Below, in pieces: positions 1-64,000 of a stretch of 64,000 bases of DNA. The stretch spans positions 4,340,001 through 4,404,000 of the forward strand of contig NZ_AP025739.1 of assembly GCF_003574315.2 (NCBI RefSeq). Direction: 5' to 3'. A program made the position numbers and the translations under genes. Source of the stretch: Capsulimonas corticalis. Lineage in GTDB: Bacteria > Armatimonadota > Armatimonadia > Armatimonadales > Capsulimonadaceae. The notes beneath the pieces were generated by a model. The model saw only the letters and a list, made by a program, of their open reading frames with translations. It made no database searches and was not told where the DNA came from. Positions within the stretch are counted from its first letter, which is position 1, and the number at the start of each line of letters is the position of its first letter.

Positions 1-23
1 GGGGCGCTTTTTTGCGTCCGGGG

Positions 24-935
24 TTAATCCTTCAAACCGGACATCACGATGCCCTGGATGAAGTAACGCTGGCCGAAGAAGAACAGGACGAGCAGCGGGA
101 TCAAGACGATCACGGAGCCGGCCATAAGCAGGTTCCAGTCGGTGCCGTGGATCGTCTGGAAGGTGCGCAGGCCCAGCTCCAGAGTCTGGTTCTCGGTGGA
201 GTTGAGATAGATCAGCGGGCCCATCAGGTCTTTCCAGGCGCCGATGAAGGAGAACAGGCCGACCGTCACCAGCGCGGGGCGGCAAAGCGGCATCAGGATC
301 TTCCAGTAGATCTGGAAATAGGAGGCGCCGTCCAGGCGGGCGGCTTCGTCGAGTTCGCGGGGCAGGGTCATAAAGAACTGGCGCAGCAGGAAGACGTTGA
401 AGGCGGCGCCGAAGAAGGCGGGGATGATCAGCGGTTTTAGCGTATCGATCCAGTGCAGGTAGCTGAAGCCCACATACGAGGGAAGCATCGTGACGATCCC
501 CGGCAGCATCATGGTGGCGAGCAGCAGCATGAACAGCCGGTCGCGGCCGGGGAAGCGCAGGCGCGCGAAGCCGTATGCTACCAGGGAGGATGACAGCACG
601 GTTCCCACGGTCGACAGAACGGCGATCGTCAGCGTGTTCTTGAAGAAGAGAGAGAACGTGACTCCGGTTCCCTCGATCGTCCACGTCTTGACGTAATTGA
701 TCCACTGCGGCGAGTGCGGCCACGCCCACGGGCTCGCGGCGATCTCGGAGGCGGTCTTGAGCGAGAGCGCCAGCATCAGGTAGAAGGGCGTCAGCGTCAG
801 CAAGGCGCCCAGAGCCGCGAAGCTAAAGAGAGCGACCGCCGCGCGCTTGTGCGACGACTTGATGGTGGACTTCGCCGCCGCTTCTTTGGCCGGCAGCGTC
901 AGGGGCCGGGTGGGCTTGGTGATTATGTTACTCAT
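24..935 (-). CDS. Sugar ABC transporter permease (MalG-like)
   Basis: Inner-membrane permease of a carbohydrate ABC importer (303 aa). About six hydrophobic segments are visible, and the C-terminal half carries the EAA loop (ELDEAARLDGA, then PLCRPAL) that docks the ATPase; this is typical of the MalG/CUT1 family. The gene lies 25 bp downstream of the fused binding-protein/permease gene and would be its partner permease. No ATPase gene is present in the visible part, so a shared MsmK/MalK-type ATPase encoded elsewhere is likely (inference). The start at 935 is the first Met with a normal cytoplasmic N-terminus; the ribosome site is weak. The substrate is not readable from the sequence; the neighbouring beta-mannosidase suggests manno-oligosaccharides. 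Confidence 0.93.
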   Translation of the reverse strand: MSNIITKPTRPLTLPAKEAAAKSTIKSSHKRAAVALFSFAALGALLTLTPFYLMLALSLKTASEIAASPWAWPHSPQWINYVKTWTIEGTGVTFSLFFKNTLTIAVLSTVGTVLSSSLVAYGFARLRFPGRDRLFMLLLATMMLPGIVTMLPSYVGFSYLHWIDTLKPLIIPAFFGAAFNVFLLRQFFMTLPRELDEAARLDGASYFQIYWKILMPLCRPALVTVGLFSFIGAWKDLMGPLIYLNSTENQTLELGLRTFQTIHGTDWNLLMAGSVIVLIPLLVLFFFGQRYFIQGIVMSGLKD

Positions 936-960
936 GGATTTTGTGTTCCGAGCCTTCTCG

Positions 961-3321
961 TTATTTTTCCGCGCCTTCGTAATGGACCCAGCGCGACATC
1001 TTCATCTGCAGGGCGGTGATGACCAGAACGACGATGAACAGCACCCAGGCGAGCGCGCTGGCGTAGCCCATCTTCATAAAGGTGAAGGCGTTCTGGTAGA
1101 GATACAGCACGTAGAAGAGCGTCGCGTTGTTCGGTCCGCCCTGCGTCATGACGAAGCCTTGCGTGAAGGTTTGCAGCGATCCGATCACGCCCATGATCAG
1201 GGTGAAGAAGATCGTGGGCGTCAGCAGCGGCAGGGTGACGTGCCGGAACTTCTGAAACACGGTCGCTCCGTCGATTTCGGCCGCCTCATAGTAAGACTGC
1301 GGGATGCCTTGCAGGCCGGCCAGATAAATGACCATACCGCCTCCGATGCCCCAGAGGCTCATCACGACAAGGCTGCCGAGCGCCGTCTTTTCGGAGCCGA
1401 GCCAGTTCACATATCCCTTGGCGGGATCCGTCAGGCCAAGCGCGTGCAGAAGAGGATTGAGGTGCAGCACGGCGGTCATGTAGTTTAAGAGACCCGACTC
1501 GGGGTTGAAGAGGCGCAGCCAGATCAGCGAGGCGGCGACCGACGACGCGACCGCCGGAATATAGTACAGTGTTCGGAAGACCGTCTGTCCCTTGATCTTT
1601 GTATTGAGCAGGAGCGCGAGACCCAGCGAACCGGCGACGCCGAGCGGCACGGAGAAGATGGTGTAGAGCGCCGTCACCTGCATGCTTTTGAAGAAATGTT
1701 CGTCGTGGGCCATTTCCGCGAAGTTGCCCGTTCCTACCCATTTGGCTGGGGCGATCATGTCCCAGGAAGTAAAGGCGAGCATCAGCGACACCAGCATCGG
1801 GCCAAGGACGAACACGATCGCGCCGATCAGCCAGGGCGAGATAAACGCGTACCCCGCCTTCGCCTCGGCGCCCGACCCAATCTTGCGGCCCAGTTTCAGG
1901 TCCTGGCGCGCGCCCTGCCATACCCACGCCACGATCAGCAGCGTGATGACCAGCATGGCGCCGAAGCCCGCGCCCCAGTTGAGCGTGGGATGATAGGGCG
2001 GGTGGTTGATCTGGTCGAGCTTGGCCTGCGCCGGGGGCATAAAGAGATCGACCGCCTGCTGCGCCGTCAGCGTGCCGTTCCACACCAGTTCCAGCTTCGG
2101 CGTGATGATGGACGTGATCTCGGGCCAGCTTGGGCTGAGGACCTCAAAGTGGACGTACGGAACCTCGTCGATCGTCAGTTTGCGGTTCCTGGGGCGCGAT
2201 CCGTCGAGCCAGAGCGGTGAATCCGCCAGCTTGGCGATCGACGGCTGCGCGAGACCGGACTTCGCCAGGCCGCTCAGCCCCTTCACGCCGGCCAGGTACT
2301 TGACCAGTTCCCAGGACTCCTGCTTATGCTTGCTGTCGGATGTAATCCCATAACCGGACCAGCCGGTCATCACGCCGCGCTGTCCCTTCGGACCGGCGGG
2401 AAAGGCGGCGATATCCCAGTCGAAGTCCTTGATCTCGTCCCGGAATCGCGGCACTTCCCAGATACCGGTGCAGTACATCGCCAGCTTGCCCTGAGTGAAA
2501 AGCTCATGCGGGCCGACGGCGGACGATTGCAGCTCGATCGTCGAAGGCGATACGTTGTACTTCTGGATCATGTCCACGGTCAGCTGCATAGCGTTGACGA
2601 CCAATGGATCGTTGTACAGCAGTTTCTTGGGGGCCTTGATATCGTCCACGAAGGAGCCGCCGGATGAGTAAACGAAGTTGTTCATCGTCTGCTCGGACCA
2701 GCCGCCCGCGAAGCCATACACCGTGTCGGCGCTCGTCTGCCCGTGATGCGTCAGCTTCTGCGCGACGGTGAGAAAATCTTGATTGCCGCGCTCGGGATGC
2801 GGCTTGTAATCCCAGCTCCAGGAGCCGTCGGGGTAGGGGAGATGGGCTTTGTCGAAGAGTGTCTTGTTGTAGTAAACCAGGCCCATCGGCGCGATATCGC
2901 GCGGAATGGCGTACGTCTTGCCGCCGCTTTGGAAGACGTTCACCAGCTGAGGATAGTAGTCGTTCAGGTTGACGGACGGGTCGGCCTTCAAAAACGGTGT
3001 CAGATCCGCCAGGATCCCGCGTCCCGCGAACTGCGGGTAGTTGCCGCCGCAGAAGACCACATCGGGCGTGAGGTGCGCGGCCTGCTCGACAATGAGCTTC
3101 TGCGCATATTCGTCACCCGGCGGCTGGCGCTCGGCGCGTACGGTGACGCCCGGGTGGTCGCGCTCAAACGCTTCGACCGTTTTATTGATGATGGCGATCT
3201 CTTTGAAGTCCCCCCAAAAGCGAAAACGCAGAACCGTTTTCTGGGTGTCCGCATGGACAGCCGCGCTTGGGATGAACAGCAATAGAAGCAAAGCGATCCG
3301 AAGAATACGCTTGATGGACAT
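961..3321 (-). CDS. Fusion of sugar-binding protein and MalF-like permease
   Basis: A 786-aa protein joining two parts of an ABC importer. Residues 1-24 are a signal sequence; about 28-440 form a family 1 extracellular solute-binding protein; a membrane segment near 452-468 returns the chain to the cytoplasm; about 490-786 are a MalF-like permease with the EAA loop (YYEAAEIDGATVF). The start at 3321 is preferred over upstream codons because it begins the signal peptide and follows AAGGAAA at good spacing. The reading frame is open across the junction, so this is not a sequencing break between two genes. It lies between the beta-mannosidase and the second permease, all on the minus strand. The binding domain would stay tethered to the outer face of the membrane. 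Confidence 0.92.
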   Translation of the reverse strand: MSIKRILRIALLLLLFIPSAAVHADTQKTVLRFRFWGDFKEIAIINKTVEAFERDHPGVTVRAERQPPGDEYAQKLIVEQAAHLTPDVVFCGGNYPQFAGRGILADLTPFLKADPSVNLNDYYPQLVNVFQSGGKTYAIPRDIAPMGLVYYNKTLFDKAHLPYPDGSWSWDYKPHPERGNQDFLTVAQKLTHHGQTSADTVYGFAGGWSEQTMNNFVYSSGGSFVDDIKAPKKLLYNDPLVVNAMQLTVDMIQKYNVSPSTIELQSSAVGPHELFTQGKLAMYCTGIWEVPRFRDEIKDFDWDIAAFPAGPKGQRGVMTGWSGYGITSDSKHKQESWELVKYLAGVKGLSGLAKSGLAQPSIAKLADSPLWLDGSRPRNRKLTIDEVPYVHFEVLSPSWPEITSIITPKLELVWNGTLTAQQAVDLFMPPAQAKLDQINHPPYHPTLNWGAGFGAMLVITLLIVAWVWQGARQDLKLGRKIGSGAEAKAGYAFISPWLIGAIVFVLGPMLVSLMLAFTSWDMIAPAKWVGTGNFAEMAHDEHFFKSMQVTALYTIFSVPLGVAGSLGLALLLNTKIKGQTVFRTLYYIPAVASSVAASLIWLRLFNPESGLLNYMTAVLHLNPLLHALGLTDPAKGYVNWLGSEKTALGSLVVMSLWGIGGGMVIYLAGLQGIPQSYYEAAEIDGATVFQKFRHVTLPLLTPTIFFTLIMGVIGSLQTFTQGFVMTQGGPNNATLFYVLYLYQNAFTFMKMGYASALAWVLFIVVLVITALQMKMSRWVHYEGAEK

Positions 3322-3383
3322 GAAAGTTTCCTTGATCCCGGGGCGTGACGTCATGCCCCGGGATGTTGTCGCCTGAATGATAT

Positions 3384-5906
3384 TTATGCCGGCGATCGGT
3401 CCGCCAGGGTGCGCGCCACGAGCTTGTCGGCGAGATCGGCTCCGCCGCATGGGCAGTTCGCCGTGATGATGACGGTCTTGGCTTCTCCCGGCATCAGATG
3501 GAAGAAGTTGTCCGACACCGTGAGCGGCGTGTTGTCGCCGCGCCGCAGCCAGAGATAGGGCGCGAACGTCTCGCTGGTGAGCGTGACGGCGATCTCATGT
3601 TCGCCGATCCGCTCATGACGCGTGTGAATGGACGGCGTTCCCAGCTCCAGGTCCTTGGGCTCCGCGAGCAGCAGCGTGCTGTCGAAGGCGGGCGTTCCGT
3701 CCGCCGGCGCGAACCGCGCGTGGAGCACGGTGGATCGCTCGCGTCCTTTTGCCGCCGACAGATCGAATGTCGTGACGATTGCCGCCGCGTTGGCGGGCGC
3801 CTTCGCCTTGGTCTCCGTCTGCTGGATCGTTTCGCCGTCGAAGCCGAGCAGCGTGATCGTCAGCACGCCCGGGATCGGCTCGGAACGATCGTTGACCAGA
3901 TGCGCCTCGACGATGTCGCCCTTGCGGTACAGCGAAAGAAGCTGCGGCGCGTAGAACCGCTTGGCGGCGTAATAGACGGCCTTCGGCTCGCCGGCGCTAT
4001 CGATCATCGCCCAGGACTGCACGGGCCAGCAGTCGTTGAGCTGCCAGATCAGCGTGCCCCAGCAATGCCCCATGCGGCGTCGGTAGTGCTCCACGCCGTA
4101 GCGCATCGCTTCGCCCTGGTTGCACTGGCTGTAGTAGACCAGGTCCTCCAGGGTCTGAGACACCGGAAAGTGGATATCCTGCATGCCGATGTAGGTGTCG
4201 TAGCCCTTGCGCGTCTTGTCATGCCACTTCACGACCGGCGAGTGCGGCGCGCGGTCTTCGGGCGCCAGCACGCCTTCCCAGGCCGCCATGCCGCAGCTTG
4301 CCGCGAAGCCGAACTCCGAGCAGAAGCGCGAATCGTTCTCAGTGTAGTGAACCCAGTCACCGCGTCCGTGCCAGACATCCCAGTTGTGGCAGTCGCCCGC
4401 GTTCGCGCTGTTCGGAAGATCGCCGCCGTAGGGCGAGGACGGCCAGTAGGGCGTCGCCGGATCTTCCGCCGCCAGCACTTCCGGCAGGATCTCATGATAG
4501 AGATGCTCGCCGATATGGCGCGACGGGTTCAGACCATTCCACTTGTCCGCGAACATGGTGTGGTTCTCGTTGTTGCCGCACCAGAGGCAGAGCGAGGGAT
4601 GATTGCGGATACGGCGCACTGCCTGCGCCGCTTCCAGCCTTGCCCCCTCCGCGTATTCGCCGAGATCCGGATAGTAGGCGCAGCCGTACAAGAAGTCCTG
4701 CCAGACCAGGATCCCCAGCTCATCGCAAATGTTGTAGAACGCTTCGCTTTCGTAGAACCCGCCGGCCCAGATGCGCAGCATATTGAAGCCGGCGTCCCGC
4801 GCCTGCGTGATCCGCTCGCGCAGCCGCTCCTCGGTGACGCGCGTGATGAACGAATCGTCCGGAATCCAGTTGGCGCCCTTCGCGAAGATATTCACGCCGT
4901 TCACGCGGAATTTGAAGGTCTCCCCCGCGCCGTCCATGTCCGGCTCGCGGATCAACTGCACCGTTCGGAAACCGACGCGCGCGTCGAGCGCATCGATCTC
5001 TTCCGACGATTGGCGCAGCGCGATCCGCAATGGATAGCGGGCGGCGTCTCCAAGTCCTCGGGGCTGCCAGAGCCGCGCGTTGATCGTCACCGCCGGCAGG
5101 GCGATCTCATGCACGCCGATGGCCTCCGGAACGACCGCCGAAATCGATCCCGTCCAGTTCTCGCCCGCCACGGAAGCATCCAGCGTCAATCCCGCGCCGG
5201 CGGCGCGGCGCTCGACAGTCGCCGTCACGCGGACGGAAACCTCGCCGCTGTCCAGAAAATCGTATTCGTACTTCCAGTCGCCGATCTCGGCGAGCGGAAC
5301 CGTCACCAGCTCCACCGGCGCCCAGATCCCGCAGGAGCTCAGCACGGGACCCCAGTCCCAGCCGTACATGTACTGCGCCTTGCGGACGAACGAACGCGGC
5401 GCCCAGCTATCCCAGTGCCCCGGCATCTCGGAGCCTTGAGCGACTTCCCACGCCTCCTGACGCGCCCGGCCGACGCGCGTGGCGCTGCGGAAGGTGACGC
5501 GCAGCGTGTTCTCACCAACGTTCAGCCGCCCGTCCACCGGGAAGCGATGCGTCATGAACATATTCTCCGTGCGGCCCAGCGCCTCGCCGTTCAGCTCGAT
5601 CTCGGCGAGCGTGTCCAGCCCATGGAACACCAGGGCGCGATGCGCCGGCGTCAGCTCTTCCACCTGGAAGCGCGTTTCGTAGACCCAGTCGGTTTCGTCC
5701 ACCCACTCCACGCCGCGCTCATTCATGCGCACGAACGGATCTCCAATGACGCCGTCGCGCATCAAATCCAGATGGATATGACCCGGAACCTCCGCGTTCA
5801 GCCAGGCCAGCCGGCGATGCTCGGGGGCGTCCGAGCGCGGGGCCTCCTGAACGCGCCAATCCTTGTCCAGGACGGTTCGAATAACTTGTGATGAAAAATT
5901 GCTCAT
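3384..5906 (-). CDS. Beta-mannosidase (GH2)
   Basis: Glycoside hydrolase family 2 enzyme (840 aa) that would release mannose from the non-reducing end of beta-mannosides. An N-terminal galactose-binding-like sandwich (about 10-200), an immunoglobulin-like domain and a TIM barrel are followed by C-terminal sandwiches. The catalytic pair is visible: acid/base Glu447 in WCGNNENH and nucleophile Glu531 in CSEFGF, both in the form seen in beta-mannosidases rather than beta-galactosidases. There is no signal peptide, so it probably acts in the cytoplasm on imported oligosaccharides. It is first in the run with the ABC importer genes 60 bp downstream, and a consensus-like promoter lies upstream at 5970-5998. 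Confidence 0.93.
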   Translation of the reverse strand: MSNFSSQVIRTVLDKDWRVQEAPRSDAPEHRRLAWLNAEVPGHIHLDLMRDGVIGDPFVRMNERGVEWVDETDWVYETRFQVEELTPAHRALVFHGLDTLAEIELNGEALGRTENMFMTHRFPVDGRLNVGENTLRVTFRSATRVGRARQEAWEVAQGSEMPGHWDSWAPRSFVRKAQYMYGWDWGPVLSSCGIWAPVELVTVPLAEIGDWKYEYDFLDSGEVSVRVTATVERRAAGAGLTLDASVAGENWTGSISAVVPEAIGVHEIALPAVTINARLWQPRGLGDAARYPLRIALRQSSEEIDALDARVGFRTVQLIREPDMDGAGETFKFRVNGVNIFAKGANWIPDDSFITRVTEERLRERITQARDAGFNMLRIWAGGFYESEAFYNICDELGILVWQDFLYGCAYYPDLGEYAEGARLEAAQAVRRIRNHPSLCLWCGNNENHTMFADKWNGLNPSRHIGEHLYHEILPEVLAAEDPATPYWPSSPYGGDLPNSANAGDCHNWDVWHGRGDWVHYTENDSRFCSEFGFAASCGMAAWEGVLAPEDRAPHSPVVKWHDKTRKGYDTYIGMQDIHFPVSQTLEDLVYYSQCNQGEAMRYGVEHYRRRMGHCWGTLIWQLNDCWPVQSWAMIDSAGEPKAVYYAAKRFYAPQLLSLYRKGDIVEAHLVNDRSEPIPGVLTITLLGFDGETIQQTETKAKAPANAAAIVTTFDLSAAKGRERSTVLHARFAPADGTPAFDSTLLLAEPKDLELGTPSIHTRHERIGEHEIAVTLTSETFAPYLWLRRGDNTPLTVSDNFFHLMPGEAKTVIITANCPCGGADLADKLVARTLADRSPA

Positions 5907-5969
5907 ACAGACATGCCTTTCCGCCAGAGCCGCCGTGACGTGTCGGCAACGGCTTCTCTTGTACCATTA

Positions 5970-5998
5970 ATGATAGCAAGAGCGGCGTCGTCTGTCAA
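5970..5998 (-). promoter_or_regulatory. Promoter of the beta-mannosidase/ABC operon
   Basis: On the minus strand TTGACA (5993-5998) is separated by exactly 17 bp from TATCAT (5970-5975), a strong sigma-70-type promoter about 65 bp before the beta-mannosidase start. The -10 box lies inside an imperfect palindrome, TATCATTAATGGTA, which could be a repressor site. Confidence 0.75.
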
Positions 5999-6194
5999 GA
6001 TTTTTCTTGATTGTTTCTGAAATTATTTTATGTTTTCAGTCAGGGTTATGAAATTTTCATTTCTCCTATTTGAAGTCAGATATCGCACTCAAAGTTTAAC
6101 AGAAAACGTTTTTTCAGTCAAGCAAAATCGTGAAAATAGTTGCGAAGGGAAGCGCGGCGGGAAGCGGACTGACGATATGTTTGGGGAAGTGGGC
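5999..6194. other. AT-rich intergenic region
   Basis: This stretch between the beta-mannosidase promoter and the GH127 terminator is markedly AT-rich compared with its neighbours. It holds no credible gene. The palindrome-like GAAAACGTTTTTTC at 6102-6115 resembles LacI-family operators but lies about 100 bp upstream of the promoter; its role is unknown. Confidence 0.5.
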
Positions 6195-6231
6195 AAAAAA
6201 AGACGCCGGGCGATGGAAGTCGCCCGGCGTC
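6195..6231 (-). terminator. Intrinsic terminator of the GH127 gene
   Basis: An 11-bp perfect GC-rich stem (6202-6212 with 6221-6231) and 8-nt loop, followed on the minus strand by seven T residues. It lies 22 bp after the GH127 stop codon. Confidence 0.9.
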
Positions 6232-6253
6232 ATTATCGCAAATTTGCGAACGA

Positions 6254-8167
6254 TCAGCCTTTTCGGACCCAGACCGTCATGGATCCGGCCTCGCGGTTGG
6301 CCCAGGCGTAGTAGGGGACGGCCGTCACGGCGATGGCCTGGCCGGGGGAGCCGCCTGGCGCACGATCGAGGTAGGCGCCGGCCGCCCACGCCGATCGGTC
6401 CAAAACGTTCCCGGCGGCGCGCAGGACGGTGACGCCGCCCAGTAACTCTTTCTGAAAATCAATACCGATCGCGTCATCGCTCAGAACGATGTCGCGGACG
6501 TCCACGCCGTCATGGTCGATTTGCTCCAGGCAGTAGACCAGCGGGCCGCGCGCGAGAGCCGTTTTGCCGTAGGCGTCGGCGATACGCGGATCGGCGGTCA
6601 GGGCGCGCACGGGCATCGGCAGAGTCAGGCGCACGGTGTCTCCGGTCGTCCAGGGGTGATCCACGGCGGCGTACGCTCCCGCTTCGACCGACCTTGGCGC
6701 TTCGCCGTTGACCTGTACTGTCGCGCCCTGCGCCCATTCGGGAATGCGCAGATGCAGCGTCGCGCCGGCGTGGGGCGTGTTCTCCACGGTGAAACGAATG
6801 TCTCCGTCCCAGGGATAGATCGTTTCTTGTTTCAGCGCAATCGATCCGCCGCCCTGCAAAGGAAGCTCGGCGGAGCCGGCGGCGTACAGATGCGCCCACA
6901 CGCCATTGCTGTCGTCGACGGAGTAGAAGTAGCCGCTCAGCGACGCCAGCAGGCGCGCGATGTTCGGCGGGCAGCAGGCGCAGCCGAACCAGGGCTGGCG
7001 GCGATGGGAGCCGTCGTTACTGAGCGGGTTCTGGTAGAAATAAGAAGCGCCGTCCAGCGAGAGGCCCGCGAGCATCGCGTTGTAGAGCTGAAGCTCCATC
7101 TGGTCGGCGTACTTCGCGTCGCCGGCGATTTGCAGCATGCGCCAGTTCCACATCACGCCGCCGATCGCCGCGCACGTTTCCGCGTAGGCGCGGTCGCTCG
7201 GCAGTTCCCAGTCCGCGCCGAACGCCTCGCCTTCCCAGCGCGCGCCCAGGCCGCCGGTCACGTACATTCGGCGCTCGGTCATGTTGCGCCACTGCGCTTC
7301 CAGGGCCGCAAGCAGCGAAGCGTCGCCTGTTTCCGCGTATAAGTCCGCCGCGCCGCTGTCCAGATACATCTGCCGGACGGAGTGCCCGACCACTTCCGTA
7401 AGGTCCCGGAAGGGAACCTGGTCCTGGAAGTATCGGCGGTCGAAGTCGCGGGTCGGCGGGGTGGTGTAAAGCGCGGAAACTTCCTGGCCGCGCGCGCCGA
7501 GGAAATATTCGACCTGGTTCAGATAGCGGTCGTTGCCCGTCGCCTTGTAGAGCGCCGCCAGCGCCAGCTCGATCTCCTCGTGGCCGCATGCGCCCTCGCG
7601 CTTGCCTTCAGAAACGGGGCCAAACGTTTCGCAGATGTGGTCGGCGAGGCGTTTCGCGACATCAAGGAGGCGCGTGCTTTCCGTCGCGTCAAAGTGCGCC
7701 GCCGCCGCTTGTATCAAGTGGCCGGCGCAGTACAGCTCGTGCATGTCCTTGAGATTCGTCCAGCGTTCTCCCACGCGGTTGACGCTGAAGTAGGTATTTA
7801 GGTAACCGTTCGCGTCCTGGGCGTCGGCGATCTCAGTGATCAGCACATCGGCCATCCGAATCAGCGCCTCGTCGTCCGGATGCTGTCCCAGAGCGAACGC
7901 CATCGCCTCCAGAAGCTTGTAAACATCCGAGTCGTTGAAAAAGATGCCCTCGAAGGGAATCTCTTTCTTGCCGGAGGCGCGCCGGAAATTATCCACGCGT
8001 CCCGTTTCCTCGCACTGCTGGAACTGCGACGGCAAGGTCACGGAGCGGTTGATCGCGATGCGCGGACTCCAAAACGCGTCTTGAATCTGGACGGAGCGCG
8101 CCGAGACCGGACGTAACCGGTTGTATCGACGGATTTGTGTTGAGGGATTGGTAAGTTGTCGCGCCAT
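6254..8167 (-). CDS. GH127 beta-L-arabinofuranosidase-like enzyme
   Basis: A 637-aa protein of the DUF1680/GH127 family, whose characterised members remove beta-L-arabinofuranose using a zinc-bound cysteine. By alignment with the Bifidobacterium enzyme HypBA1, Glu314 (in GEAF) is the acid/base, Glu330 and Cys332 (AYAETCA) and Cys398/Cys399 (CACCP) are the zinc ligands, with Cys398 the likely nucleophile; all are present. There is no signal peptide, so it is probably cytoplasmic. The Met at 8167 gives the family's usual length; the open frame runs upstream into the divergent regulator region but that extension has no homology-like features. No Shine-Dalgarno is seen and the -10 box is only 7 nt before the ATG, suggesting a leaderless mRNA. 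Confidence 0.9.
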   Translation of the reverse strand: MARQLTNPSTQIRRYNRLRPVSARSVQIQDAFWSPRIAINRSVTLPSQFQQCEETGRVDNFRRASGKKEIPFEGIFFNDSDVYKLLEAMAFALGQHPDDEALIRMADVLITEIADAQDANGYLNTYFSVNRVGERWTNLKDMHELYCAGHLIQAAAAHFDATESTRLLDVAKRLADHICETFGPVSEGKREGACGHEEIELALAALYKATGNDRYLNQVEYFLGARGQEVSALYTTPPTRDFDRRYFQDQVPFRDLTEVVGHSVRQMYLDSGAADLYAETGDASLLAALEAQWRNMTERRMYVTGGLGARWEGEAFGADWELPSDRAYAETCAAIGGVMWNWRMLQIAGDAKYADQMELQLYNAMLAGLSLDGASYFYQNPLSNDGSHRRQPWFGCACCPPNIARLLASLSGYFYSVDDSNGVWAHLYAAGSAELPLQGGGSIALKQETIYPWDGDIRFTVENTPHAGATLHLRIPEWAQGATVQVNGEAPRSVEAGAYAAVDHPWTTGDTVRLTLPMPVRALTADPRIADAYGKTALARGPLVYCLEQIDHDGVDVRDIVLSDDAIGIDFQKELLGGVTVLRAAGNVLDRSAWAAGAYLDRAPGGSPGQAIAVTAVPYYAWANREAGSMTVWVRKG

Positions 8168-8174
8168 ATGGTAT

Positions 8175-8203
8175 ATATTAGCAGTTATGTTTGTGGGATG
8201 CAA
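8175..8203 (-). promoter_or_regulatory. Promoter of GH127 gene, leaderless
   Basis: Minus-strand TTGCAT (8198-8203), 17 bp, TAATAT (8175-8180), then 7 nt to the ATG at 8167. Transcription would start at or next to the start codon, matching the missing ribosome site. Confidence 0.6.
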
Positions 8204-8263
8204 GATTAGAAATCCGCACAATACCAGGACAAATCTTACCCGCGCCGGCCGCGCGCGAATTCG

Positions 8264-9091
8264 ATGATGGACATTTGCCAGCTGAACTTCTCTCTCCCGG
8301 TGCAGGCGATCAACGCCGGTCTTTTTGTCTCCAGCGGCAAGGGGACGCATCCGGACCGGGTATTTCCATACTTCGATCTGATTTATGTCCGTTCCGGCGT
8401 GCTGGATATTCAGGAAGCCGAGAAGGCGTTTCATGTCGCCGCCGGTGAGACTCTGCTTCTCTGGCCGGAGCGGCGTCATTTCGGGACGAAGATCTATCCA
8501 GCCGACCTGTCGTACTTCTGGCTGCACTTTTTGATTCGGGAAACGCCGGAGAGCGCGGGGCGGCAATCCTGCGATGTGGCGCAGCATGCGTCCGTCAGCC
8601 GTCCGGACCAGCTGGCGGAGGCGTTTCGCCGTTTTTTGGACGACCAGGAAAGCGGATCGCTCGAACAGATGACGGCCGATCTGCTCGTGACGCTGATCCT
8701 GCGCGAGGCCGCGCGTTCGCACGAAGCTACGGGCGCCGCGCGGCATTCCTCGATTTCCGCCGCGAACCGGGCGAACGCGTATATCATCGCGCACTTTCAC
8801 GAACCGATTACGGTGGCTGAGGTCGCGGAGAAGGTCGGCTGCAACCCGAACTATCTCGCGCGGATCTTTCGCGAGGCGTATGGCAAGACGATGACCGACG
8901 CCGTCCACGACTGCCGCCTAGCCTACGCGCGCCGGCTGCTGATCGAAGGATATCAGAATGTGGATGAGATCGCCCGCGAATGCGGTTTTGCCGATGGAGG
9001 ATATTTTCGAAGACTGTTCAAGCGCGCCCATGCGATGACGCCGCTGGCGTTTCGCAATCTGTACGCACGCGTGCATGTGAACTCGGCATAG
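8264..9091 (+). CDS. AraC-family transcriptional regulator
   Basis: A 275-aa regulator with an N-terminal cupin-like ligand-binding domain (about 1-140) and a C-terminal AraC DNA-binding domain with two helix-turn-helix motifs (about 170-270). Typical signatures are NPNYLARIFREAYGKT and the second helix pair ending in CGFADGGYFRRLFKRAHAMTP. It is divergent from the GH127 gene, with 96 bp between starts, and is the obvious candidate to control it in response to a sugar (inference). An earlier in-frame start is not apparent; the ATG at 8264 has no strong ribosome site, and the second ATG three bases later is equally possible. Confidence 0.92.
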   Translation: MMDICQLNFSLPVQAINAGLFVSSGKGTHPDRVFPYFDLIYVRSGVLDIQEAEKAFHVAAGETLLLWPERRHFGTKIYPADLSYFWLHFLIRETPESAGRQSCDVAQHASVSRPDQLAEAFRRFLDDQESGSLEQMTADLLVTLILREAARSHEATGAARHSSISAANRANAYIIAHFHEPITVAEVAEKVGCNPNYLARIFREAYGKTMTDAVHDCRLAYARRLLIEGYQNVDEIARECGFADGGYFRRLFKRAHAMTPLAFRNLYARVHVNSA

Positions 9092-9144
9092 AACATGCGC
9101 GCCTGAGAGAATAGATTTTGAGCGAATAGATGTAAGGAACGATG

Positions 9145-9278
9145 AATGCGCCGGGCATTTGTCGGTCGGTTTCGGTCCTTCGGCTACCGGTCAGGAAATA
9201 CAGAGCGTGGCAGCGTCTCTCATGTCCTGAATCGGAAGTCTAGAGGGCCGAAACCGACCGACAAATGCCCGGCGCATT
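9145..9278. repeat. Long inverted-repeat element, 31-bp perfect arms
   Basis: Arms at 9145-9175 and 9248-9278 are perfect reverse complements (31 of 31), enclosing 72 bp that can extend the pairing through TCAGGA/TCCTGA and AGAG/CTCT. The element lies between the convergent AraC and gspD genes. There is no T-run after the stem, no open reading frame inside and no clear target-site duplication. It could be a MITE-like element or encode a structured RNA. Confidence 0.85.
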
Positions 9279-9324
9279 GCTGTTTGCCGGTCTGATGGGG
9301 CGGCTTCGTCGGTGTTACCCGATC

Positions 9325-12036
9325 TTATTCACCGGGGCCGCCGTTGTCGGCCGGCGCATCGCCTCCCGGCGCGGGCGGAGTGTCCGCCGGCGCGGCGGCG
9401 TTCGGAGCCGGCGCGGCTTCGGCCGCCGCGCCATTCTCCGCATTGGAGGCGGCCGCGCCGGGCGCCGGAACCACGAGCGGAGGCGGCGGCGCGCCGGCGG
9501 GCGGCGGGGTAATCGTGACCGTCGTCGTCACCGGGCCGGGCGCGGGCGGAGCGCCGTTCCCTGCCGGCGCCGCCGACGCGCCCGCTCCGGTGACCGGCGG
9601 AGTCGGGTTGATAATGGGCGGCGCGATCGGAGCCGTCTTGGTCGGCGTCGCCCCGCTCAGATTCGTCGAAGAGCCCAGCAGCGCCTTGGGAAGATATCCG
9701 CGCACCGGCTGATCGATGCCCAGTACCGTTTGCTCGCGCAGTTTTCGCGCTTCCTCGGGATCGCGGACGACATGCGGGGTGAGGAACACCAGCAGCTCCG
9801 TCTTCTTTTTCTCTCGGCTCGTGGACTTGAACAGGTTGCCGATCAGCGGAATATCGCCCAGGATCGGCACCTTGGAGACGGTGGACCCGTAAGATGTGTT
9901 CATGATGCCGCCCAGCACGATCGTCTCGCCGTCCTTCACGCTGGCCGTGGTCTGCGCCTCGCGCTGATTGACGATCGGGGCGTTGAACGACGTGTAGCTG
10001 ACGAGGTCGTTGGCGGTCTGCGTAACATCCATCGTGACATAGCCGTTTTCGGTGATTCGCGGCGTCACCGTCAGGACGATGCCGACATCGAGGAACGAAT
10101 AGTTGGAGATCGTTCCGACGTTGAGGTCGGTGGTCTGGCTGGTCACGTAGGGGATGCTCTGGCTGATGTTGATCTGCGCCTGCGCGTTATTCGTGGTGAA
10201 GATGCGCGGCGTGCTCAGGACATCGAAGCGGGTGTCGCTCTTGACGGCCTGAAGGAAGACGGAGTACTCGCCGGCGTTGAGCGTATAACGGAAGCCCTGG
10301 GGCTGCGCCGTGTTGGCTTGTACGCCGAACGACTGGGTTCCGGTCGCCGTTCCATTCTTGATGCCGAACGGCTTTCCCTGAGCGAAGTTCCACTCGACGC
10401 CCAGTTCATTGGTGGCGTCGAGGTTGGCCTCCACCACAAGCGTTTCGATCATGACCTGCTCGGGGATCTGATCCAGCTCCTTGAGGATCGACTCCACGAG
10501 CGGCCGGTTTTCCGGAGCGGTGACCACAATCACGCTGTTGGTGTCGATATTTGGGATCAGCAGGACCTCGTTGTTGAGGTCTCGCACGTTGACGACATGG
10601 CCCTGGCTGTCGAAGCCCGTGGTGATCGTAGTCGAGGCCGAGCCGGACGTGGAGCGTGAGGCGCTGTTGTTGTTACTATTGTAGTTATTCTGATTGGTGC
10701 TTCGGTTCGTTGTGCTCGACGAGCCGCCGACCCCGGAGTTGATGGTGCTGGACGACACCGTTTGTCCCGTCAGCGAGCCGCCGCCGGCGGTGGAGGAGCT
10801 GGATCCGCTCCGTCCGAACGATTGGTTGAGCAGGTTGGCGACGACATCGGCGCGCGCGTTCTTGAGGGTGTAAACGAAGGTCGTGCCGACATAATCCACC
10901 TGCTTGTCGATCTGCGCGATGACCTGGGTGGCGACCGCGATATTCTCCGGCGTCGCCGTGACAATGATCGAGTTGGTGCGCGTTTCGGCCACGACCGTGC
11001 CGTTCGCCGTGCTCTGGGTGTTGTTCTGTCCGCCGCCTCCAAAGAACCCGCCGAATCCCCCGAAGCCGCCGCGGCGCTGATTATTATTGTTGTTATTGTT
11101 CGTGGTCGAGGCCGCGCCCCGTCCCAGCGTCGTGCTGGTGCTGATGACGCTTTGCAGCACCGTCGCCGCGTCAGACGCCAGGGCGTATTGCAGCTTGAAG
11201 ACCTTGGTCTGCCGTGGGGACGCGGTCGGCTTATCGATCTGGTCGATGATGTCGGCCACTTGATCCTGATCGCGGCTGGAGGCGTTGACGATGATGGAGT
11301 TGCTGTAATCGTCCGCCGACGCCTTCACGGTGGAGGTTCCCGCTCCTCCTCCTCCGCCGCGCCGGCCGCCGCCGCGCCCGCCAAATCCGCCGGCTCCAAA
11401 GCCCGCCGCGCCAAAGCCGCCCGCCGCCGGCGCGCCCGGGGCTCCGGGAGCGCCGCCCTGGGTATTCCCCGTGTCCACGGCGGCCGCTGCGGCGTTTGCG
11501 AAGACATCGTTGATAGCGCGGGCGAGCTGTGTGGCGTTCGCATATTTGATGGTGTAAACGCGCATCTCCACCGCGCTGCTGCGGCCGCCGCCTCCAAATC
11601 CGCCCGCGCCCTGCCCGCCACCAAATCCGCCTCGTCCGAATCCGCCGAACGATGGGCGCTGCGACTTGGGCTGCACCAGCAGGAAGCTGCTTTGCTTGAC
11701 GATCTCAAAGTTCTTCAGTCCGAGGGTGGCGTTTACGATCGCGAAGGCGTTCGCGAGCGACTGCGGCGTCGGACTCTGCACGGTGATGCCGCCGGTCAGC
11801 GAAGGATCCTTGATGATCGTCACGCCGCTCGCCTGGCTGAGAACGTGAAGGACCGCGTCGACATTGCTGTTCCGGAAGTCCAGGGTGACTCGCGCCTTGG
11901 GATTCAGCTTGAATGAGTCCCAGGGCGCGGCGGCCGCCGCCGGCGCCGCAGGGGCGCCGCGGTCGAACTGCGCGTGCGCGGAAGTCCCGCAGGCGGCGAG
12001 GGCTGCGAGCATGACGATGGATTGTTTAGTCCTCAT
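9325..12036 (-). CDS. gspD: Type II secretion secretin GspD
   Basis: Outer-membrane secretin (903 aa) forming the exit channel of the type II secretion system. Residues 1-22 are a signal peptide. Several N domains follow (repeated motifs such as VYTIKYANATQLARAIND, VFKLQYALASDAATVL and FVYTLKNARADVVANLL), separated by Gly- and Asn/Ser-rich linkers. The secretin core near 520-780 has the conserved VPILGDIPLIGNLFKS and TELLVFLTPHVV segments. The last 120 or so residues are a Pro/Ala-rich disordered tail. It is the last gene of the gsp operon. The Gly-rich insert near 145-240 and Asn/Ser-rich insert near 430-480 are longer than in proteobacterial GspD. Confidence 0.95.
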   Translation of the reverse strand: MRTKQSIVMLAALAACGTSAHAQFDRGAPAAPAAAAAPWDSFKLNPKARVTLDFRNSNVDAVLHVLSQASGVTIIKDPSLTGGITVQSPTPQSLANAFAIVNATLGLKNFEIVKQSSFLLVQPKSQRPSFGGFGRGGFGGGQGAGGFGGGGRSSAVEMRVYTIKYANATQLARAINDVFANAAAAAVDTGNTQGGAPGAPGAPAAGGFGAAGFGAGGFGGRGGGRRGGGGGAGTSTVKASADDYSNSIIVNASSRDQDQVADIIDQIDKPTASPRQTKVFKLQYALASDAATVLQSVISTSTTLGRGAASTTNNNNNNNQRRGGFGGFGGFFGGGGQNNTQSTANGTVVAETRTNSIIVTATPENIAVATQVIAQIDKQVDYVGTTFVYTLKNARADVVANLLNQSFGRSGSSSSTAGGGSLTGQTVSSSTINSGVGGSSSTTNRSTNQNNYNSNNNSASRSTSGSASTTITTGFDSQGHVVNVRDLNNEVLLIPNIDTNSVIVVTAPENRPLVESILKELDQIPEQVMIETLVVEANLDATNELGVEWNFAQGKPFGIKNGTATGTQSFGVQANTAQPQGFRYTLNAGEYSVFLQAVKSDTRFDVLSTPRIFTTNNAQAQINISQSIPYVTSQTTDLNVGTISNYSFLDVGIVLTVTPRITENGYVTMDVTQTANDLVSYTSFNAPIVNQREAQTTASVKDGETIVLGGIMNTSYGSTVSKVPILGDIPLIGNLFKSTSREKKKTELLVFLTPHVVRDPEEARKLREQTVLGIDQPVRGYLPKALLGSSTNLSGATPTKTAPIAPPIINPTPPVTGAGASAAPAGNGAPPAPGPVTTTVTITPPPAGAPPPPLVVPAPGAAASNAENGAAAEAAPAPNAAAPADTPPAPGGDAPADNGGPGE

Positions 12037-12106
12037 AATCGTACGGTCTTCTTTCCACGAAGGATCGGGCGCGGCGTGGGACGCCGGCGCGGACAGTGTT
12101 CAAAAA

Positions 12107-12811
12107 TTAATTCTGCTGACGGCGCCGCCGTCCGCGTCCGCCGCCAAACTGGGCGGCGCCTCCGGTGTCGGCGCTGGGCGCGGCGTCCGGCGTCAACCCG
12201 GGCAGCGGCTGGATCGGCATGGGAACGAGCATGCTGGGCGCTCCGGGCTGCCCGGGAGGAAGCGGCGGCGCGCCGGGAACGCCCGGCGCGCTCGCGGCGG
12301 CGGTCATCGGGCCTGCGGGCTCCGGCGCGTCCGTTTTGAACGCCAGTCTCGTCTGCTGTCCAATTCCATTCTCAAGCACCAGGAACTCAGTGGCGATCTG
12401 CACCACGCGGAGCCCTCGCCAGGTATCGCCGGCCTTCAAAAAGGCGACGTCGCCGGAGGAGCGATTCTCCACCACGGCGCTTGCGACGCCGTCGATCGTG
12501 TTGACCCCGGTTAGCTCCCATTCGCCCTTGCTGGCTGAGACGTTGGGTTTCGGCGGCGCTTTGACGATCGCGACGGGCTTGGGCGGCGTCACGACCGCCG
12601 CGAAGGCGTCACGCGCTCCGCCGGCGTAGCGGGTGAAATGCGCGTTATAGTCGGCGTCGGTGAAGCCGTCCGGAGTCTGGACGGTAACACTGGTGTGCTT
12701 GACTTTTTTGTGCGCGACCGGTGGGTCCGGCTCGGTCAGGAACACCACCGCACCCGCGACGACGGCGGCAAGAAGTGTATAAATGACGGGGCGACTGATC
12801 TTTTTAGCCAT
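12107..12811 (-). CDS. GspC/PilP-like inner-membrane connector
   Basis: A 234-aa bitopic protein: short cytoplasmic start, membrane helix at about 9-26, a Pro-rich stretch, then a small beta domain (about 95-150; WELTGVNTIDGVASAVVENR followed by VAFLKAGDTWRG) that matches the homology-region domain by which GspC or PilP contacts the secretin. The tail is Gly/Pro/Ala-rich. It is positioned between the gspM-like gene, which it overlaps by 8 bp, and gspD. Assignment as GspC rests on the domain pattern and position; similarity is too low to exclude a PilP-like name. Confidence 0.75.
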   Translation of the reverse strand: MAKKISRPVIYTLLAAVVAGAVVFLTEPDPPVAHKKVKHTSVTVQTPDGFTDADYNAHFTRYAGGARDAFAAVVTPPKPVAIVKAPPKPNVSASKGEWELTGVNTIDGVASAVVENRSSGDVAFLKAGDTWRGLRVVQIATEFLVLENGIGQQTRLAFKTDAPEPAGPMTAAASAPGVPGAPPLPPGQPGAPSMLVPMPIQPLPGLTPDAAPSADTGGAAQFGGGRGRRRRQQN

Positions 12812-13376
12812 TGCCGCCTCCTCCCGATTGAACGGTTGCGATCACGGTTTCGGTGGCGGGAAGGTAGGCGGAGAGGCCCACGGTCGCCGTCACGACATTC
12901 GCCTTGGCGCCTCCCGCCGACATGTCCACCGAACGCAGCGCGGTCTTGCCGTTTTTGGCGTCGAACGAGGCGAGCACGCCGCGAACCTGCGGATAGCTTC
13001 CCGAGAGCTGGGCCGTGTAGCGAAGCTCCGCAACGCCGTCGAGCGTCTGCCCGCGCTGCGGGCGAAACGATGTTAGCGACACGCCTTGCTGGCGCGCATT
13101 GTCGGTCAGCTGGGCGAGCACCGCCGAGGTCACCGAGCGCGGATCGCCGGGCCAAAGGCGGGGCGCGGCGGCGGCTTGCGAGCTGCGCGTGCGCAGCGTC
13201 GCCGTCGTCGTATCCCGCAGGATCCGGCGGCGCATCAGCCGGTGCGCCCGCTCGGCGCTGGCGACGGTTGGCGCGGGGACCAGCAAAATATAGAGCAGGG
13301 CGGCGCTCATCAGAACGATGGACAGCAGGATCAGCGCGCTGGGGAGGATTTCATCCCGATTCTTGAAGTTGATCAT
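12804..13376 (-). CDS. GspM/PilO-like assembly protein
   Basis: A 190-aa protein with one N-terminal membrane helix (about 12-32), a short helical linker and a ferredoxin-like periplasmic domain (SVTSAVLAQLTDNARQQGVS, then SYPQVRGVLASFD). This is the layout of GspM and PilO, which pair with GspL/PilN in the inner-membrane platform. The start codon overlaps the gspL stop by 4 bp and its end overlaps the gspC-like gene, so translation is probably coupled. Confidence 0.8.
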   Translation of the reverse strand: MINFKNRDEILPSALILLSIVLMSAALLYILLVPAPTVASAERAHRLMRRRILRDTTTATLRTRSSQAAAAPRLWPGDPRSVTSAVLAQLTDNARQQGVSLTSFRPQRGQTLDGVAELRYTAQLSGSYPQVRGVLASFDAKNGKTALRSVDMSAGGAKANVVTATVGLSAYLPATETVIATVQSGGGGNG

Positions 13377-14683
13377 TGCGCCGCTCCCGTCGTTTTCGTC
13401 GTGACCGTCGTTTTGCGCGCCGTGGCGGTCGTGGGCTTTTCGGGCGCCGGCATCGGCAGATTACCCACGCAGACGGCGGTCACATTGAACTGCACGACCG
13501 GGACGGCGCCGATCGTTCCGGTGCTCGCGAAGACGAGCTTGACATCGCGGAACCGAGGACTCGCGCCCAGCGCGTTGACGAACTGCGTGACGTCGCCGGA
13601 GGTCTTCGCCATACCGCGCGCTTGCAGCGCTTTTCCTCGCTCGACCCCGATTCCGGTAAGCCATGCGCCCGCTGGAAGCTGGTCCGCGACATAAGCGACG
13701 ACATCGCTGAGCGGCTGCGCCGGCTCAAAGGCGCTGCGCATCGTATTCTCAATGTGGATGGCGGTCTGCGCCTTCTGCGTTTCCACCTCTTCGATGGCCT
13801 GCATCCGCTTGGACTGCCGCGCAAAGGACGTGTTGCTGCTTTGAACGGCGCGCGCCGCGTCGTTGCGGTCCAGAAATGCGAGAAGGCAGAGCAGGAGCGC
13901 CGAGACCGTCATCAGCGACGCCAGGCGCGTGCGCGCCGCGATCCGCTTCTTCGCCTCCAGAATCCGTTCTTCCGCCAGCTCGAAGGCGAATGCGGGCGCC
14001 TGGTCCAGCAGCGTCAGCAGATCGCTGCGGCTTGTCAGGCCCGAGGGGAGGGTGAGGTCCCCGGTCGCGACCAGCGGCAGCGCGCCCGACTGCGCCGCCG
14101 CCATCGTGCGCTGCGCCTCCACGGCCACATCGCTGTTCAAAGCGGCGAGGCGGCTAAATCGAATAATCCCGTCCTGTACGACGTCCAGCCCCAGGCCGCC
14201 GGGATCGGCGGCGGCGACAATGGCGTCCGGCGCGCCGGCGCTCGCGGCGGCGGCCGGCGCCGCGAGCGAGAGCGGCAGGATGCGCTCCGCGTGGACCCCG
14301 GCCTCGCGCAGCTCCGTTTTGAGCCGGCGCAGGTCGTCGGACCGGATCGCGCCGATCAGGGTCAAGTAACCCTCGCCGTTATGATCGGCGGTCTGCACGA
14401 AATCAAACGAGAGCTGGTCCGGCGGCAAAGGGAACAGCTGGGCCATCTGGATGCCGAGAATGCGGCGCAGGTCTTCCGGGGCGGCTTTGGGCAGGCGCGC
14501 CGTCTTGAGGAAGACAAGGCTGCGGCCGACTCCGACCAGCACGTTTTTGTTTCCGTTCCAAAACGAGCGCAGCTCCGGCAAAGCCGTGGCGGCGGCCCTG
14601 GCCCCGGTGGCGGCGTTGACCACCTCCACAAAGCCGGGAGTCCAGGAGACATGAATGGGAGGCGCGGCGGGACTGCGGCTCAT
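13373..14683 (-). CDS. gspL: GspL-like platform protein (PilM/PilN fusion type)
   Basis: A 436-aa protein whose first 250 residues resemble the actin-like cytoplasmic domain of GspL/PilM, followed by a membrane helix near 270-290 (LASLMTVSALLLCLLAFL) and a periplasmic PilN-like ferredoxin domain. The start at 14683 is chosen because GGAGGAG lies directly upstream and the ATG overlaps the gspK stop by 4 bp; an upstream in-frame Met lies inside gspK. It should recruit the GspE ATPase to the membrane platform. Confidence 0.85.
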   Translation of the reverse strand: MSRSPAAPPIHVSWTPGFVEVVNAATGARAAATALPELRSFWNGNKNVLVGVGRSLVFLKTARLPKAAPEDLRRILGIQMAQLFPLPPDQLSFDFVQTADHNGEGYLTLIGAIRSDDLRRLKTELREAGVHAERILPLSLAAPAAAASAGAPDAIVAAADPGGLGLDVVQDGIIRFSRLAALNSDVAVEAQRTMAAAQSGALPLVATGDLTLPSGLTSRSDLLTLLDQAPAFAFELAEERILEAKKRIAARTRLASLMTVSALLLCLLAFLDRNDAARAVQSSNTSFARQSKRMQAIEEVETQKAQTAIHIENTMRSAFEPAQPLSDVVAYVADQLPAGAWLTGIGVERGKALQARGMAKTSGDVTQFVNALGASPRFRDVKLVFASTGTIGAVPVVQFNVTAVCVGNLPMPAPEKPTTATARKTTVTTKTTGAAQ

Positions 14684-15963
14684 TGCGCTCCTCCTGAGGT
14701 TGTTGTCGACGTTGTCGTCGTATTGGTGATCGTAAGCGCGTCCTGATTCGATGTGGCGCTGGCGCTCCAGTCCCACCAGGTCGGGACGCCGGGCGTATTC
14801 AGCTGCTGCCAGCTTAAGACCTGCGGAGCCGCGTTGGTGATTCGAATGGTCGCTTCCAAAGCGGCGCTCGATCCTCCGCTGGCGCCGTAGGCGCGCACGG
14901 TCCAGGTGTCGCCGCCGATGGTGACGTAATCGGCGATCTGCGCGAGCTGCCCCTGCGTGAGCTGGAGCGTCGTCGCCAGCTGTCCGAGCGACGTAAAGCC
15001 GCTGTTTTGCTGCGTCACGATGGACGCGGCGGTTGCTTGAGACATATTCGGAATGGTCATGAGTACGGACTGTGTTGCGGTGTTGATATTGATCAGGCCG
15101 GGCGTTCGTGTCGCCGTTGTGAACTTCGCGATATTGAGCAGGGTCGATTGGTCGTTCGCGTTCATCTGTACCTGTGTGAACAGCGTGCGGAACGACGTGA
15201 ACGGAGCGCGCTGCGCGATCTGCGCGGCGACGGGAGCGCTGATTCCCGCCGTCCGAAGGGATGCGGGCGTGACCCCGCGCTGCGAAAGATTAATGCGCGC
15301 GGTTCCATCGGCGCGTGTCGCGCCCGCGCCGCTGTCCACCGTGAGAACGGAGGCGAGCGGCAGCGCGACGCCGGCGGCGTCCTGAATTGGCCCGGCGGTC
15401 GTCGTTACGGTTGTCTGCGGCTGGTAGAGCATGCTTCCGGTCCAGTTCTTGATCAGCAGCAGCTCGTCCAGCGTCGTGAGCTGCCCTAATCTCGTATTGT
15501 ATGGCTGCGTCAAACCGTTGTAGTAGGAGTCTTTCGCCCCGTCGGAGCGGGGCTGCGTCCCCGTCTCCCGCCAATCGAGCAGGCAGTCCGATTGCTCGGT
15601 GGTCAGCGGCAGCAGCGCCAGCTGCGCGGCCCCGGCCGTATTGATATTGACCATCGAACCGGCGTCCACGATCTGCATGCGAAACGTCGAATCTCCCAGA
15701 TCGTAGCTGACGTCCCCATTGCCGCCAAGCTGCGCCCAGGCGTCGTTTTGGGTTACCTGACTGGTGTTCGCCGTGAGCAGCGTCGCCATCGCATAGGCGA
15801 TCGCCGACCGCTCCGCCGCTTCCGCGCGGCGTTCACGCAGCTTGTTTTGCGTCTGCTGCATGGAGGCGCGCTGATCGGAGGCGATGATCGCCATCAGGGC
15901 GACCAGCACCAGGATCACCATCAGCGCCTCGATATAGATAAATGCCCGCCGTTGTGCTCTCAT
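14680..15963 (-). CDS. gspK: Minor pseudopilin GspK
   Basis: A 427-aa large minor pseudopilin. The N-terminus has a short basic leader, the prepilin cleavage context A-FIYIE with Glu at +5, and a hydrophobic helix. The body contains two helix-hairpin-helix-like segments (VNINTAGAAQLALLPLT and ININTATQSVLMTIPNM), a hallmark of GspK. It should cap the pseudopilus tip with GspI and GspJ. The start at 15963 overlaps the gspJ stop by 4 bp; a longer frame upstream lies inside gspJ and is rejected. Confidence 0.9.
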   Translation of the reverse strand: MRAQRRAFIYIEALMVILVLVALMAIIASDQRASMQQTQNKLRERRAEAAERSAIAYAMATLLTANTSQVTQNDAWAQLGGNGDVSYDLGDSTFRMQIVDAGSMVNINTAGAAQLALLPLTTEQSDCLLDWRETGTQPRSDGAKDSYYNGLTQPYNTRLGQLTTLDELLLIKNWTGSMLYQPQTTVTTTAGPIQDAAGVALPLASVLTVDSGAGATRADGTARINLSQRGVTPASLRTAGISAPVAAQIAQRAPFTSFRTLFTQVQMNANDQSTLLNIAKFTTATRTPGLININTATQSVLMTIPNMSQATAASIVTQQNSGFTSLGQLATTLQLTQGQLAQIADYVTIGGDTWTVRAYGASGGSSAALEATIRITNAAPQVLSWQQLNTPGVPTWWDWSASATSNQDALTITNTTTTSTTTSGGAQ

Positions 15964-16694
15964 GAGAGACCCTGCGCCGAATCGGGATTGGACGCCGTGA
16001 CATTGCTGGTTGGGATCGCCACCACGAAGACGTGCACGCTGTTGTCGGGGGCGCTGCGCAGCCGATAGCTGATCTGCACCGCCGCCGGCAGACGCCGGTC
16101 TCCCGTCGCCACCGTGTCCCAGGAACTGATCCACTGCGTCCCCGTCCAGAACTGGAACCCGATCTGGCTAATATCGGCGTCCATCGTCGATTCGAAACCG
16201 CCCTGCGTCGGATCGCCGTCGCTCGGGTGCTGGATCCGCTCGAACAGACCGGTATGCGATCCGGCGTCGCCCACGGCCGTCGTACTCAGCGAAATCTCCG
16301 TGACGCCGCCCACCGGCCCGCGCGCCGCCTGCTGTGTTTCAAAATCGTCGGCGCTGTCCTGCGTCGCAGCCGGGACGCCGGGGGCGGTCGTGGTGAGCGT
16401 CAGCCGGTCGCACCCCAAATCGCTCTGTCCGCCCGCCGAAATCCCCTGAAAAAACGTGCTCGTATCGGTCGCCGTGGAGGTGATGCGCGCGCCGCGCAAA
16501 ATCCTCGTAATTTCCCGCTCGGTCCGGTCCGTCGCGTCCTGCTCCGCCAGACGCGTCGTATGCGCCTGCTGAAGATGTGTCGCCGCCTGAAACGCGTAGG
16601 CCAGGGCGGTCGCCAGGATCGCCGCGATCGTCATCGCCAGAAGAAGCTCCAGCAGCGTCAGGCCGGCCTGCATTCGCTTTTTGCGATCGTTCAT
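15960..16694 (-). CDS. gspJ: Minor pseudopilin GspJ
   Basis: A 244-aa pseudopilin with leader MNDRKKRMQAG, cleavage before LTLLE (Glu at +5) and a hydrophobic helix of about 20 residues. Length and position between gspI and gspK fit GspJ. It overlaps gspI and gspK by 4 bp each. It would be processed by a prepilin peptidase not encoded in this window. Confidence 0.88.
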   Translation of the reverse strand: MNDRKKRMQAGLTLLELLLAMTIAAILATALAYAFQAATHLQQAHTTRLAEQDATDRTEREITRILRGARITSTATDTSTFFQGISAGGQSDLGCDRLTLTTTAPGVPAATQDSADDFETQQAARGPVGGVTEISLSTTAVGDAGSHTGLFERIQHPSDGDPTQGGFESTMDADISQIGFQFWTGTQWISSWDTVATGDRRLPAAVQISYRLRSAPDNSVHVFVVAIPTSNVTASNPDSAQGLS

Positions 16695-17077
16695 TGCGTT
16701 TGCGCCGTGGTGGAAGTCGTCGTGGCGGGCGGAACGTAGACGAATTCCGTGATCGCCTGCGAGTCGCGAGCCCGGGTCGCGGTGACGGTCACCTGATCGA
16801 CATAGGCGGTGCTGCTGGTCTGGACGTCCATATTCCAGGAGATATCCGTGTAGCCGCGATCCGTGAAGTCTCCGCTCGTGGCGTATGTGCTGGGGTCGCC
16901 GTTGACGCGGACGTCCTCCAGCTTTTCCGACGCCAGCCGCTGGAGCAGATCGGCGCTGTTCGCCTTGATATCGGCCGCCGTCAGCGCGCGGATGCCGCCA
17001 AAGACGCCTACGACGGCGATCGCCACCAGCATGGTCGTGATGACCACCTCGACTAATGTGAATCCTGCTTTAGCCAC
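16691..17077 (-). CDS. gspI: Minor pseudopilin GspI
   Basis: A 128-aa pseudopilin beginning with GTG at 17077. The leader is very short (VAKAG), followed by FTLVEVVITTMLVAIAVV, a standard type III signal with Glu at +5. The GTG overlaps the gspH stop codon by 8 bp and follows GGGAG. Upstream Met codons in frame lie inside gspH, so the long frame is not the protein. The size fits GspI. Confidence 0.88.
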   Translation of the reverse strand: MAKAGFTLVEVVITTMLVAIAVVGVFGGIRALTAADIKANSADLLQRLASEKLEDVRVNGDPSTYATSGDFTDRGYTDISWNMDVQTSSTAYVDQVTVTATRARDSQAITEFVYVPPATTTSTTAQTQ

Positions 17078-17624
17078 GCTGCTGCAACTCTCCCGCCGTC
17101 CATCGGTCCTGCGCCGTATCCGGAAGCGCGTCGGCGATCCAGCGGATCTCGCCCGTGCTCGTGATGACGAGCGATTTGCGCGCCGAGCCCTCCAAAAACT
17201 GGAGGCCGCCGCTGTCCGAGGCGCCATCGGGATAGACCGTCCACCGCCATGTCCCCGGATCCGCCGTGGCGTTGTTGAGCTGGGCCGCCTCGATTTGAAC
17301 GTCGGAAGTCAGATCGACCTGCCGGACCGACTCCGCCGCGCCGGTGACGGGCGTGCGCTCCATGACCACCGACGAGCCGTCGATGCGGATCGTGACGGGC
17401 TTTTGCGAAGAACGGGCTTCGTTTTGCGCCTGTACCGGCATGCGGGCGATCGAGGCGTTGAGCTGGGCAAGCTCGCGGGAGCGCTTGACGGCGGTGAGAT
17501 TGGGCGTGACCAGGGCGACGAAGAGCATCAGGACCACGAGGACGATGCTGAGCTCGATCAGGGTGAAGCCCGCCGCGCGCCGGCGCGCGGCGCCGATCCG
17601 TCTTCGCCGTAGTCCGTTGCTCAT
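17070..17624 (-). CDS. gspH: Minor pseudopilin GspH
   Basis: A 184-aa pseudopilin with a basic leader ending RAAG, then FTLIELSIVLVVLMLFVAL (Glu at +5). The beta-rich C-terminal domain (VTIRIDGSSVVME, LQFLEGSARKSLVITSTGEI) fits GspH/FimT. It overlaps gspG by 4 bp and gspI by 8 bp. Confidence 0.88.
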   Translation of the reverse strand: MSNGLRRRRIGAARRRAAGFTLIELSIVLVVLMLFVALVTPNLTAVKRSRELAQLNASIARMPVQAQNEARSSQKPVTIRIDGSSVVMERTPVTGAAESVRQVDLTSDVQIEAAQLNNATADPGTWRWTVYPDGASDSGGLQFLEGSARKSLVITSTGEIRWIADALPDTAQDRWTAGELQQRG

Positions 17625-18070
17625 TGGTCGCTGGTGATGTCCGCGGCGTCGCCGTCGCCGCCCGGCTGGCCGTCCGCGCCATACGATGTGATCAGGAAGT
17701 CCTGTCCATCCGGGCCGGGCGCCTGGTAGATGTACTCATTCCCCCAGGGATCGGTCGGCAGGGCCTTGGTGGTGTAGGGGCCTTTCCAATTGCGCGCGCT
17801 GCTTGGCTTCGTCACGAGAGCCTGCAAGCCTTCCTCGGTCGTCGGGAAGCCGTCGTTGTCCAGCCGGTACTGCTGGAGCAGACTGCTCAGCGTCGAAATG
17901 TCGCTGGAGGCCGACGCTTTCTTCGCGTCGCTGGTGCGGCTGACGAGGCGCGGGACGATGAGCGCCGCCAGGATCGAGAGGATCAAGATGACGACAAGCA
18001 GCTCGATGAGCGTAAATCCACGGCGGGATCGCAGAGATGGGCGGGATCGGTGTAGGTTTCTGTTTTTCAT
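17621..18070 (-). CDS. gspG: Major pseudopilin GspG
   Basis: A 149-aa major pseudopilin. The prepilin signal is [19 protein letters not shown]. The body carries the family's diagnostic segments: FPTTEEGLQALVTKP, W-KGPY, LPTDPWGNEYIYQAPG, and the calcium-binding loop SYGADGQPGGDGDAADI near the C-terminus. This makes it a classical T2SS GspG and sets it apart from the DUF1559 pseudopilins elsewhere in the window. Confidence 0.97.
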   Translation of the reverse strand: MKNRNLHRSRPSLRSRRGFTLIELLVVILILSILAALIVPRLVSRTSDAKKASASSDISTLSSLLQQYRLDNDGFPTTEEGLQALVTKPSSARNWKGPYTTKALPTDPWGNEYIYQAPGPDGQDFLITSYGADGQPGGDGDAADITSDQ

Positions 18071-19287
18071 TTGACTAGGTTCTGCGCTTCGAAGATGGGG
18101 AGTAGCACGGACAGGACGACAAACCCTACAAACGTTCCTAGGGTCAGCACGATGATGGGCTCGACGAGCGCCACGAGACGGCGCATTCCCGTGTCGACCT
18201 CGAAATCCAGGCTGTCGGAGACTCGTTCGAGCATCCGGGGAAGGTTGCCGGTTTCTTCCCCAACGGCGACCATGTGCGTGAGCACGGGCGGAAACGCGCC
18301 GGCGTCGCGCATCGCTTCAGCGATCGGCCGGCCGGCGCGCACTTCTTCCTCAACGAGAAGCGCGCTGCGCTGAAACACTTTGTTGCTGGCGGATAGCCCC
18401 GCGATTTGCAGCGCCTCCAGGATCGGCACGCCGCCATGGACCAGGGTCCCAAGAACGCGGCTGAAACGCGAAACCGTTCCCTTCTGGATGACGGAGCCGA
18501 TGATGGGCGCATTCAGCAGAAACTTATCGCGCGAATACGCGCCCGCCGGCGTCAGCAGCCACAGGCGCAGGCCGACGATCAGACCGATCGTCACGGTCAC
18601 AAGAATGACCCAGTAATGCGTGGCGAAGTCCACGCCGCCAAGCAGCATCTTGGTCGTAAGGGGAAGGTCCGTCCCCATATCTTTGAAGACGGGAGACAGC
18701 TTCGGCAGCACGAAAGTGACGAGAAAGATGACGACGAACAGCGAGGTGGACGCCAGTACGGCGGGATACACCAGGGCGCCGACGATTTGGCCGCGCCGCA
18801 TGACATCCGATTCTTGGTACTCCGCGAGCCGCGCCGCGACATCCCCGAACTGGCCGCTCGCCTCGCCGGCGCGCAGCGTTTCGGTAAAGATCGCGTTGAA
18901 ATATTTCGGGTGCTTCGACAGCGCCTGACTGACCGACATGCCGGAGCGGACATCCTCCAGCGCTTCCTCGGCGACCCGCTTCAGCGTGAGGCTCTCGGAC
19001 TGTTCGATCACGACTTGCAGCACGCGGTCCAGAGGCAGGCCGGCGGAGGAAAGGTCCGCGAGACGGCGCGTGAACAGCGCCAGATCCTGTCGGGACGGCG
19101 CCTTGCGGCTGCCGGTCGCGATGGGGGACGCGCCGCCGGCGCTGGACGCCTCGCGGATATCCAGCACGAAGCGCCCTTCGGCGGCAAGCCGCGCGATCGC
19201 CGCGTCCCGGGTCTCCGCGTCGACCGATCCGCTGCGCCGGGCGCCGGCCGCATCCATCGCGGTGTAATCGTAAGTCAACTGAGCCAT
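18067..19287 (-). CDS. gspF: Inner-membrane platform protein GspF
   Basis: A 406-aa polytopic protein with two T2SSF domains (about 70-195 and 270-395) and three membrane helices. Family signatures are LALFTRRLADLSSAGLPLDR, SRFSRVLGTLVHGGVPILEAL and a C-terminal LVEPIIVLTLGTFVGFVVLSVLLPIF. It follows gspE with no gap and overlaps gspG by 4 bp. Confidence 0.97.
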   Translation of the reverse strand: MAQLTYDYTAMDAAGARRSGSVDAETRDAAIARLAAEGRFVLDIREASSAGGASPIATGSRKAPSRQDLALFTRRLADLSSAGLPLDRVLQVVIEQSESLTLKRVAEEALEDVRSGMSVSQALSKHPKYFNAIFTETLRAGEASGQFGDVAARLAEYQESDVMRRGQIVGALVYPAVLASTSLFVVIFLVTFVLPKLSPVFKDMGTDLPLTTKMLLGGVDFATHYWVILVTVTIGLIVGLRLWLLTPAGAYSRDKFLLNAPIIGSVIQKGTVSRFSRVLGTLVHGGVPILEALQIAGLSASNKVFQRSALLVEEEVRAGRPIAEAMRDAGAFPPVLTHMVAVGEETGNLPRMLERVSDSLDFEVDTGMRRLVALVEPIIVLTLGTFVGFVVLSVLLPIFEAQNLVK

Positions 19288-20871
19288 TTAGACTGTTTCC
19301 CGCCGGCAGACGCGCAGGACTTCCTCGGGCGTCGTTTTGCCTTCGAGCACCGCAATCACGCCGTCGCCCAGCAGAGTCCGCATGCCGTGCGTTTGAACGG
19401 CGTGATCCTTCATATCGTTGGAGCTGGAGCGGGCGACGGTCAGCCGCCGAATCGTTTCGTCAATCGTGAACAGCTCGTACAAACCGACGCGTCCTTTGTA
19501 GCCGCTGTGCTGGCACCGGTCGCAGCCGCGTCCGCGCCGGAACGGCGCCGCGCCGACCCACTCATTGCCCGTCAAGCCCAGCGCTTCGAGCATTTCCGGC
19601 TTGGGGGAATCCGGCTCGCTGCAAAAGACGCAGTTGCGGCGAACCAGGCGCTGGGCGATGGCGCCGATCAGCGAAGAAGCCACGAGATAGGGCTCGACGC
19701 CCATGTCCAAAAGCCGGGTAACGGCGCCGGGCGCGTCGTTGGTGTGCAGAGTGCTGAAGACCAGGTGTCCCGTCAGCGCCGCGTTGATCGCGATGTCCGC
19801 CGTTTCCTGGTCGCGGATCTCTCCGACCATGATCACGTCCGGGTCCTGGCGGACGATCGAGCGCAGGCCGTTCGCGAAGGTCAGGCCGATGGCGGGCCGG
19901 ATCGGGATCTGCCCGATTCCGGGCAGCTGATACTCGACCGGGTCCTCGACCGTCAGGATATTCGTGGTCGGCGACCAGATCTCGCGCAGCGACGCATAGA
20001 GCGAGGTGGATTTTCCGGAACCCGTCGGCCCCGTCGCCAGAATGACGCCGTAGGGCAGACTGATCATCTGGCGGTACTTCGCCAGCGTGTCGGACCGCAT
20101 GCCGAGCTCTTCCAGACCAAGCATCGCCGTGTTCTTGTCCAGAATACGCATGACGGCGCGCTCGCCATAGACGGTGGGAACGATGCTGACGCGGACGTCG
20201 ATCGGCCGTCCGGCGATCACGATCTTGATACGCCCGTCCTGGGGCAATCGGCGCTCGGCGATGTTCATTTCGCCCAGGATCTTGATTCGCGAGATAATCG
20301 CCGCGTGCATACGCTTTGGCGGCGTCATCACTTCGCGAAGCATGCCGTCCACACGGTATCGGACATGCACGTCCCGGTCGTAGGGCTCCACATGGATGTC
20401 GCTCGCGCTGTCCCGCACGGCCTGCGCGAAGATCAAATTGACCATCTGGATGACGGCGGTTTCGCCCGCCATCTTTTGCAGGTCGGCAAGGTCCGTCGTC
20501 TCGTCCGCATCGAGCAGCGTCGATCCGTCGGATTCGCCGGGCAGGCCCGCGAGAATGCGCTCTAAAAAGATCTCCTCGATCTTCTCGCGCACAAAGGCCG
20601 GCGACGCCAGCACTGCGCGGGTAGGCATCCGGATCAGCAGGCCAAGCTCGTCCACCGCGACCAGCGCCTCGGGCGCGCCGATCGCCGCCACGAGAACGCC
20701 GTTTTCCACCGCGAGCGGCAGCACCTGATTTTTCAAGGCAAAGTCGCCCGGAGAAAGCTGAATGGCTTCTTCGGTCGGCTTGACGATCTCAAGATCCACC
20801 CATTCAAAACCGTCCTTCAAAACGGCGTGATTGGGGATCGAGATGGATTCGGTAGGGATTGAAATCGACAT
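19288..20871 (-). CDS. gspE: Type II secretion ATPase GspE
   Basis: A 527-aa hexameric cytoplasmic ATPase that drives pseudopilus assembly. A MshEN-like N domain (about 35-115) precedes the N2 and catalytic domains. Visible motifs: Asp-box near 305-312, Walker A GPTGSGKST at 281-289, Walker B and GEIRD near 350-354, His box STLHTND near 373-379, and the zinc tetracysteine Cys414, Cys417, Cys450, Cys453. It is the first gene of the gsp operon; no clear promoter was identified in the 120 bp upstream. A shorter paralogue lies at 61028. Confidence 0.97.
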   Translation of the reverse strand: MSISIPTESISIPNHAVLKDGFEWVDLEIVKPTEEAIQLSPGDFALKNQVLPLAVENGVLVAAIGAPEALVAVDELGLLIRMPTRAVLASPAFVREKIEEIFLERILAGLPGESDGSTLLDADETTDLADLQKMAGETAVIQMVNLIFAQAVRDSASDIHVEPYDRDVHVRYRVDGMLREVMTPPKRMHAAIISRIKILGEMNIAERRLPQDGRIKIVIAGRPIDVRVSIVPTVYGERAVMRILDKNTAMLGLEELGMRSDTLAKYRQMISLPYGVILATGPTGSGKSTSLYASLREIWSPTTNILTVEDPVEYQLPGIGQIPIRPAIGLTFANGLRSIVRQDPDVIMVGEIRDQETADIAINAALTGHLVFSTLHTNDAPGAVTRLLDMGVEPYLVASSLIGAIAQRLVRRNCVFCSEPDSPKPEMLEALGLTGNEWVGAAPFRRGRGCDRCQHSGYKGRVGLYELFTIDETIRRLTVARSSSNDMKDHAVQTHGMRTLLGDGVIAVLEGKTTPEEVLRVCRRETV

Positions 20872-20946
20872 AAGAATTACTCAACGAGGTTAGACGTTTC
20901 GCCGCTCCACATGTTCAGACGCATTTTCTACGCCGCCGTTACAGCC

Positions 20947-20972
20947 TCGCCCAAATCTTTTGAATTGGGCGA
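20947..20972 (-). terminator. Hairpin downstream of ankyrin gene
   Basis: An 8-bp stem TCGCCCAA/TTGGGCGA with a 10-nt loop, 20 bp after the ankyrin gene stop on the minus strand. No T-run follows, so it may be a weak or factor-dependent terminator, or a processing signal upstream of gspE. Confidence 0.45.
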
Positions 20973-20991
20973 AGCGTATCTCATTGGTTGA

Positions 20992-22545
20992 CTATGATAT
21001 GATAACGGGCGAAGATGAAAATGGTATGAAGAAGGCGCGCAGCTTTTCGCCGGCGTCCTCCAGCCACGCGGGATCCCACGCCGCGCCGGCGTCCAGCATC
21101 GCCCGCAGCGTGTCCTCGAACGCCTCCCACGGTCGTTCCTGGTTATTGTTCGCCCCATGGATCGCCCACTGCATCGGCGTCGTCCCAAAGTCGGCGCCGA
21201 CGCTTTCCAGCGCCGCGCCGCGCGCCGTGAGCAGCCGGACGACATCGGCGTGCGCCCGCCAGCAAGCCCAGTGCAGCGCCGTCGCATGGTTAGCCCCGCG
21301 CGAATCCGGCGAAACCCCCAGGTCCAGCAGCGCCCGAACGGCCTCAATCCGCCCATGCTCCGCCGATTCGGCCAGCAGCGCCGGGCTTTGCTGGAGAACT
21401 TTGGCCGCCTGATCGGGATCGGTCTGGCGCAGCGCGCTGAGAACGGAGAGATCGCCGAGCGCAAGCGCCGCGATGATCCGATCCTCCTCCGTGAGAGCCG
21501 AGTTCGCCCCCCGCGATTCCAGCAAGGCGGCAATCTCCGTCTGCCCCGTAAGCGCCGCCTGGCGAAACGGCGTCCAGCCCTCGGCGCTCCGCGCTTCCAT
21601 ATCCGCGCCATACTCCACGAGCAGCCCGATGCAATCCGGACCGCGCCGCCGCAGGATCGCCCAGTGCAGGCTGTTTCCGCCCGTTGGCGAGCTTCGATTG
21701 GGATCCGCCCCATGGCTTAAGAACAGGCGCAGCCCCTCCGAATCCTCATAGTCCAACTGATGCGCCAGCGCGTTCGTGGCGTTGGGATCCGCCCCGCGCC
21801 GCAGCAGCAGCGCCGTGCATTCGTTGGCGGCTTGCTCCACCGAATGGTAGAGCGATTCATTGTCATTGGGATTGGCGCCCGCATCCAGCAGCATCTCCGC
21901 AAGCTCGGCGTCGTGCAGGACGCCCGCCGCGCCGTACAGGGCGCTCAGCGGAAAATCCTCAAACGGCGCCTCGCGATACGACGCATTCGGGTCCGCGCCC
22001 GCGTCGATCAACAACTTCACCGACGCCAGTAAGTGCGGCCGCCGCTCGGCGTCCTGAAAGAAACGGGAGAACACGGCGTAGAGCAGCGGGAGACGCTGTC
22101 GCGGTCCGCCGGCGGCGTTCGCCAAACCGCCCTCACGCGCGAGGAATCCACGCAGCGCGTCCGCATCGCCATAGGCCGCCGCCGAATAAATGGAGAATTT
22201 CGCAAGCTCCGGCGTATCGTCCAGCAGCGCGCGCGCCTTCGCAAGCTTGCCTGCAATCGCCGCCTCGACAAACGCGTCCGCCTTCGCGCCGAGATCCATC
22301 TGCGCGGATTGCAGCGCCACGACGAGTCGCGGCCAGCTGGGAAAACCATGCTCCCGCGCCAGCACAAGCTGCGCGTCCGTGAGTTTGGGAATGCGATTTG
22401 GAGAATTTCGAAACTGTGGATGGTGCGTGTGAAAGCGCTCCCGCGCCTCCAAAGAGCTGGCCTGCGCGGCCCGAAGCAATTCCTTCGCCTGCGTGCGAAG
22501 CCGCGCCAGATCGGCGACGGTGAGTGTGGACGTGTGAGAAGACAT
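20992..22545 (-). CDS. Ankyrin-repeat protein
   Basis: A 517-aa protein made largely of ankyrin repeats from about residue 90 to the end, with repeats such as LLDAGANPNDNESLYHS, LLRRGADPNATNA, FLSHGADPN, LVEYGADMEARSAEGWTPF and LLDLGVSPDSRGANHATALHWA. There is no signal peptide or enzymatic domain; the first 70 residues contain an FPSWPRL-type motif often seen ahead of such repeats in bacteria. AAGGGAG precedes the ATG. Its binding partner is unknown. An eroded ankyrin fragment lies at 59490. Confidence 0.9.
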   Translation of the reverse strand: MSSHTSTLTVADLARLRTQAKELLRAAQASSLEARERFHTHHPQFRNSPNRIPKLTDAQLVLAREHGFPSWPRLVVALQSAQMDLGAKADAFVEAAIAGKLAKARALLDDTPELAKFSIYSAAAYGDADALRGFLAREGGLANAAGGPRQRLPLLYAVFSRFFQDAERRPHLLASVKLLIDAGADPNASYREAPFEDFPLSALYGAAGVLHDAELAEMLLDAGANPNDNESLYHSVEQAANECTALLLRRGADPNATNALAHQLDYEDSEGLRLFLSHGADPNRSSPTGGNSLHWAILRRRGPDCIGLLVEYGADMEARSAEGWTPFRQAALTGQTEIAALLESRGANSALTEEDRIIAALALGDLSVLSALRQTDPDQAAKVLQQSPALLAESAEHGRIEAVRALLDLGVSPDSRGANHATALHWACWRAHADVVRLLTARGAALESVGADFGTTPMQWAIHGANNNQERPWEAFEDTLRAMLDAGAAWDPAWLEDAGEKLRAFFIPFSSSPVIIS

Positions 22546-22739
22546 ACGAACTCCCTTAACGCCTGCGTGTCCGCATGGTCAGGCTGAAAGAGGTTCGTCG
22601 GAACGAAACCCGGTCAAGTGCTGGGGCGGGCTCGGCCCTTTCCGCGGATTGGATGCGCCCCCAAGCGCAGAGAGAGTTTACCATGGACGGGGCGCCGCGT
22701 CAACTGGGAATTCCTTCTCGGCTGTTTGAACCGTCTGGA

Positions 22740-23117
22740 TTACTGATCGGCGTCGCGCTGCACGAGCAGCCAGTTGGTTTTGTTGATGGGATCGCGGTAG
22801 AGACGGAAATTGACGAGGGTAGGGCGCATGATGTAGGTGAGGGTGTATAAAATCTCGCTATTGAGCGCGTTGGCCTTGACGCCTTCTTTGAAGACGCCGT
22901 AGACCAGTCGGTTGTTGGTGGAAGGGGCGATCTGGGTGAAGAAGTTTTTGCCGAACGCGTAGACGGGGTCGACTTTGGTCAGATCCGTCGCGTACTGGTT
23001 GTAAAAGCCGATGATCCCCGCATCGTCCAGCATCACCGCTCCGAAGGGGAGGGCGTCGAGCTGTTCGTGGGACATCAAGGGCAGGCTGCGGAGCATCTCA
23101 TCGCTCACAAAACTCAT
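22740..23117 (-). CDS. Photoactive yellow protein-like PAS protein, Cys replaced by Ser
   Basis: A 125-aa single PAS domain with full-length similarity to Halorhodospira photoactive yellow protein (also 125 aa), especially LDALPFGAVMLDDAG, GKNFF and YGVFKEG. The position of the chromophore-binding Cys69 (APCTD in PYP) is Ser66 here (APSTN), so it cannot attach p-coumaric acid through a thioester. Tyr42 is kept (Tyr39), Glu46 is Ala43, Thr50 is kept (Thr47). It is the last gene of an operon with two coiled-coil proteins, 53 bp after the second. It may sense another ligand or serve as a protein adaptor. Related proteins are often misnamed phosphonate transporter in databases. Confidence 0.85.
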   Translation of the reverse strand: MSFVSDEMLRSLPLMSHEQLDALPFGAVMLDDAGIIGFYNQYATDLTKVDPVYAFGKNFFTQIAPSTNNRLVYGVFKEGVKANALNSEILYTLTYIMRPTLVNFRLYRDPINKTNWLLVQRDADQ

Positions 23118-23170
23118 GGGTATTTCGACTTTCTCGGTGAACGGTTTCGCCGCAAATCTTTGTGGTCAGG

Positions 23171-23569
23171 TTACTTGGCGCTCAAATGGTGAAACGCGGC
23201 GATAATTTCGTCGGCGTCCGCACGGCCGAGCTCCCGCTCCAGCTTTGCCCGCTCTTCATAGAGAGAAACCAGCTGCGCCTCAAGACTCTCCATCGCGGCG
23301 CTGAGACGTTTGATTTTGCCGGCGAAGGCGCTAAAGCGCGCATGCGCTTCCTGGAGGTCGGTGGCGTCGTCTCCGATCACGACTTGTTCGGGCGTCGGCT
23401 GAAGATCCTGGACCTTTTGCTCCAGCGCGCGCACCTTTAGGACCAGCTCCTCCGCGTCGGCGGTCCCCAGACTGCGCTCCAGCAGGATGTTGTTTTCCGT
23501 GAACGAGGCGATTTGAGCCTCCATGGCGCCGATCATTCTGGCCGGATCGCGAAAAAGTGAATTGGGCAT
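23171..23569 (-). CDS. Coiled-coil protein with LG-x-ADA motifs
   Basis: A 132-aa soluble, strongly helical protein not assigned to a known family. Two stretches repeat the same pattern: LLERSLGTADAEELVLKVRA near residues 29-48 and LERELGRADADEIIAAF near 109-125. The same motif occurs in the upstream 293-aa protein. The start at 23569 follows AAGGAA at good spacing; an in-frame Met nine codons earlier is less likely. It sits between the longer coiled-coil gene and the PYP-like gene, 38 bp from the former, suggesting that the products assemble together. Confidence 0.75.
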   Translation of the reverse strand: MPNSLFRDPARMIGAMEAQIASFTENNILLERSLGTADAEELVLKVRALEQKVQDLQPTPEQVVIGDDATDLQEAHARFSAFAGKIKRLSAAMESLEAQLVSLYEERAKLERELGRADADEIIAAFHHLSAK

Positions 23570-23607
23570 GATTGTGGTTCCTTGGACTGACCCCATCCGG
23601 CGCGACG

Positions 23608-24489
23608 TTAGTGCAGTTCGAGATGTTCCAGGTCCTTCTCCATAGCGCCGAACAGATCCACAAGGCCGCGCAGCGCGGCGTTTTCGGCGCTGAGCTTACG
23701 CATCGTCGCGGCGATCTGGATGGCGTCCGCGGCGCCAAGCTCTCGTTCTAAAATCGCTTGATTGCTTTCCAGGATCAGCATCCGATCGACCAGCCGCGCC
23801 ATGTCCTGGCGCGCGGTTCGGATCGAGCCGATAATGGCGCTGCTCTCCCAGGTATTTAGCTCCCGCTTCAGGTTGGCTTGATTGGCTTCCATGCGGTGAA
23901 TGTCGGCGGTCGCCATGGATAGCTGAGAGCGCAGGTCGGCGGTGACGGCGTCGTTGGCGGCGGCTTGATTCGCCAGCATATACGTCATATCCGCCAGCTC
24001 ATCCTTCCATCGGCGCGTTTCCTCAATGATCTCCGCCGGCGAGGCCGTGCCGAGCTCAATGACGAGCTTGAGCTGCTCCGAGGCGACGAGAGGATTACGA
24101 AGGACGGTGTTGAGATTTTCCGTGGTGGCGATGGGCATCGCTTCTTCCAGCGCCCGCAGGAGCGCCCGCAGAAGCCGCGCTTCGTAAAGCACGGCCGGAT
24201 GAGGGGCTCCTCTGTGGGTTTGGTGGATCACCCGGATATTGGCCATCTCCCACTGACTGCGCGTCTGTGCGTACATCAGGGCCACCACGGGTTCGATCTG
24301 TTCCGGATCGGTGATGTCCTCCAGGACGCGCTGGAACTGCTCCCGCATATCCGCGACCCGCCCGGCCGCGATGACGAATGGCTCCTGCGGCAGATCCGCC
24401 CATGGAGTGAGGCAGCGCTCCATCTCGTCGGTGAGAGAAGAAGACTGTAGAATGCTTTCGATTGTGGTGCGGAGCATCGAGACTCGCAT
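23608..24489 (-). CDS. Coiled-coil protein, head of PYP-like operon
   Basis: A protein of about 293 aa, helical throughout, with no recognised family. The N-terminal third (DEMERCLTPWADLPQEPFVI, MREQFQRVLEDITDPEQIEP) may be globular; the remainder is coiled coil with repeated patterns VIELGTASPAEIIEETRRW, LKRELNTWESSAIIGSIR and LERELGAADAIQIAATMRKL. The last is closely similar to the motif in the next gene. The start at 24489 (or 24477) is chosen because a promoter -10 box at 24544-24549 would begin transcription about 50 bp upstream, excluding earlier Met codons. No membrane segment is seen. Confidence 0.75.
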   Translation of the reverse strand: MRVSMLRTTIESILQSSSLTDEMERCLTPWADLPQEPFVIAAGRVADMREQFQRVLEDITDPEQIEPVVALMYAQTRSQWEMANIRVIHQTHRGAPHPAVLYEARLLRALLRALEEAMPIATTENLNTVLRNPLVASEQLKLVIELGTASPAEIIEETRRWKDELADMTYMLANQAAANDAVTADLRSQLSMATADIHRMEANQANLKRELNTWESSAIIGSIRTARQDMARLVDRMLILESNQAILERELGAADAIQIAATMRKLSAENAALRGLVDLFGAMEKDLEHLELH

Positions 24490-24530
24490 TTCCAGCGGTA
24501 CGCAGCAAATTTGGGAATTGGGTGTTCGTG

Positions 24531-24549
24531 TGCTGTACAGCAAATTATA
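24531..24549 (-). promoter_or_regulatory. Promoter -10 and palindrome of PYP-like operon
   Basis: A perfect minus-strand TATAAT (24544-24549) is followed at once by the 12-bp perfect palindrome TGCTGTACAGCA (24531-24542), which would lie at the transcription start and is a candidate operator. The -35 region is not close to consensus. Confidence 0.6.
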
Positions 24550-24640
24550 CAACAAGAACCGGCTGCGAGCAGTTCCTGAATGAATAAAACCCGTAAATTT
24601 CGCGATAGGCAGGCATGCGTCGTCATGGCACAATATCTCC

Positions 24641-24817
24641 ATGAACTTTGGAATGCCATGTATGGATTGTGGTGAAGAAACCGACCGGATGCACGAGAAT
24701 TATTGCGCTGCTTGCAAACGCATACGGAGTGGGGGGCTGGCGTCTCCTGGGCCGGCCCGACACGTTCCCCTGCTTCTTCGGCTGCTCCTTGTCGTCAAAA
24801 GCACTTTCCAATTGTGA
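24641..24817 (+). CDS. Small zinc-ribbon protein (copy 1)
   Basis: A 58-aa reading frame starting MNFGMPCMDCGEETDRM with Cys7, Cys10, Cys22 and Cys25, a CxxC-x11-CxxC zinc-ribbon. The first 27 residues match the next gene at 24879 in spacing and sequence (PC-x-x-CGEET, YC-x-x-C-x-KR), so the two are tandem paralogues; the rest is different. There is no ribosome site; a CACAAT -10-like box lies exactly 6 nt before the ATG, as in copy 2. A frame-shifted overlapping frame starting at 24648 lacks the cysteine pattern and is not supported. Confidence 0.7.
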   Translation: MNFGMPCMDCGEETDRMHENYCAACKRIRSGGLASPGPARHVPLLLRLLLVVKSTFQL

Positions 24818-24843
24818 TTTTCGATTTTAATGCTCGGACGCTA

Positions 24844-24872
24844 TTGCCATCGCGTCAATATTATGTTAGAAT
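24844..24872 (+). promoter_or_regulatory. Promoter of zinc-ribbon copy 2, leaderless
   Basis: TTGCCA (24844-24849), 17 bp, TAGAAT (24867-24872), then 6 nt to the ATG. Transcription would start at the start codon, explaining the missing Shine-Dalgarno. Confidence 0.6.
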
Positions 24873-24878
24873 ATCCTT

Positions 24879-25064
24879 ATGACAGTTGGCTTACCATGTA
24901 TCACCTGCGGCGAAGAGACGGCCACGTGCAATGATGACTATTGCGGACGCTGCGGCAAGCGTTTGAAAGATGTGTCTCAAGTTTCGAACAGCGCCGACGG
25001 CCGCGCTTTCCGCTCGCCGCTGCAGCGAGTCGTTCTTTTGATCCAGAGTATCTTCCTGCGCTAG
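24879..25064 (+). CDS. Small zinc-ribbon protein (copy 2)
   Basis: A 61-aa protein beginning MTVGLPCITCGEETATC with Cys7, Cys10, Cys22 and Cys25 as likely zinc ligands, then a basic, partly hydrophobic tail. It is a tandem paralogue of the 24641 gene over the N-terminal third. The function is unknown; such small ribbons can bind nucleic acid or a protein partner. An intrinsic terminator follows at 25093. Confidence 0.75.
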   Translation: MTVGLPCITCGEETATCNDDYCGRCGKRLKDVSQVSNSADGRAFRSPLQRVVLLIQSIFLR

Positions 25065-25092
25065 CCTCCCTCTCTTTACTTTTTGATGCGAG

Positions 25093-25126
25093 AAGCCGCT
25101 TTCCCATAATGGGAGGCGGCTTTTTC
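25093..25126 (+). terminator. Intrinsic terminator after zinc-ribbon genes
   Basis: A stem pairing AAGCCGC-TTTCCC with GGGAGGCGGCTT (one bulge/mismatch) ending in a run of T, 29 bp after the stop codon. Confidence 0.8.
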
Positions 25127-25232
25127 TGTTTGGATGGGTATGACTATAAGATTGATGGCGTCGATAATGAAGGAAAATTTCCCTTACCCCTAGAGTAAAA
25201 CACAAATTTTTATTCGATTGCCAAAATAGTTC

Positions 25233-25261
25233 TTGACAGACTCTGAGGCGTGTATTATAAT
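25233..25261 (+). promoter_or_regulatory. Consensus promoter of DUF1559 gene
   Basis: TTGACA (25233-25238), exactly 17 bp, TATAAT (25256-25261): a perfect sigma-70-type consensus, 144 bp before the start codon at 25405. A promoter this strong normally needs repression, supplied by the operators immediately downstream. Confidence 0.92.
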
Positions 25262-25265
25262 GAAT

Positions 25266-25317
25266 GCAACCGGTTACATCGCGGTTATCACAAGATTACA
25301 AATATGTAACCGGTTAC
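25266..25317. promoter_or_regulatory. Two AACCGGTT operators, LacI type
   Basis: GCAACCGGTTAC at 25266-25277 and the perfect palindrome GTAACCGGTTAC at 25306-25317 lie just after the -10 box, with centres 40 bp apart (about four helical turns). A CG-centred palindrome is typical of LacI-family operators. The LacI gene at 26452 is the nearest candidate repressor. Confidence 0.8.
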
Positions 25318-25404
25318 TTTTACCTGTACGACGAAGTCGTCCAACAACCTGGCAGCCGGAACGCCCGGCGTATTTATCCTGTTAATCATCAGGAAAGGGA
25401 AATT

Positions 25405-26286
25405 ATGAAAAAAGGTTTTACTCTTATCGAGCTTCTCGTGGTCATAGCCATCATTGCGATCCTTGCCGCCATTTTGTTCCCTGTTTTCGCTAAGGCTCGC
25501 GAAAAGGCCCGCCAGATTTCCTGCGCCTCCAATATGAAGCAATTAGCGTTGGGACTGTTGCAATATAACCAGGATTACGACGAATCCATGCCTACCACCA
25601 ACACCATCTGGGGCGGCGGCTGGGCAGGTGAGGTTTATCCGTACGTTAAAAGCGCTGGTGTCTATGCCTGTCCCGATGACGCAACTCCTCCCATTGATCC
25701 CGATCCGAGTCATGTCAGCGACCCCAAATCCGTTCGAGTTTCTTACGGCCTGAATGTGAACGTAATCTCACCCTATGTCGATGGTGAAAACACCAATACG
25801 TATAACGGAACTTTCTTTGGCCGCTTAAGCAGCACTGCTCTCTCCGCTCAGGCATCGCCTGCTAGCACTGTTCTGCTATTCGAGATTCAAGGGCAGCATA
25901 GCGTGGATGTCACCAATACTCGGGAAACCACGAGTGCGATCGGGGATGGCGCCGTGGGAAACAACGACCAGGGAGGCTCTCCAAGCGGTGGATGCGGTGG
26001 CGGAATTGACTCGTTTTATTGCGAAGGCGTGTATGCGACCGGAAAGATTGATGGTTACGGAATCGCCACCACAAAGAATCCGACGGGTGTGCATACGGAG
26101 GGAGCCAACTACGCAGCGCTGGATGGTCATGTCAAGTGGCTTCGACCGACCGCTGTTTCCGGAGGGCTGCCGGCGCCTGACTCGAACACGCCGGCGAGCC
26201 GAAGCGAAACGACGGCTGCTGGAACGAATAGCATGATCCTGTGTGATGGCGTCAGCCGCGCCGCACTCACCTTCAGTACTAGATAG
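25405..26286 (+). CDS. DUF1559-type pseudopilin
   Basis: A 293-aa secreted protein with a short leader MKKG and the prepilin signal [20 protein letters not shown], followed by the family segment [19 protein letters not shown]. The C-terminal part has the DUF1559 hallmark histidine followed by a Asp-Gly-His ([18 protein letters not shown]). The start at 25405 follows AGGAAAGGGA; the frame is open upstream but that region is promoter. DUF1559 proteins are abundant in Planctomycetota and Armatimonadota and have no settled function; they should be processed by prepilin peptidase. The gene stands alone between a repressible promoter and a terminator, next to LacI and GH43 genes. Confidence 0.93.
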
Positions 26287-26305
26287 AGAGCCAATCTGAG
26301 AATTT

Positions 26306-26345
26306 AAAATCGCCCGTTCCGCCATCTGCGGGGCGGGCGATTTTT
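26306..26345 (+). terminator. Intrinsic terminator of DUF1559 gene
   Basis: AAATCGCCCG paired with CGGGCGATTT (26307-26316 with 26334-26343) and a T-run, 20 bp after the stop codon; A residues on the other side would also allow it to act on the minus strand. Confidence 0.88.
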
Positions 26346-26382
26346 CTCTCCGAGGGACCTTTCGGGGATTCGGGCGCCATTC

Positions 26383-26412
26383 TTGACATTACGGCGCCAA
26401 ACTGACTACAAT
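26383..26412 (+). promoter_or_regulatory. Promoter of LacI gene
   Basis: TTGACA (26383-26388), 18 bp, TACAAT (26407-26412), 40 bp before the GTG start. No copy of the AACCGGTT operator lies here, so self-repression through that site is not evident. Confidence 0.8.
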
Positions 26413-26451
26413 TCAGAGATGCGATTGTGCAGCAGGAATAGGTGAGATATC

Positions 26452-27453
26452 GTGACAATTTCGATTCGTGAGGTCGCCGCACGCGCTAAGGTTTCCCGCG
26501 CGACCGTTTCGCGCGTTCTGAACAATGTGGATGTGCCTATTTCCGCGGAGACCCGGCAGTTGGTGCGCCATGTCGCCGCCGAAATGGGATATCAGCCAAA
26601 CCGGGCCGCTCGGGCTCTCGCCACGGGCCGGACACAGACAATCGCGCTATGGACCTCGAATTTGCGCTCGGCTTACTATGGGGAAGTGATTTACTACACG
26701 CACGAGGAGATCGTGCGGCATGAGTACGAGCTGTTCGTCAGCGCCGCCGGTATGGGGCCGGGCGAACTAGTGGACACGAACCAGCTTGCCTCCTGGCCTG
26801 TGGATGGAGTCCTCGCGGTTGACGTTCCGCGCGGCAAGCTCCTAGGGCTCTCCAACAGTCTGATTGAGAACAAAGCATTCGTCAATATCGGCGCCTACGT
26901 TCTTGAAGACGCGGACTTCGTTCAGGTTGACTTCCAGGAAAAGGCCGCTGAAGCCGTGCTTCATCTCGCGGAGACGGGATGCAAGAGGATCGCCTATCTC
27001 GTGCCGGATTGGTTTGAGTGGTTTGAGGAGAGCGCCGACGCGCGTTTGACCGGATACCGCCTCGCGATGGCGAAACTCGGCCGCGAGCCCGAATATATCG
27101 TGACCGACTCCGAGCTTCGCGAAGCGGCGACATCGGCGCTGGCGTCGTACGCCGGAGCGCACGGATGTCCCGACGGTTTGTTCTGCTACAACGACGAACT
27201 GGCGATCGGCGCCTATCCGGCGCTGCGCGAACTGGGACTGAGTATCCCCGATGATGTCGCGGTCGTTGGCTGCGACGGCATCAAGGACACCAGTTACCTC
27301 TATCCCGCGCTCACCACGATCGTCCAGCCACTGGAACAAATGTGCGCCACCGCCTGGGCGTTTTTGAAGCGCCGGATCGACGATCCCACCGTCTCCCTCC
27401 AGCAGCAAATCTTGCAGCCTCGGCTCGAGATTCGCGGTTCTTCAAAGCGGTAG
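26452..27453 (+). CDS. LacI-family regulator
   Basis: A 333-aa repressor beginning with GTG after GGTGAG. The N-terminal helix-turn-helix (IREVAARAKVSRATVSRVLN) and hinge (YQPNRAARALATGRT) are typical, followed by a periplasmic-binding-protein-like sugar domain (about 62-330; for example DVAVVGCDGIKDTSYLYPALTTI). It lies between the DUF1559 gene with its two operators and a GH43 gene, and probably controls one or both in response to a sugar (inference). Confidence 0.93.
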   Translation: MTISIREVAARAKVSRATVSRVLNNVDVPISAETRQLVRHVAAEMGYQPNRAARALATGRTQTIALWTSNLRSAYYGEVIYYTHEEIVRHEYELFVSAAGMGPGELVDTNQLASWPVDGVLAVDVPRGKLLGLSNSLIENKAFVNIGAYVLEDADFVQVDFQEKAAEAVLHLAETGCKRIAYLVPDWFEWFEESADARLTGYRLAMAKLGREPEYIVTDSELREAATSALASYAGAHGCPDGLFCYNDELAIGAYPALRELGLSIPDDVAVVGCDGIKDTSYLYPALTTIVQPLEQMCATAWAFLKRRIDDPTVSLQQQILQPRLEIRGSSKR

Positions 27454-27458
27454 GAGAA

Positions 27459-27520
27459 GCCCTCACCCGACCCTTCGGGTCACCCTCTCCCAATCTTAGG
27501 AGAGGGGATGGGGGAGGGCC
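27459..27520. repeat. REP-like palindromic repeat
   Basis: A nested palindrome of the CCCTCACCC...CCTCTCC...GGAGAGG...GGGAGGG type between the LacI and GH43 genes. It resembles in sequence the arms of the inverted repeat at 57958-58134, so the two belong to one dispersed family. Confidence 0.7.
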
Positions 27521-27543
27521 GCATCGCTCGCCGGCGGATCAAC

Positions 27544-28476
27544 ATGAAACTCTCGTCTTTGATTGTACTCTCACTGCTGGGAGCCGCTGTGATTTGCCTC
27601 GCCGCCGCGCCCGCGACGGGGCGCAAATCGTCAGAAGACAAATACACCGCATACTTAATGGCGTACTTTGGGCCAGAAGAAAAGCTTTTTTACGCCGTCA
27701 GCCGCGACGCCCGCCATTGGACGGCTCTCAACGATGGCAAGCCGGTGCTCGACCCCGGCGTCCGCCTGCGCGATCCTTACTTCAGCCGTGTGAACGGCGT
27801 GGTCCACCTCGTTCACACCAAAGCCTGGGACACGACGGAAATCTTTCACTGGGAATCCACCGACCTAATCCACTGGAAGGGCGGCCCGATCCAGGTCGTC
27901 GGCGAGGAGCAGAAGCGCGCCTGGGCGCCCGAATTTATCTATTCGCCCAAAGAAAAGCTCTTCTACGTATTTTGGGCGTCGGAGCACAACGGCCACAACG
28001 TGATCTACTACGTCACCACGCGCGACTGGTCGGATATCACGCCCGAACGCGCCGCCGTCTACTACGATCTCGGGATACACGACATCGACTTCGACGTCGT
28101 CGAACACAAAGGGACGTATTACGCTTTTCACAAACCCGGCGATGTCGACGATCTGATGGGCAATCGCCTCACCACCTCCCGCAGCCTCGACCCCAAGATC
28201 GATCGATTTGGAAAAGAGGGCGCAGCCCACGATATCTTCCCCGACGAGCCCAAACCCATCGAAGGCCCCGAAGCCGTCAAACTCATTGGCGAGGATCGGT
28301 GGTACATTTACGGCGACCCCTTCAACAGCCCGATGGCAGCATGGGAGACCCGCGACTTCACCCACTACGTCAAGATCGACGTGGCTACTCCACACGGCTC
28401 AAAGCATTGCAGCGTAATCCCCATCACCGAGGACGAACTGAAACGTCTTGAGATCCAGTATCCGCCGGAGTCATAA
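27544..28476 (+). CDS. GH43-like secreted glycosidase
   Basis: A 310-aa protein with a signal peptide (about 1-20; LSSLIVLSLLGAAVICLAAAP) and a five-bladed beta-propeller like that of GH43/GH62-type arabinan- and xylan-acting enzymes. Candidate catalytic residues are an early Asp region (LRDPYFS), WAPEF, and the Glu in PIEGPEAVK; repeated blades contain STDLIHWKGG, TTRDWSDIT and TRDFTHYV. The start at 27544 is the Met that begins the signal peptide. Substrate cannot be read; it probably follows the LacI gene on one transcript, although a REP-like palindrome lies between. Confidence 0.8.
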   Translation: MKLSSLIVLSLLGAAVICLAAAPATGRKSSEDKYTAYLMAYFGPEEKLFYAVSRDARHWTALNDGKPVLDPGVRLRDPYFSRVNGVVHLVHTKAWDTTEIFHWESTDLIHWKGGPIQVVGEEQKRAWAPEFIYSPKEKLFYVFWASEHNGHNVIYYVTTRDWSDITPERAAVYYDLGIHDIDFDVVEHKGTYYAFHKPGDVDDLMGNRLTTSRSLDPKIDRFGKEGAAHDIFPDEPKPIEGPEAVKLIGEDRWYIYGDPFNSPMAAWETRDFTHYVKIDVATPHGSKHCSVIPITEDELKRLEIQYPPES

Positions 28477-28496
28477 TCACCCCAATTACATCTCAG

Positions 28497-29063
28497 TCAG
28501 AGTGAGTTTTCATGGGCTCGCAGCAATTGTACCGTTCGTTCTAACCCCTGGCGTTTCAGTGTTTCCAGATATTCATCTATCGACATTGACGGATTCTTGA
28601 GTGTTTGTCTTTGCAATTGCAGGGCAGTAATTACCTGTTCGGAGTTCGTTCTCAAGAGATTGCACACAAATGTGTCCGGTGTTATCGCTTCGATTTCGTA
28701 TGGTGACAGAACAGATGACGGGAAATCTCGCAAATTATTCGTAACGATATAATTCGCGCTGCAATGGATTGCGGCCGCTAACACATGACGGTCGTTTTTA
28801 TCTGGCGTCTCCAGCATCTCCATGACAGGTTCGTAGCCTTCGACCAACGCGTCGGGAACCGCGTTGTCCATCAGAGTACGAACCTTTGTGAGTTTCTCCA
28901 GAGTGAGGTCACTCCGATGCTCGAGAAGGTTTCCGATCCACTCGTCGTGAATTTCGTTTGTCCACCGTGCGTGGAACATGCCTGTTGTCGCCAAATACAT
29001 CAATGCGCTTCGGAGAGTCTGTGGATAAAGCACGCAGGCGTCATAGATGGCGGTAATTCTCAA
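28497..29063 (-). CDS. PIN-domain toxin
   Basis: A 188-aa PIN-domain protein. The N-terminal acid Asp8 (IYDACVLYP) and the later PDKNDRHVLAAAI plus TNNLRDFP segments give the acidic residues that bind metal in PIN ribonucleases. It is translationally coupled (4-bp overlap) to the upstream small DNA-binding protein, the usual antitoxin-toxin arrangement. The C-terminal 60 residues are helical and extend beyond the compact VapC size. It would cleave RNA when the antitoxin is lost. Confidence 0.85.
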   Translation of the reverse strand: MRITAIYDACVLYPQTLRSALMYLATTGMFHARWTNEIHDEWIGNLLEHRSDLTLEKLTKVRTLMDNAVPDALVEGYEPVMEMLETPDKNDRHVLAAAIHCSANYIVTNNLRDFPSSVLSPYEIEAITPDTFVCNLLRTNSEQVITALQLQRQTLKNPSMSIDEYLETLKRQGLERTVQLLRAHENSL

Positions 29064-29470
29064 TCGTCCAGTCCTAATTCCTGTGACAGCGCCTGGAGCT
29101 CCGCAAGCGCTGCGTAAGACTGTTCGTCTTGATGCTTCTTAAAATCCAGCACATTTTCGAGCTTTAGCCGCCTTTGATTGCCGACGAAGTGGAAAGGAAT
29201 ACGCCCCTGCTCCAGCAGCTTGACGACGTAGGGCCTTGAAACATTAAGATAGTCGGCCGCTTCCTGTGTTGTGATGTCCGCCTCGATTTGGACAAGCGAA
29301 AGGGAATGTCCCTGGGAGAACTCTTCCAGGACACGCTCCAGAACCTTTAAAGCAATGTCAGGGAGTTCGGAGACCTGAAGACTGCCATGCAGCAATAGAG
29401 ATGATGCCTGCCGGGCTTGTTTTGCTTCCTGATCTGTCGGTGTGAGTGGCTGTAACAGGTTTGAACGCAT
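29060..29470 (-). CDS. Antitoxin with excisionase-type HTH
   Basis: A 136-aa protein with a MerR/excisionase-like helix-turn-helix at about 66-110 (TTQEAADYLNVSRPYVVKLLEQGRIPF then VGNQRRLK), the usual antitoxin for this PIN subgroup. It overlaps the PIN gene by 4 bp and begins just after a perfect-looking hairpin and a doubled AAATACTCG motif that may be its own operator. Confidence 0.83.
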   Translation of the reverse strand: MRSNLLQPLTPTDQEAKQARQASSLLLHGSLQVSELPDIALKVLERVLEEFSQGHSLSLVQIEADITTQEAADYLNVSRPYVVKLLEQGRIPFHFVGNQRRLKLENVLDFKKHQDEQSYAALAELQALSQELGLDD

Positions 29471-29501
29471 AATTGGTTCCTCGCTGAATCAATTATACCG
29501 T

Positions 29502-29561
29502 AAATACTCGAAATACTCGAATTCATAGCTTTCGTGAACTCCTTCACGGAAGCTATGAATT
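29502..29561. promoter_or_regulatory. Direct repeat and hairpin upstream of antitoxin
   Basis: AAATACTCG occurs twice in tandem (about 29502-29519), and 29520-29538 pairs with 29543-29561 (18 of 19 bases, 4-nt loop). The site lies upstream of the antitoxin gene and 18 bp downstream of the pullulanase stop, so it could be the toxin-antitoxin operator, a terminator of the pullulanase gene, or both. Confidence 0.55.
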
Positions 29562-29579
29562 GTGAGAGAGCTGGAATTT

Positions 29580-31805
29580 TTACTTAACCCTGTCTTGATA
29601 AAGCACGTATGCAGACAGTGGCGCGAGCGGTAGTGTTTTTGAGGATGGCTGTTCGCCTTCCAAGTCTGCGTGGTCGCTGTTGACGGCGAGTCTCCACGGT
29701 CCAGCGGGCAGGGTTATCGCTGCGGCGGCGGCGGAGCCGTGGAAGATCACGAGGGCGCTGCGCCAGTGGTCGCCGTTTGGAGCGCCGTCGAGGGTGAAGG
29801 CGATGGTTTGGGCGGGAACGGCGCTTTCCGGCAGGAAAGCGAGAGTGCGATGGACATCGTTCTGTGTGGCGCATCGGAAGATGGGGTGCGCGCGCCGAAG
29901 GGCGATGAGGCCGGCGTAATAGTTCGACACGCCGGCGAATTGCCGGCCGCGCGCCCAGTCGAACTGGTTGATTTCGTCGCCGCGATTGTACGAGTTCGCC
30001 ACGCCGCTTTTGGTGCGGCCCATTTCCGCGCCTCCTTCAAGGATCGGTGCGCCCTGACTGAGCAGCGTCATCGCTCCCGCTAGTTTCAGCGCGCGCTGCT
30101 GCGTCTCGGCGCTGGCGCCGGGCAGGGTTTTCAACACCTTGTCCAGATAGGTCATGTCGTCGTGAATCGAGACGTAGTTCATGGATTCCGTCGGAGCATC
30201 GGCGAAGTCCGGAGAGCCTTCGATCGCCGTGCGCAGGGCGTCGAATGAAGCGCCGCCGCCGAGGGCGAAGCCGGCCTGGTCGCCATTGAGGTCGCCCCGG
30301 AGGGTATTCCGGAAGTTGTCGTTGAAGACAGCGACTCCGGTTCCGCGCTGCGCCCCTTTGCCGAAACGGGTTGGGCCGCCGCCGGTCCATGGTTCGCCGT
30401 AAAGCAGAATGTCGGGGCGAGCCTGATGGAGTCGCGTCGAAATGGCGCGGACGGTTTCCGGCGAGAACATTCCGAGAAGATCGAAGCGAAACCCATCGAC
30501 CTTATACTCCCGCAGCCAGTATCTCAAGCTGTCGATGACGAATTTGCGCACCATCGGATGATCGTCGTCGACCGCATTGCCGACCCCCGACTCGTTGAGA
30601 AGATCCCCTTGAAAGTTCGTTCGGAAATAGTAATAGGGGACTGTCGCCCAGTACGGAGAACTGTCGCCCGACGCGGGGACGGTATGGTTGTAGACGACAT
30701 CCATCACGACGCCGATTTTGGCGTGATGCAGTCCCTGCACCATCATTTTGACATCGCGGATGACGCCGACGGGATCGCTGGGACGCGCCGCGTAGCGCGG
30801 CTCGGGGACATTGAACAGATCCGTCTCGTAGCCCCAGTTGTAGCCGCCGGCGTGTGTCGGGTTGATACTCTGGAACGGCAGGAGGTGGACATGGGTGACG
30901 CCCAGCGCTTTCAAGTACGCCAGCCCCGTGGGCGCTGAGCCGTCCGCCAAATGCGTCCCCGGCGCGACCACGCCCAGATACGTTCCGCGCAGCTTCGGCG
31001 GGACTCCGCTCGCGGGATCGATCGTGAAGTCCCGAATATGCATCTCGTAGACCACCGCGTCGGTTGGCTGCCGCAGGCGCGGCCCCGCGCTCCCCCGCCA
31101 GCCGGGCGGATCCGTGCGCGCGAGATCGACCACCATGGACCGGCTCAGGTCCGGGCTTGCGGCGTGACCGTAGATATCCGGCGTCGCGCGCTGGGCGCCG
31201 TACGAGCGAAATCGGTACTGATAGAAAGCGCCGTCCATGTTGCCGCTCGCGGCGGCGCTCCAAACTCCCGCCGCGCCGCGCTGCATCGGAATCCGGCGCG
31301 CCATGTCGCCCGTCGCGCTTTGGAAAATCAGCACATCGGCGGACGACGCCACGGGGCTCCACACCTTAAACGTCGTCTTTGCCGGCGTGTAGGCTGCCCC
31401 CAGGTCCTCCTTGGTGTAACAGTACGCCGGCTCGGACAGCACATCCCGCGCGAAAATCGGCCGCGCGGCCGTATCGCCGTACTGCACGGACATCGTCTGG
31501 GCAAGCTCCTCGGGCTTGATTGGCCGGCTTAGCGTCAATCGCACGCGCCGGCTCGGCGCTGCCGTCGGCTTCATGTCGTCCCCGAGCGTGTCCACGCCGG
31601 AGACGGCGTCCGTCCGGGCTCCGCAGCGGACAACGACATGGCCCATGAGATCGGCGGCGCTCACAGGCTCTTCCAGCCAGAGGTCGACTTTGTCGCTGGC
31701 GTCGAGAAAGGCCGGCGGAAGCGGCTTCGTCGTGTCCCCATGCGCGGCGGCGGCAAGCAGCGCGGCGAGTACGAAGAGGGCGGGGCGGAAGTGATTGATG
31801 ATCAT
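29580..31805 (-). CDS. pulA: Pullulanase (GH13, type I)
   Basis: A 741-aa secreted debranching enzyme cutting alpha-1,6 links in pullulan and starch. After a signal peptide (about 1-24) come an N-terminal starch-binding-like region, a CBM48-type domain and the GH13 barrel. The type I pullulanase signature appears as YNWGYETDLFN, and the conserved regions are visible: VVMDVVYNH, GFRFDLLG (nucleophile Asp), LLYGEPWTGG (Glu) and SIHDDMTYLD. The ATG at 31805 begins the signal peptide; an upstream TTG in frame is unlikely. It follows the SLC45-type transporter gene after a hairpin and fits a starch locus. Confidence 0.92.
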   Translation of the reverse strand: MIINHFRPALFVLAALLAAAAHGDTTKPLPPAFLDASDKVDLWLEEPVSAADLMGHVVVRCGARTDAVSGVDTLGDDMKPTAAPSRRVRLTLSRPIKPEELAQTMSVQYGDTAARPIFARDVLSEPAYCYTKEDLGAAYTPAKTTFKVWSPVASSADVLIFQSATGDMARRIPMQRGAAGVWSAAASGNMDGAFYQYRFRSYGAQRATPDIYGHAASPDLSRSMVVDLARTDPPGWRGSAGPRLRQPTDAVVYEMHIRDFTIDPASGVPPKLRGTYLGVVAPGTHLADGSAPTGLAYLKALGVTHVHLLPFQSINPTHAGGYNWGYETDLFNVPEPRYAARPSDPVGVIRDVKMMVQGLHHAKIGVVMDVVYNHTVPASGDSSPYWATVPYYYFRTNFQGDLLNESGVGNAVDDDHPMVRKFVIDSLRYWLREYKVDGFRFDLLGMFSPETVRAISTRLHQARPDILLYGEPWTGGGPTRFGKGAQRGTGVAVFNDNFRNTLRGDLNGDQAGFALGGGASFDALRTAIEGSPDFADAPTESMNYVSIHDDMTYLDKVLKTLPGASAETQQRALKLAGAMTLLSQGAPILEGGAEMGRTKSGVANSYNRGDEINQFDWARGRQFAGVSNYYAGLIALRRAHPIFRCATQNDVHRTLAFLPESAVPAQTIAFTLDGAPNGDHWRSALVIFHGSAAAAAITLPAGPWRLAVNSDHADLEGEQPSSKTLPLAPLSAYVLYQDRVK

Positions 31806-31863
31806 AATGATAGGTGCAATGTGATAGCGCAATATGAACTGTCGCGCGATGATTAAGAAAGTG

Positions 31864-31898
31864 CAAACCCACCTTGGCGAAGCGCCGAGGTGGGTTTG
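31864..31898 (-). terminator. Hairpin between transporter and pullulanase genes
   Basis: An 11-bp stem CAAACCCACCT/AGGTGGGTTTG with the inner palindrome TGGCG-AAG-CGCCG. Very similar hairpins lie at 35772 and 63867. Expression of pullulanase from the upstream promoter may be attenuated here. Confidence 0.75.
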
Positions 31899-31923
31899 TT
31901 AGGGGGCGGGGAGGGTCTTATCT

Positions 31924-33288
31924 CTACCCCACCGCCGGCTCCAAATCGCTTATGGGAGCCGCTTCCGTCACCCGCGTCGCGAGCGCGGCGGCGATGATCA
32001 GGCAGAATCCGCCGAGCAGCAGTGTTTTGAGAGAGTTGCTGTGGAATACCGATTTGATGACGATCGGCATGAACAGCGAGTAGACGATCTGCGGCAGCAC
32101 AATAAAGAAGTTGAAGATCCCCATGTAGACGCCCATACGCTCACGCGGCAGCGCCACGGAAAGGATGGCGTACGGCATGGCGAGGATCGACGCCCAGGCA
32201 ATTCCAAAGGCGGCCATTGGGAGCAGCAGCAGCGTGGGCGCGTGGATTGCGGCGACGCTCAGCAGGCCGGCGCCGCCAAGCGCGAGCGCCAGGGCGTGCA
32301 GCTTGGGGCGGCCGAGCCGCGACGTGACGGCCGGCAGCAGCGGCGCGACGACGAAGCAGACGACGGAGTACGCGGCCATGCAGACGCCCGCCCATTCCGT
32401 GGCGCGGTCAAAGAGCGGCGATTTATTGTCCGTGGCCCCAAAGACATGCTGCGCGACGCTCAGCGTGAAGAAGCCCCAGAAACAGGACAGGCCGAACCAG
32501 GTGGCGAACTGCACCCAGAAGAGCTGGCGCATCGTGATCGGCATCATCCGCAGCGCATGCGCGATCTCCCGCGCGCCGGCGGCGAGGCCGCTCGTCTCAC
32601 GGCGGCGCCGTTCGAACTCCGCCATATCCGCCGGCGGATCCTCGGGAGTTTTCAGCACCGTCCAGAGGATCGCGAGCAGAAACGCGACCGCGCCGACTCG
32701 GAACGAATACATCACGGAAAGCGGCACGCCGTTGGCCGCCTGCGCCGCCACCCCGAGATGGTGGAGCACCCATGGCAGGACATTGGCGAGGGTGGCGCCC
32801 AGGCCGATAAAGAAGCTCTGCATCAGGAAGCCGGCGGCGCGCTGCTTTACCGGCAGCTTATCCGCCACAAACGCTCGGAACGGCTCCATGCTCACATTGA
32901 TGCTGGCGTCGAGGATCCAGAGCAGCGTCGCCGCCACCCAGAGCGCCGGTGACGACGGCATAAAAAATAACGCGATCGAGGCCAGGATCGCGCCCAATGT
33001 GAAGTAGGGACGGCGGCGGCCGAAGCGCGGGCTCCAGGTCCGGTCGCTCATCGCGCCGATAATCGGCTGAATCAGCAAGCCGGTGACCGGGCCCGCCAAT
33101 CCCAAGATCGGGATCTTATCCGGATCCGCGCCCAGCTTCACGTAAATGGCGGCCATATTGGCCATCTGTAAACCCCAGCCGAACTGGATCCCCAGGTAGC
33201 CGAAGTTCATATTCCAGAGCTCCCAGAACGGGAGCGCGCGCGGCTCATTCGGCTCTTCGGTAACGACTTTGTTGGCGCTAAGCATCAT
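31924..33288 (-). CDS. MFS sugar transporter (SLC45/MalA-like)
   Basis: A 454-aa, about 12-helix transporter of the major facilitator superfamily. The loop GAMSDRTWSPRFGRRRPYF matches the SDR-x-FGRRRP signature of SLC45/sucrose-type and bacterial maltose transporters (for example Caulobacter MalA). It lies between pullulanase and the DUF1559/lipoprotein genes, with cyclomaltodextrinase nearby, so maltodextrin uptake is likely. The ATG at 33288 follows AAGGGTGG; a GTG two codons upstream is also possible. Confidence 0.9.
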   Translation of the reverse strand: MMLSANKVVTEEPNEPRALPFWELWNMNFGYLGIQFGWGLQMANMAAIYVKLGADPDKIPILGLAGPVTGLLIQPIIGAMSDRTWSPRFGRRRPYFTLGAILASIALFFMPSSPALWVAATLLWILDASINVSMEPFRAFVADKLPVKQRAAGFLMQSFFIGLGATLANVLPWVLHHLGVAAQAANGVPLSVMYSFRVGAVAFLLAILWTVLKTPEDPPADMAEFERRRRETSGLAAGAREIAHALRMMPITMRQLFWVQFATWFGLSCFWGFFTLSVAQHVFGATDNKSPLFDRATEWAGVCMAAYSVVCFVVAPLLPAVTSRLGRPKLHALALALGGAGLLSVAAIHAPTLLLLPMAAFGIAWASILAMPYAILSVALPRERMGVYMGIFNFFIVLPQIVYSLFMPIVIKSVFHSNSLKTLLLGGFCLIIAAALATRVTEAAPISDLEPAVG

Positions 33289-33319
33289 ATCCACCCTTGT
33301 GCTGCGAAATCTTCCACGA

Positions 33320-33547
33320 TCAATGCGCGCCCGGCGAGACGGGGGGACGCTGCGGCGGTCCGCTATCCTGAAGCTGTCGTATTTGGATTGCCTTGACGGC
33401 CGGGGAAAGCGTTGGATCGTTTTGTATCTGCTCTATCGTGCGCGGCGGCTGAGTCGGAGCGCTCACGCTCTGCACTTGATGATTACAGCCAGCGGCGGCA
33501 ATGGCGTAAGCGATGAGAGAGATGAGACGGATGTAATTTGTCTTCAT
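33320..33547 (-). CDS. Small lipoprotein following a DUF1559 gene
   Basis: A 75-aa lipoprotein with lipobox IAAAGC (Cys21), a Pro-rich linker and a short helical end TIEQIQNDPTLSPAVKAIQI. It lies 98 bp after a DUF1559 gene and 31 bp before the transporter gene. A second small lipoprotein with a related end pattern (TIQAEGAASPAALAAQ) follows the DUF1559 gene at 47417, so the pairing recurs. The function is unknown. Confidence 0.75.
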   Translation of the reverse strand: MKTNYIRLISLIAYAIAAAGCNHQVQSVSAPTQPPRTIEQIQNDPTLSPAVKAIQIRQLQDSGPPQRPPVSPGAH

Positions 33548-33589
33548 GGAGTGACTTTATCCTATTGGAAGGGCGCAAAGACGTAAAGA

Positions 33590-33620
33590 GGCCATGGGAC
33601 AATAGAAATGTCCCATGGCC
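33590..33620 (-). terminator. Hairpin after DUF1559 gene
   Basis: A 12-bp perfect stem GGCCATGGGACA/TGTCCCATGGCC with a 7-nt loop, 25 bp after the DUF1559 stop codon. Only a short T-rich tract follows on the minus strand, so read-through into the lipoprotein and transporter genes is plausible; it could set a high pseudopilin-to-transporter ratio. Confidence 0.7.
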
Positions 33621-33645
33621 GCCTTGGCTAGCGAAGCGAGAAGTG

Positions 33646-34488
33646 TCAACATCCTTGGCTGGCGTTGAAAGTGCCGTCATCGTTCTGTTTGCCGCCGTCT
33701 TTTTGCGCTCCCCACCAGAAGCCCCACATATTCCAATTGGAGCTGAGCACCGGATTCTCCTGCCCGTTGGGATAGAGGATGGTGAAGGGATACCACTTCG
33801 CGTGACCATCGGCGAACATAACTGTGGAGCCGTCGGTATGTCGGCCTTTAGGCGCTCCGCCGTGGGATGACCAGAAAGATGGTCCAGGCCATGCGGTGTC
33901 GATCGGCGGCCAGTCAATAGCGAGCGACGCCTGGCTTGGAGAGCAGATATCTGAAGAATCCAACGAGCGCGGCGTTGCTGCCCCATAAAATGACGGATTA
34001 AATTTGTAATCGGTCGGGGGATACACATCGTTGTAGTATTTGGCGTCGCCGACTTTAGATACTGGGAGACCGATTGTCGCCGGATCCGTGACATAGTCAC
34101 CAGAGCCGTTATCATGCTGTTGCGCCTGCATCGTTCCCATGCTTGCCGAGGAATCCGGACATTTGAATACCTGGAAGCTCTTCATGTAGGGCTGAAGCCG
34201 CGCGGCGACGATATATGCCTCGGTCGAACCGCCGTACTGGTCCGTGGCCGGGACTAGGTTATCATAGTCCTGGCAGTACTGCAATACTCCCAATCCGATC
34301 TGCTTCATGTTGGAGACGCAGCTGATTTGGCGGGCTTTCTCGCGAGCCTTCGCAAACACCGGGAAGAGGATCGCGGCGAGGATAGCGATAATAGCGATCA
34401 CAACGAGCAGCTCGATCAATGTAAAGCCGCGATGGGTTCGCGTCGATCCGTCATTTTCTGTCATCTTGTTAAACTGATAGGAATGCAT
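33646..34488 (-). CDS. DUF1559-type pseudopilin of starch locus
   Basis: A 280-aa pseudopilin with leader ending THRG and prepilin signal [20 protein letters not shown], followed by [19 protein letters not shown] and, near the end, the DUF1559 hallmark [20 protein letters not shown]. The start at 34488 follows GGGGAGGAAAA; a second Met at 34464 is possible. Its promoter carries an operator shared with the divergent LacI gene and with the cyclomaltodextrinase gene. It is first in a run with lipoprotein, transporter and pullulanase genes, which ties this pseudopilin to starch use. Confidence 0.92.
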
Positions 34489-34503
34489 CTGATATTTTCC
34501 TCC

Positions 34504-34557
34504 CCCAACCGTTTGGGTAACTGAGACCAGTTTAGCATGGAAATGGTCCTGTGTCAA
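34504..34557 (-). promoter_or_regulatory. Promoter and LacI-type operator of DUF1559 gene
   Basis: Minus-strand TTGACA (34552-34557), 17 bp, TAAACT (34529-34534). Just downstream, 34504-34517 reads CCCAACCGTTTGGG on the plus strand, one mismatch from the palindrome CCCAAACGTTTGGG, flanked by GTAA. A bound repressor would cover the transcription start. Confidence 0.85.
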
Positions 34558-34605
34558 GCAAAAACATACTGGATTCTTCAAATTATTTTTGGCGAAAATC
34601 CGAGG

Positions 34606-34641
34606 TATAATGCAGGAACGCTCGTTACCCACGCGTTTGGG
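34606..34641 (+). promoter_or_regulatory. Promoter and operator of LacI gene
   Basis: A perfect TATAAT (34606-34611) with a weak -35 is followed by TTA-CCCACGCGTTTGGG (34628-34641 for the 14-mer), the weakest of three copies of the CCCAAACGTTTGGG palindrome. This suggests self-control of the LacI gene. Confidence 0.75.
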
Positions 34642-34664
34642 GCAATGGGCACAAAGGACACACC

Positions 34665-35756
34665 ATGGAAAATCGTTTGTCGACGCCTACTCGCCTCGAA
34701 GACATCGCGGCGCGGGTGGGGGTTTCACGATCCGAGGTCTCGCGCGTCCTGAACGGGCGGGCGCGGGCCGGCAAAAGCGTGGGAGCCGCGACGCGCGACC
34801 GGATTCTGGAAGCGGCGCGCGAGATGAACTATAGTCCGCACCGCGCGGCGCAAAGTCTCGTCAGCGGACGCACCAATACGGCCGCGCTGATGATTGTGAT
34901 CGACCGGAAGGCGAAGGCGTCGCCGTTCCTGGAAGATCATGACGCGCCCGACGAACTCTCGCCGCACTACCACGAGATCCTCGGCGGGCTGACATATACG
35001 CTCAATGAATATGGCATTCACTTGATGCTGGCCCAGTGCGGCGGCCCGAACATCGATCCCAACGCCGCGATGGAGCAGATCGCCCGCTCGCACACCTGCG
35101 ACGGCCTCATCATCACGGATATGTTCGTCGACGACCTCCGCCCGGCGATCTTAGACCAGACAGGCTTGCCGTATGTCGTGCGCGGCTCATCGCCCAAGCC
35201 CGATACGGTGGCGGTCGGCATGGATAACTCCGCCGTCGGCTACGAGGCCGTCAAGCATCTTTACGCGCTGGGCCACCGCCGTATCTTGTTCTACAACATC
35301 CGGCAGGACTTGATGGTGGGGCGAGGGCGTTTCCAGGGAATGTGCCGGGCGCGCGATGAGTTTGGCCTGCACGCCACTCTGGAGTATCGTGACGACGTTC
35401 ACCACCAGACCGGGCTCTACACGTCTCTGGCCCAGCGTCTCCAGGAACCCAACCTCCCCACCGCCGTCTTTGCGGAGGACGAGATCAGCGCTCTGGGCGC
35501 CGAGCGCGCGATCCGGGAAGCCGGTCTGCGGATACCCGAGGACATCAGCCTCATCACCTGCCTGAACGCCCGCTTCATGCGCCTCGTCGCGCCGCACCTC
35601 ACGGTGCTGAACGTGCGCCTCAACGAAGTCGCCTCCCACGCCGGGCATTTGCTGGCGAAGATGGTGCAGGGCGAACCGGTCGAGAAGCGTCAGGTCCTCT
35701 TCCAGCCTAAGCTGGAAGAGAACGGCAGTACAGGGCCGCCGCGCAAGGCGGTTTAA
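34665..35756 (+). CDS. LacI-family regulator of starch locus
   Basis: A 363-aa repressor with helix-turn-helix [22 protein letters not shown] at the N-terminus, hinge [15 protein letters not shown] and a sugar-binding domain (for example [23 protein letters not shown]). AAAGGACA precedes the ATG. It is divergent from the DUF1559 operon and convergent with the cyclomaltodextrinase gene, and all three have the same operator, making it the likely repressor of a maltodextrin regulon. Confidence 0.93.
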
Positions 35757-35771
35757 TGGAGGGCGTTCGTG

Positions 35772-35811
35772 GCAAACTCACCCCAGCGGCGAAGCGCCTG
35801 GGTGAGTTTGC
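35772..35811. terminator. Bidirectional terminator between LacI and amylase genes
   Basis: A long stem GCAAACTCACCC/GGGTGAGTTTGC with an inner GCG-GCGAA-GCGC part, between two convergent genes. It belongs to the same hairpin family as 31864 and 63867. Confidence 0.8.
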
Positions 35812-35820
35812 GCGATTCCC

Positions 35821-37725
35821 TTACTTTACAAACACCGCTCCTGTCCGCGCGGGCAGCGTGACGGCCAATCCTCCATCCTTCACCGTCACTGCCCCGACCG
35901 CTCCCAGGCGGTCCGTCAGCGTTACCCCATTGCTCAAATTGGTCGCCCCGACGGGGATCGTGAACGTCGCGGGATTTGTGTCGTTGTTCAGGGCGACGAT
36001 GACAGTGTCGCCGCCGAGCGTGCGTGCGTAGGCCCATTGTTTGTCGGTCTGGGTGAGCGTCATCTGCGAGCCTCGGCGCAGCGGCGCTAGGTCGGCGCGC
36101 AGGTGAGCGAGTTTGCGCAGATGCGACCAGATTTCCTGTTCCTGGGGCGTGCGTCCGGCTTCCGTAAAGGCGCTGCGGGGATCGCCGGGGAAGCCTCCGG
36201 GGAAGTCCTGGCGGTTATCGGGATCGTCGCCGCCCTTCATGCCCAATTCGTCGCCGTAGTAGACCAGCGGAATGCCCCGGTTGGTCATGAGAAATGTCTG
36301 AGCGAGACTGAGGCCCGCCGGTGTGGCGCCATCCTCGCTGGAGAAGCGCTTGACGTCGTGATTCCCGAGGAAGGTGACCAGATGGTCGGCGTGCGGAAAG
36401 AGCCAGTCATGGGCTTCGTCCACGGCGAGGTCGTGAAACGAGCCGCCCTGCGCGAACGTGCGTCGCAGCGGAAAGTAGAGCGGGTAGTCGAAAAGCGAAT
36501 CCATCTTGGTGTCGACGCCGTCGGGGCCTTTTCGGCCGCCCTGGAAATAGGAAACGAGCGACGAATCGCCGTCGAACACTTCCCCCACGGCGTTAACATG
36601 CGGATACTGGCGGGTGATCGCGGTCGACCACTGCGTCCAGAAGGCGCGCGGGACGTAAGGCATTGTATCCTGCCGGATGCCGTCGAGCCCGGTCATGCCC
36701 ACCCACCAGAGCGCGTTCTGAATCTCATAACGGGCGACTTCAGGATCGTTCTGGTTGAGATCGGGGAGGACGTTCGCGAACCAGCCGCCAAGCGTCGCCG
36801 CCGATTCGTCCGGCGCGCCATGCGGGTCCATCACCGTCCAGATCTGATACGTGTTGTTCCCATGAGACTTCGCCGTGCCGGTGAACCATGTCGGCGTCGG
36901 CGGATCTTTCGCCCAGGCGTGATACGGGCCGACGTGGTTCGCGACCTGGTCCTGAATGACTTTAACGCCTATGGCGTGCGCTCGATCCACCAGCTCCCGC
37001 ATGCCCGCCAAATCGCCGAAGTGCTGCTCGACGCCGTATTGGTTGATCGCGCCGTAGCCATGGTAATCGCTGTACGGCGCGGTCCCGTCCGCCTGGAGCG
37101 TGTTGACGTGATGCACATTTTCATAGACGGGAGTGATCCAGATCGCGGTCACGCCAAGGTCCTTCAGATAAGGCAGATGCTGGATGATCCCCTGGAAATC
37201 GCCGCCGTGATAAAGATGGGGATTGCTCCGTCCGTACAGCCCCTTCGCGATCGCGGGATCGTTGTTCGCGGCGTCGCCGTCGCTGAACCGGTCGGGCATG
37301 ATCTGGTAGATCACATCATCGGGAGAAAATCCCTGAAAGCGGCCGGCGGCCGGCAGAGGAGCTGTAACTTCAAACGCGGCTGTCGCCGTCCCGTCCGGCG
37401 TTGTAACCTTCAGTGACTTCGCGCCCGGGTCGGCGTCTTTGTCGATTGCGAGATCGACAAAGACATAATCGCCGTTCCCATTCACCTTCACGCTGCGCGC
37501 CGAGACGCCTCCGCCCGCCGTCACCTTCGCGCCCGCCAGGTTCTTACCGTGCAGCAGAACTCGGACCGGGTTCATCGTCGATCCCGCCCACCAGCTCGGC
37601 GGCTCCACCCGGTCCACCGCCGGCGCGTTCCCCTGCGCGTCGGCCGCATGGCCGCCCGCGACGGAGCTGGCGAGCAGAATCGCGGCGCCGACGCCAATCC
37701 GGGAAAATAAGTAATTTGAGTGCAT
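35821..37725 (-). CDS. Cyclomaltodextrinase/neopullulanase-type GH13
   Basis: A 634-aa alpha-amylase-family enzyme. Residues 1-28 are a signal peptide; about 38-125 form the cyclomaltodextrinase N domain (VDRVEPPSWWAGS, VLLHGKNLAGA); the barrel holds the conserved regions VIQDQVANH, GLDGIRQDTM (nucleophile Asp), NAVGEVFDGD (acid/base Glu) and FLGNHDVKRF, and a beta-sandwich closes the chain. It should degrade maltodextrins, cyclodextrins or pullulan in the periplasm or outside the cell. The ATG at 37725 follows GGGGGAGG; the frame is open upstream through the promoter. The operator in its promoter matches those of the DUF1559 and LacI genes nearby. Confidence 0.93.
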   Translation of the reverse strand: MHSNYLFSRIGVGAAILLASSVAGGHAADAQGNAPAVDRVEPPSWWAGSTMNPVRVLLHGKNLAGAKVTAGGGVSARSVKVNGNGDYVFVDLAIDKDADPGAKSLKVTTPDGTATAAFEVTAPLPAAGRFQGFSPDDVIYQIMPDRFSDGDAANNDPAIAKGLYGRSNPHLYHGGDFQGIIQHLPYLKDLGVTAIWITPVYENVHHVNTLQADGTAPYSDYHGYGAINQYGVEQHFGDLAGMRELVDRAHAIGVKVIQDQVANHVGPYHAWAKDPPTPTWFTGTAKSHGNNTYQIWTVMDPHGAPDESAATLGGWFANVLPDLNQNDPEVARYEIQNALWWVGMTGLDGIRQDTMPYVPRAFWTQWSTAITRQYPHVNAVGEVFDGDSSLVSYFQGGRKGPDGVDTKMDSLFDYPLYFPLRRTFAQGGSFHDLAVDEAHDWLFPHADHLVTFLGNHDVKRFSSEDGATPAGLSLAQTFLMTNRGIPLVYYGDELGMKGGDDPDNRQDFPGGFPGDPRSAFTEAGRTPQEQEIWSHLRKLAHLRADLAPLRRGSQMTLTQTDKQWAYARTLGGDTVIVALNNDTNPATFTIPVGATNLSNGVTLTDRLGAVGAVTVKDGGLAVTLPARTGAVFVK

Positions 37726-37735
37726 TCTAACCTCC

Positions 37736-37785
37736 CCCACACGTTTGGGTAAAGGCATTATAAGAAGAATAACGCCGTTTGTCAA
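37736..37785 (-). promoter_or_regulatory. Consensus promoter and operator of amylase gene
   Basis: Minus-strand TTGACA (37780-37785), 17 bp, TATAAT (37757-37762), a perfect consensus. The 14-mer CCCACACGTTTGGG (37736-37749), one mismatch from CCCAAACGTTTGGG, follows within 8 bp of the -10 box. Same layout as at 34504-34557. Confidence 0.9.
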
Positions 37786-37949
37786 CAGAAAACTTCCCCG
37801 TTTTGCGGCCGTCGCGCCGCGTCCGCGATCGTCGTCCCGGGGCGCAGGTGTATTTCTGGTAACAATTGCAAGCCAATGCGTTTCAACCACCGCGCCTTGG
37901 GTATCTATTGCTGTGGCGATCGGAGAACCGAAGCCCAAGGAGAATCCTC

Positions 37950-38174
37950 ATGAACACCCGTCTGATCGCGACCGCCGTCGCCGCAATGACGCTGCTGGGC
38001 GCGGCCGGCTCCGCCGTAATGGCCGATTCCCATATGATGCATCACCGCATGATGCACAAGCGCCATCATATGCACATGATGAAGCACAACATGAAGATGC
38101 ACGGGCATATGATGAAGCACAACATGAAGATGCGCGGCCACATGATGCATGACAAGATGATGCACAAGATGTAG
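37950..38174 (+). CDS. Secreted Met/His-rich small protein
   Basis: A 74-aa protein with a signal peptide (about 1-25, cleavage near VMA-DS) and a mature part made almost only of Met, His and Lys. The unit MKHNMKMHGHMM / MKHNMKMRGHMM is an internal duplication of about 12 residues. AAGGAG precedes the ATG, and a strong terminator follows. Met/His-rich periplasmic peptides often bind copper or silver; that role is inference. No copper gene is adjacent. Confidence 0.85.
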   Translation: MNTRLIATAVAAMTLLGAAGSAVMADSHMMHHRMMHKRHHMHMMKHNMKMHGHMMKHNMKMRGHMMHDKMMHKM

Positions 38175-38200
38175 CTCCGCCCCTCAAGACGCTGTGATGA

Positions 38201-38235
38201 AGTCCCCGCCGAATGCATTCGGCAGGGGCTTTTTT
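38201..38235 (+). terminator. Intrinsic terminator
   Basis: CCCC-GCCGAATGCATTCGGC-AGGGG hairpin followed by a T6 run, 27 bp after the Met/His-rich gene. Confidence 0.9.
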
Positions 38236-38251
38236 GCTGGGTGGGAAAAAA

Positions 38252-38294
38252 ATCACGCCTGTCTCACGCTGTTCTCACCATGGGGCGCTAAACT
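38252..38294 (+). promoter_or_regulatory. CTCAC-repeat promoter of small membrane protein gene
   Basis: ATCAC (38252), CTCAC (38263) and CTCAC (38274) repeat with an exact 11-bp period; 10 bp after the last lies TAAACT (38289-38294). Tandem direct repeats at helical period replacing a -35 box are the layout of OmpR/PhoB-type activator sites. Two more promoters with the same layout lie at 42008-42039 and 42078-42120. Confidence 0.7.
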
Positions 38295-38331
38295 CCTTCC
38301 ATCACCTGAGCGCTTCTGGAGGAGAAGTTCC

Positions 38332-38523
38332 ATGGACAATAATTTCGTGACGCAGGATCAAGCAATGGCGGCGCAGGCGCAGGCGTCGGATCCGGATATT
38401 TGGGAGTGGGAGACGGGGGAGGCCGGCCGCGTGCGCGGAAACTGGCTGGTGAATGCGTATGTCGGCGGCTTATTCGCCGTCGCCGCCGTCACGCACATTC
38501 TGTCCACGCTGGCGTTGAAATAA
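38332..38523 (+). CDS. Small single-helix membrane protein
   Basis: A 63-aa protein with an acidic, soluble N-terminal half (PDIWEWETGEAG) and one membrane helix near 39-60 (WLVNAYVGGLFAVAAVTHIL). GGAGGAG lies directly before the ATG at 38332, so the longer open frame upstream is not used. It is expressed from a CTCAC-repeat promoter and is convergent with the SARP-like gene. The function is unknown. Confidence 0.8.
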   Translation: MDNNFVTQDQAMAAQAQASDPDIWEWETGEAGRVRGNWLVNAYVGGLFAVAAVTHILSTLALK

Positions 38524-38549
38524 GACCGATCCGAGGCGCAAGCGGCGCC

Positions 38550-41282
38550 TTACGCTTGACAAGCGCCCAGATCTTCGCGGGCTTGTTCGATGCCGAGCTT
38601 GTCGCCCAGCTGGCGCCAGAGGGCGAGGCTTTCGGTGAGGCGTTTGCGGGCGGTGGTGTGATCGCCAAGACGCAGGGAGGCGACGCCGTTCATGTGGACG
38701 CCGCCGGCCATGCCTTTGAGGTTTCCCGCGATCCGGTGCATCGCCGCGCTGCGGTCGGCGAGGGACTGGGCGATCTTGAAATCGCCCTCGCGCAGCGCAA
38801 TGCGCGCGCCGCCGGCGAGGGTGCGCGCCGAGCCGTAATGGTCGCCGGCGCTCTGGAACAGCGATTGGCTTTCCGTGAAAGCCGAAGCGGCGGCGTCGAT
38901 ATCGGCGCCGTCGCACAGTGATTCCCCGAGGCTGCACAGCGCGCTCGCGAGACGATGCGGATCGCCGAGCGCGCGGGCGGCAGTGACGGCGGCTTCGAGC
39001 CAGGTTCGGGCGAGTTCGTGGTGACGCCGCGCGAGCTCCAGACAGCCGGCGGCTTCCAGCGCGCGGACGCGCGCCGGAGTCGGCGGCGCCTCCCCATTGG
39101 TCAGGAACGTCTCCAGCCACCGAAGCCCTTCTTCATGATGACCGCGAACGTCCCAAAAACGCCAGAGGCACCCGGCGAGGCTCAGGCCGGCCTCGCCATC
39201 CTCCGGCGTGCGCCCCGGGCCATCGCGCTGATACCATTGGAGGGCGGCGCGCAGGTTGTCGGATTCGGACTCGAGACGGTCCAGCCAGACGATCTGATCG
39301 GGGCCGGTCAGCTTCGGCGCGGCCTCTTCGGCAATCGCCCGGTGCCAGGACGCGTGACGGCGGCCGAGCGGCAGGCGCTGATCCGCCGGGAGCAGCTCCC
39401 AGGCGTATTCACGCAAAGTCTCCAGCATGAAGAAGCGGATATCTTCCCCATGCGTCTCCGTGATTAGCAGTGAATGCTGGGTCAGCTGGCTCAGGATATC
39501 GAACGCCTGCGGCTCTTCACAGACAGCTTCCGACGCTTCCAGCGTCCAGCCTCCCCGAAACACGCCCAGCTGTGCAAAGCAGTGCTGGAGCTCCGGGGCG
39601 AGGCGGTCGTAGCTCCACTCCAGCGTCGCGCGCAGGCTCCGATGGCGCGCGTCCATATCGGTGCGCCGGCTCACCAGAAGGTTGAAGCGCTGCGAAAGAC
39701 GCGGCAGCATCTGCGCGGGCGTGAGCGCTCCCGCCCAGCCGGCCGCGAGTTCGAGCGCCAGCGGAATTCCCTCCAGACGCCGGCAGAGCGCCGCCACCGT
39801 CGCTTGATTCGTCCGGGTCAGCGTGAACTGTGGGCTGACTTGCCGCGCGCGGTCCAGAAAAAGCTGCATGCTCGGGGTCAGGGCTGCGAGGTCGGGCTCC
39901 TCAAACTCCTCCGGGACCGGCAGCGGCGCGACGGGATAGTCCTGCTCGCCGCCCAGGTTCAGCCGGCGGCGCGACGTGACGAGGCAGGTCAAGCCCGCCG
40001 CCTGCTCCATCAGCGAACAGATCGTCTGCGCGCCTTCGTCCACCAGATGCTCCATGCTATCGAGCACCAGCAGGGTTCGCCCGGCGCCGAGCCGCGACAG
40101 GCAGTGCTCCCAGAGATCGCCGTCCGGCGGCGGGCCGGGACGCAGGGAGTCGGCGATCGCAGAAACGATCATCCCCGCGCTGTCCACATCGGCGAGCGGG
40201 GTGAACCAGACGCCGCCGGGGAAGTGCGCCGACGCCCGCCGGGCCACTTCCAGCGCGAGGCGCGTTTTCCCCGATCCGCCGTGTCCGACCAGAGTCAGCA
40301 GCCGTGTGTTGGGCGCATCCTCCAGTGACGAAGTGAGCAGGACGGAAAGGGTTTCGATCTCCGTCTGGCGTCCGAAAAATCGCGTGAGCCGCGCGGGCAG
40401 GCTGCCCAGCGACGGCAGTGGAATCTCGCGCCGCGTCGTTATGTCGCCGTCTGGCGTGTCCTCTGGCGCCGGCGCGCTCTCCAATACAGCGGCGGTGACC
40501 GCCGGCGCGGGGGCGAACACCAGGGTGGGGGCGCTGCGCAGCGGCTCGACCAGCGCCTGGATCTCCGCGCCCGGCGTCACGCGCAGTTCTTTCCAAAGGA
40601 TCTGCTCCAGCTCCCGAAACTGCCGCAGGGCGTCCGCAATGCGTCCGTCGGCGGCGAGCAGCCGGATCAGATCGGCGTGCCCCTCCTCGCGCAGCGGATC
40701 CTGTCGCACTGCCTTGCGCGCGTACTCCAGCGCTTGGCTGTTGTCCCCGCCGTCGCTCAGCGCCTGGGTCAAACGGTTGAGCGCCGTCAGATAATCTTCC
40801 TCCAGCCGCCGGCGCTCGCCCAGGACCCAATCGTCATAATATCCGGGGAGCAGTTCTCCGCCGTAAGCGTCCACCGCGCGGCGCAGCGCGGCGGCGCGTG
40901 TCTCAGGCGCTTCGGACCGCGCAGCGGCGGTCAGCGCGTCTTCAAACTGCGCGACATCCGTGGAGACATCGGCGCTCAGGCGCACGGAAACGCGGTCGGC
41001 GATCAGGAGATCCGACATGTCTGGGCACGCCGATTCCAGAGTCCGCCGCAGCGTCGTGAGAACCTGCCGGAACCGAATCCGCGTGGCGTCCGCGTCTTCG
41101 TCCGGCCAAAGCATCTCAATCAGCTCCTCACGCGGATGCGACCGGCGGCGATGCACCGCGAGAAACGCGAGCAGCGACGCCGCCCGGCGCGTCTCAAACC
41201 GCGCATTCGCGCCGTCCGGACAGGGGACATGAAGGCCGCCGAGCAGCTGAATCTGGAGAATGGGTTGGGGTAATGTGTCCAT
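38550..41282 (-). CDS. SARP/AfsR-like regulator with NB-ARC ATPase and TPRs
   Basis: A 910-aa transcriptional regulator. About 5-100 is an OmpR-like winged helix, 100-245 the BTAD domain (EARLRQFRELEQILWKELRV-like end), 325-640 an NB-ARC-type ATPase with Walker A GHGGSGKTRL and Walker B TLLVLDSMEHL, and the C-terminal third is TPR-like helical repeats. The usual reading is a large signal-integrating activator of the AfsR type. The start at 41282 begins the winged helix; no strong ribosome site is seen. It is not obviously linked to its neighbours. Confidence 0.9.
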   Translation of the reverse strand: MDTLPQPILQIQLLGGLHVPCPDGANARFETRRAASLLAFLAVHRRRSHPREELIEMLWPDEDADATRIRFRQVLTTLRRTLESACPDMSDLLIADRVSVRLSADVSTDVAQFEDALTAAARSEAPETRAAALRRAVDAYGGELLPGYYDDWVLGERRRLEEDYLTALNRLTQALSDGGDNSQALEYARKAVRQDPLREEGHADLIRLLAADGRIADALRQFRELEQILWKELRVTPGAEIQALVEPLRSAPTLVFAPAPAVTAAVLESAPAPEDTPDGDITTRREIPLPSLGSLPARLTRFFGRQTEIETLSVLLTSSLEDAPNTRLLTLVGHGGSGKTRLALEVARRASAHFPGGVWFTPLADVDSAGMIVSAIADSLRPGPPPDGDLWEHCLSRLGAGRTLLVLDSMEHLVDEGAQTICSLMEQAAGLTCLVTSRRRLNLGGEQDYPVAPLPVPEEFEEPDLAALTPSMQLFLDRARQVSPQFTLTRTNQATVAALCRRLEGIPLALELAAGWAGALTPAQMLPRLSQRFNLLVSRRTDMDARHRSLRATLEWSYDRLAPELQHCFAQLGVFRGGWTLEASEAVCEEPQAFDILSQLTQHSLLITETHGEDIRFFMLETLREYAWELLPADQRLPLGRRHASWHRAIAEEAAPKLTGPDQIVWLDRLESESDNLRAALQWYQRDGPGRTPEDGEAGLSLAGCLWRFWDVRGHHEEGLRWLETFLTNGEAPPTPARVRALEAAGCLELARRHHELARTWLEAAVTAARALGDPHRLASALCSLGESLCDGADIDAAASAFTESQSLFQSAGDHYGSARTLAGGARIALREGDFKIAQSLADRSAAMHRIAGNLKGMAGGVHMNGVASLRLGDHTTARKRLTESLALWRQLGDKLGIEQAREDLGACQA

Positions 41283-41356
41283 AAGGTGAAGCGGGTAGTA
41301 CAGGACGATGGTGGGTTGTTCGACGAGGCAAGGCGGTTTTCCTGCCGAGTTTAGCC

Positions 41357-41396
41357 GGGCGGATTGGATGGCCCTCGGGCGGATTGGATGGCCCTC
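41357..41396. repeat. Tandem 20-bp duplication
   Basis: GGGCGGATTGGATGGCCCTC occurs twice head to tail (41357-41376 and 41377-41396) in the 251-bp gap between the SARP-like and globin genes. Nothing else was seen in that gap. Confidence 0.85.
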
Positions 41397-41533
41397 GCGC
41401 GGCGCTAGGAATGGAAGACGCCCCAGACCTCCTCGGTTCTTCGATAACGCAAGCGCCGGCATGCCACCCGGTGAAATTTGCCGTACAAAAACCTGCCCCA
41501 ATGAAGACCCCGCAGGCGCCAGGCGCTCATCGC

Positions 41534-41968
41534 CTATCGGCCGCCGCGCGCCACCACGCCTTCGGCGGCCGCTTGTTTCATCGTCGTCGCCATCAGAGTG
41601 TATACATCTGTCCAGGCCGCTTTGTGGGCGGGGGTAAACGCCTCGGGGCCGAGCTTCGCTTCGAGCGCGCCGAGGAGCGCGGATGCGACCGTGTCGTAGT
41701 GCTCATCCTTGACGCCGTAGCCGCCGTGGCGCTTGCCGAGCTGCCAGAGGACAGGGACGAGTTCATCCAGGCGCTCCAGGCTGTCGACCGCCGTCGCCAG
41801 CACGTCCATCAGCTTCTTTTGCTGAGCCTTCATATCTCCCAAAAACATCGGTCGAAGCGAAGGGTCCAGGGTGAATAGCCGTTCGTAGAACGCCGCCGCC
41901 ACGTCTGCGGCCTGCGGCTTGACATTGCGGAAACTTTGCACGATCAACTCTTTTTGTTCGGTGGTCAT
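41534..41968 (-). CDS. Single-domain globin (flavohaemoglobin-like)
   Basis: A 144-aa globin. Conserved points are the CD-region Phe (MFLGDMKAQQ, with candidate distal Gln), and the proximal His in GKRHGGYGVKDEHY, a pattern close to the globin domain of flavohaemoglobins and Vitreoscilla haemoglobin. The reductase domain is absent. It may bind oxygen or detoxify nitric oxide with a separate reductase. The ATG at 41968 follows AGAGGG; its promoter carries CTCAC repeats and is back to back with that of the beta-helix gene. Confidence 0.9.
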   Translation of the reverse strand: MTTEQKELIVQSFRNVKPQAADVAAAFYERLFTLDPSLRPMFLGDMKAQQKKLMDVLATAVDSLERLDELVPVLWQLGKRHGGYGVKDEHYDTVASALLGALEAKLGPEAFTPAHKAAWTDVYTLMATTMKQAAAEGVVARGGR

Positions 41969-42007
41969 TGGGTCGCCCTCTTTACTGCGTCGGCGTTCAT
42001 ATTCCTG

Positions 42008-42039
42008 ATCATAGCGCGGGATCGTGAGATAATCGTGAG
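42008..42039 (-). promoter_or_regulatory. CTCAC-repeat promoter of globin gene
   Basis: On the minus strand CTCAC at 42035-42039 and 42024-42028 (11-bp period), then 10 bp, then TATGAT (42008-42013). Same spacing as the promoters at 38252 and 42078. Confidence 0.7.
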
Positions 42040-42077
42040 ATTTTTCGCGATTGACCAAATTGCGTGCGAGCATAAAT

Positions 42078-42120
42078 CTCACGCGGGCCTCACGTCCCTC
42101 TCACCGTCGACGCCTATACT
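42078..42120 (+). promoter_or_regulatory. CTCAC-repeat promoter of beta-helix gene
   Basis: CTCAC at 42078, 42089 and 42100 (exact 11-bp period), then 10 bp, then TATACT (42115-42120). No -35 consensus. It faces away from the globin promoter, 39 bp apart. Confidence 0.72.
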
Positions 42121-42208
42121 CCCGTTCGTCACCGCCGTCGCCGCTTCCTGTCTGCCGTGGATGCGGCGCGGCGGCGGCGCAATCATCGATGATCGAGGAG
42201 AATTCAGA

Positions 42209-44338
42209 ATGCCGCAATTACACAAGACGATACTCGCGACGGCCGTCGCCGCCGGAATTTGCGCCATGGGAGGCGCATTCGCCTCGGCCGCGACCTACGA
42301 TGTCGGTCCCGCCTATGCTTACACCACGCTGTCCTCTGTTCCGTGGAGCGCGCTTCAGCCGGGCGACGTGGTCAACATCCACTGGCGCGCGGCGCCGTAC
42401 AAGGAGCATATCCTCCTGTCGCAGAGCGGCACGGCGGCGCAGCATATCGTGGTGCATGGCGTTCCCGATCCCGCCACGCAGCAGCTGCCCGTACTGGACT
42501 CGGACGGCGCGGTTGAAGCGGCGAATATCAATTACTGCTGGAGCGGGCTCTACGGCAACGGCGCGGTGATGGTCAGCCCGCGCGCCGGGTTTGTCTATCC
42601 CTACATTCCATCGTATATCGATATCGAGAATCTCAAAATCATTCATGCCCGCGCTCCATACTCGTTTCAGGCACCGGATGGCACCACGCAGAACTACGCA
42701 CGCTTCACGGCGGGAATCAATGTCGAACGCGGCCAGAATATCACGATCCGAGGGTGCGAGCTCACCGATAACGCCCTGGGCCTTTTCGTCAACTCCAAGT
42801 ACAATACCGACGCGCTGTCGGCCAACATTCTGATCGAGCACAACGATATTCACCACAACGGCGTTTCCGGCGACGCCAGCTGCCACAACTGCTATACCGA
42901 AGCGGCGGGCGTCACCTATCAATACAATCACATTGGCCCCGTCATCACGGGGTCCGTCGCCGACGCCATCAAAGACCGTTCGTCCAATCTCGTCATTCGG
43001 TACAACAATATCGAGAGCGGCCCGTCGGATTGCCTGGATCTGATCGAGGCGCAGAGCGACAAGTATATCGCGACGCTGCCTAACTACGACAAAACCTGGA
43101 TTTACGGCAACACATTTTACAACGGACCCACCGGCGCCGCCTATCTGATCAACTACGGCGGACTGGACACGGATTACAGCATGTATCGCAAGGGCACACT
43201 GTACTTCTATAACAACACCGTCGTCAACCAGGCCCCATACAACGCCTGGTGGCGCACCGTCGTTTTCGTCTTCCCGTACCGCTACTACACCGGCGTGGAC
43301 AGCGTGGAGCGGGTGGATTGCCGCAACAACATCTTCGCGAGCCTGCCGGTGACGCCCGGCGCTGCGCCCGCCGTCCTGGCGATGATGGCGACCGATAACA
43401 CCCCGTTTTTGGATATGACCGCGAACTATGTGAGCCCAGGAACGCAGCTCGCCTACTACACCGGTCAGGGACCGCTGGGCGGACTGGTCACCGGATGGGC
43501 GATGCAGCACTTCGGCGACGCTAATGGAGTCGACAATCCCGGCTTCGTAAATCCCTCGGCGCTGGACTTCCGTTTGGCGAAGACCGCTTACTGTATCGAC
43601 AAGGGGACCGCTCAGAACGCGGCCGTCGCCGGCCTGTTCGATCCGCAGTTTGAGCTGATGTCCGACCTGAACGTCATCCCGCGCCCCACGCTTGGCGCGG
43701 CGATCGATCTCGGCGCTCATGAAAATTCGGGGTTGGCCGCCGCGGCGCCGCCGATGAGCATCAGCAGCGCCAGTCTTTCCGAAGGCAACTCGGGCGTCAA
43801 AAACATGATCTTCACCGTCACGCTCGCCAGCCCCAGCGCCGCCGCCGCGCAGGTCTCCTACACGACCGCGAACGGGACGGCCGCCGCCGGATCGGACTAC
43901 ACCGCGACTTCGGGGACGCTCATCATACCCGCCGGGCAGACTTCCGCGACGATCGCCGTTCCGATCCTCGGCGACACGGTTCCGGAGCCCGACGAAACGT
44001 TCACGGTGAACTTGTCCAACGCCGTTGGCGCGACGCTGATCGGCGGCCAGGGCGTCGGGACGATTGTCAACGACGATTCGGCTCCCGTGAACGCGCCCGT
44101 CATTTACAGCTTCACGCCCGCCGGCGGCGCGGCTGGAACCGTCGTCACCATCACCGGCCAGTACCTGACCGGCGCCACCGGCGTCTATCTGCACGACATC
44201 CCCGCAGCATCGTATACTGTGGTGAATGATACGACGATCACCTTTGTTGTCCCCGCCATGGCCGCCGGCCCGGCCAAGCTCAAGGTGATCACGCCCGCCG
44301 GCAAATGCTGGGCCGTGAATAACTTCGTCGTCAACTGA
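42209..44338 (+). CDS. Secreted beta-helix protein with Calx-beta and IPT domains
   Basis: A 709-aa exported protein. A signal peptide (about 1-27) precedes a right-handed parallel beta-helix (about 60-500; repeated NITIRGCELTDNALGLF, ILIEHNDIHHNG, LVIRYNNIESG turns, as in pectate-lyase-like proteins), then a Calx-beta domain (about 515-620; LSEGNSGVKNMIFTVTLASPS, GTAAAGSDYTATSGTLIIPAGQTSA) and a C-terminal IPT/TIG domain. GAGGAG precedes the ATG. It may be a polysaccharide lyase or a surface carbohydrate-binding protein; catalytic residues cannot be named with certainty. Confidence 0.88.
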   Translation: MPQLHKTILATAVAAGICAMGGAFASAATYDVGPAYAYTTLSSVPWSALQPGDVVNIHWRAAPYKEHILLSQSGTAAQHIVVHGVPDPATQQLPVLDSDGAVEAANINYCWSGLYGNGAVMVSPRAGFVYPYIPSYIDIENLKIIHARAPYSFQAPDGTTQNYARFTAGINVERGQNITIRGCELTDNALGLFVNSKYNTDALSANILIEHNDIHHNGVSGDASCHNCYTEAAGVTYQYNHIGPVITGSVADAIKDRSSNLVIRYNNIESGPSDCLDLIEAQSDKYIATLPNYDKTWIYGNTFYNGPTGAAYLINYGGLDTDYSMYRKGTLYFYNNTVVNQAPYNAWWRTVVFVFPYRYYTGVDSVERVDCRNNIFASLPVTPGAAPAVLAMMATDNTPFLDMTANYVSPGTQLAYYTGQGPLGGLVTGWAMQHFGDANGVDNPGFVNPSALDFRLAKTAYCIDKGTAQNAAVAGLFDPQFELMSDLNVIPRPTLGAAIDLGAHENSGLAAAAPPMSISSASLSEGNSGVKNMIFTVTLASPSAAAAQVSYTTANGTAAAGSDYTATSGTLIIPAGQTSATIAVPILGDTVPEPDETFTVNLSNAVGATLIGGQGVGTIVNDDSAPVNAPVIYSFTPAGGAAGTVVTITGQYLTGATGVYLHDIPAASYTVVNDTTITFVVPAMAAGPAKLKVITPAGKCWAVNNFVVN

Positions 44339-44350
44339 TGAAAGTCGGCT

Positions 44351-44383
44351 TCCGGCGCTCGCGAATTCTCGTCGAGCGCCGGA
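44351..44383 (+). terminator. Hairpin after beta-helix gene
   Basis: An 11-bp perfect stem TCCGGCGCTCG/CGAGCGCCGGA with an 11-nt loop, 12 bp after the stop codon; no T-run. Confidence 0.65.
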
Positions 44384-44447
44384 ACATTCGCTATTCTCAT
44401 GGGGTCTAATCCATAGAATACGAAGTCTCCGCTTGGAGGATAACGAT

Positions 44448-44531
44448 ATGTTTTGCCTAACAACATGCCGCCGATTATTTTTGCTCATTGCCGCCATTGC
44501 GGGAATCGTGCAGGCGAGTTATATGTTCTGA
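44448..44531 (+). CDS. Possible 27-residue hydrophobic peptide
   Basis: A mini-gene MFCLTTCRRLFLLIAAIAGI... (27 aa) with GGAGGA at ideal spacing before the ATG and a strong 18-bp terminator stem 26 bp after the stop. One membrane helix is predicted by eye. Too short for composition tests, so expression is uncertain. Confidence 0.45.
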   Translation: MFCLTTCRRLFLLIAAIAGIVQASYMF

Positions 44532-44557
44532 AAGCTCGCTCCATATTGAGGGCTATG

Positions 44558-44599
44558 AAATCGCCCGCAAACGAATTACGGTTCGTTTGCGGGCGATTT
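44558..44599. terminator. Strong bidirectional terminator
   Basis: An 18-bp perfect stem (44558-44575 with 44582-44599), loop TTACGG, with A/T-ends on both sides. It lies between the mini-gene (plus) and the GH5 gene (minus). Confidence 0.9.
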
Positions 44600-44623
44600 G
44601 TGTCTCAGGAGTTAAGAGGCGTG

Positions 44624-45850
44624 TCAATGGCTTTTCGCGCTTGCCTCTCGGTACACCGTCGTGATGTTGTGATACTCGTCCAAATTCTCCGTCTTCAATT
44701 GGCTGCACTTTTGAATCCACTGCGCCTGTGTATCCTGAAACGGATCGAGCGGGGTGATCGGTTTGACATTGCTGTACAGGCCCCACTGCGACTGCCCGCC
44801 TTTGACCCAGGTGATCTTATATGTCCACGATGACCAGGAGATGGATTGATCCTGCATGGCGTCGACGAACCGCGCCAGCGTTTCGGGAGTGCCATGCGGC
44901 TCCATGCAGAATTCGCCGAGGTAGTAGGGGACTTTGCGCTTCTCTCGCTCGGCGCGGATATCGGAGACCATGCCATCGGAGCTTTTGGTCTGATCCTCGG
45001 GAGTCTTGGCGCCGAAATTATAGTAGTGAATGCTCATCACGACATTGGTCCATCCCAGAACGCTGGGATCGGGCATGTCCTTGATGCCCTTGTAGCCGTC
45101 TTCGACGAAGACCAGGTGATTGGGATCGCCGGCGCGGACGGCCTGGTAGAGGTCGTTCTGCACCACATAAAGCGCCGCCGAGTTCGCCGCGCCCATCGGC
45201 TCGTTGACGAGGTCGTAGCCGGCGACGGCGCTGCTCTTGCGGAAGCGCCTCGCCAGCCGAGTCCAGAGATCCTCGGCGGCGTGGACATTTTTGTCGTCCT
45301 TGAAGAACTGGTTGACGCCCGCCTGTCCTGTATGCATTTGATCGCTTTGCCCCCCAGGCGCTCCATGGAGATCCAAGATGACATATATTTGACGCTTGCC
45401 GGCCCACGCCACGGCGCGGTCCAGCCAGTCGAGGCCGCCGGGTTCATCGACCAGGCTGGCGAGGAAGGGCAGGCGAACGCAGTTGAAGCCGGCGGCATGG
45501 ATCCGGTCGAAGTCCGATTCATTGAGCCAGGCGTCCCGGAACGCCGTTCGCATCTTAATCTTGGCGTCCGCGCCAAGTCGCTTTTCGACCGTTTTCCAGA
45601 GCGTCACATGATCCTGAACCGGCGGCTCCGCCGATCCGACCGGCGGTTTGGTGACGAACGGCTGCATCCATGGCTCCTCGACAAGCCAGCCGCCAAGGTT
45701 GACGCCGCGCAGAACGATGGGCCGGCCCTTGGCGTCCACAATCTTGTCGCCTTCGGCGTGAAGCATGGACGGCGGCGCCGCCGCATGGGCGCCGGCGATA
45801 GGGAACAAAGTTGCCGTGAGGGCAAGCAGACAGGGTAAAAACGTTTTCAT
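44624..45850 (-). CDS. GH5 glucanase-like enzyme
   Basis: A 408-aa secreted glycoside hydrolase of family 5. A signal peptide (about 1-23) precedes the barrel. GVNLGGWLVEEPWM near the N-terminus is typical of the exo-1,3-glucanase-like subgroup; acid/base Glu lies in YDLVNEPMG and nucleophile Glu in YYLGEFCM. Likely substrate is a beta-glucan. The start at 45850 follows GGAAC and begins the signal peptide. It lies 72 bp downstream of the LacI gene on the same strand. Confidence 0.9.
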   Translation of the reverse strand: MKTFLPCLLALTATLFPIAGAHAAAPPSMLHAEGDKIVDAKGRPIVLRGVNLGGWLVEEPWMQPFVTKPPVGSAEPPVQDHVTLWKTVEKRLGADAKIKMRTAFRDAWLNESDFDRIHAAGFNCVRLPFLASLVDEPGGLDWLDRAVAWAGKRQIYVILDLHGAPGGQSDQMHTGQAGVNQFFKDDKNVHAAEDLWTRLARRFRKSSAVAGYDLVNEPMGAANSAALYVVQNDLYQAVRAGDPNHLVFVEDGYKGIKDMPDPSVLGWTNVVMSIHYYNFGAKTPEDQTKSSDGMVSDIRAEREKRKVPYYLGEFCMEPHGTPETLARFVDAMQDQSISWSSWTYKITWVKGGQSQWGLYSNVKPITPLDPFQDTQAQWIQKCSQLKTENLDEYHNITTVYREASAKSH

Positions 45851-45922
45851 AGAAGTTCCATCACAAGTCGCTATGGCCGGAGAGGATACGGCTGGGCGCA
45901 AAGCGTTCTCAAGAAAGCGGAG

Positions 45923-46942
45923 TTAAGAGACGGGCGGAGCCGTCGATCCGCGTACGATCAGGGTCGGCTTGAGGAGCCACATCGAAGGCGTGGGGGCGTC
46001 CGCCGAGAGCCGCCGGAATAGCAGTCGCGCCGCCGTTTCTCCGATTTCGACCAGCGGCTGATGTACCGAAGTCAGCGGCGGGACACCGATCGCGCCGTCG
46101 GGAGTGTCGTCAACGCCGACGACCGACAGCCGGATCGGCACGGAGATCCCCAGATCCCGCGCGGCCTGCATCGCGCCCAGCGCATTCTGATCGTTGGCCG
46201 CAAAGATCGCGGTCGGCGGATTGGGAAGCGTCAGCAATCGCCGCGTCTGCGCGTAGGCCAGATCGATATCGTAAGCGCCCGGTCCCGCTGCGTACTCCGG
46301 CGGCAGATGGAAGCCGAGCGAGTTCATAAAGGCGTGATAAGTTTCCGTACGCATGCAGCCGCTGAGCATATTCATCGGTCCGGTCAGATGCGCGATCCGC
46401 GTGTGTCCAAGGTCGCGCAGATGGTGCAGCGCCAGCCGCGCGCCGTGCGCGTTGTCCGAGTCCACGGAGGAGATATCGTAGGGATCGCCGGGATAGGAGA
46501 CGGCGACGATGGGGATGTCGCAGCGCGCCAGCGCCGGAATAATATCAGAATCCATGGGCGGCGCCACGACAATAATGCCGTCGGTGCGCTGATCCCGGTA
46601 TGAAGCCGCCGAAAGGTCAGCCGTCTTCCAGGGATCCGTATAAAACGTGACGTTGTAACCGGCTTCGGACGACGCCGAGATCACGCCTTGGAGGATAAAC
46701 GACGTGTACGGGTGACTGACCACCACCATCGAGCTGGCGGTGCCAAACAAGATCCCAATCGTGTTCATACGCTTATGCGACAGACCGCGCGCCACCGCGC
46801 TGGGGTGGTAATTCAATTCCTGCATGGCGCGCAGCACCCGCTCCCGGGTTTCGGGCAGCAGCACGCGCTTTCCATTCAGAACATAAGACACGGTTGCGGT
46901 AGAGACGCCGCACGCTTTGGCGACATCTTTAATAGTAGTCAT
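45923..46942 (-). CDS. LacI-family regulator
   Basis: A 339-aa repressor with N-terminal helix-turn-helix TIKDVAKACGVSTATVSYVLNG, hinge YHPSAVARGLSHKRM and a sugar-binding domain (RLSVVGVDDTPDGAIGVPPLTSV). The start at 46942 is the Met of the helix-turn-helix; the upstream frame is promoter. It is first in a pair with GH5 and divergent from a DUF1559/lipoprotein pair; both promoters have the same operator-like element. Confidence 0.93.
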   Translation of the reverse strand: MTTIKDVAKACGVSTATVSYVLNGKRVLLPETRERVLRAMQELNYHPSAVARGLSHKRMNTIGILFGTASSMVVVSHPYTSFILQGVISASSEAGYNVTFYTDPWKTADLSAASYRDQRTDGIIVVAPPMDSDIIPALARCDIPIVAVSYPGDPYDISSVDSDNAHGARLALHHLRDLGHTRIAHLTGPMNMLSGCMRTETYHAFMNSLGFHLPPEYAAGPGAYDIDLAYAQTRRLLTLPNPPTAIFAANDQNALGAMQAARDLGISVPIRLSVVGVDDTPDGAIGVPPLTSVHQPLVEIGETAARLLFRRLSADAPTPSMWLLKPTLIVRGSTAPPVS

Positions 46943-46960
46943 AAACTGTTCACGCACCTC

Positions 46961-47014
46961 GGTTACGCGGTTAAACGTTAACCCAATTGTAACATAGTGA
47001 ATTTTGCTTGTCAA
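46961..47014 (-). promoter_or_regulatory. Promoter and operator of LacI gene
   Basis: Minus-strand TTGACA (47009-47014), 17 bp, TACAAT (46986-46991). Downstream, GTTTAACCGCGTAACC (46961-46976 on the minus strand) matches the element at 47332 in 13 of 16 bases. The overlapping GGTTAA-ACG-TTAACC (46969-46983) is an alternative reading of the site. Confidence 0.8.
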
Positions 47015-47295
47015 GGGCAGGTATTTCGTTCCCGCGCTGACGAAATCTGAGGACACATAAGACATCTGCGCTTTGACGTACGATGCGAACGCGAATATCT
47101 CCGACTGGAATTGACGGTGTACGGCGATAATACAAATAAAACCTAGTGAGGTCTGCGAATATGTGTGGTAAAAAGATGGGAAGCCGTCTCCAGGCCGGGA
47201 TTAGCCCCCATACAATCAAATTGTCATCTCGATGGAGTGTAAGATATTGGAAGTCTTCATGGGCAAGGCCCGCAATAATTTCTAAAAAACTGTTA
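47015..47295. other. Intergenic region without a clear gene
   Basis: About 280 bp between the divergent LacI and DUF1559 promoters. Short open frames cross it on both strands but lack ribosome sites and run through promoter elements. Nothing else was identified. Confidence 0.55.
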
Positions 47296-47347
47296 TTGAC
47301 AAATTGGAAAGTGTTTGATATACTCAGTATGGTTTAACCGCTTAAAC
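47296..47347 (+). promoter_or_regulatory. Promoter and operator of third DUF1559 gene
   Basis: TTGACA (47296-47301), 17 bp, TATACT (47319-47324), then the symmetric GTTTAACCGCTTAAAC (47332-47347; arms GTTTAA/TTAAAC) 7 bp downstream. Same arrangement as the other two DUF1559 promoters. Confidence 0.87.
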
Positions 47348-47416
47348 ACTAGAACGCAATTGAATGTATTCGCAGACGCATTTGAAACGAGCCATTATCT
47401 TAAAGGAGTTCCATTG

Positions 47417-48244
47417 ATGAAACATCGACACGGTTTTACGCTGATCGAGCTGCTAGTCGTCATCGCTATCATTGCGATTCTCGCCGCCATCCTGTTCCCC
47501 GTCTTCGCTCAGGCCCGTGAGAAGGCCCGATCGATCTCGTGCATGTCCAACTTGAAGCAGATTGGTCTGGGGATCCTGCAATATACCCAGGATGCTGATG
47601 AGATGTACCCACAGGCCACCGACGAATCCGGCAAGCAGTGGTACGATATGGTGGACCCCTATATCAAGAGCGGACAAAAGTCCGGCGGATTCTCATATGG
47701 GCGCGGCGGTGTTTGGGACTGCCCTTCCTTCCCGAGCGACTATGGTCAGGCCCAGCACTACGGCGCGAGCCTCGGCCTCTTCGTCCCGAACTATTCGGGT
47801 AACAATGGCGGGAAGCCCCTCGCGCCTTGGTCTCTGGCGGTCGTCGACGCTCCGGCCGATAAGATCATGGTCGCCGAGAAGGGGCGCAACGCCGCGACCT
47901 GGGGCTACGAGACATTCATTACTATCGAACAAGAGTGGCTGAACAACTGGAATAACCTGGATGCGAACGGTAAGTTCGATGAGTCCAAGGATGGCAGCGA
48001 CCATTCGGTCCTTCCTTCGGTCGATTGCGACGGAACGATGCCTGGCGGCAACCCGTTCGCCTGGGAGTGTGGCTGGACCGTACGATATCGTCACCAGCAG
48101 TCGGCGAACGTTCTGTTCTGCGACGGACACGCCAAGGCAATGCACGCCGGGACGATTAAGTGGTACAAGAACGTATACATCCCTCAGGTCTACGAAGCGG
48201 CTATGCAGCAGCAGGGGTGGGGCTGGTCAACCAGTGTTCACTAG
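47417..48244 (+). CDS. DUF1559-type pseudopilin
   Basis: A 275-aa pseudopilin: leader MKHRHG, prepilin signal [20 protein letters not shown], then [19 protein letters not shown] and a C-terminal [20 protein letters not shown], the DUF1559 hallmark. AAAGGAG precedes the ATG at 47417. It has fewer internal residues than the other two copies and a Gly/Trp-rich end. It is followed 10 bp later by a small lipoprotein gene on the same transcript. Confidence 0.93.
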
Positions 48245-48254
48245 GAGAACGAAA

Positions 48255-48491
48255 TTGAAGTTGAGCGCCAGAAACCTTGCGGTGATGACATGTGCTCTCG
48301 GGGTGCTCGGAGCCAGCCTCGCCGGCTGCAGCCATAACGACGCTGCGCCTGCGAGTACAGCGAAGGCGTCCGTAATGCCATCCGGCATGCCAGAGAACGC
48401 TCAGCAGCAGACAATACAGGCAGAGGGAGCGGCCTCGCCGGCCGCTCTGGCTGCTCAGCATAACGCGGAGATGCGTGCATCCAAGCATTGA
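48255..48491 (+). CDS. Small lipoprotein, TTG start
   Basis: A 78-aa lipoprotein starting at TTG 48255, which has AGGAGA at ideal spacing; no ATG at the N-terminus would retain the signal peptide. Lipobox LAGC gives Cys25. The mature part is Ala/Ser/Gln-rich and ends TIQAEGAASPAALAAQHNAEM, similar in pattern to the lipoprotein at 33320 (TIEQIQNDPTLSPAVKAIQI). Located 10 bp after the DUF1559 gene and before a terminator, it is clearly co-transcribed. Confidence 0.82.
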   Translation: MKLSARNLAVMTCALGVLGASLAGCSHNDAAPASTAKASVMPSGMPENAQQQTIQAEGAASPAALAAQHNAEMRASKH

Positions 48492-48573
48492 CACGACTCC
48501 GGCAACCTCTCTGGAAATAAGATCCGAATGACTCTTCCGCCCTGTCCTGGGGAAGTGAATATGCATTCTCCGC

Positions 48574-48602
48574 ACCGGCGCCGCAAGGCGCCGGTTTTTT
48601 TG
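48574..48602 (+). terminator. Intrinsic terminator
   Basis: ACCGGCGCC-GCAA-GGCGCCGGT followed by seven T, ending the DUF1559/lipoprotein transcript. Confidence 0.93.
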
Positions 48603-48652
48603 TTGTCCGGGGAAGTATAATCTCTGGGCGCAAAGGCGCAGATCTAAACCTT

Positions 48653-49243
48653 ATGACCAACCACTATCTTATTTTCGAAAAATCCGCGCATGCGGTCATC
48701 CACATTATCCAGGGCGGTACGCTGACCGAGGCGCTTTGGAACTACATCGTTCGCGACCAGACCGAGGCCACGCTGCAAGAGGACGGTTCCGTCTTCGCCT
48801 GGGGAACACTCTATCCGCATCCGCTGTCCTACATTGAGCGCTGGCACAAGATTGAAGGCGACTGGCAGATCCGCGATCTGCCCGATTGGGCGTGGTCCGA
48901 TCCGTCCGCGCAGGTTTTCGCCGACAAGGGGCCTTATAACACCGCGCTCGCAACGGAATCGTGTCTCGCAAAGTTCCGAAAGCGATTTCCCAAAGCGGAC
49001 GCGCAGTTTTTTGTCTGGCCTCTGAAAACGGGCGTGCTCGTCACGTTCTATCAGCAAAAGCATTTAGAACTCAAGATTATGAAGCGCTATCTGTGGGTCT
49101 GGGACGGCAAGCGTGAAAAGATCAGTGAATGGAAGGGCGACGAGGCGCAGCTCGCCGAAGAGCTGGACACACAGACGGTCCGTCTGAGCCTCGGCGCCGC
49201 CGCGCCGCTGTCATCCATGTCTTACGGCGGCGTGGGATTTTAG
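48653..49243 (+). CDS. Uncharacterised soluble protein
   Basis: A 196-aa protein with no recognised domain, no signal peptide and many aromatic residues (YIERWHKIEGDWQIRDLPDW, FFVWPLKTGVLVTFYQQKH). A TATAAT box lies at 48616-48621, 32 bp upstream. It opens a run of small plus-strand genes that includes DUF4375 and barstar. An immunity-type role would fit the company but is only a guess. Confidence 0.75.
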   Translation: MTNHYLIFEKSAHAVIHIIQGGTLTEALWNYIVRDQTEATLQEDGSVFAWGTLYPHPLSYIERWHKIEGDWQIRDLPDWAWSDPSAQVFADKGPYNTALATESCLAKFRKRFPKADAQFFVWPLKTGVLVTFYQQKHLELKIMKRYLWVWDGKREKISEWKGDEAQLAEELDTQTVRLSLGAAAPLSSMSYGGVGF

Positions 49244-49272
49244 CTGTCCGTTGCGAAAGGGAAAAACGAATC

Positions 49273-49806
49273 ATGCATCGATTGCGCTCCTCATATCTCA
49301 TCACGGCGATGTGTCTCACGGCCCTCGGAATCGGCGCCGCTTCCGGATACGCCGCCCCGGATGCCCCGAAGGTTCTCAGCGCCAAGGATCGGCAGCATCT
49401 GCTGACCGACCACTTCCAGACCTTCAGCGGCTCCAGCGCGATCCCGGAACCCGTGAAAGCGTTTTATCTCACGCCTACGGACAGCGCCGCGCCCGACGCT
49501 TCGTCCAAAGACAGGCCGAAGTTCCCGATGGCCAATCCGGGCAAACCCTGGAACGCCGGCGATGTCGTTCAAGATAGCTCGCTCCCATTCCGCCGTCTGA
49601 TCTTCGTCGCCGTCGCCAAAGGCTACTGCCTCATCACGTACGAGTACGGCGGCATCGCCTACAACCGCTGCGCCGCCCTATACTACTTTTCCGACAAGAA
49701 AGCCGATCTTGCCTGGGCCGGAAACGTGTCTGGAACATGGGAAAATCTTTCCGAATTCCGCAAATCCATCCGAACAAAACAATACCGTGACGGCGGCCGG
49801 CTGTAA
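49273..49806 (+). CDS. Uncharacterised exported protein
   Basis: A 177-aa protein with a signal peptide (about 1-27, cleavage near GYA-AP) and a beta-rich body (RLIFVAVAKGYCLITYEYGGI). No family recognised. It starts 29 bp after the previous gene, following AAAGGGAAAAA, and the ATG at 49273 is the signal-peptide Met. Confidence 0.75.
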   Translation: MHRLRSSYLITAMCLTALGIGAASGYAAPDAPKVLSAKDRQHLLTDHFQTFSGSSAIPEPVKAFYLTPTDSAAPDASSKDRPKFPMANPGKPWNAGDVVQDSSLPFRRLIFVAVAKGYCLITYEYGGIAYNRCAALYYFSDKKADLAWAGNVSGTWENLSEFRKSIRTKQYRDGGRL

Positions 49807-49816
49807 ATTGATTCCC

Positions 49817-50284
49817 ATGAACAATAACCATATGAGCGATACCCTTCCGACAGCCGGCGGCGCCAAGGCGTCTGCTGTTATTCAGCTTGCTCGTTGGTTG
49901 TTCGCAACGCCGGACAACGGTCGATCCACGTGGTCGGTTATTATGTGGTGGGAAGCCCGGCGCTTCGCCTTTAATCTGATTGTAGGCGGCGTCGGCTTCA
50001 TTTCGCTCGTCCTTTTTATGGTCCTGATGTCGACGCCCGGTATTCTCAAGCCAGGCGAGGACGCCGTTGAGCCGATGGCGATTTTTATCGCGCCGATTTT
50101 GATGAACATCGCTTACACTCTGGGGTGGTTCATCGAAGTCCAATGGAACTGGCTGCACCGTGGCCATACGGGCCGCATTGGCCCGGTGATGCTGGCTGTC
50201 GGCTTTATCTTTTCGTTATTGCTGATGCTTCTGCCCACGACCGTAGGTGTGATAAGCGTAATTTCGCTGCATCATGGAAAATGA
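49817..50284 (+). CDS. Multi-helix membrane protein
   Basis: A 155-aa protein with about three membrane helices (FAFNLIVGGVGFISLVLFMV, PMAIFIAPILMNIAYTLGWF, PVMLAVGFIFSLLLMLLP). No family recognised. It starts 10 bp after the previous gene; a second Met five codons later is also possible. Confidence 0.75.
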   Translation: MNNNHMSDTLPTAGGAKASAVIQLARWLFATPDNGRSTWSVIMWWEARRFAFNLIVGGVGFISLVLFMVLMSTPGILKPGEDAVEPMAIFIAPILMNIAYTLGWFIEVQWNWLHRGHTGRIGPVMLAVGFIFSLLLMLLPTTVGVISVISLHHGK

Positions 50285-50308
50285 ATCAAGAAATAAGCCG
50301 AATATTCA

Positions 50309-50671
50309 ATGAACATCCTCTGGATCGAAAACCATGATCGCTTCGCGAAGATCGCCGTGAAGACATTTCTCTCTACTCACACCGTCACCGTCATCCCAAG
50401 CATTGCGGCGGCGTGCGCCGCTTTGACATCCGGCGCCTTTGATGTGGTGATGGTCGATTATGACTTGGACGACGGCAAGGGGGACTCGATGATTGCGCAA
50501 ATCAATGCGCTTCGGCCACGACCCGGAATCATTGCGACTTCGTCCCACGCTTTCGGCAACCAATCGCTGATGGAGGCCGGCGCGGACGCCGTCTGTGGCA
50601 AGACAGAGTTTTCGTCGATTGGGCAAGTTATCGACAGACTTCGAGGGAGTAACACACATGACAATAACTGA
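50309..50671 (+). CDS. Stand-alone receiver domain protein
   Basis: A 120-aa single response-regulator receiver. The phosphoacceptor is Asp50 or Asp52 (MVDYDLDDG) and the conserved Lys lies in VCGKTEF; the usual acidic pair near the N-terminus is reduced to Glu7 (WIENHD). No output domain. Its end overlaps the DUF4375 gene start by 14 bp, implying coupling. No histidine kinase is nearby. Confidence 0.82.
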   Translation: MNILWIENHDRFAKIAVKTFLSTHTVTVIPSIAAACAALTSGAFDVVMVDYDLDDGKGDSMIAQINALRPRPGIIATSSHAFGNQSLMEAGADAVCGKTEFSSIGQVIDRLRGSNTHDNN

Positions 50672-51083
50672 TATTGTCGAATTTGTCATGATGCGCGGCG
50701 GTGACGGTCGTTTCGGCGCGCTGAACCGGGCGCAGCGTGTGGTGTACGCGATCAGTGACGTGGACAGCATGACGGCGGAGTATAGCCTTTACGACTACTA
50801 CGACAGCAATTCGGGCAAGAACGCGGCGTTTGTGGTGTCGGCGCTCAAAGAGATCGGCGCGCTGGAGTCATCGGCCGTTATTCGGAGCGCGAACGCGCTT
50901 TTTCCGGGCGGACAGCCGGCGCTCGACCTCGGCCAGCGGCGCAACCAGATAGAGGCGATGGGCGAGGATGTCGCTGCATCGATCAAAGAGATCGGCGATC
51001 AATTCATGAACTGTACCGATAACTTCGCCGAAAAGTTCGAAGCATTTGTGCTTGCCAACCAAAAAGACTTGATGGCGCAATGA
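50658..51083 (+). CDS. DUF4375 protein
   Basis: A 141-aa helical protein matching the DUF4375 pattern: a YDYYDSNSGKNAAFVVSALKEIGA segment followed by ALFPGGQPALDLGQRRNQIE. The family is known from polymorphic-toxin immunity gene clusters. GAGGGAG precedes the ATG at 50658. It overlaps both the receiver gene and, by 4 bp, the next membrane-protein gene. Confidence 0.8.
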   Translation: MTITDIVEFVMMRGGDGRFGALNRAQRVVYAISDVDSMTAEYSLYDYYDSNSGKNAAFVVSALKEIGALESSAVIRSANALFPGGQPALDLGQRRNQIEAMGEDVAASIKEIGDQFMNCTDNFAEKFEAFVLANQKDLMAQ

Positions 51084-51316
51084 ACCAGAGAAGATCCAAG
51101 AAGATCATTCGTTGGCTGGTGACAGTCACATTTACACTCGTATGTGTCGTAAATATCTTCCTTACGCTCAGCGGGCGCAAGCCCGAACGAGTCTCAACTA
51201 TCGTACTGCATGTGGTTCAATTGATGTTACTTGGGGCTGTCATATTTCTCTGGGGCGAGGAGCGCGCCGAGTGTCAGGCCGATTTCGATAGAGAACAGGG
51301 CGATAGAAAGAATTGA
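51080..51316 (+). CDS. Small two-helix membrane protein
   Basis: A 78-aa protein with two predicted helices (WLVTVTFTLVCVVNIFLTL and VVQLMLLGAVIFLWG) and a charged C-terminal tail. It overlaps the DUF4375 gene by 4 bp. No family recognised. Confidence 0.75.
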   Translation: MNQRRSKKIIRWLVTVTFTLVCVVNIFLTLSGRKPERVSTIVLHVVQLMLLGAVIFLWGEERAECQADFDREQGDRKN

Positions 51317-51318
51317 TC

Positions 51319-51648
51319 ATGGCCTCGGTCCGCATCAATGGCGCTAAGATTACGGATTGGGCGTCGTTCCATCAGATCTTCAAAGAGACGTGCGGCTTCC
51401 CCGACTTCTACGGTATGAATATGAACGCCTGGATCGACTGCTTATCCGATCTTCGCGCAGAATATGGAATGACTCAGTTTCAGCTGGCGAATGATGAAAT
51501 ACTTTACCTTGAGATACATGGCGCTCTTGATTTGAGCGTTCGGTTACCAGAAATTATATCTGAACTTGTGGAGTCTACAGCGTTCGTGAATAGCCGGTAT
51601 CTTGGCTATGGGCAAACGCCGCCATTGGCTATTATCTTCATTGGTTAG
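51319..51648 (+). CDS. Barstar-family protein
   Basis: A 109-aa protein with the barstar pattern: VRINGAKITDWASFHQIFK followed by GFPDFYGMNMNAWIDCLSDL and a C-terminal beta strand. Barstar is an inhibitor of barnase-type ribonucleases; no barnase gene is present nearby. Start chosen as the ATG at 51319; a TTG two codons earlier overlaps the previous stop. Confidence 0.85.
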   Translation: MASVRINGAKITDWASFHQIFKETCGFPDFYGMNMNAWIDCLSDLRAEYGMTQFQLANDEILYLEIHGALDLSVRLPEIISELVESTAFVNSRYLGYGQTPPLAIIFIG

Positions 51649-51657
51649 GAGAATGCT

Positions 51658-54600
51658 TTGAGACAAAACTCGTTGCCAATGATGTCTATCATTGCTGCTA
51701 TTGCGATATTGTTATCGCCGAAGGGTGAAGGGGCGCTCGCCGCAGCGCTGGAGCCGCCGGCGGTGGCGATTCACTCTGGTGTGACCTGGGTGGATGAGAT
51801 TGGGCTGTATTCGGTCCAGTGGCGGGGGCTGGATGGCGCGACGGGGGCGTTTCCGGTGGGGTGGTCGGGGATGTTTGATGAGCGGACGGGGGTGTCCGCG
51901 ACGGAGTTTGGGATGCAGGGCGGGCGGCGGGCGTATCTGCTGCATCCGATGTGGCGGGGGCAGTCGGGGAATGCGGATCAGAGTTACCGGCTGGCGCTGC
52001 CGAAGGCGCGGGCGGCGCATCTGATGTTTGGGGTGGCGATTGGCGCCAGCGCGCAGGGAAAGTCGGATGGAGTGACGTTCCGCGTGTTCGTGGACGGCGC
52101 GCGGGTCTTTGAGGTGAATACGAAATCGGAGGCGTGGACGGAGGCAGATATCGATCTGAGCGCGAAGGCGGGCCGGACGGTGCTGGTGACGTTTGAAACG
52201 GATCCTGGCCCGAACCACGATCCGAGTTTTGACTTCGGGATTTGGGGAGATCGTCGGGTGGTGATTTTGGGCGTTTCGCCCGCGACAGTGGCGCCTGTGG
52301 GGCAATCCGCGTATCCGCTCGACGCGGCGACTGCGGGGTGGGGCGCGTGTTCGCCGACTTACCCGGTGGGCGTAAAGCCCAGCGCTCGGATTGCCATGGT
52401 CCGGCGCGGGAAGGCGACGGACTTCGCGGAGGGGCTGCGGTTTGCCGTCTCGCATCCCAGGGGCGGCCTCGCGCCTCTGGAGCTGCCGATGGCGCACTCC
52501 GCGCGGGTGGGGCTGGTGTCAGCGGATGGAAAGATCGTCTACTCAGATGATCCCTCCGTCCATACCGAGACGAACGAAGCCCTCGCGGCGGGCGGCATTG
52601 TGCGCCGAATCACAACTTATGCCTATGGCGGGCGCACGGTGCGGCTCACGACGGAGATTCATCCCTATTCGGGATCGAGCGCGCGGATCGATGTTCGCAG
52701 TGACGATCCGTATATCGCTTCGGTGGACTTCGGCGTGATCGGGCCGACGGCGATGCGGCGCAATCTCGTCGTGCCCTATCTGGACAATGGAACGGTGCAG
52801 TATCTGACCGATCAGGGGCTTTATTCCAGTGTCTTTGTCGACTTCGCCCGCTCGGACGCAAGCGTCATCGATGGCGTGACGGCGATGTACGCCCCTTTGA
52901 CCGATGGGACACGCAATCCCGTGCGCGAGACGGCGTACTTTGCGCTCTCACCCGACTTCGCTTCGGTGCTGCCGACGCCGCCCAACCCAGCGTCGCCGTA
53001 CCGGGCGGCGCTGGGCGACAGAGTCGTGTTGGATCACTGGCGTAATGTCGATTTCGCGAGCAACGCCGCCTGGCTCGATCTTCTGGCGAGCTATGGTTTG
53101 ACGCATTTTCTGACCATTGCCCATGTTTGGCAGAACGGGGGCTATGATAACAAACTGCCCGATACCCTGCCCGCCATGGAATCGCTCGGCGGAAGCCAGG
53201 GGATGCGCCAGTGGATCGCGGCGGCGAAGCGCCATGGCGAGCTGATCGCGCTGCACGACAACTACGCGGATTTCTATCCCAACGCCGCCTCGTTCGATTG
53301 GGCCAATGTGCCGCACGATTCCGAAGACAAGCCAATTCCCGCGTGGAAGAACCTTGTCCAGTCATACGCCGTCGCGCCGGCGTTTATCGTCAAGAGCGCG
53401 AGCATCCATGAGCCACAGATCGCTCAGGAGCTGGCGCCTAACGCGGGGTATTTGGATGTCCATTCGTCCACGGCTCCCAGTTTTCATGTCGATTTCCGAG
53501 CCGGGATCGAGGGCGCGGGAATGATGCGGACGGTCAGCCGCGCCAACATCGGTCTCTGGAGCCTGACGCGTCGGACGTATGGCGGACCAGTGTTAGGCGA
53601 GGGCGCGCATGATTGGATGTGGGCGGGACTGCTGGACGGGGTGGAAGGGCAGTTCGGCGTCGGCGTTCCCTCCAACGGCGGGCAGAGCGCGCCGCTGTTC
53701 GTAGACTTCGCGCTGCTCAAGGTCCACCCCCGCATGCTCAATCACGGTATGGGGTACCTGGAGCGCTGGCTGGCGTCCCCGACGGCGTCCGCCATCCCCG
53801 CGAGCGTGCTCGATCAGTACCGTATGCAGGAGCTGATCTACGGACACGCGGGCTTTGTCGCCAATCCACTGATCGATTCGCTCCCATTTCTCTGGCAGGA
53901 GCACAACCTTGTGCCGCCAGTGACGCGTCGCTACGCCGCCTCGCCCGTGCGCGCCATCCGCTACGATGTGAAGGGCGTGCTGCGCGATACCAACGCGGCG
54001 GTCGCGGCGCGTTCGGCATTTGACCGGGCGCAAGTGACATACGCCAATGGCCTGAAGATCACCGCCAACGGGCGCAATCAACCCTGGGAGGTCGCGGCGG
54101 GCGGCGGCAAGGTCACGCTGCCGACGTTCGGCTGGGTCGCCGACGGCCCGGACCTGCTGGCGTACACCGCGCTCCGGGGCGGCCGGGTCGTCGATTTCGC
54201 GCGGACGCCCACCAGCATCTTCGCCAACTGCCGCGCCGTCCCCATAATGGCGGGACCGAAGGTCTCGGATCTGAAGCCCAGTATTTCGCTGTTTCGGAAG
54301 ACCGGCGCGCGGACATTCGAGATTGCGTTTACCTGGGATGTGAAGGAAAAAGTCGCCGCCGACGAAGCGGTTTTCGTCCATGTCGTCCCATCACAGAAGC
54401 CCGACGAGATCGCGTTTCAGATACCCGCGGCTGTCGGCGCGCCTGGCGCGTGGCCGATCGGGCGCGTCAACGGCCAGACAACTGTCGTCTCCGTACCGGC
54501 GGACCTGCCGGATGGCCTTTATTCGATCCGCGTGGGAATATACTCCTTGAAAACGGGCGAACGACTGACTCTTCCCGGTAAGGACGACGGCGCGCGGCGG

Positions 54601-55002
54601 TATCCCGTCGGCGTTCTGCAAATTCGCGACCATGGCGCGAGCGTCGAGATGCTGCTTCCTCCTCAGCGTGGACAGCCGCCGCATGACGAGCGCGTGACGC
54701 GCCCCGCCGCGCCAATCAACTTTGGCCCGATCGCCACCGATGAAAGCGTCATGATGGATTGTGTCGGCGGACTCAAATGGCGCATCACGCCCATGCCGCG
54801 CGACACGCCCTTCACCCTCGCCTTCGATCCCGCCGATCTTGGACTCCATACCGCAAAGCTCAAGATCGGCGCATTCGACGTTGCTGGCAAACGCCTTGCC
54901 GGCGCTATTCCCGTTACCGCGTCCGCTCTAGGGACGCGATGGCGGCAGGTGAAAATCGGCGCCGTTTCCGGCGCGGCGTATTATGAGCTCACATCCAAAT
55001 GA
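51658..55002 (+). CDS. Large NPCBM-containing glycosidase-like protein
   Basis: A 1114-aa exported protein. TTG at 51658 with AGGAG upstream begins a signal peptide (about 1-30). Residues about 75-190 form an NPCBM-like beta-sandwich (YLLHPMWRGQSG, VTFRVFVDGARVFE). The centre (about 390-800) resembles the DUF5696/GH101-type barrel (FLTIAHVWQNGGYDNKLPD, LIALHDNYADFYP, HSSTAPSFHVDFRAG), and the last third is beta-rich. It probably acts on an O-glycan or related polymer; the exact family and catalytic residues cannot be fixed by eye. It follows the barstar gene by 9 bp. Confidence 0.75.
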   Translation: MRQNSLPMMSIIAAIAILLSPKGEGALAAALEPPAVAIHSGVTWVDEIGLYSVQWRGLDGATGAFPVGWSGMFDERTGVSATEFGMQGGRRAYLLHPMWRGQSGNADQSYRLALPKARAAHLMFGVAIGASAQGKSDGVTFRVFVDGARVFEVNTKSEAWTEADIDLSAKAGRTVLVTFETDPGPNHDPSFDFGIWGDRRVVILGVSPATVAPVGQSAYPLDAATAGWGACSPTYPVGVKPSARIAMVRRGKATDFAEGLRFAVSHPRGGLAPLELPMAHSARVGLVSADGKIVYSDDPSVHTETNEALAAGGIVRRITTYAYGGRTVRLTTEIHPYSGSSARIDVRSDDPYIASVDFGVIGPTAMRRNLVVPYLDNGTVQYLTDQGLYSSVFVDFARSDASVIDGVTAMYAPLTDGTRNPVRETAYFALSPDFASVLPTPPNPASPYRAALGDRVVLDHWRNVDFASNAAWLDLLASYGLTHFLTIAHVWQNGGYDNKLPDTLPAMESLGGSQGMRQWIAAAKRHGELIALHDNYADFYPNAASFDWANVPHDSEDKPIPAWKNLVQSYAVAPAFIVKSASIHEPQIAQELAPNAGYLDVHSSTAPSFHVDFRAGIEGAGMMRTVSRANIGLWSLTRRTYGGPVLGEGAHDWMWAGLLDGVEGQFGVGVPSNGGQSAPLFVDFALLKVHPRMLNHGMGYLERWLASPTASAIPASVLDQYRMQELIYGHAGFVANPLIDSLPFLWQEHNLVPPVTRRYAASPVRAIRYDVKGVLRDTNAAVAARSAFDRAQVTYANGLKITANGRNQPWEVAAGGGKVTLPTFGWVADGPDLLAYTALRGGRVVDFARTPTSIFANCRAVPIMAGPKVSDLKPSISLFRKTGARTFEIAFTWDVKEKVAADEAVFVHVVPSQKPDEIAFQIPAAVGAPGAWPIGRVNGQTTVVSVPADLPDGLYSIRVGIYSLKTGERLTLPGKDDGARRYPVGVLQIRDHGASVEMLLPPQRGQPPHDERVTRPAAPINFGPIATDESVMMDCVGGLKWRITPMPRDTPFTLAFDPADLGLHTAKLKIGAFDVAGKRLAGAIPVTASALGTRWRQVKIGAVSGAAYYELTSK

Positions 55003-55055
55003 CATTTTTTCGCCAGATTGATATGGCTGACAATAACATACATCCATGCAGGGCG

Positions 55056-56540
55056 TCAGACCTGACTGCGGCGGCGCTTCAGGACGCCGAATCCGAGGCC
55101 CGCGACGCCCATCAATAGGGCGGCGATGGAGGACGGTTCCGGTACCGTCGGCGCGAATGCGACGCCTCGGAGGACTTCGCCGTAGGAGGCGGATTTGAGG
55201 ATGCTGAACTGCTCGCTTAAAGATTGAGCGGAGGTCGTGTAGTTTAGCTGATCGGTGATCGAGACTAATTTATTCGGGTCGGCGCCCTGGTCCGTGGCGC
55301 CGCTGGCGGTCGATGTGACCGCGTAGATGCTGACGGTTCCGTCGCTATTGACGCGCCCCGTGATGTTGCGCAGTCCTGTCGTCGCCGGATCGAGCGTTGT
55401 CGGGAGCCCATTGACGCTGTACTGGACGCCCAGATTCAGGCCGTTTTGCAGCGTATAGTCAAGATGCCAGACACCGTTGACTTTAGACCACTTCTCCAGG
55501 CCGGCGTTAGCGTCAGTCCCAGTACCGTCGCCCTCATCCGCAACGTACAGCGTATCGGAATTGGCGAAGAACAGACCGAACGGAGCAAATTTCGCGGTGT
55601 TGGTCTTCGCCAACCCGGTGGGAAATCCCGTCACAATCGTGATCGGCGTATTCGCGGCGTTGGAAATCGTCGGCAGAGAGCCTGCGTTTCCAACCTGGTA
55701 AACCGTATCGATGCCGTTGCTGCCGCTGCCTTTTGTGACGTAGAGGGTGTTGTTAAAAATCGTCTCGCCACGGAAGTTATTATCCTTGCCGGGCTTATCG
55801 GCTTTGTAACCGTTCTGCGTGACGCTGTAATTGCCGACCATCGTTGTCTCTGACTGTCCAGGCTTGCTGATCTGGACGCCGGTATTGTCTACGATCTGGC
55901 TGGGAGATCCGCTGCCGTTGCCCGCGTTGCCGACCGTGTAGTAGTTGCCGTTCGCGTAGATCGCGGCGCGCCCGTTGTTGCCGCTGTAAGAGTTGACGTT
56001 GGTGGCGCTCACGCTGCCATTGGCGTTGTACTGCGCGATGACGCGCTGCACAGTGGTCCCAACGGGATTCGTAGGATCGAAGTGGTTCGGCGTATTGGAG
56101 TTGGAAACATCGAGGTGATTGATTGGGGAGGCGTAGCCCATGAAAGTCAGCGAATGGTGGTCCTGCGACAGGTTCAGCGCGAGCTCGGATTTCGACGGAA
56201 AGCTCGTGGTGAGCAGGCTGTCCGGGACGGCGATGACTTTGTCCAGCGCGCCGTTGGTCTTGATTTCGTCCAGAAAAATCGGGCTGGTCACGCCGAAGCT
56301 TGAGTCCACGGATTCGTTGGCGAAAACGTTAGGATAAGAACCATTCGCGATTGCCTGTCCTCCCCCGGGAAGGTTCTGTCCGACGACAACTGTGGAGGCG
56401 CTCCCCATATAGACGCTGCGGCTGACGACGAGGTCGCCGGGAACAAAAGGCTGGGCGTGCGCGGCGCTGAACACTCCCAGCATACCGGTGGAGATCGTGG
56501 CAAAGCGGCCGGCGGCTATCCATGATTTCTTACTCTTCAT
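55056..56540 (-). CDS. PEP-CTERM surface protein
   Basis: A 494-aa exported protein with a signal peptide (about 1-29), an Asn/Gly/Ser/Thr-rich body that looks like a beta-propeller, and a C-terminal PEP-CTERM sorting signal: VPEPSSIAALLMGVAGLGFG, then KRRR. Such proteins are processed by an exosortase (not in this window) and exported or anchored. AAAGGA precedes the ATG at 56540. The run of Ser/Asn differs from the neighbours' composition but fits a surface protein. Confidence 0.92.
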   Translation of the reverse strand: MKSKKSWIAAGRFATISTGMLGVFSAAHAQPFVPGDLVVSRSVYMGSASTVVVGQNLPGGGQAIANGSYPNVFANESVDSSFGVTSPIFLDEIKTNGALDKVIAVPDSLLTTSFPSKSELALNLSQDHHSLTFMGYASPINHLDVSNSNTPNHFDPTNPVGTTVQRVIAQYNANGSVSATNVNSYSGNNGRAAIYANGNYYTVGNAGNGSGSPSQIVDNTGVQISKPGQSETTMVGNYSVTQNGYKADKPGKDNNFRGETIFNNTLYVTKGSGSNGIDTVYQVGNAGSLPTISNAANTPITIVTGFPTGLAKTNTAKFAPFGLFFANSDTLYVADEGDGTGTDANAGLEKWSKVNGVWHLDYTLQNGLNLGVQYSVNGLPTTLDPATTGLRNITGRVNSDGTVSIYAVTSTASGATDQGADPNKLVSITDQLNYTTSAQSLSEQFSILKSASYGEVLRGVAFAPTVPEPSSIAALLMGVAGLGFGVLKRRRSQV

Positions 56541-56683
56541 AATATCGGTCCTTTCAAACGTGAGACACGACGAGGCGATAAAGATTCGGAAAGGTGGAGC
56601 TTCGTATTAGCTGAATCGCAATGCGGGCAACCAATAACAGTTGAGTATGGTAACTTTTTGTGGGAAAAATTGTTAAGAGAAGA

Positions 56684-57907
56684 TTAAGTTTTCGCCCGGG
56701 CTGTCGGCTTTCGCCGCAGCGTACGCACGGCAAGGCCGAGGGCTAAGATATTGAGAACGGCGGTCAGCAGGAACGGCGCGCCGGGCAAGCGCATCGGCGC
56801 CTGGGCACTGGTGAAGTAGGCGAACACGCTGGAGCCGATCACCGGGCCGAGGATGCCGGTCACGCTGGCGAGACTGGCGAGCGCTCCTTGCAGAGCGCCC
56901 TGTTCGCGCTCGCTCACCTGTCGTGACAGCAGCCCCTGTGTCGCCTGGCCCGAAATAAAGCCGATCGCGCCCAGCAGCATGACGGGATAAATCATCCAGC
57001 CGCTGGGAACAAGCGCGTAGGCGGCGCATTCAATGGCGCCCACCCCGAGGCCCAGAAGCATCGCGCGCCGCTCGCCCAGTTGTGGCAGCAGCAGCCGGGA
57101 CAATCCAACCTGGGAAACCAGCGCGATCAGGCCGAACGCCGCAAGCGCGATCCCGTTTTCGCGCACCGTCCAGCCGAACTTCGCCGTGGTGAAAAGCACC
57201 CATGTGCTGTTCAGGCACTGCATCCCCAGGTTCGCGGCCGCCAGCGCGCCCGTCAATCCCCAGACGATCGGGTACTTTCCCAGCACGATCATCGCGCCGA
57301 TCGGGCTGGTCTCCCGCCACGAAAACCGCCGCCGATTCTCCGCCGCATGCGATTCGGGCAGTACGAAAAGCCCATAAAGCAAGTTCGCGAGCGACAGACC
57401 CGCCGCCACCCAAAACGGCAGCCGGGTATTGATCGCGCCCAATAATCCGCCCGCCGCCGGGCCGATGATAAACCCCACGCCAAACGCCGCGCCCACCAGT
57501 CCGAAGTTCTGCGCCCGCTTCTCCGGCGGGCTGATATCGGCGATATAAGCCGTCGCCGCCGTATAACTGGCCCCGGTGATGCCTGAAAGGATCCGCCCGA
57601 CATACAGCCAGACCAAGGTCGGCGCGAGGGCCATGATAATGTAGTCGAGCCCGGTGAACAGCAGGGAAATCAGCAGGATCGGCCGGCGGCCATAGCGGTC
57701 GCTGAGCGCGCCGAAGAGGGGAGCAAAGAGAAACTGCATCGCGCCGTAGAGGGAAAGCAGCCAGCCGTAGTCGCGCGCCGCCGCGCTGATCCCATGATGC
57801 GACAGCCGGCCGATATAGCCGGGCAGGATGGGAACGAGGAGGCCGGAGCCGAGAACATCGACGAGCAGGGTGATAAAGATAAAGCCGAGACTTGCGGAGC
57901 GCTTCAT
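56684..57907 (-). CDS. MFS exporter, TetA-like
   Basis: A 407-aa, 12-helix major facilitator transporter. Motif A appears as FGALSDRYGRRPILL in the loop after helix 2 and the DHA1-type pattern GRILSGITGASYTAATAYIAD follows. The closest relatives by pattern are TetA-class drug-proton antiporters; tetracycline specificity cannot be claimed. The long inverted repeat lies just upstream of its start. Confidence 0.9.
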   Translation of the reverse strand: MKRSASLGFIFITLLVDVLGSGLLVPILPGYIGRLSHHGISAAARDYGWLLSLYGAMQFLFAPLFGALSDRYGRRPILLISLLFTGLDYIIMALAPTLVWLYVGRILSGITGASYTAATAYIADISPPEKRAQNFGLVGAAFGVGFIIGPAAGGLLGAINTRLPFWVAAGLSLANLLYGLFVLPESHAAENRRRFSWRETSPIGAMIVLGKYPIVWGLTGALAAANLGMQCLNSTWVLFTTAKFGWTVRENGIALAAFGLIALVSQVGLSRLLLPQLGERRAMLLGLGVGAIECAAYALVPSGWMIYPVMLLGAIGFISGQATQGLLSRQVSEREQGALQGALASLASVTGILGPVIGSSVFAYFTSAQAPMRLPGAPFLLTAVLNILALGLAVRTLRRKPTARAKT

Positions 57908-57957
57908 TGCAGGTGAGAGACTTTTCGGCGCGTGGGTAGGGATTTCCTGCTGGAGCT

Positions 57958-58134
57958 CTCACCCTCGGTCCCTCTCCCGGAGGAGAGGGATGTCCAGGGC
58001 TCGCTCCCCAAACAATGCTTCGCCCTGGGTCTTAAAATTCTGACAAGGCGATTTCTCTGACAAACGCTTGTGAAACACGTTTGGGAGCCGATCTTTGGAC
58101 ATCCCTCTCCTCCGGGAGAGGGACCGAGGGTGAG
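57958..58134. repeat. Inverted-repeat element with 39-bp perfect arms
   Basis: Arms at 57958-57996 and 58096-58134 are perfect reverse complements (39 of 39) around 99 bp. Each arm contains its own small palindrome (CCTCTCC-CGG-AGGAGAGG), and pairing continues partly inwards through CTCCCAAAC-like bases. It lies between the SDR stop and the MFS start on the same strand. The arms resemble the repeat at 27459-27520. Confidence 0.88.
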
Positions 58135-58143
58135 GGACGGGTT

Positions 58144-58869
58144 CTACCACGGAACCGTTCCGTCTTCGTCGAAGTAGCCGCCGGTCGGACCGTCGGCGGG
58201 AAGGGTGGCGAGGCGAACGGCGGCGGTGGCGCCCTGCTGCACGGTGCGAGGGCCGCTGTTGCCGTTAATGTCCGTGGCGACATATCCCGGATCGGCGGCG
58301 TTGACCTTGATTGGCGTGTCCTTGAGTTCTGCCGCGAAGACCACGGTAATCGCATTCACCGCCGACTTTGAGGAGTTATAGGCGACGGCCTTAAACGCTG
58401 CGAACGACCAATTGGGGTCGCTGTTTTGCGTGATGGATCCTAGACCGCTGGACATATTGACAATGCGCCCCGCTTCTGCTTTCTTGATCAGAGGAAGGAA
58501 CGACTTGGTGGCGGCGAACACGCCGAATACGTTCGTGTCGTAAGTCTTTTTGAACGTCTCAACGTCGGTCTGGCTCGCGGGAGCTGACTCGATATAGATG
58601 CCGGCGTTATTGACAAGCACATCCAGCTTACCGTATTCCGCTTCGACCTTCGCCGCCGCGGCGTCGAGGCTTTCCTGGTTCGTCACTTCCAGCTGGATCG
58701 TATGGGCGTCAATGCCGTCCTTCTTCAAATCCTCCGCCGCCTCCGCGCCGCGTCCCGCATCGCGCGCTCCGAGCAAAACGGTGTATCCCTGCGCGCCTAG
58801 TTGACGTGCGATCTCCTTGCCAATGCCTTTATTCGCTCCGGTGATCAATGCGACTTTTTTGTCCGCCAT
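58144..58869 (-). CDS. Short-chain dehydrogenase/reductase
   Basis: A 241-aa NAD(P)-dependent oxidoreductase. The Rossmann motif TGANKGIGKEIA (about 10-21), NNAG, the Ser-Tyr-Lys triad (NMSSGL, YNSSKSA) and PGYVATDING are all present. The pattern is that of the carbonyl-reductase-like SDRs. AAGGAG precedes the ATG at 58869. Substrate unknown. Confidence 0.94.
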   Translation of the reverse strand: MADKKVALITGANKGIGKEIARQLGAQGYTVLLGARDAGRGAEAAEDLKKDGIDAHTIQLEVTNQESLDAAAAKVEAEYGKLDVLVNNAGIYIESAPASQTDVETFKKTYDTNVFGVFAATKSFLPLIKKAEAGRIVNMSSGLGSITQNSDPNWSFAAFKAVAYNSSKSAVNAITVVFAAELKDTPIKVNAADPGYVATDINGNSGPRTVQQGATAAVRLATLPADGPTGGYFDEDGTVPW

Positions 58870-59024
58870 GGTGTGTCTCCTTGAGGAACGCATGCGTTGC
58901 GTCCTACCCCTTGAACACCGCGAATTCGAAACCGGTTCACCGCCGTGGAATTTTTTTGCTGCGACCGCCGAATATGTCCGGTCGCCTGGAACTATTTTCG
59001 GAGAAGCGTTCGTCTTTAACCAGA

Positions 59025-59453
59025 ATGGACAATTCCGAGAACGAGACCGCCGTGTGGCCGCCGCCGCCAAATAATCGGGAAACCCCAGGCGAATCACCAC
59101 GCGCATGGGTGATCCCATGGCGTTTTGTGTGGTGGTCGTTTGGGATTGGCGCTGTGCTGGGTGTCTTCGATGTCACGCAGGCAAGCCCTATTGCGGACTG
59201 GCCAACCGTTGTTGCGTCAGCAGGTTTGGCCTTCTGGCGTCCTAGACTTCTCTGGTTTTCCTCTTTTGTATTGACGATGTGTCTTTATATCTCTCATATC
59301 GTCGCGATAAACGCTGGCGTAAAGACGCCGTATGTCGAGAAAAATGTGTTGTATGCCCTCGCATGCTGGGTGTCACTATTTCCAAATACCTTTAGCGCAC
59401 TTCTTGGGGCCAGCGCAAAATACCTCTCTCATCGCATCCGTATGCGATCGTAA
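59025..59453 (+). CDS. Uncharacterised membrane protein
   Basis: A 142-aa protein with a Pro-rich N-terminus (ETAVWPPPPNN) and about three membrane helices (FVWWSFGIGAVLGVFDVT, LLWFSSFVLTMCLYIS, LYALACWVSLFPNTFSALL). No family recognised. The Met at 59025 is preferred since the upstream frame overlaps the SDR gene on the opposite strand. Confidence 0.65.
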   Translation: MDNSENETAVWPPPPNNRETPGESPRAWVIPWRFVWWSFGIGAVLGVFDVTQASPIADWPTVVASAGLAFWRPRLLWFSSFVLTMCLYISHIVAINAGVKTPYVEKNVLYALACWVSLFPNTFSALLGASAKYLSHRIRMRS

Positions 59454-59489
59454 CTCTATCGTCCGACCGACCCGGCGCCTACGGTGAGA

Positions 59490-59580
59490 TCCGCTTTGTA
59501 CGTGACTGAGAATCGAGAAATCGTTTGAGACCTGCTTGAGTACGGTGCAGATCCGAACACCGAGACGCCGTCGGTTGGAC
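59490..59580 (+). pseudogene. Ankyrin-repeat remnant
   Basis: Translation in this frame gives SALYVTENREIV, a TGA stop, then DLLEYGADPNTETPSVG, an unmistakable ankyrin unit broken by a stop. No start or further repeats are seen. It is probably the eroded end of a lost ankyrin gene. Confidence 0.65.
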
Positions 59581-59609
59581 AGAAAAAGCAAGCTGGGGCT
59601 TTGCAAGGG

Positions 59610-60116
59610 TTACGCGTTCACCAGCGCCGCGATGGAGATGCAATCCGCCTCGCCGCTGTTCATGTGCGCGGCGTGTTTGGCGTCGAGCGGGCTGCTGTAG
59701 GTCAGAATCTTCTCGGCTTTCACCACCGTGCCGCGCCGAGTCGATTGCGTGAATCGGAGACTGTCGGAGAGGCCGGTGACCATCTTCAGGCCAAAGCCTC
59801 CCAGCCGCAGCTCCCCGTTGAAGCCGGTGCGCTCCTGTGGTTTTAGTCCGGCTTCGATGAGGGAGAATCCATTCCCTTTATCGCGCACGGTAATGACGAC
59901 TTTCTTCGCGTAGTATTCCAAAATCAGGCCAAAGCGCCCCTCCGTCGAGTGGGCATGGCGAATGACATTGCTGGTGAGTTCGCTGACGATCGTCTCAACA
60001 TCGTCAATATCGCTTTGCATCACATTCAAATATTCGAGCGTACACTTGCCTAGCGTGCGGCTGAGACGGATATATTCTTTCTCTTCCGGCAAATCCAGCG
60101 ATAGCTTGAGTATCAT
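59610..60116 (-). CDS. RsbW-like anti-sigma ATPase domain protein
   Basis: A 168-aa GHKL ATPase-fold protein of the RsbW/SpoIIAB type: N box SELTSNVIRHAH, G1 box VRDKGNGF and G2 box LGGFGLKMV. Such proteins bind and phosphorylate an antagonist and hold a sigma factor or other partner; neither is adjacent. The palindrome at 60133-60153 lies just upstream of its start. Confidence 0.88.
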   Translation of the reverse strand: MILKLSLDLPEEKEYIRLSRTLGKCTLEYLNVMQSDIDDVETIVSELTSNVIRHAHSTEGRFGLILEYYAKKVVITVRDKGNGFSLIEAGLKPQERTGFNGELRLGGFGLKMVTGLSDSLRFTQSTRRGTVVKAEKILTYSSPLDAKHAAHMNSGEADCISIAALVNA

Positions 60117-60132
60117 GCCGTTCAGCGCTTTC

Positions 60133-60153
60133 TGTTTACTACATTAGTAAACA
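60133..60153. promoter_or_regulatory. Palindromic operator candidate
   Basis: TGTTTACTA-CAT-TAGTAAACA, perfect 9-bp arms with a 3-bp spacer, 17 bp upstream of the RsbW-like start on the minus strand. TetR- or GntR-type regulators bind such sites; none is nearby. Confidence 0.6.
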
Positions 60154-60345
60154 CCAATCATTGAGTCTTACCCGCATTGATTCCTTGCCAAGCGACTGGT
60201 TTCGTGACATAATCAGAAGTGAAGGGCGTCGGGGGGCTCAGGATCATACCATGATATGCCGCCTGCCGGACACAGTCTTTTCCCGAATGTCGCCTGCGTG
60301 CAGACGCTCGTGAGTATTCGCTGTCTTTTTCGAAAGGTTGATGCG

Positions 60346-60990
60346 ATGAACCGGAACATCATTATTGCCGTGTGCGCCGTCTCCGCCCTGAGTTTGACGT
60401 GCGGGGCGGCGAGCGGGCGGGGCGCCAAACGCAAGCCTGTCGCGGCCTTCTATCAGCACTCAGAGCAAACAGATGACCGCACGACGGTCACGGATAAGGT
60501 GTCACTGCATCCGGACGGCACGTATGACCAGGAAAAAGAGACGGATATTGTGACGAAGGAGGAGGCGGATCTGCGAAACGCATCATCCGCTTTGACCGAT
60601 ACGCATCGGGCGCCCAGCAGCAATTACACCCCCAAATCCTGGGTCGATCGAGCCACGGAGCCCCACGGCAACCCACCCAAAGACGCCGGCGTGGAAGCTT
60701 GGAAGAATCCCCAGCCTTATTGGGATCGATATCAGTGCAACGGAACAACCCAAAGCATCCCCCCATTGTACGCGACTGGTTCCGACACCAAAAGATCTCA
60801 GGGAACCTGGCGATTACTGGATAAGCCCGGCGGCGCGTCGATTCCGCTTCCGTCCAGCATCCTGGACCTTCCCGCCGGCGCGGTGATCGAAGTCCATCAG
60901 GCGATCCCCATGGGCCTTGTCGGCAAAACCTGGAAGGCCGCCGACCTCGTCCTGCCTGCAAAAGAGTTCAACTACTACCATTCCTATTAA
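60346..60990 (+). CDS. Uncharacterised exported protein
   Basis: A 214-aa protein with a signal peptide (about 1-20) and a hydrophilic, Pro/Thr-rich body. No family recognised; the C-terminal part (LDLPAGAVIEVHQAIPMGLVG) may be a small beta domain. It is followed 37 bp later by the GspE-like ATPase gene, so a link to a pilus-type system is possible. Confidence 0.75.
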   Translation: MNRNIIIAVCAVSALSLTCGAASGRGAKRKPVAAFYQHSEQTDDRTTVTDKVSLHPDGTYDQEKETDIVTKEEADLRNASSALTDTHRAPSSNYTPKSWVDRATEPHGNPPKDAGVEAWKNPQPYWDRYQCNGTTQSIPPLYATGSDTKRSQGTWRLLDKPGGASIPLPSSILDLPAGAVIEVHQAIPMGLVGKTWKAADLVLPAKEFNYYHSY

Positions 60991-61027
60991 AATCCGCTCA
61001 CCTATCATCCCGTTAACGGAGGCGGCA

Positions 61028-62260
61028 ATGGCGGATGAAAGCGTTCAAGGAGTGGATACACTGGGAAGCGACGACGATCGGCTTGGCGCTGTTGTCGATC
61101 GATTGGTTCGAGACGGCATTCAATTCGGCTCAAGCGACATCCATTTTCGGCGTAAATCCAATGGGCTCTTGGTTCGATACCGGCGCGACGGCGTCCTTCA
61201 TGAGCGCGGGTATATTCTTGGCTCGATTCAGGAAGGCGTGATCGCGCGGCTCAAGACCCAGTCAGGAATGCAAGTTTCTGAGAAACGCGGACCTCAGGAC
61301 GGCAAAATAACCCTGAACCTTTCAGGCGAAGAACACGATCTTCGCGTGTTGTGTTTCCCGACGTTTTTTGGGGAAAGCGTCGTCATCCGGGTGGCCGACA
61401 AAGCCGCCGTACATCCCAGCATCTCGAATCTTGACTTTGACCCAGAAATGTTTGCCACATTTGAACGTCTCATCGCCCGGCAAAGTGGAATGGTGATCGT
61501 CACCGGGCCAGGGGGATCAGGAAAAACATCGTTCTTGTATTCCTGTTTGTCAAAGATTGACGCTCAGAAGAATCATGTCGTAACGGTCGAAGATCCCATT
61601 GAGCTTCTGCTGCCAGGCGCGACGCAATTTTGCGTCAACCGGCGAGCGGGTATGACATTCGCCGAGGTCGCGCGATCCTCGTTGAGTCTCAATCCGGATA
61701 TTCTCTTCGTTGGGGAATGCCGCGATATGGAGTGCGCGCAGATCGCCGCGGATGCAGCACTCACAGGACGTCTTGTGATGACGACCATGCATATGCTTGA
61801 CACGCCTGCGACGCTTCGTCGATTGATTGATATGGGAGTCAGTCCCTCAACGATCGCCGCCGCTGTAAAGGGAATCGTCAGCCTTCGTCTGATCAGACGG
61901 CTGTGTCCGGAGTGTAAGGCCACTGCGTCTTTTCAGGACACAGCGGCCACTCTGGAAAAAGTGCGCTGGCTTCCCGCGTTTCAAGGCTGCGAAATTGAGG
62001 ACGCGCCGGTTCTTTATCGCGCAGTCGGATGCTCCGAATGCCGACAAACTGGATATCAGGGCCGTATTGGACTACAAGAGGTCCTCGCCTGTGACTCGAA
62101 ATTGGTCACTCAGCTTCTTCAAAGCGGCGGCGCCGAGGAAATGAGGCTGCGCGCAGTCGCAAGCGGCATGCGCACTCTGGTCGCCGATGGAGTGAGAAAA
62201 GCCATTGCTGGCAAGACCACCATTGAAGAACTACTCCGCGCCACCGGATCCGCGATCTGA
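61028..62260 (+). CDS. Orphan GspE/PilB-type ATPase, short form
   Basis: A 410-aa type II secretion ATPase-family protein that lacks the N-terminal MshEN domain of the full GspE at 19288. Motifs: Walker A GPGGSGKTS (160-168), Walker B ending GECRD (229-233, usually GEIRD), and a zinc tetracysteine Cys293, Cys296, Cys335, Cys338. The His box STLHTND of GspE is TTMHMLD here. GGAGG precedes the ATG. No gspF, secretin or pilin gene lies nearby; it may work with another pilus or the main Gsp platform. Confidence 0.9.
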   Translation: MADESVQGVDTLGSDDDRLGAVVDRLVRDGIQFGSSDIHFRRKSNGLLVRYRRDGVLHERGYILGSIQEGVIARLKTQSGMQVSEKRGPQDGKITLNLSGEEHDLRVLCFPTFFGESVVIRVADKAAVHPSISNLDFDPEMFATFERLIARQSGMVIVTGPGGSGKTSFLYSCLSKIDAQKNHVVTVEDPIELLLPGATQFCVNRRAGMTFAEVARSSLSLNPDILFVGECRDMECAQIAADAALTGRLVMTTMHMLDTPATLRRLIDMGVSPSTIAAAVKGIVSLRLIRRLCPECKATASFQDTAATLEKVRWLPAFQGCEIEDAPVLYRAVGCSECRQTGYQGRIGLQEVLACDSKLVTQLLQSGGAEEMRLRAVASGMRTLVADGVRKAIAGKTTIEELLRATGSAI

Positions 62261-62272
62261 TAAGCGGGCGGA

Positions 62273-62785
62273 TCACGTCCTACTCGGATCCAAATTCCAC
62301 TCCGCGCTCAGCACACTTTCGCACACCCCGCACTCGTAGACGCCATCTTTGATGATATTCTTTGTCCCACACGTCTCGCACAGACGAATGGTGTAGGCGC
62401 AGGTGAAGCCCGTCGGGCTGGGGATGCCGGCGCGTGCAAGCGCATCGGCTACCGCCGGCCATGACTCCGGCTCCGGGCAATACCCCAGCGATTGATTAGT
62501 CACTTCCGTAACGGAAACGTCCTTGTGGTCTACAGCAAACGTCATTTCTCCGGCGGACAGCACCCGCCTGCCGGCCGCGCAGGCGACATGTTCGGAACGT
62601 CGGTCGGCAATCCAAAGCGCGCCTGCCACGTCAATAACAAACGTTGCGACGATAGTGTGATTTTCGAGGCGCTGCGCCGTCTTACCGATCCAGGATAAGA
62701 CATCCTGCGGTTGGAGAACGCATTGTCGCTCTGAACGGAAGTTTGCGAGATCTTCAGAACCGATGTACCGATAGCTACGTTGCAT
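62273..62785 (-). CDS. Uncharacterised protein with C-terminal zinc ribbon
   Basis: A 170-aa protein ending in a zinc-ribbon-like CETCGTKNIIKDGVYECGVC (CxxC-x13-CxxC). The rest is not recognised (MQRSYRYIGSEDLANFRSE at the start). A TATAAT-like box lies close upstream on the minus strand. It is convergent with the orphan ATPase gene. Confidence 0.75.
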   Translation of the reverse strand: MQRSYRYIGSEDLANFRSERQCVLQPQDVLSWIGKTAQRLENHTIVATFVIDVAGALWIADRRSEHVACAAGRRVLSAGEMTFAVDHKDVSVTEVTNQSLGYCPEPESWPAVADALARAGIPSPTGFTCAYTIRLCETCGTKNIIKDGVYECGVCESVLSAEWNLDPSRT

Positions 62786-62843
62786 GATGTATTATAACAT
62801 CGAAGCAGACGGGAACTGATCGATGAGTGATATTGTTAGTTCA

Positions 62844-62862
62844 ATGTTAAATGAATTAACAT
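62844..62862. promoter_or_regulatory. Operator candidate upstream of dioxygenase
   Basis: ATGTTAA-ATGAA-TTAACAT, perfect 7-bp arms, 38 bp before the dioxygenase start. Genes of this family are often controlled by MarR-type quinone sensors such as MhqR; no regulator gene is adjacent here. Confidence 0.5.
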
Positions 62863-62900
62863 AGATGTGTTGACGGTTATTGGAGCAAAGGAGCGCTGTG

Positions 62901-63848
62901 ATGGAACTGACTGGGCTGCATCATGTGACGGCGATTACGAAGGTCGCTTCCGAGAATTTGGCGTTTTATACGCAGACACTGGGAATGCGTCTGGTGAAGA
63001 AGACGGTGAATCAGGATGACGTTTCCGCGTACCATCTGTTTTACGCCGACGAGGCCGGGAACGCTGGCACGGATATGACGTTCTTTGACTGGGCGATGTC
63101 CGCGCCGCACCGGCCAGGGGCGGGCGATGTTTCGACGACGGCTCTGCGTGTGGCGAGCCGAGAGGCGTTGGACTGGTGGGTGGCGCGCTTTGACAGCCTG
63201 GGCGTTGCGCATGGCGAGATCGAGGAGGTTTCAGGACGAGCGCGGTTAACCTTCACCGATCCCGAAGGGCAGCGGCTGGCGCTGGTGACGGATGACGGCG
63301 CGCCTGGCGGTACGCCGTGGGACAAGAGCCCGGTGCCCGTGGAAATGGGCGTCAAAGGTCTGGACGCTGTCACGCTTACTGTCCGCCGCGCGGCGGCGAC
63401 GGCGAAGGTGCTGACGGATGTTCTCAGCTTCCGGCAAACGCGGACGTATCAAACGGCTGATGGATACGAAGCGGTGGTTTATGAGACAGGAGCGGGTGGG
63501 GCGGGGACGGAAGTGCATTTGGTCGAGCGCCCCGACTTGCCGCAGACGCGTCAGGGAGCGGGCGGCGTGCATCACGTCGCATTCCGCACGCCGAACGCCG
63601 AGGAGCAACGGGAGTGGCTGAAGCGGATCACGGCGGCGGGCTTGCAGGCGTCGCAGCAAATCGACCGGTTCTATTTCCAGTCGATTTACTTCCGCGAACC
63701 CAACGGCGTTCTGTTCGAGATCGCGACGGACGGCCCCGGCTTCGCCACCGATGAGTCCCGGGAGCACATGGGAGAAGCGCTCGCGCTGCCGCCATTCCTG
63801 GAGCCGCATCGCGCGCAGATCGAAGCGGGACTGAAGCCGCTGAAGTAA
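62901..63848 (+). CDS. Ring-cleaving dioxygenase (glyoxalase family)
   Basis: A 315-aa vicinal-oxygen-chelate protein with two glyoxalase domains. Metal ligands are probably one of His7/His8 (LTGLHHVTAI), His in GGVHHVAFRT and Glu in VLFEIATD. Length and pattern match the MhqA/MhqO and LinE-like hydroquinone dioxygenases. AAGGAG precedes the ATG at 62901. It would open aromatic diols or quinone-derived compounds. Confidence 0.92.
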   Translation: MELTGLHHVTAITKVASENLAFYTQTLGMRLVKKTVNQDDVSAYHLFYADEAGNAGTDMTFFDWAMSAPHRPGAGDVSTTALRVASREALDWWVARFDSLGVAHGEIEEVSGRARLTFTDPEGQRLALVTDDGAPGGTPWDKSPVPVEMGVKGLDAVTLTVRRAAATAKVLTDVLSFRQTRTYQTADGYEAVVYETGAGGAGTEVHLVERPDLPQTRQGAGGVHHVAFRTPNAEEQREWLKRITAAGLQASQQIDRFYFQSIYFREPNGVLFEIATDGPGFATDESREHMGEALALPPFLEPHRAQIEAGLKPLK

Positions 63849-63866
63849 GCGAGAGGGTCTTCGCGG

Positions 63867-63903
63867 CAAACCCACCCCGGGCCGAAGCGCTGGGGTGGGT
63901 TTG
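63867..63903. terminator. Bidirectional terminator
   Basis: CAAACCCACCCC/GGGGTGGGTTTG with inner GGCCGAAGCGCT. Third member of the hairpin family at 31864 and 35772, between convergent genes. Confidence 0.8.
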
Positions 63904-63924
63904 TCAGGCGGGGACAGGACCGAC

Positions 63925-64000
63925 TTACGCAGCCGCCATCGCCTTGATTTCGGCGATGGCTTCTTCACGGATCTTCTCGACGATGACCGGCGCCTTGCCG
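63925..64000 (-). CDS. Partial gene, C-terminal end only
   Basis: The minus strand encodes the last 24 residues of a protein, ending KIREEAIAEIKAMAA, before TAA. It runs off the window. Helical and charged; identity cannot be told. Confidence 0.7.
   Translation of the reverse strand, partial: GKAPVIVEKIREEAIAEIKAMAAA

Follow-up and report, generated by a model that had tools for sequence, protein, structure and literature searches.

Introduction

The definition of the photoactive yellow protein (PYP) family, as the text of PMC9664959 gives it, includes a conserved cysteine, Cys69. Homologues without this residue are known as a class, and the same text proposes a change of function for Cys69-substituted PYPs such as Ppr; it also places the PYPs of Salinibacter and Leptospira in clade B. 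How single-domain PYPs signal onward is called unknown, or an important gap, in passages of PMC9664959 and PMC12826048. The neighbours that these two texts list for PYP genes are GGDEF/EAL, histidine kinase, chemoreceptor, ligase, lyase and BLUF genes, and a report in PMC2993699 links a PYP-containing protein to chemotaxis. The term coiled-coil is absent from the main texts of PMC9664959 and PMC12826048, and their sections on operons and neighbourhoods do not mention the helical domain described below.

Here we analyse a stretch of 64,000 nucleotides from Capsulimonas corticalis (the window), in which a PYP-like protein without the Cys69 of the family definition is encoded together with two further proteins, CC1 and CC2.

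Results

The PYP operon and its surroundings

The three genes occupy positions 22740-24489 of the minus strand in the order CC1-CC2-PYP, with intergenic gaps of 11 and 53 nt; the operon noted in the initial annotation is confirmed (Table 1). CC1 ends at a stop at 23608 and probably starts at 24489 or 24477, within a mechanical reading frame that opens at 24642. The ankyrin-repeat gene downstream is probably not part of the PYP module, as no such gene adjoins PYP in the relatives. The type II secretion cluster lies just downstream of the operon, which in another genome (G007) directly follows GspD, and in G154 the operon is found near PilT-like genes. As far as shown, the secretion cluster is a neighbour outside the module; these proximities hint at an output and are to be taken as a lead only. 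Divergent from the operon, a tandem pair of similar small zinc-ribbon-like peptides of the CxxC-x-CxxC type is encoded on the plus strand (24641-24817 and 24879-25064), and a sigma-70 consensus promoter, perfect at 12/12 positions (25233-25261, plus strand), lies upstream of a prepilin-type gene.

Table 1. Features of the PYP operon and the genes around it (positions in the window).
Feature	Position	Strand	Remark or basis
PYP-like protein, 125 aa	22740..23117	-	E46A, C69S, F96L (H. halophila numbering)
CC2, 141-aa coiled-coil protein	23171..23596	-	homologues with 40-residue SMExQLxxLYxxRxxLExELG repeats
CC1, N-terminal helical domain and coiled-coil tail	23608..24489	-	profile and reading-frame analysis
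CC1 helical domain, 123 aa	24088..24456	-	invariant Trp69, Asn73 (domain numbering)
LERELGRADA motif in CC2	23213..23242	-	motif comparison
LERELGAADA motif in CC1 tail	23722..23751	-	motif comparison
Ser66 codon TCC (Cys69 position)	22920..22922	-	sequence and alignment
Ala43 codon (Glu46 position)	22989..22991	-	sequence and alignment
Leu93 codon CTC (Phe96 position)	22839..22841	-	sequence and alignment
Ankyrin-repeat gene	20992..22545	-	194 nt downstream of PYP
Cluster of type II secretion genes, GspE to GspD	9325..20871	-	GspE, GspF by Pfam; rest by eye

A PYP with an altered chromophore pocket

Residues 2-121 of the window PYP align with PYPs of solved structure at an E value of about 1e-21, and the TIGR02373 model covers it over 119 of its 124 positions (87.1 bits, E 9.5e-25), a score that misses the curated cut-off of this photo_yellow equivalog, 143.05 bits. 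The predicted structure is a confident PYP fold whose best structural matches are all PYPs, with a TM score of about 0.92. The alignment over the full length that had been noted from the sequence is thus borne out; a better match to an ordinary PAS family, named beforehand as what would speak against it, was not found, the best general PAS model reaching only 5e-4, below its cut-off. Sequence and predicted fold mark the 125-aa protein as a genuine homologue of PYP.

Compared with 39 homologues, the window PYP keeps 20 of 23 near-invariant positions and breaks only Glu46, Cys69 and Phe96. All three lie in the chromophore pocket, and the chance that three changes would all hit the six pocket sites among the 23 is 0.011. 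Cysteine occupies position 69 in 39/39 aligned homologues and glutamate position 46 in 38/39; the alignment bears out the serine and the alanine that the initial annotation read at these two places and adds the leucine at Phe96. The protein retains Tyr42, Phe62, Ala67 and a good part of the pocket wall. Cys69 being absent from the sequence, the further claim that light sensing by the usual thioester is impossible is supported. The single-contig window genome gave no match to Lyase_aromatic (PF00221) anywhere, nor any close p-coumarate ligase, the best having 32% identity.

Relatives with the cysteine in the same order

The first PYP search covered 61 genomes, with matches in the window genome and in four genomes of its order. 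CC1-CC2-PYP stand in the same order at five loci in the four genomes. All four complete PYPs of these loci keep Cys69 (in an APC motif), and the fifth (G011) stops at the contig end just before the site. A ligase-type gene, named by eye, follows PYP at two loci (L008, L009), and at a third (L010) the ligase is fused to an aromatic lyase; in G011 a ligase-lyase gene is found on another contig, adjoining a short match to the PYP C terminus, and the second copy of the operon in G018 (L011) has no ligase or lyase gene nearby. The PYP at L010 (8018-8380, from G007) has Gln46 for Glu46 and keeps Cys69. In two more Armatimonadota, of another family, a ligase-type gene comes next after PYP or further along the same cluster, and in one of these clusters (L034) it is a ligase-lyase fusion.

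In the PYP tree the window protein groups with the Cys69-bearing PYPs of its order (support 98/87), although its exact place within this group is not fixed by the short alignment. Losses confined to the pocket, the missing lyase and the intact Cys69 in operons of the same order all point to the window PYP as a secondarily light-blind member of a genuine PYP operon, and the tree agrees. Only one genome has a Cys-less PYP in the CC1-CC2-PYP form, and the locus is absent from a genome of the same genus (G001, 69% complete). On one point the initial annotation needs correction: the partners are not tied to the loss of the cysteine, and CC1 and CC2 accompany Cys69 PYPs, often with chromophore genes, in the relatives and across phyla.

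A second group of Cys-less PYP domains was seen in Salinibacteraceae-type bacteria, where giant coiled coils made of CC2 repeats end in a PYP domain with the motif APSTNN (L063, L070, L073, L076 and relatives). These domains show C69S, replacement of Glu46 by Ala or Gly and loss of Tyr42, and Cys69 PYPs are encoded at the same locus. They form a separate clade (support 100/100) and apparently represent a second, independent light-blind class; the tree gives no support to a common origin with the window PYP. On the simplest reading of the sequences, the cysteine would have been lost in the window lineage and, in a separate event, elsewhere, C69S and the loss of Glu46 going together in both cases.

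CC1 carries a helical domain absent from Pfam and NCBIfam

The two partners had been described as coiled-coil proteins of an unrecognised family. For CC1 the coiled-coil tail stands, but the protein is not simply a coiled coil, since a globular helical domain precedes the tail. A converged profile set (alignment A5) defines this domain as about 123 residues with an invariant Trp and an invariant Asn, both kept in the window; it is predicted to be all-helical (pLDDT 93). The profile finds the window domain, itself one of the profile rows, at E 6e-30, and first-pass profiles from Armatimonadota independently linked CC1 across to other phyla. The window CC1 and CC2 have diverged, with 21-32% identity to their homologues. 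At E <= 0.01 Pfam gave no family for the CC1 domain, apart from one marginal DUF1048 match in 1/29 members; NCBIfam gave no match for the same 29 members, so that the domain did prove to be absent from both collections. Searches of PDB sequences with the profile and of folds with Foldseek returned nothing significant, and the C-terminal helices of HscB, the best VIA match, have a score (Z 8.9) that common helical arrangements also reach. A roadblock-type protein suspected upstream of CC1 in G011 was dropped, Pfam giving no family for it.

Some homologues join this domain to chemotaxis-type signalling modules. In Oligoflexus (L080) a protein containing Hpt and HATPase_c ends in a C-terminal CC1 domain, and long proteins similar to it occur at other Bdellovibrionota loci; at L058 and L060 CC1 is fused to CheW domains, and a CheW-like domain comes after CC1 at loci of Gemmatimonadaceae and Sericytochromatia. 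In Pseudobacteriovorax, genes named by eye as a CheA-like protein, ligase, CC1, lyase and PYP are clustered. In Ignavibacteria- and Kapabacteria-type genomes (L144, L145, L147, L148) CC1 adjoins an S41-type protease and an RNase J-like metallo-hydrolase, assigned by eye, and not PYP, and two sampled genomes without PYP carry CC1-domain genes that are weak family members (L142, L143).

A motif shared by CC1 and CC2

The LERELG-x-ADA motif reported for both proteins is real. The segments NQAILERELGAADA of CC1 and ERAKLERELGRADA of CC2 are identical at 10/14 positions, while in 200 shuffles the best identity was 9, reached once. The motif recurs at an exact spacing of 40 residues in homologues, which identifies it as the mark of a repeat unit. 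Fusions of PYP with CC2-type repeats occur at L064 and among Bacteroidota.

The partners follow one clade of PYPs

Used alone against genome contigs, the window PYP found no match and an alignment that included the most divergent members left no conserved stretch, whereas the PYP family alignment succeeded and gathered 78 loci. Among these, the CC1 and CC2 profiles built from Armatimonadota match genes that adjoin PYP in a wide range of other phyla. With clade labels assigned here from the PYP tree and from the clade B placement in PMC9664959, CC1 lies within 3 kb of PYP at 30/48 clade-B-type and 0/27 clade-A-type loci. For coiled coils of the CC2 type that are fused to PYP or no more than 300 bp away from it, the figures are 32/48 against 0/27, the clade-A loci serving as the control for profiles that can catch generic coiled coils.

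Co-occurrence was also counted in whole genomes, with p values that ignore kinship between genomes. Among 291 Armatimonadota, CC1 occurs in 7/7 genomes with PYP and in 1/284 others (Fisher p 2e-13), the lone exception being a genome that is 72% complete. Weak PYP matches in G006, G228 and G229 were partial, lay inside frames of 700-1150 aa and were treated as generic PAS domains. Of 394 evenly sampled genomes of the Salinibacter phylum, those with a PYP at E < 1e-40 have CC1 in 11/11 cases and the remainder show weak CC1 matches in 2/383; counting one weaker PYP match, the figures are 11/12 and 2/382 (p 1e-18). In a set of 49 genomes with PYP, drawn from many phyla, CC1 is present in 31/31 of the clade-B type and 0/18 others, and several of its copies are distant from PYP or located on another contig; some profile rows come from these 49 genomes, so that the Armatimonadota and Salinibacter-phylum samples are cleaner, yet a few rows overlap there too. 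That homologues might never co-occur with the coiled-coil genes, the other outcome set against the initial annotation, is decisively contradicted (31/31 versus 0/18; 32/48 versus 0/27). We take CC1 and CC2 to be, most likely, the partners of clade-B PYPs in signalling; in the window they would be uncoupled from light.

Discussion

We lean towards regarding the operon as a light-blind form of a PYP signalling module that is itself widespread; here the apo PYP would be kept in an assembly with CC1 and CC2. Conserved gene order and near-obligate co-occurrence, the fusion of CC2 repeats to PYP and that of CC1 to CheA/CheW modules argue for such a signalling assembly; the physical complex, the direction of signalling and a continued function of the apo protein are what we infer, the assembly itself from gene order and co-occurrence. 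Somewhat more tentatively, CC1 with the CC2 repeats could be the primary partner that has been missing from clade-B PYP signalling. It would connect these PYPs with CheA-type kinases or with other outputs, in an assembly that is usable after light has been lost as an input. Against a partnership stands the Ignavibacteria-type CC1, which lies beside a protease-like gene instead of PYP.

In the relatives, a Cys69 PYP carrying p-coumarate would sense blue light. Its signal would most likely be received or scaffolded by the helical domain of CC1 together with the CC2 repeat coiled coil; in some phyla it may then be handed to kinase modules of the CheA/CheW type, whereas most Armatimonadota would use a different route. 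CheA as a universal output was rejected, as CheW is absent from 4/7 Armatimonadota PYP genomes; the window CC1, CC2 and PYP contain no kinase or CheW domain, and CheW genes are present elsewhere in the window genome. The window lineage has lost the pigment site and the lyase that makes the pigment but has kept the PYP fold, CC1 and CC2; its PYP would most likely be a permanently apo subunit of the assembly, which may be driven by another input or may hold a fixed state.

Other explanations have to be set against this one. That the protein comes from some other, ordinary PAS family and does no more than resemble PYP can hardly be entertained and was rejected on profile scores and structure matches: the unmet TIGR02373 cut-off is on its side, but the PYP model scores 1e-24 against 5e-4 for PAS, the top structures are all PYPs, the tree nests the protein among Cys69 PYPs and the operon is the same as theirs. 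Non-covalent binding of some other ligand, such as a hydroxycinnamate, a CoA thioester, a flavin or heme, with signalling through CC1 and CC2, is unlikely, even though the confident fold model and the retained Tyr42, Phe62, Ala67 and pocket wall would suit it, since E46A and F96L take away two pocket contacts.

We also think it improbable that the locus is the decaying remnant of a PYP operon whose function went with the chromophore genes. The cysteine, Glu46 and lyase have indeed all been lost together, this is a single known case, and the incomplete genome of the same genus has no such locus; yet three intact frames persist in a tight operon, and the sparing of 20/23 near-invariant PYP positions and of the invariant Trp and Asn of CC1 would be unexpected under random decay. 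Still less do we expect CC1 and CC2 to belong to another linked system, for type II secretion or for type IV pili, which merely happens to travel with clade-B PYPs. To this very doubtful reading the secretion clusters in the window and G007, the PilT-like genes in G154 and the protease-like neighbour in Ignavibacteria could be attached, but the neighbouring systems vary by phylum and PYP is the constant associate.

The near-perfect tracking of one PYP clade by CC1, together with the CheA/CheW fusions, makes the question of PYP signalling directly testable by a simple binding assay, for which the Cys-less window PYP provides a natural control with the partners present and the light input gone. 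If the light-blind module is real, a PYP-CC1-CC2 assembly can persist and serve after light sensing has been lost.

It remains to place this operon among the known systems. With the PYP of the Halorhodospira halophila type (TIGR02373) the window protein shares the full-length fold, the length of 125 aa and the majority of conserved residues, among them Tyr42, Asn43, Pro68 and Met100; it differs in lacking Cys69, Glu46 and Phe96, in a genome without the lyase, and in having CC1 and CC2, both of which are absent from the tested genomes with H. halophila-type (clade A) PYPs. The clade B PYPs of Salinibacter and Leptospira are like the window in that their genomes carry CC1 and that PYP often has coiled coils of the CC2 type next to it, but they keep the chromophore cysteine. 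The Cys-less domains of the Salinibacteraceae resemble the window PYP in C69S, the loss of Glu46 and the tie to CC2-type repeats, yet they are fused, have Cys69 PYPs alongside and have lost Tyr42, whereas the window protein is single-domain and keeps it. To the CheA chemotaxis kinases the tie is through those CC1 domains that are fused to Hpt-HATPase_c or CheW domains, while the window CC1 has no kinase part. Finally, methylobacterial Ppr, as the text of PMC9664959 describes it, also has a PYP domain without the chromophore cysteine; domains of the Ppr type belong to fusions with histidine kinases, and some of them carry Y42C and S50C, whereas the window PYP is a single-domain protein encoded with CC1 and CC2.

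Follow-up and report, generated by a model that had tools for sequence, protein, structure and literature searches.

Pilin-like genes number well over a hundred in Capsulimonas corticalis and its relatives, and many of them are paired with a sugar-sensing repressor, often close to enzymes that break down carbohydrates. The phenomenon is larger than was claimed in the first-pass annotation of three gene cassettes. The proteins may form sugar-induced pilin fibres whose heads capture glycans, and we give this explanation as a whole a probability of about 0.55. The sequence analysed (the window) is a 64,000 nt stretch of C. corticalis contig NZ_AP025739.1 (4,340,001-4,404,000, forward strand), and the cassettes lie within positions 25233-48491 of it.

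The three cassettes and their predicted operators

The three prepilins were matched to DUF1559 (PF07596) with 47.3, 36.7, and 42.8 bits against a gathering score of 23.3, and the prepilin cleavage and N-terminal methylation motif (PF07963 and TIGR02532) scored over the cut-off in all three. In cassette 1, prepilin 1 (25405..26286, plus strand; PF07596, 3.7e-12; PF07963) is followed by LacI-family repressor 1 (26452..27453, plus; PF00356, PF13377) and a GH43-like hydrolase (27508..28476, plus), which scored 32.1 bits for PF04616 against a cut-off of 32.2 and far under the cut-off for NF052546.

In cassette 2, prepilin 2 (33646..34488, minus; PF07596, PF07963) was given a start chosen by eye, with the ribosome site adjoining the operator. 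Behind it on the same strand lie a small lipoprotein (33320..33547; lipobox scan), an MFS transporter (31924..33294; PF07690), and a type I pullulanase (29580..31832, called start 31805; TIGR02104, 587 bits, cut-off 504.5). LacI-family repressor 2 (34665..35756, plus) and a cyclomaltodextrinase-like GH13 enzyme (35821..37725, minus, start from the gene call; PF00128, PF09087) complete the group. The N-terminus of the GH13 enzyme resembles a signal peptide, as judged by eye. Cassette 2, on its sequence, is a small starch-type regulon.

In cassette 3, prepilin 3 (47417..48244, plus; PF07596), which carries the H-X9-DG C-terminal motif, is followed by a small lipoprotein (48255..48491, plus; lipobox scan). 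LacI-family repressor 3 (45923..46942, minus) has a GH5 hydrolase downstream (44624..45901, minus; PF00150, 5.6e-31). All three LacI proteins carry the LacI helix-turn-helix (PF00356) plus a Peripla_BP_3 sensor in the domain scan. A LacI gene and a glycoside hydrolase had been placed beside each pilin by the first-pass annotation; the LacI part holds for 3/3 by domains, and the hydrolase part fails for the pullulanase of cassette 2, which is not adjacent to its pilin.

Promoters and palindromes were located by pattern search. The pattern TTGACA-17-TA[ACT]A[AC]T, picked post hoc from these same promoters, has 5 matches on both strands of the 64 kb. They lie upstream of the three pilins, lacI-3, and the cyclomaltodextrinase gene, each with a predicted operator at most 10 bp after it. 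The promoter of pilin 1 (TTGACA-17-TATAAT, 25233..25261, plus) precedes operators 1a (TGCAACCGGTTACA, 25265..25278) and 1b (TGTAACCGGTTACT, 25305..25318). Similarly, the promoter of pilin 2 (TTGACA-17-TAAACT, 34529..34557, minus) precedes operator 2a (TACCCAAACGGTTGGGG, 34503..34519), and that of pilin 3 (TTGACA-17-TATACT, 47296..47324, plus) precedes operator 3a (GTTTAACCGCTTAAAC, 47332..47347). The near-consensus promoter with a LacI-type palindrome right after the -10 box, as first described, is thus present at all three prepilins.

The pilin palindrome recurs with mismatches upstream of the adjoining lacI gene in cassettes 2 and 3, as predicted operators 2b (34626..34642, 3 mismatches) and 3b (46961..46976, 2 mismatches), the latter with the lacI-3 promoter (TTGACA-17-TACAAT, 46986..47014, minus). 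In cassette 2, operator 2c (37735..37751, 2 mismatches) likewise lies before the cyclomaltodextrinase gene with its promoter (TTGACA-17-TATAAT, 37757..37785, minus). In the window, TACCCAAACGGTTGGGG has three sites, in cassette 2 only, against 0.11 expected, and the 3 matches of GTTTAACCGCTTAAAC are two sites in cassette 3, against 0.16 expected. TGYAACCGGTTACW has 5 matches against 0.56 expected; four are the two cassette 1 sites on both strands, and the fifth is isolated, with 2 mismatches, at position 8112. The palindrome search gave two operator copies at the pilin of cassette 1 and no matching operator at lacI-1.

Operators were shared by 6/44 lacI-pilin pairs against 0.40 expected. The sharing scores of cassettes 2 and 3 each ranked 1 of 44, and the cassette 1 pair scored 7 of 16 and ranked 40 of 44. 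The DNA-binding sequence of the repressors tracks the palindrome sequence. Over the genome portions retrieved, a 12-base promoter score of at least 10 was reached by 67/120 pilin upstream regions, against 50/493 other called genes and 8/600 mononucleotide shuffles.

Pairing of pilins with regulators across genomes

In the C. corticalis genome, 32/56 LacI genes have a DUF1559 gene among the matches listed at a distance of 3 kb or less, against 5.75 expected; the maximum in 20000 random placements was 16. When measured by gene edges, 38/56 have a pilin within 3 kb. Enrichment near the listed DUF1559 genes, at the same distance, was also found for GntR genes (25/48 against 4.92 expected) and mildly for AraC genes (16/73 against 7.49), and the TetR control was not enriched (2/32 against 3.29). 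Neither LacI, GntR, nor AraC genes occur within 3 kb of 74/150 listed DUF1559 genes.

Relatives were retrieved by an alignment-based scan of genome contigs, the single-protein scan having given none. In a relative from another genus (G018), a same-strand pilin follows 68/104 LacI genes, with a gap of at most 101 bp in 67 of the 68, and the TetR control gave 1/10 near pilins. In a class-wide sample, pilins were paired at 12/30 LacI loci versus 1/30 TetR loci. Beyond the class, pairing is a minority pattern, found at 12/79 sampled loci in several phyla, and 67/79 lack a LacI-like regulator within 400 bp. The first-pass annotation had proposed a scan for LacI genes near DUF1559 genes; this enrichment was found in both genomes and class-wide, against a flat TetR control. 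An open-access literature search found no report of DUF1559 pilins paired with sugar repressors.

LacI and DUF1559 genes could simply accumulate at carbohydrate loci, which are common, with no functional link. Both gene types are numerous, AraC genes are mildly enriched too, and hydrolases stand beside DUF1559 genes whether or not LacI is there. However, direct short-gap tandem pairs, operators common to the repressor gene and the pilin, and the flat TetR control in both genomes speak against such accumulation, which is already disfavoured and highly improbable. Chance co-location was ruled out by the random placement and the TetR control. A general effect of any regulator was likewise rejected, as TetR was flat and AraC merely mild. 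Substrate-specific sugar control, as first suggested, is strongly supported by the LacI enrichment, the tandem pairs, the shared operators (6/44), and the DNA-binding sequences that track the palindromes. Sugar-responsive control of the pilin is very probable.

The link to glycoside hydrolases is weaker than first described. Next to 30 DUF1559 genes without LacI, the 25 commonest families include GH65, GH43, GH76, GH3, and GH35, and hydrolases were rejected as an exclusive mark of LacI-paired pilins. In G018, where neighbouring families include CBM_4_9, GH5, and GH16, a gene follows the lacI-pilin pair on the same strand in 62/68 cases, and a lax pattern, for which there is no background rate, gives a signal-like start for 46/62 of these next genes. 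Homologous next genes accompany more similar sensor domains (0 of 5000 permutations) and more similar pilin heads (P 0.011), the latter effect being modest.

Similarity of LacI sensors and of pilin heads correlated with Pearson values of 0.10 in G018, 0.18 in C. corticalis, and 0.06 pooled, with Spearman values near zero. Tight co-evolution of repressor and head was rejected, and since the co-variation is weak at best, one-to-one inheritance is not claimed. Cross-genome matching of pairs was also discarded, as the best LacI match seldom selects the best head (ranks 7 to 77 of 79). The small lipoprotein gene lies downstream of 18/116 pilins (one apparently spurious), 12/506 other genes, and 3/56 LacI genes in C. 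corticalis, but of only 2/79 pilins (one spurious) in G018. This indicates a lineage trait and not an obligatory pilin partner.

Pilin structure, assembly machinery, and proposed role

The 25 residues starting at FTLIE are each at least 96% conserved in 120 paralogues. A relaxed search for H-(8 to 10)-DG matched 3/3 prepilins of the window and 103/120 paralogues; for TIGR04294 (cut-off 19), pilin 3 scored 23.4 bits and pilin 2 16.0, and pilin 1 was absent among the matches listed. For the prepilin model, all 12 VIA-align entries listed are type IV pilins, the best being 6xxd (Z 5.2, rmsd 3.6, 121 aligned), and Foldseek gave no significant match. The profile match to PilA (7.1e-16) covers the N-terminal part only. 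The model of the head alone gave no fold match and no carbohydrate-binding fold, an absence that excludes nothing.

DUF1559 proteins could instead be inner-membrane sugar-binding receptors, without a filament, that pass oligosaccharides to transporters or aid sensing. The Pfam name of PF07596 is SBP_bac_10, the three prepilins adjoin a sugar sensor, and the SBP_bac_10 pilins of T. immobilis were recovered chiefly from the detergent fractions S2 and S3 (PMC8567305). Such a receptor is improbable, as profile and fold comparisons both point to type IV pilins as the nearest solved relatives and the conservation from FTLIE is that expected of a fibre-packing helix.

A T2SS-type locus with secretin, PilN, T2SSK, GspG, T2SSF, and T2SSE lies at 9.3-20.9 kb of the window. 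Genome-wide, the 15 T2SSE-domain and 7 secretin matches are too few for a separate machine per pilin. These findings would also suit dedicated type II secretion pseudopilins, each aiding export of its own cassette's enzyme through a shared machine and hence co-induced with it. The secreted-looking next genes of G018 and the tracking of next-gene family by head similarity point the same way, and the secretion genes for pullulanase in Klebsiella, which are co-induced with the enzyme, are a precedent. However, the locus in the window already has its own standard GspG, and we know of no T2SS with one exchangeable pseudopilin per enzyme. Aid in enzyme secretion is unlikely and is our second choice after glycan capture by a pilus-like filament.

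For glycan capture, the product of each DUF1559 gene would be a subunit resembling type IV pilins, in which the N-terminal assembly helix is constant and the head varies. A dedicated LacI repressor bound to the palindrome just past the -10 box would silence the pilin gene; elsewhere, this role may fall to a GntR protein whose sugar-sensor domain is of the same kind. A mono- or oligosaccharide freed from one polysaccharide would lift the repression and also derepress the repressor gene (cassettes 2 and 3) and a hydrolase gene (cassette 2). Common type II secretion or type IV pilus machinery would then build the pilin into a fibre on the surface or across the periplasm, and the head may help to capture the glycan on behalf of the enzymes induced with it. 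Of this scheme, the sequence itself shows the gene pairing, the operator copies, the promoters, and the pilin family. The pilin may bind or secrete for one particular polysaccharide, as first proposed; we hold the chances of glycan capture by the head to be about even. Counting against the scheme are the weak co-variation of repressor and head, the DUF1559 genes with no LacI, GntR, or AraC gene nearby, the rarity of pairing beyond the class, the missing operator match at lacI-1, the hydrolases at DUF1559 genes that lack LacI, the head model with no fold match, and the stress responses of some R. baltica members described below; the dextran-binding planctomycete fibres, also described below, count in its favour. 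The adjoining regulator predicts the inducer class of each paired member, so the function is testable gene by gene, and the role of LacI-paired pilins can be tested as part of polysaccharide use. The pairs also offer a route to guessing the substrates of unannotated proteins encoded behind them.

Comparison with known systems

The closest likeness in domains is to the DUF1559 / SBP_bac_10 proteins with TIGR04294 of planctomycetes, which show the same kind of paralogue expansion. Published counts are 74 paralogues in R. baltica (PMC2754498), 68 in P. limnophila (PMC10632474), and 91 with both domains in T. immobilis (PMC8567305). Some R. baltica members are affected by salt, cold, and heat (PMC2754498), the P. 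limnophila members make up that species' largest paralogue group, which has no assigned function and includes two genes scored essential (PMC10632474), and DUF1559 genes are frequently flanked by genes with signal peptides (PMC8567305). The DUF1559 passages of these three reports describe no pairing with sugar repressors or operators. In two planctomycetes, gold-labelled dextran was found mainly on pili-like fibres (PMC5394234), and DUF1559 pilins are candidate proteins for these unexplained fibres. Tentatively, and with less confidence than for the fibre itself, DUF1559 pilins might share one type IV pilus-like chassis on which they act as exchangeable heads, each specific for a glycan and switched on through its own sugar repressor. 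In Armatimonadota, Planctomycetota, and Lentisphaerota they would then serve as a capture layer comparable to SusD, and they might supply the protein of the planctomycete polysaccharide-binding fibres.

The cassettes resemble LacI-controlled carbohydrate regulons in the repressor, the palindrome after the -10 box, the predicted operator at the repressor gene (cassettes 2 and 3), the hydrolases, and the transporter. They differ in that a prepilin gene is a regular member here, as its place after lacI in G018 indicates. Polysaccharide utilization loci (PUL, SusC/SusD) of Bacteroidota have one regulator, one enzyme set, and one cell-surface protein per substrate. The cassettes would match this arrangement with the pilin as the candidate surface part, and no SusC/SusD pair was found among the 17 window proteins scanned. 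In the PulG system of Klebsiella, a pseudopilin is similarly co-regulated with pullulanase; however, the whole secretion operon is induced there, whereas here single variant pilins would be induced and the machines shared.

Cassettes of LacI regulators and DUF1559 pilins

The three genes at 25405, 33646 and 47417, named as DUF1559 pseudopilins by the first-pass annotation, were confirmed by profile matches as DUF1559 prepilins (PF07596), here called pilins. Cassette 1 carries the pilin, lacI-1 and a GH43-like gene in this order, all on the plus strand. In cassette 2, lacI-2 is divergent from a row of pilin, lipoprotein, MFS transporter and pullulanase genes, and a cyclomaltodextrinase-like gene lies on its far side. 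In cassette 3, the pilin and a lipoprotein gene are divergent from lacI-3 and GH5.

The genome is a single contig of 7.65 Mb, and the window spans its positions 4340001-4404000. It contains 56 LacI genes, 48 GntR genes (including two under the family cut-off), 73 AraC genes over the cut-off (one weaker match was left out) and 32 TetR genes (from scoring 150 of 198 candidates). For DUF1559 the total is at least 154 matches, 150 of them listed; this is a lower bound, as 150 of 336 candidates were scored. Proximity to the listed DUF1559 genes was measured as 3 kb between domain midpoints. The proposed link of LacI with DUF1559 was borne out, with 32 of 56 LacI genes in this range against 5.75 expected. 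The corresponding numbers were 25 of 48 for GntR (4.92 expected), 16 of 73 for AraC (7.49) and 2 of 32 for TetR (3.29). Near LacI or GntR lie 60 of the 150 listed DUF1559 genes (11.0 expected), and near LacI, GntR or AraC 76 (18.2 expected); all three regulators are absent within 3 kb of 74. Measured between gene edges in the stretches analysed, a pilin lies within 3 kb of 38 of 56 LacI genes, and less than 400 bp from 25 of them by a table count. The LacI-pilin cassettes are real, non-random and general in the lineage. DUF1559 genes outside them often have a sugar-type regulator of another kind.

Other arrangements were also observed. Four consecutive DUF1559 genes at 1646004-1650520 of the genome (L075:2899-7415, a stretch around DUF1559 genes) have no listed LacI or GntR gene within 3 kb; this run is an array, not a cassette. 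LacI-free DUF1559 genes (stretches L074-L110) often adjoin GntR regulators seemingly bearing a LacI-type sugar sensor domain. In the window, a short secreted-looking protein, mostly His/Met/Lys and perhaps metal-binding, adjoins cyclomaltodextrinase (37950-38175, plus strand), and two tandem tiny genes at 24640-25060 encode similar cysteine-rich zinc-ribbon-like proteins (PCxxCGEET...YCxxC); both were read by eye. An 800-aa plus-strand ORF at 41936-44338, which has matches to Calx-beta and TIG and weak ones to beta-helix, is overlapped by a 759-aa minus-strand ORF with zero Pfam matches; the plus-strand gene is likely the real one.

Promoters and operators

A near-consensus promoter with a palindrome had been described at all three pilins, and TTGACA-17-TA[ACT]A[AC]T was indeed found before each, with an operator (LacI-type palindrome) at most 10 bp on. 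This pattern, picked after inspection of these same sites, has five sites in the window (the three pilins, lacI-3 and cyclomaltodextrinase), each followed by an operator within 10 bp. The operator sequences of the three cassettes differ, as claimed. The cassette 2 17-mer TACCCAAACGGTTGGGG gave 3 matches against 0.11 expected, with copies before lacI-2 (3 mismatches) and before cyclomaltodextrinase (2 mismatches). The cassette 3 operator has two sites. Both sites of the cassette 1 operator lie at the pilin promoter, with a spacing of 40 bp, and elsewhere in the window only a lone match with 2 mismatches was found, at 8112.

In the analysed stretches of the genome, a promoter score of at least 10 was reached by 67 of 120 pilins, and similarly by 30 of 56 LacI genes, compared with 50 of 493 other called genes. 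Dyads (palindromic sites) directly after the -10 box of these 67 pilins were scored against shuffles. The score was 5.39 versus 3.66 shuffled for LacI-adjacent pilins (p<=0.05 in 10 of 29), and 4.09 versus 3.63, a slight excess, for pilins without an adjacent LacI (6 of 38). For 44 LacI-pilin pairs at most 3 kb apart, the best palindromic 16-mer common to both upstream regions was determined with overlapping sites excluded and mismatched pairs as background. Six true pairs, two of them with the same LacI gene, shared a 16-mer at 13/16 or better, against 0.40 expected; cassettes 2 and 3 ranked first of the 44 and cassette 1 ranked 40th. Individual pilins are very likely under sugar-responsive repression.

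Very similar operators around CGTAANNGTTTACG were seen at pilin promoters at about 1.30, 2.53, 4.88 and 4.89 Mb of the genome (stretches L041, L083 and L059). At three of the four, a LacI gene is at most 2.5 kb away, and the encoded LacI proteins closely resemble one another in the DNA-binding region; the closest LacI to the pilin promoter at 2.53 Mb is 181 kb off. Cross-talk among distant cassettes is possible at such sites.

The pairing in a second genome and beyond

The genome of a relative (G018; same family, other genus) has 104 LacI genes, from scoring 150 of 168 candidates, and no fewer than 151 DUF1559 genes, from scoring 150 of 410. By coordinates alone, 48 of 104 LacI genes and 1 of 10 TetR genes had a listed DUF1559 within 1.5 kb, with 10.3 expected for LacI. 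Over all LacI neighbourhoods, a pilin lies directly downstream on the same strand of 68 of 104 LacI genes, and the gap is -16 to 101 bp in 67 and 293 bp in one; 8 are divergent from a pilin, 3 have other orientations, and 25 have no pilin within 1.5 kb. Dyads above shuffles (p<=0.04) are present within 120 bp upstream of lacI for 28 of the 68 LacI genes in tandem pairs and for 13 of the 36 others, so autoregulation is no particular trait of pilin operons. Across the 64 LacI genes that have one, dyads are more alike where the DNA-binding regions are more alike; the effect is small (r 0.127) and exceeds all 2000 permutations.

Among 19 genomes of the class, a prepilin was found within 1.5 kb at 12 of 30 LacI loci (two from the own genome) versus 1 of 30 TetR loci, by a strict prepilin motif pattern and with some loci cut by contig ends. 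The best DUF1559 matches include named Armatimonadota, Capsulimonas MAGs among them. From the best 80 of at least 510 DUF1559 loci in named records, 79 gave the gene, 72 with more than 1 kb upstream. A LacI-like regulator lies within 400 bp at 12 of these 79, in tandem at 10 of the 12, and none within 400 bp at 67. The ten tandem records are named Fimbriimonadaceae, Chthonomonas, Abditibacterium, Planctomycetes, Phycisphaeraceae, Lentisphaeria or Victivallales. By Pfam, their regulators are five LacI, three GntR with Peripla_BP_3 and two Peripla_BP_3 alone; the constant element may therefore be the sugar-sensor domain, not the LacI DNA-binding domain.

Neighbouring genes, pilin heads and known systems

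Neighbour families were scanned in 91 genes around 24 LacI-pilin pairs versus 81 genes flanking 30 DUF1559 genes, a random draw from the 62 that have enough sequence and no LacI within 10 kb; proteins were cut at 360 residues and the 25 commonest families considered. LacI-pilin neighbours included GH106, 26, 3, 13, 31, 42, 52, 1 and CE2, and LacI-free neighbours GH65, 43, 76, 3, 35, 127 and fucosidase. The suggested DUF1559-LacI-hydrolase link thus holds in part: hydrolases and esterases do lie beside LacI-paired pilins, but they also lie beside LacI-free DUF1559 genes and do not set the former apart. The LacI-free set also gave nine GntR, nine Peripla_BP_3 and four AraC matches, the first two presumably being the same nine genes.

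In G018, by codon-model calls, the next gene is on the same strand after 62 of 68 tandem pilins and encodes 182 to 1150 residues; a permissive pattern, used with no background rate, gives a signal-like N-terminus for 46 of the 62, and 27 are singletons in BLAST clustering. Among 124 neighbours (at most two per operon, cut at 350 residues), the 25 commonest of 74 families included CBM_4_9 (7), GH5 (6), GH16 (2), GH42 (2) and heparinase II/III (2), as well as more DUF1559 (6), LacI (5) and GntR (3). For 58 operons with a next gene other than a pilin, homologous next genes go with more similar pilin heads, the variable part after the N-terminal helix (0.187 vs 0.142, P 0.011), and with more similar LacI sensor domains (0.187 vs 0.101, 0 of 5000 permutations); sensor and head similarity correlate weakly overall.

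From FTLIE on, 36 of 50 positions are more than 95% conserved in 120 paralogues, and the heads are divergent. The predicted model of pilin 3 (pLDDT 74.7, pTM 0.73) gave nothing significant in Foldseek. In VIA-align, all 12 listed entries were type IV pilins (best Z 5.2, middling), in agreement with an N-terminal profile match to PilA (7.1e-16). The head-alone model (pLDDT 65.4) had no structural match. Matches in the own genome number 15 for the T2SSE domain and 7 for secretin, so many pilins would need to share few machines. The pilins may serve in glycan capture or enzyme secretion.

A type II secretion/type IV pilus-like locus lies at 9325-20871 (minus strand), about 4.5 kb from cassette 1, with secretin, PilN, T2SSK, GspG, a weak further prepilin match, T2SSF and T2SSE with MshEN. 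Another T2SSE protein is encoded at 60917-62260.

The open-access literature searched, partly via top-ranked results, yielded no account of a regulator paired with DUF1559. DUF1559/SBP_bac_10 expansions are already known. Published descriptions cover 74 genes (PMC2754498), 68 paralogues with two essential (PMC10632474), and 91 proteins that carry both domains, with 25 detected, in detergent fractions (PMC8567305); the passage on 79 PulG-like genes of Fimbriimonas does not name DUF1559 (PMC4072686). Other papers describe polysaccharide bound to pili-like fibres in two planctomycetes (PMC5394234) and Tad-type pilus genes that are up on chitin in a Singulisphaera strain (PMC11279305).
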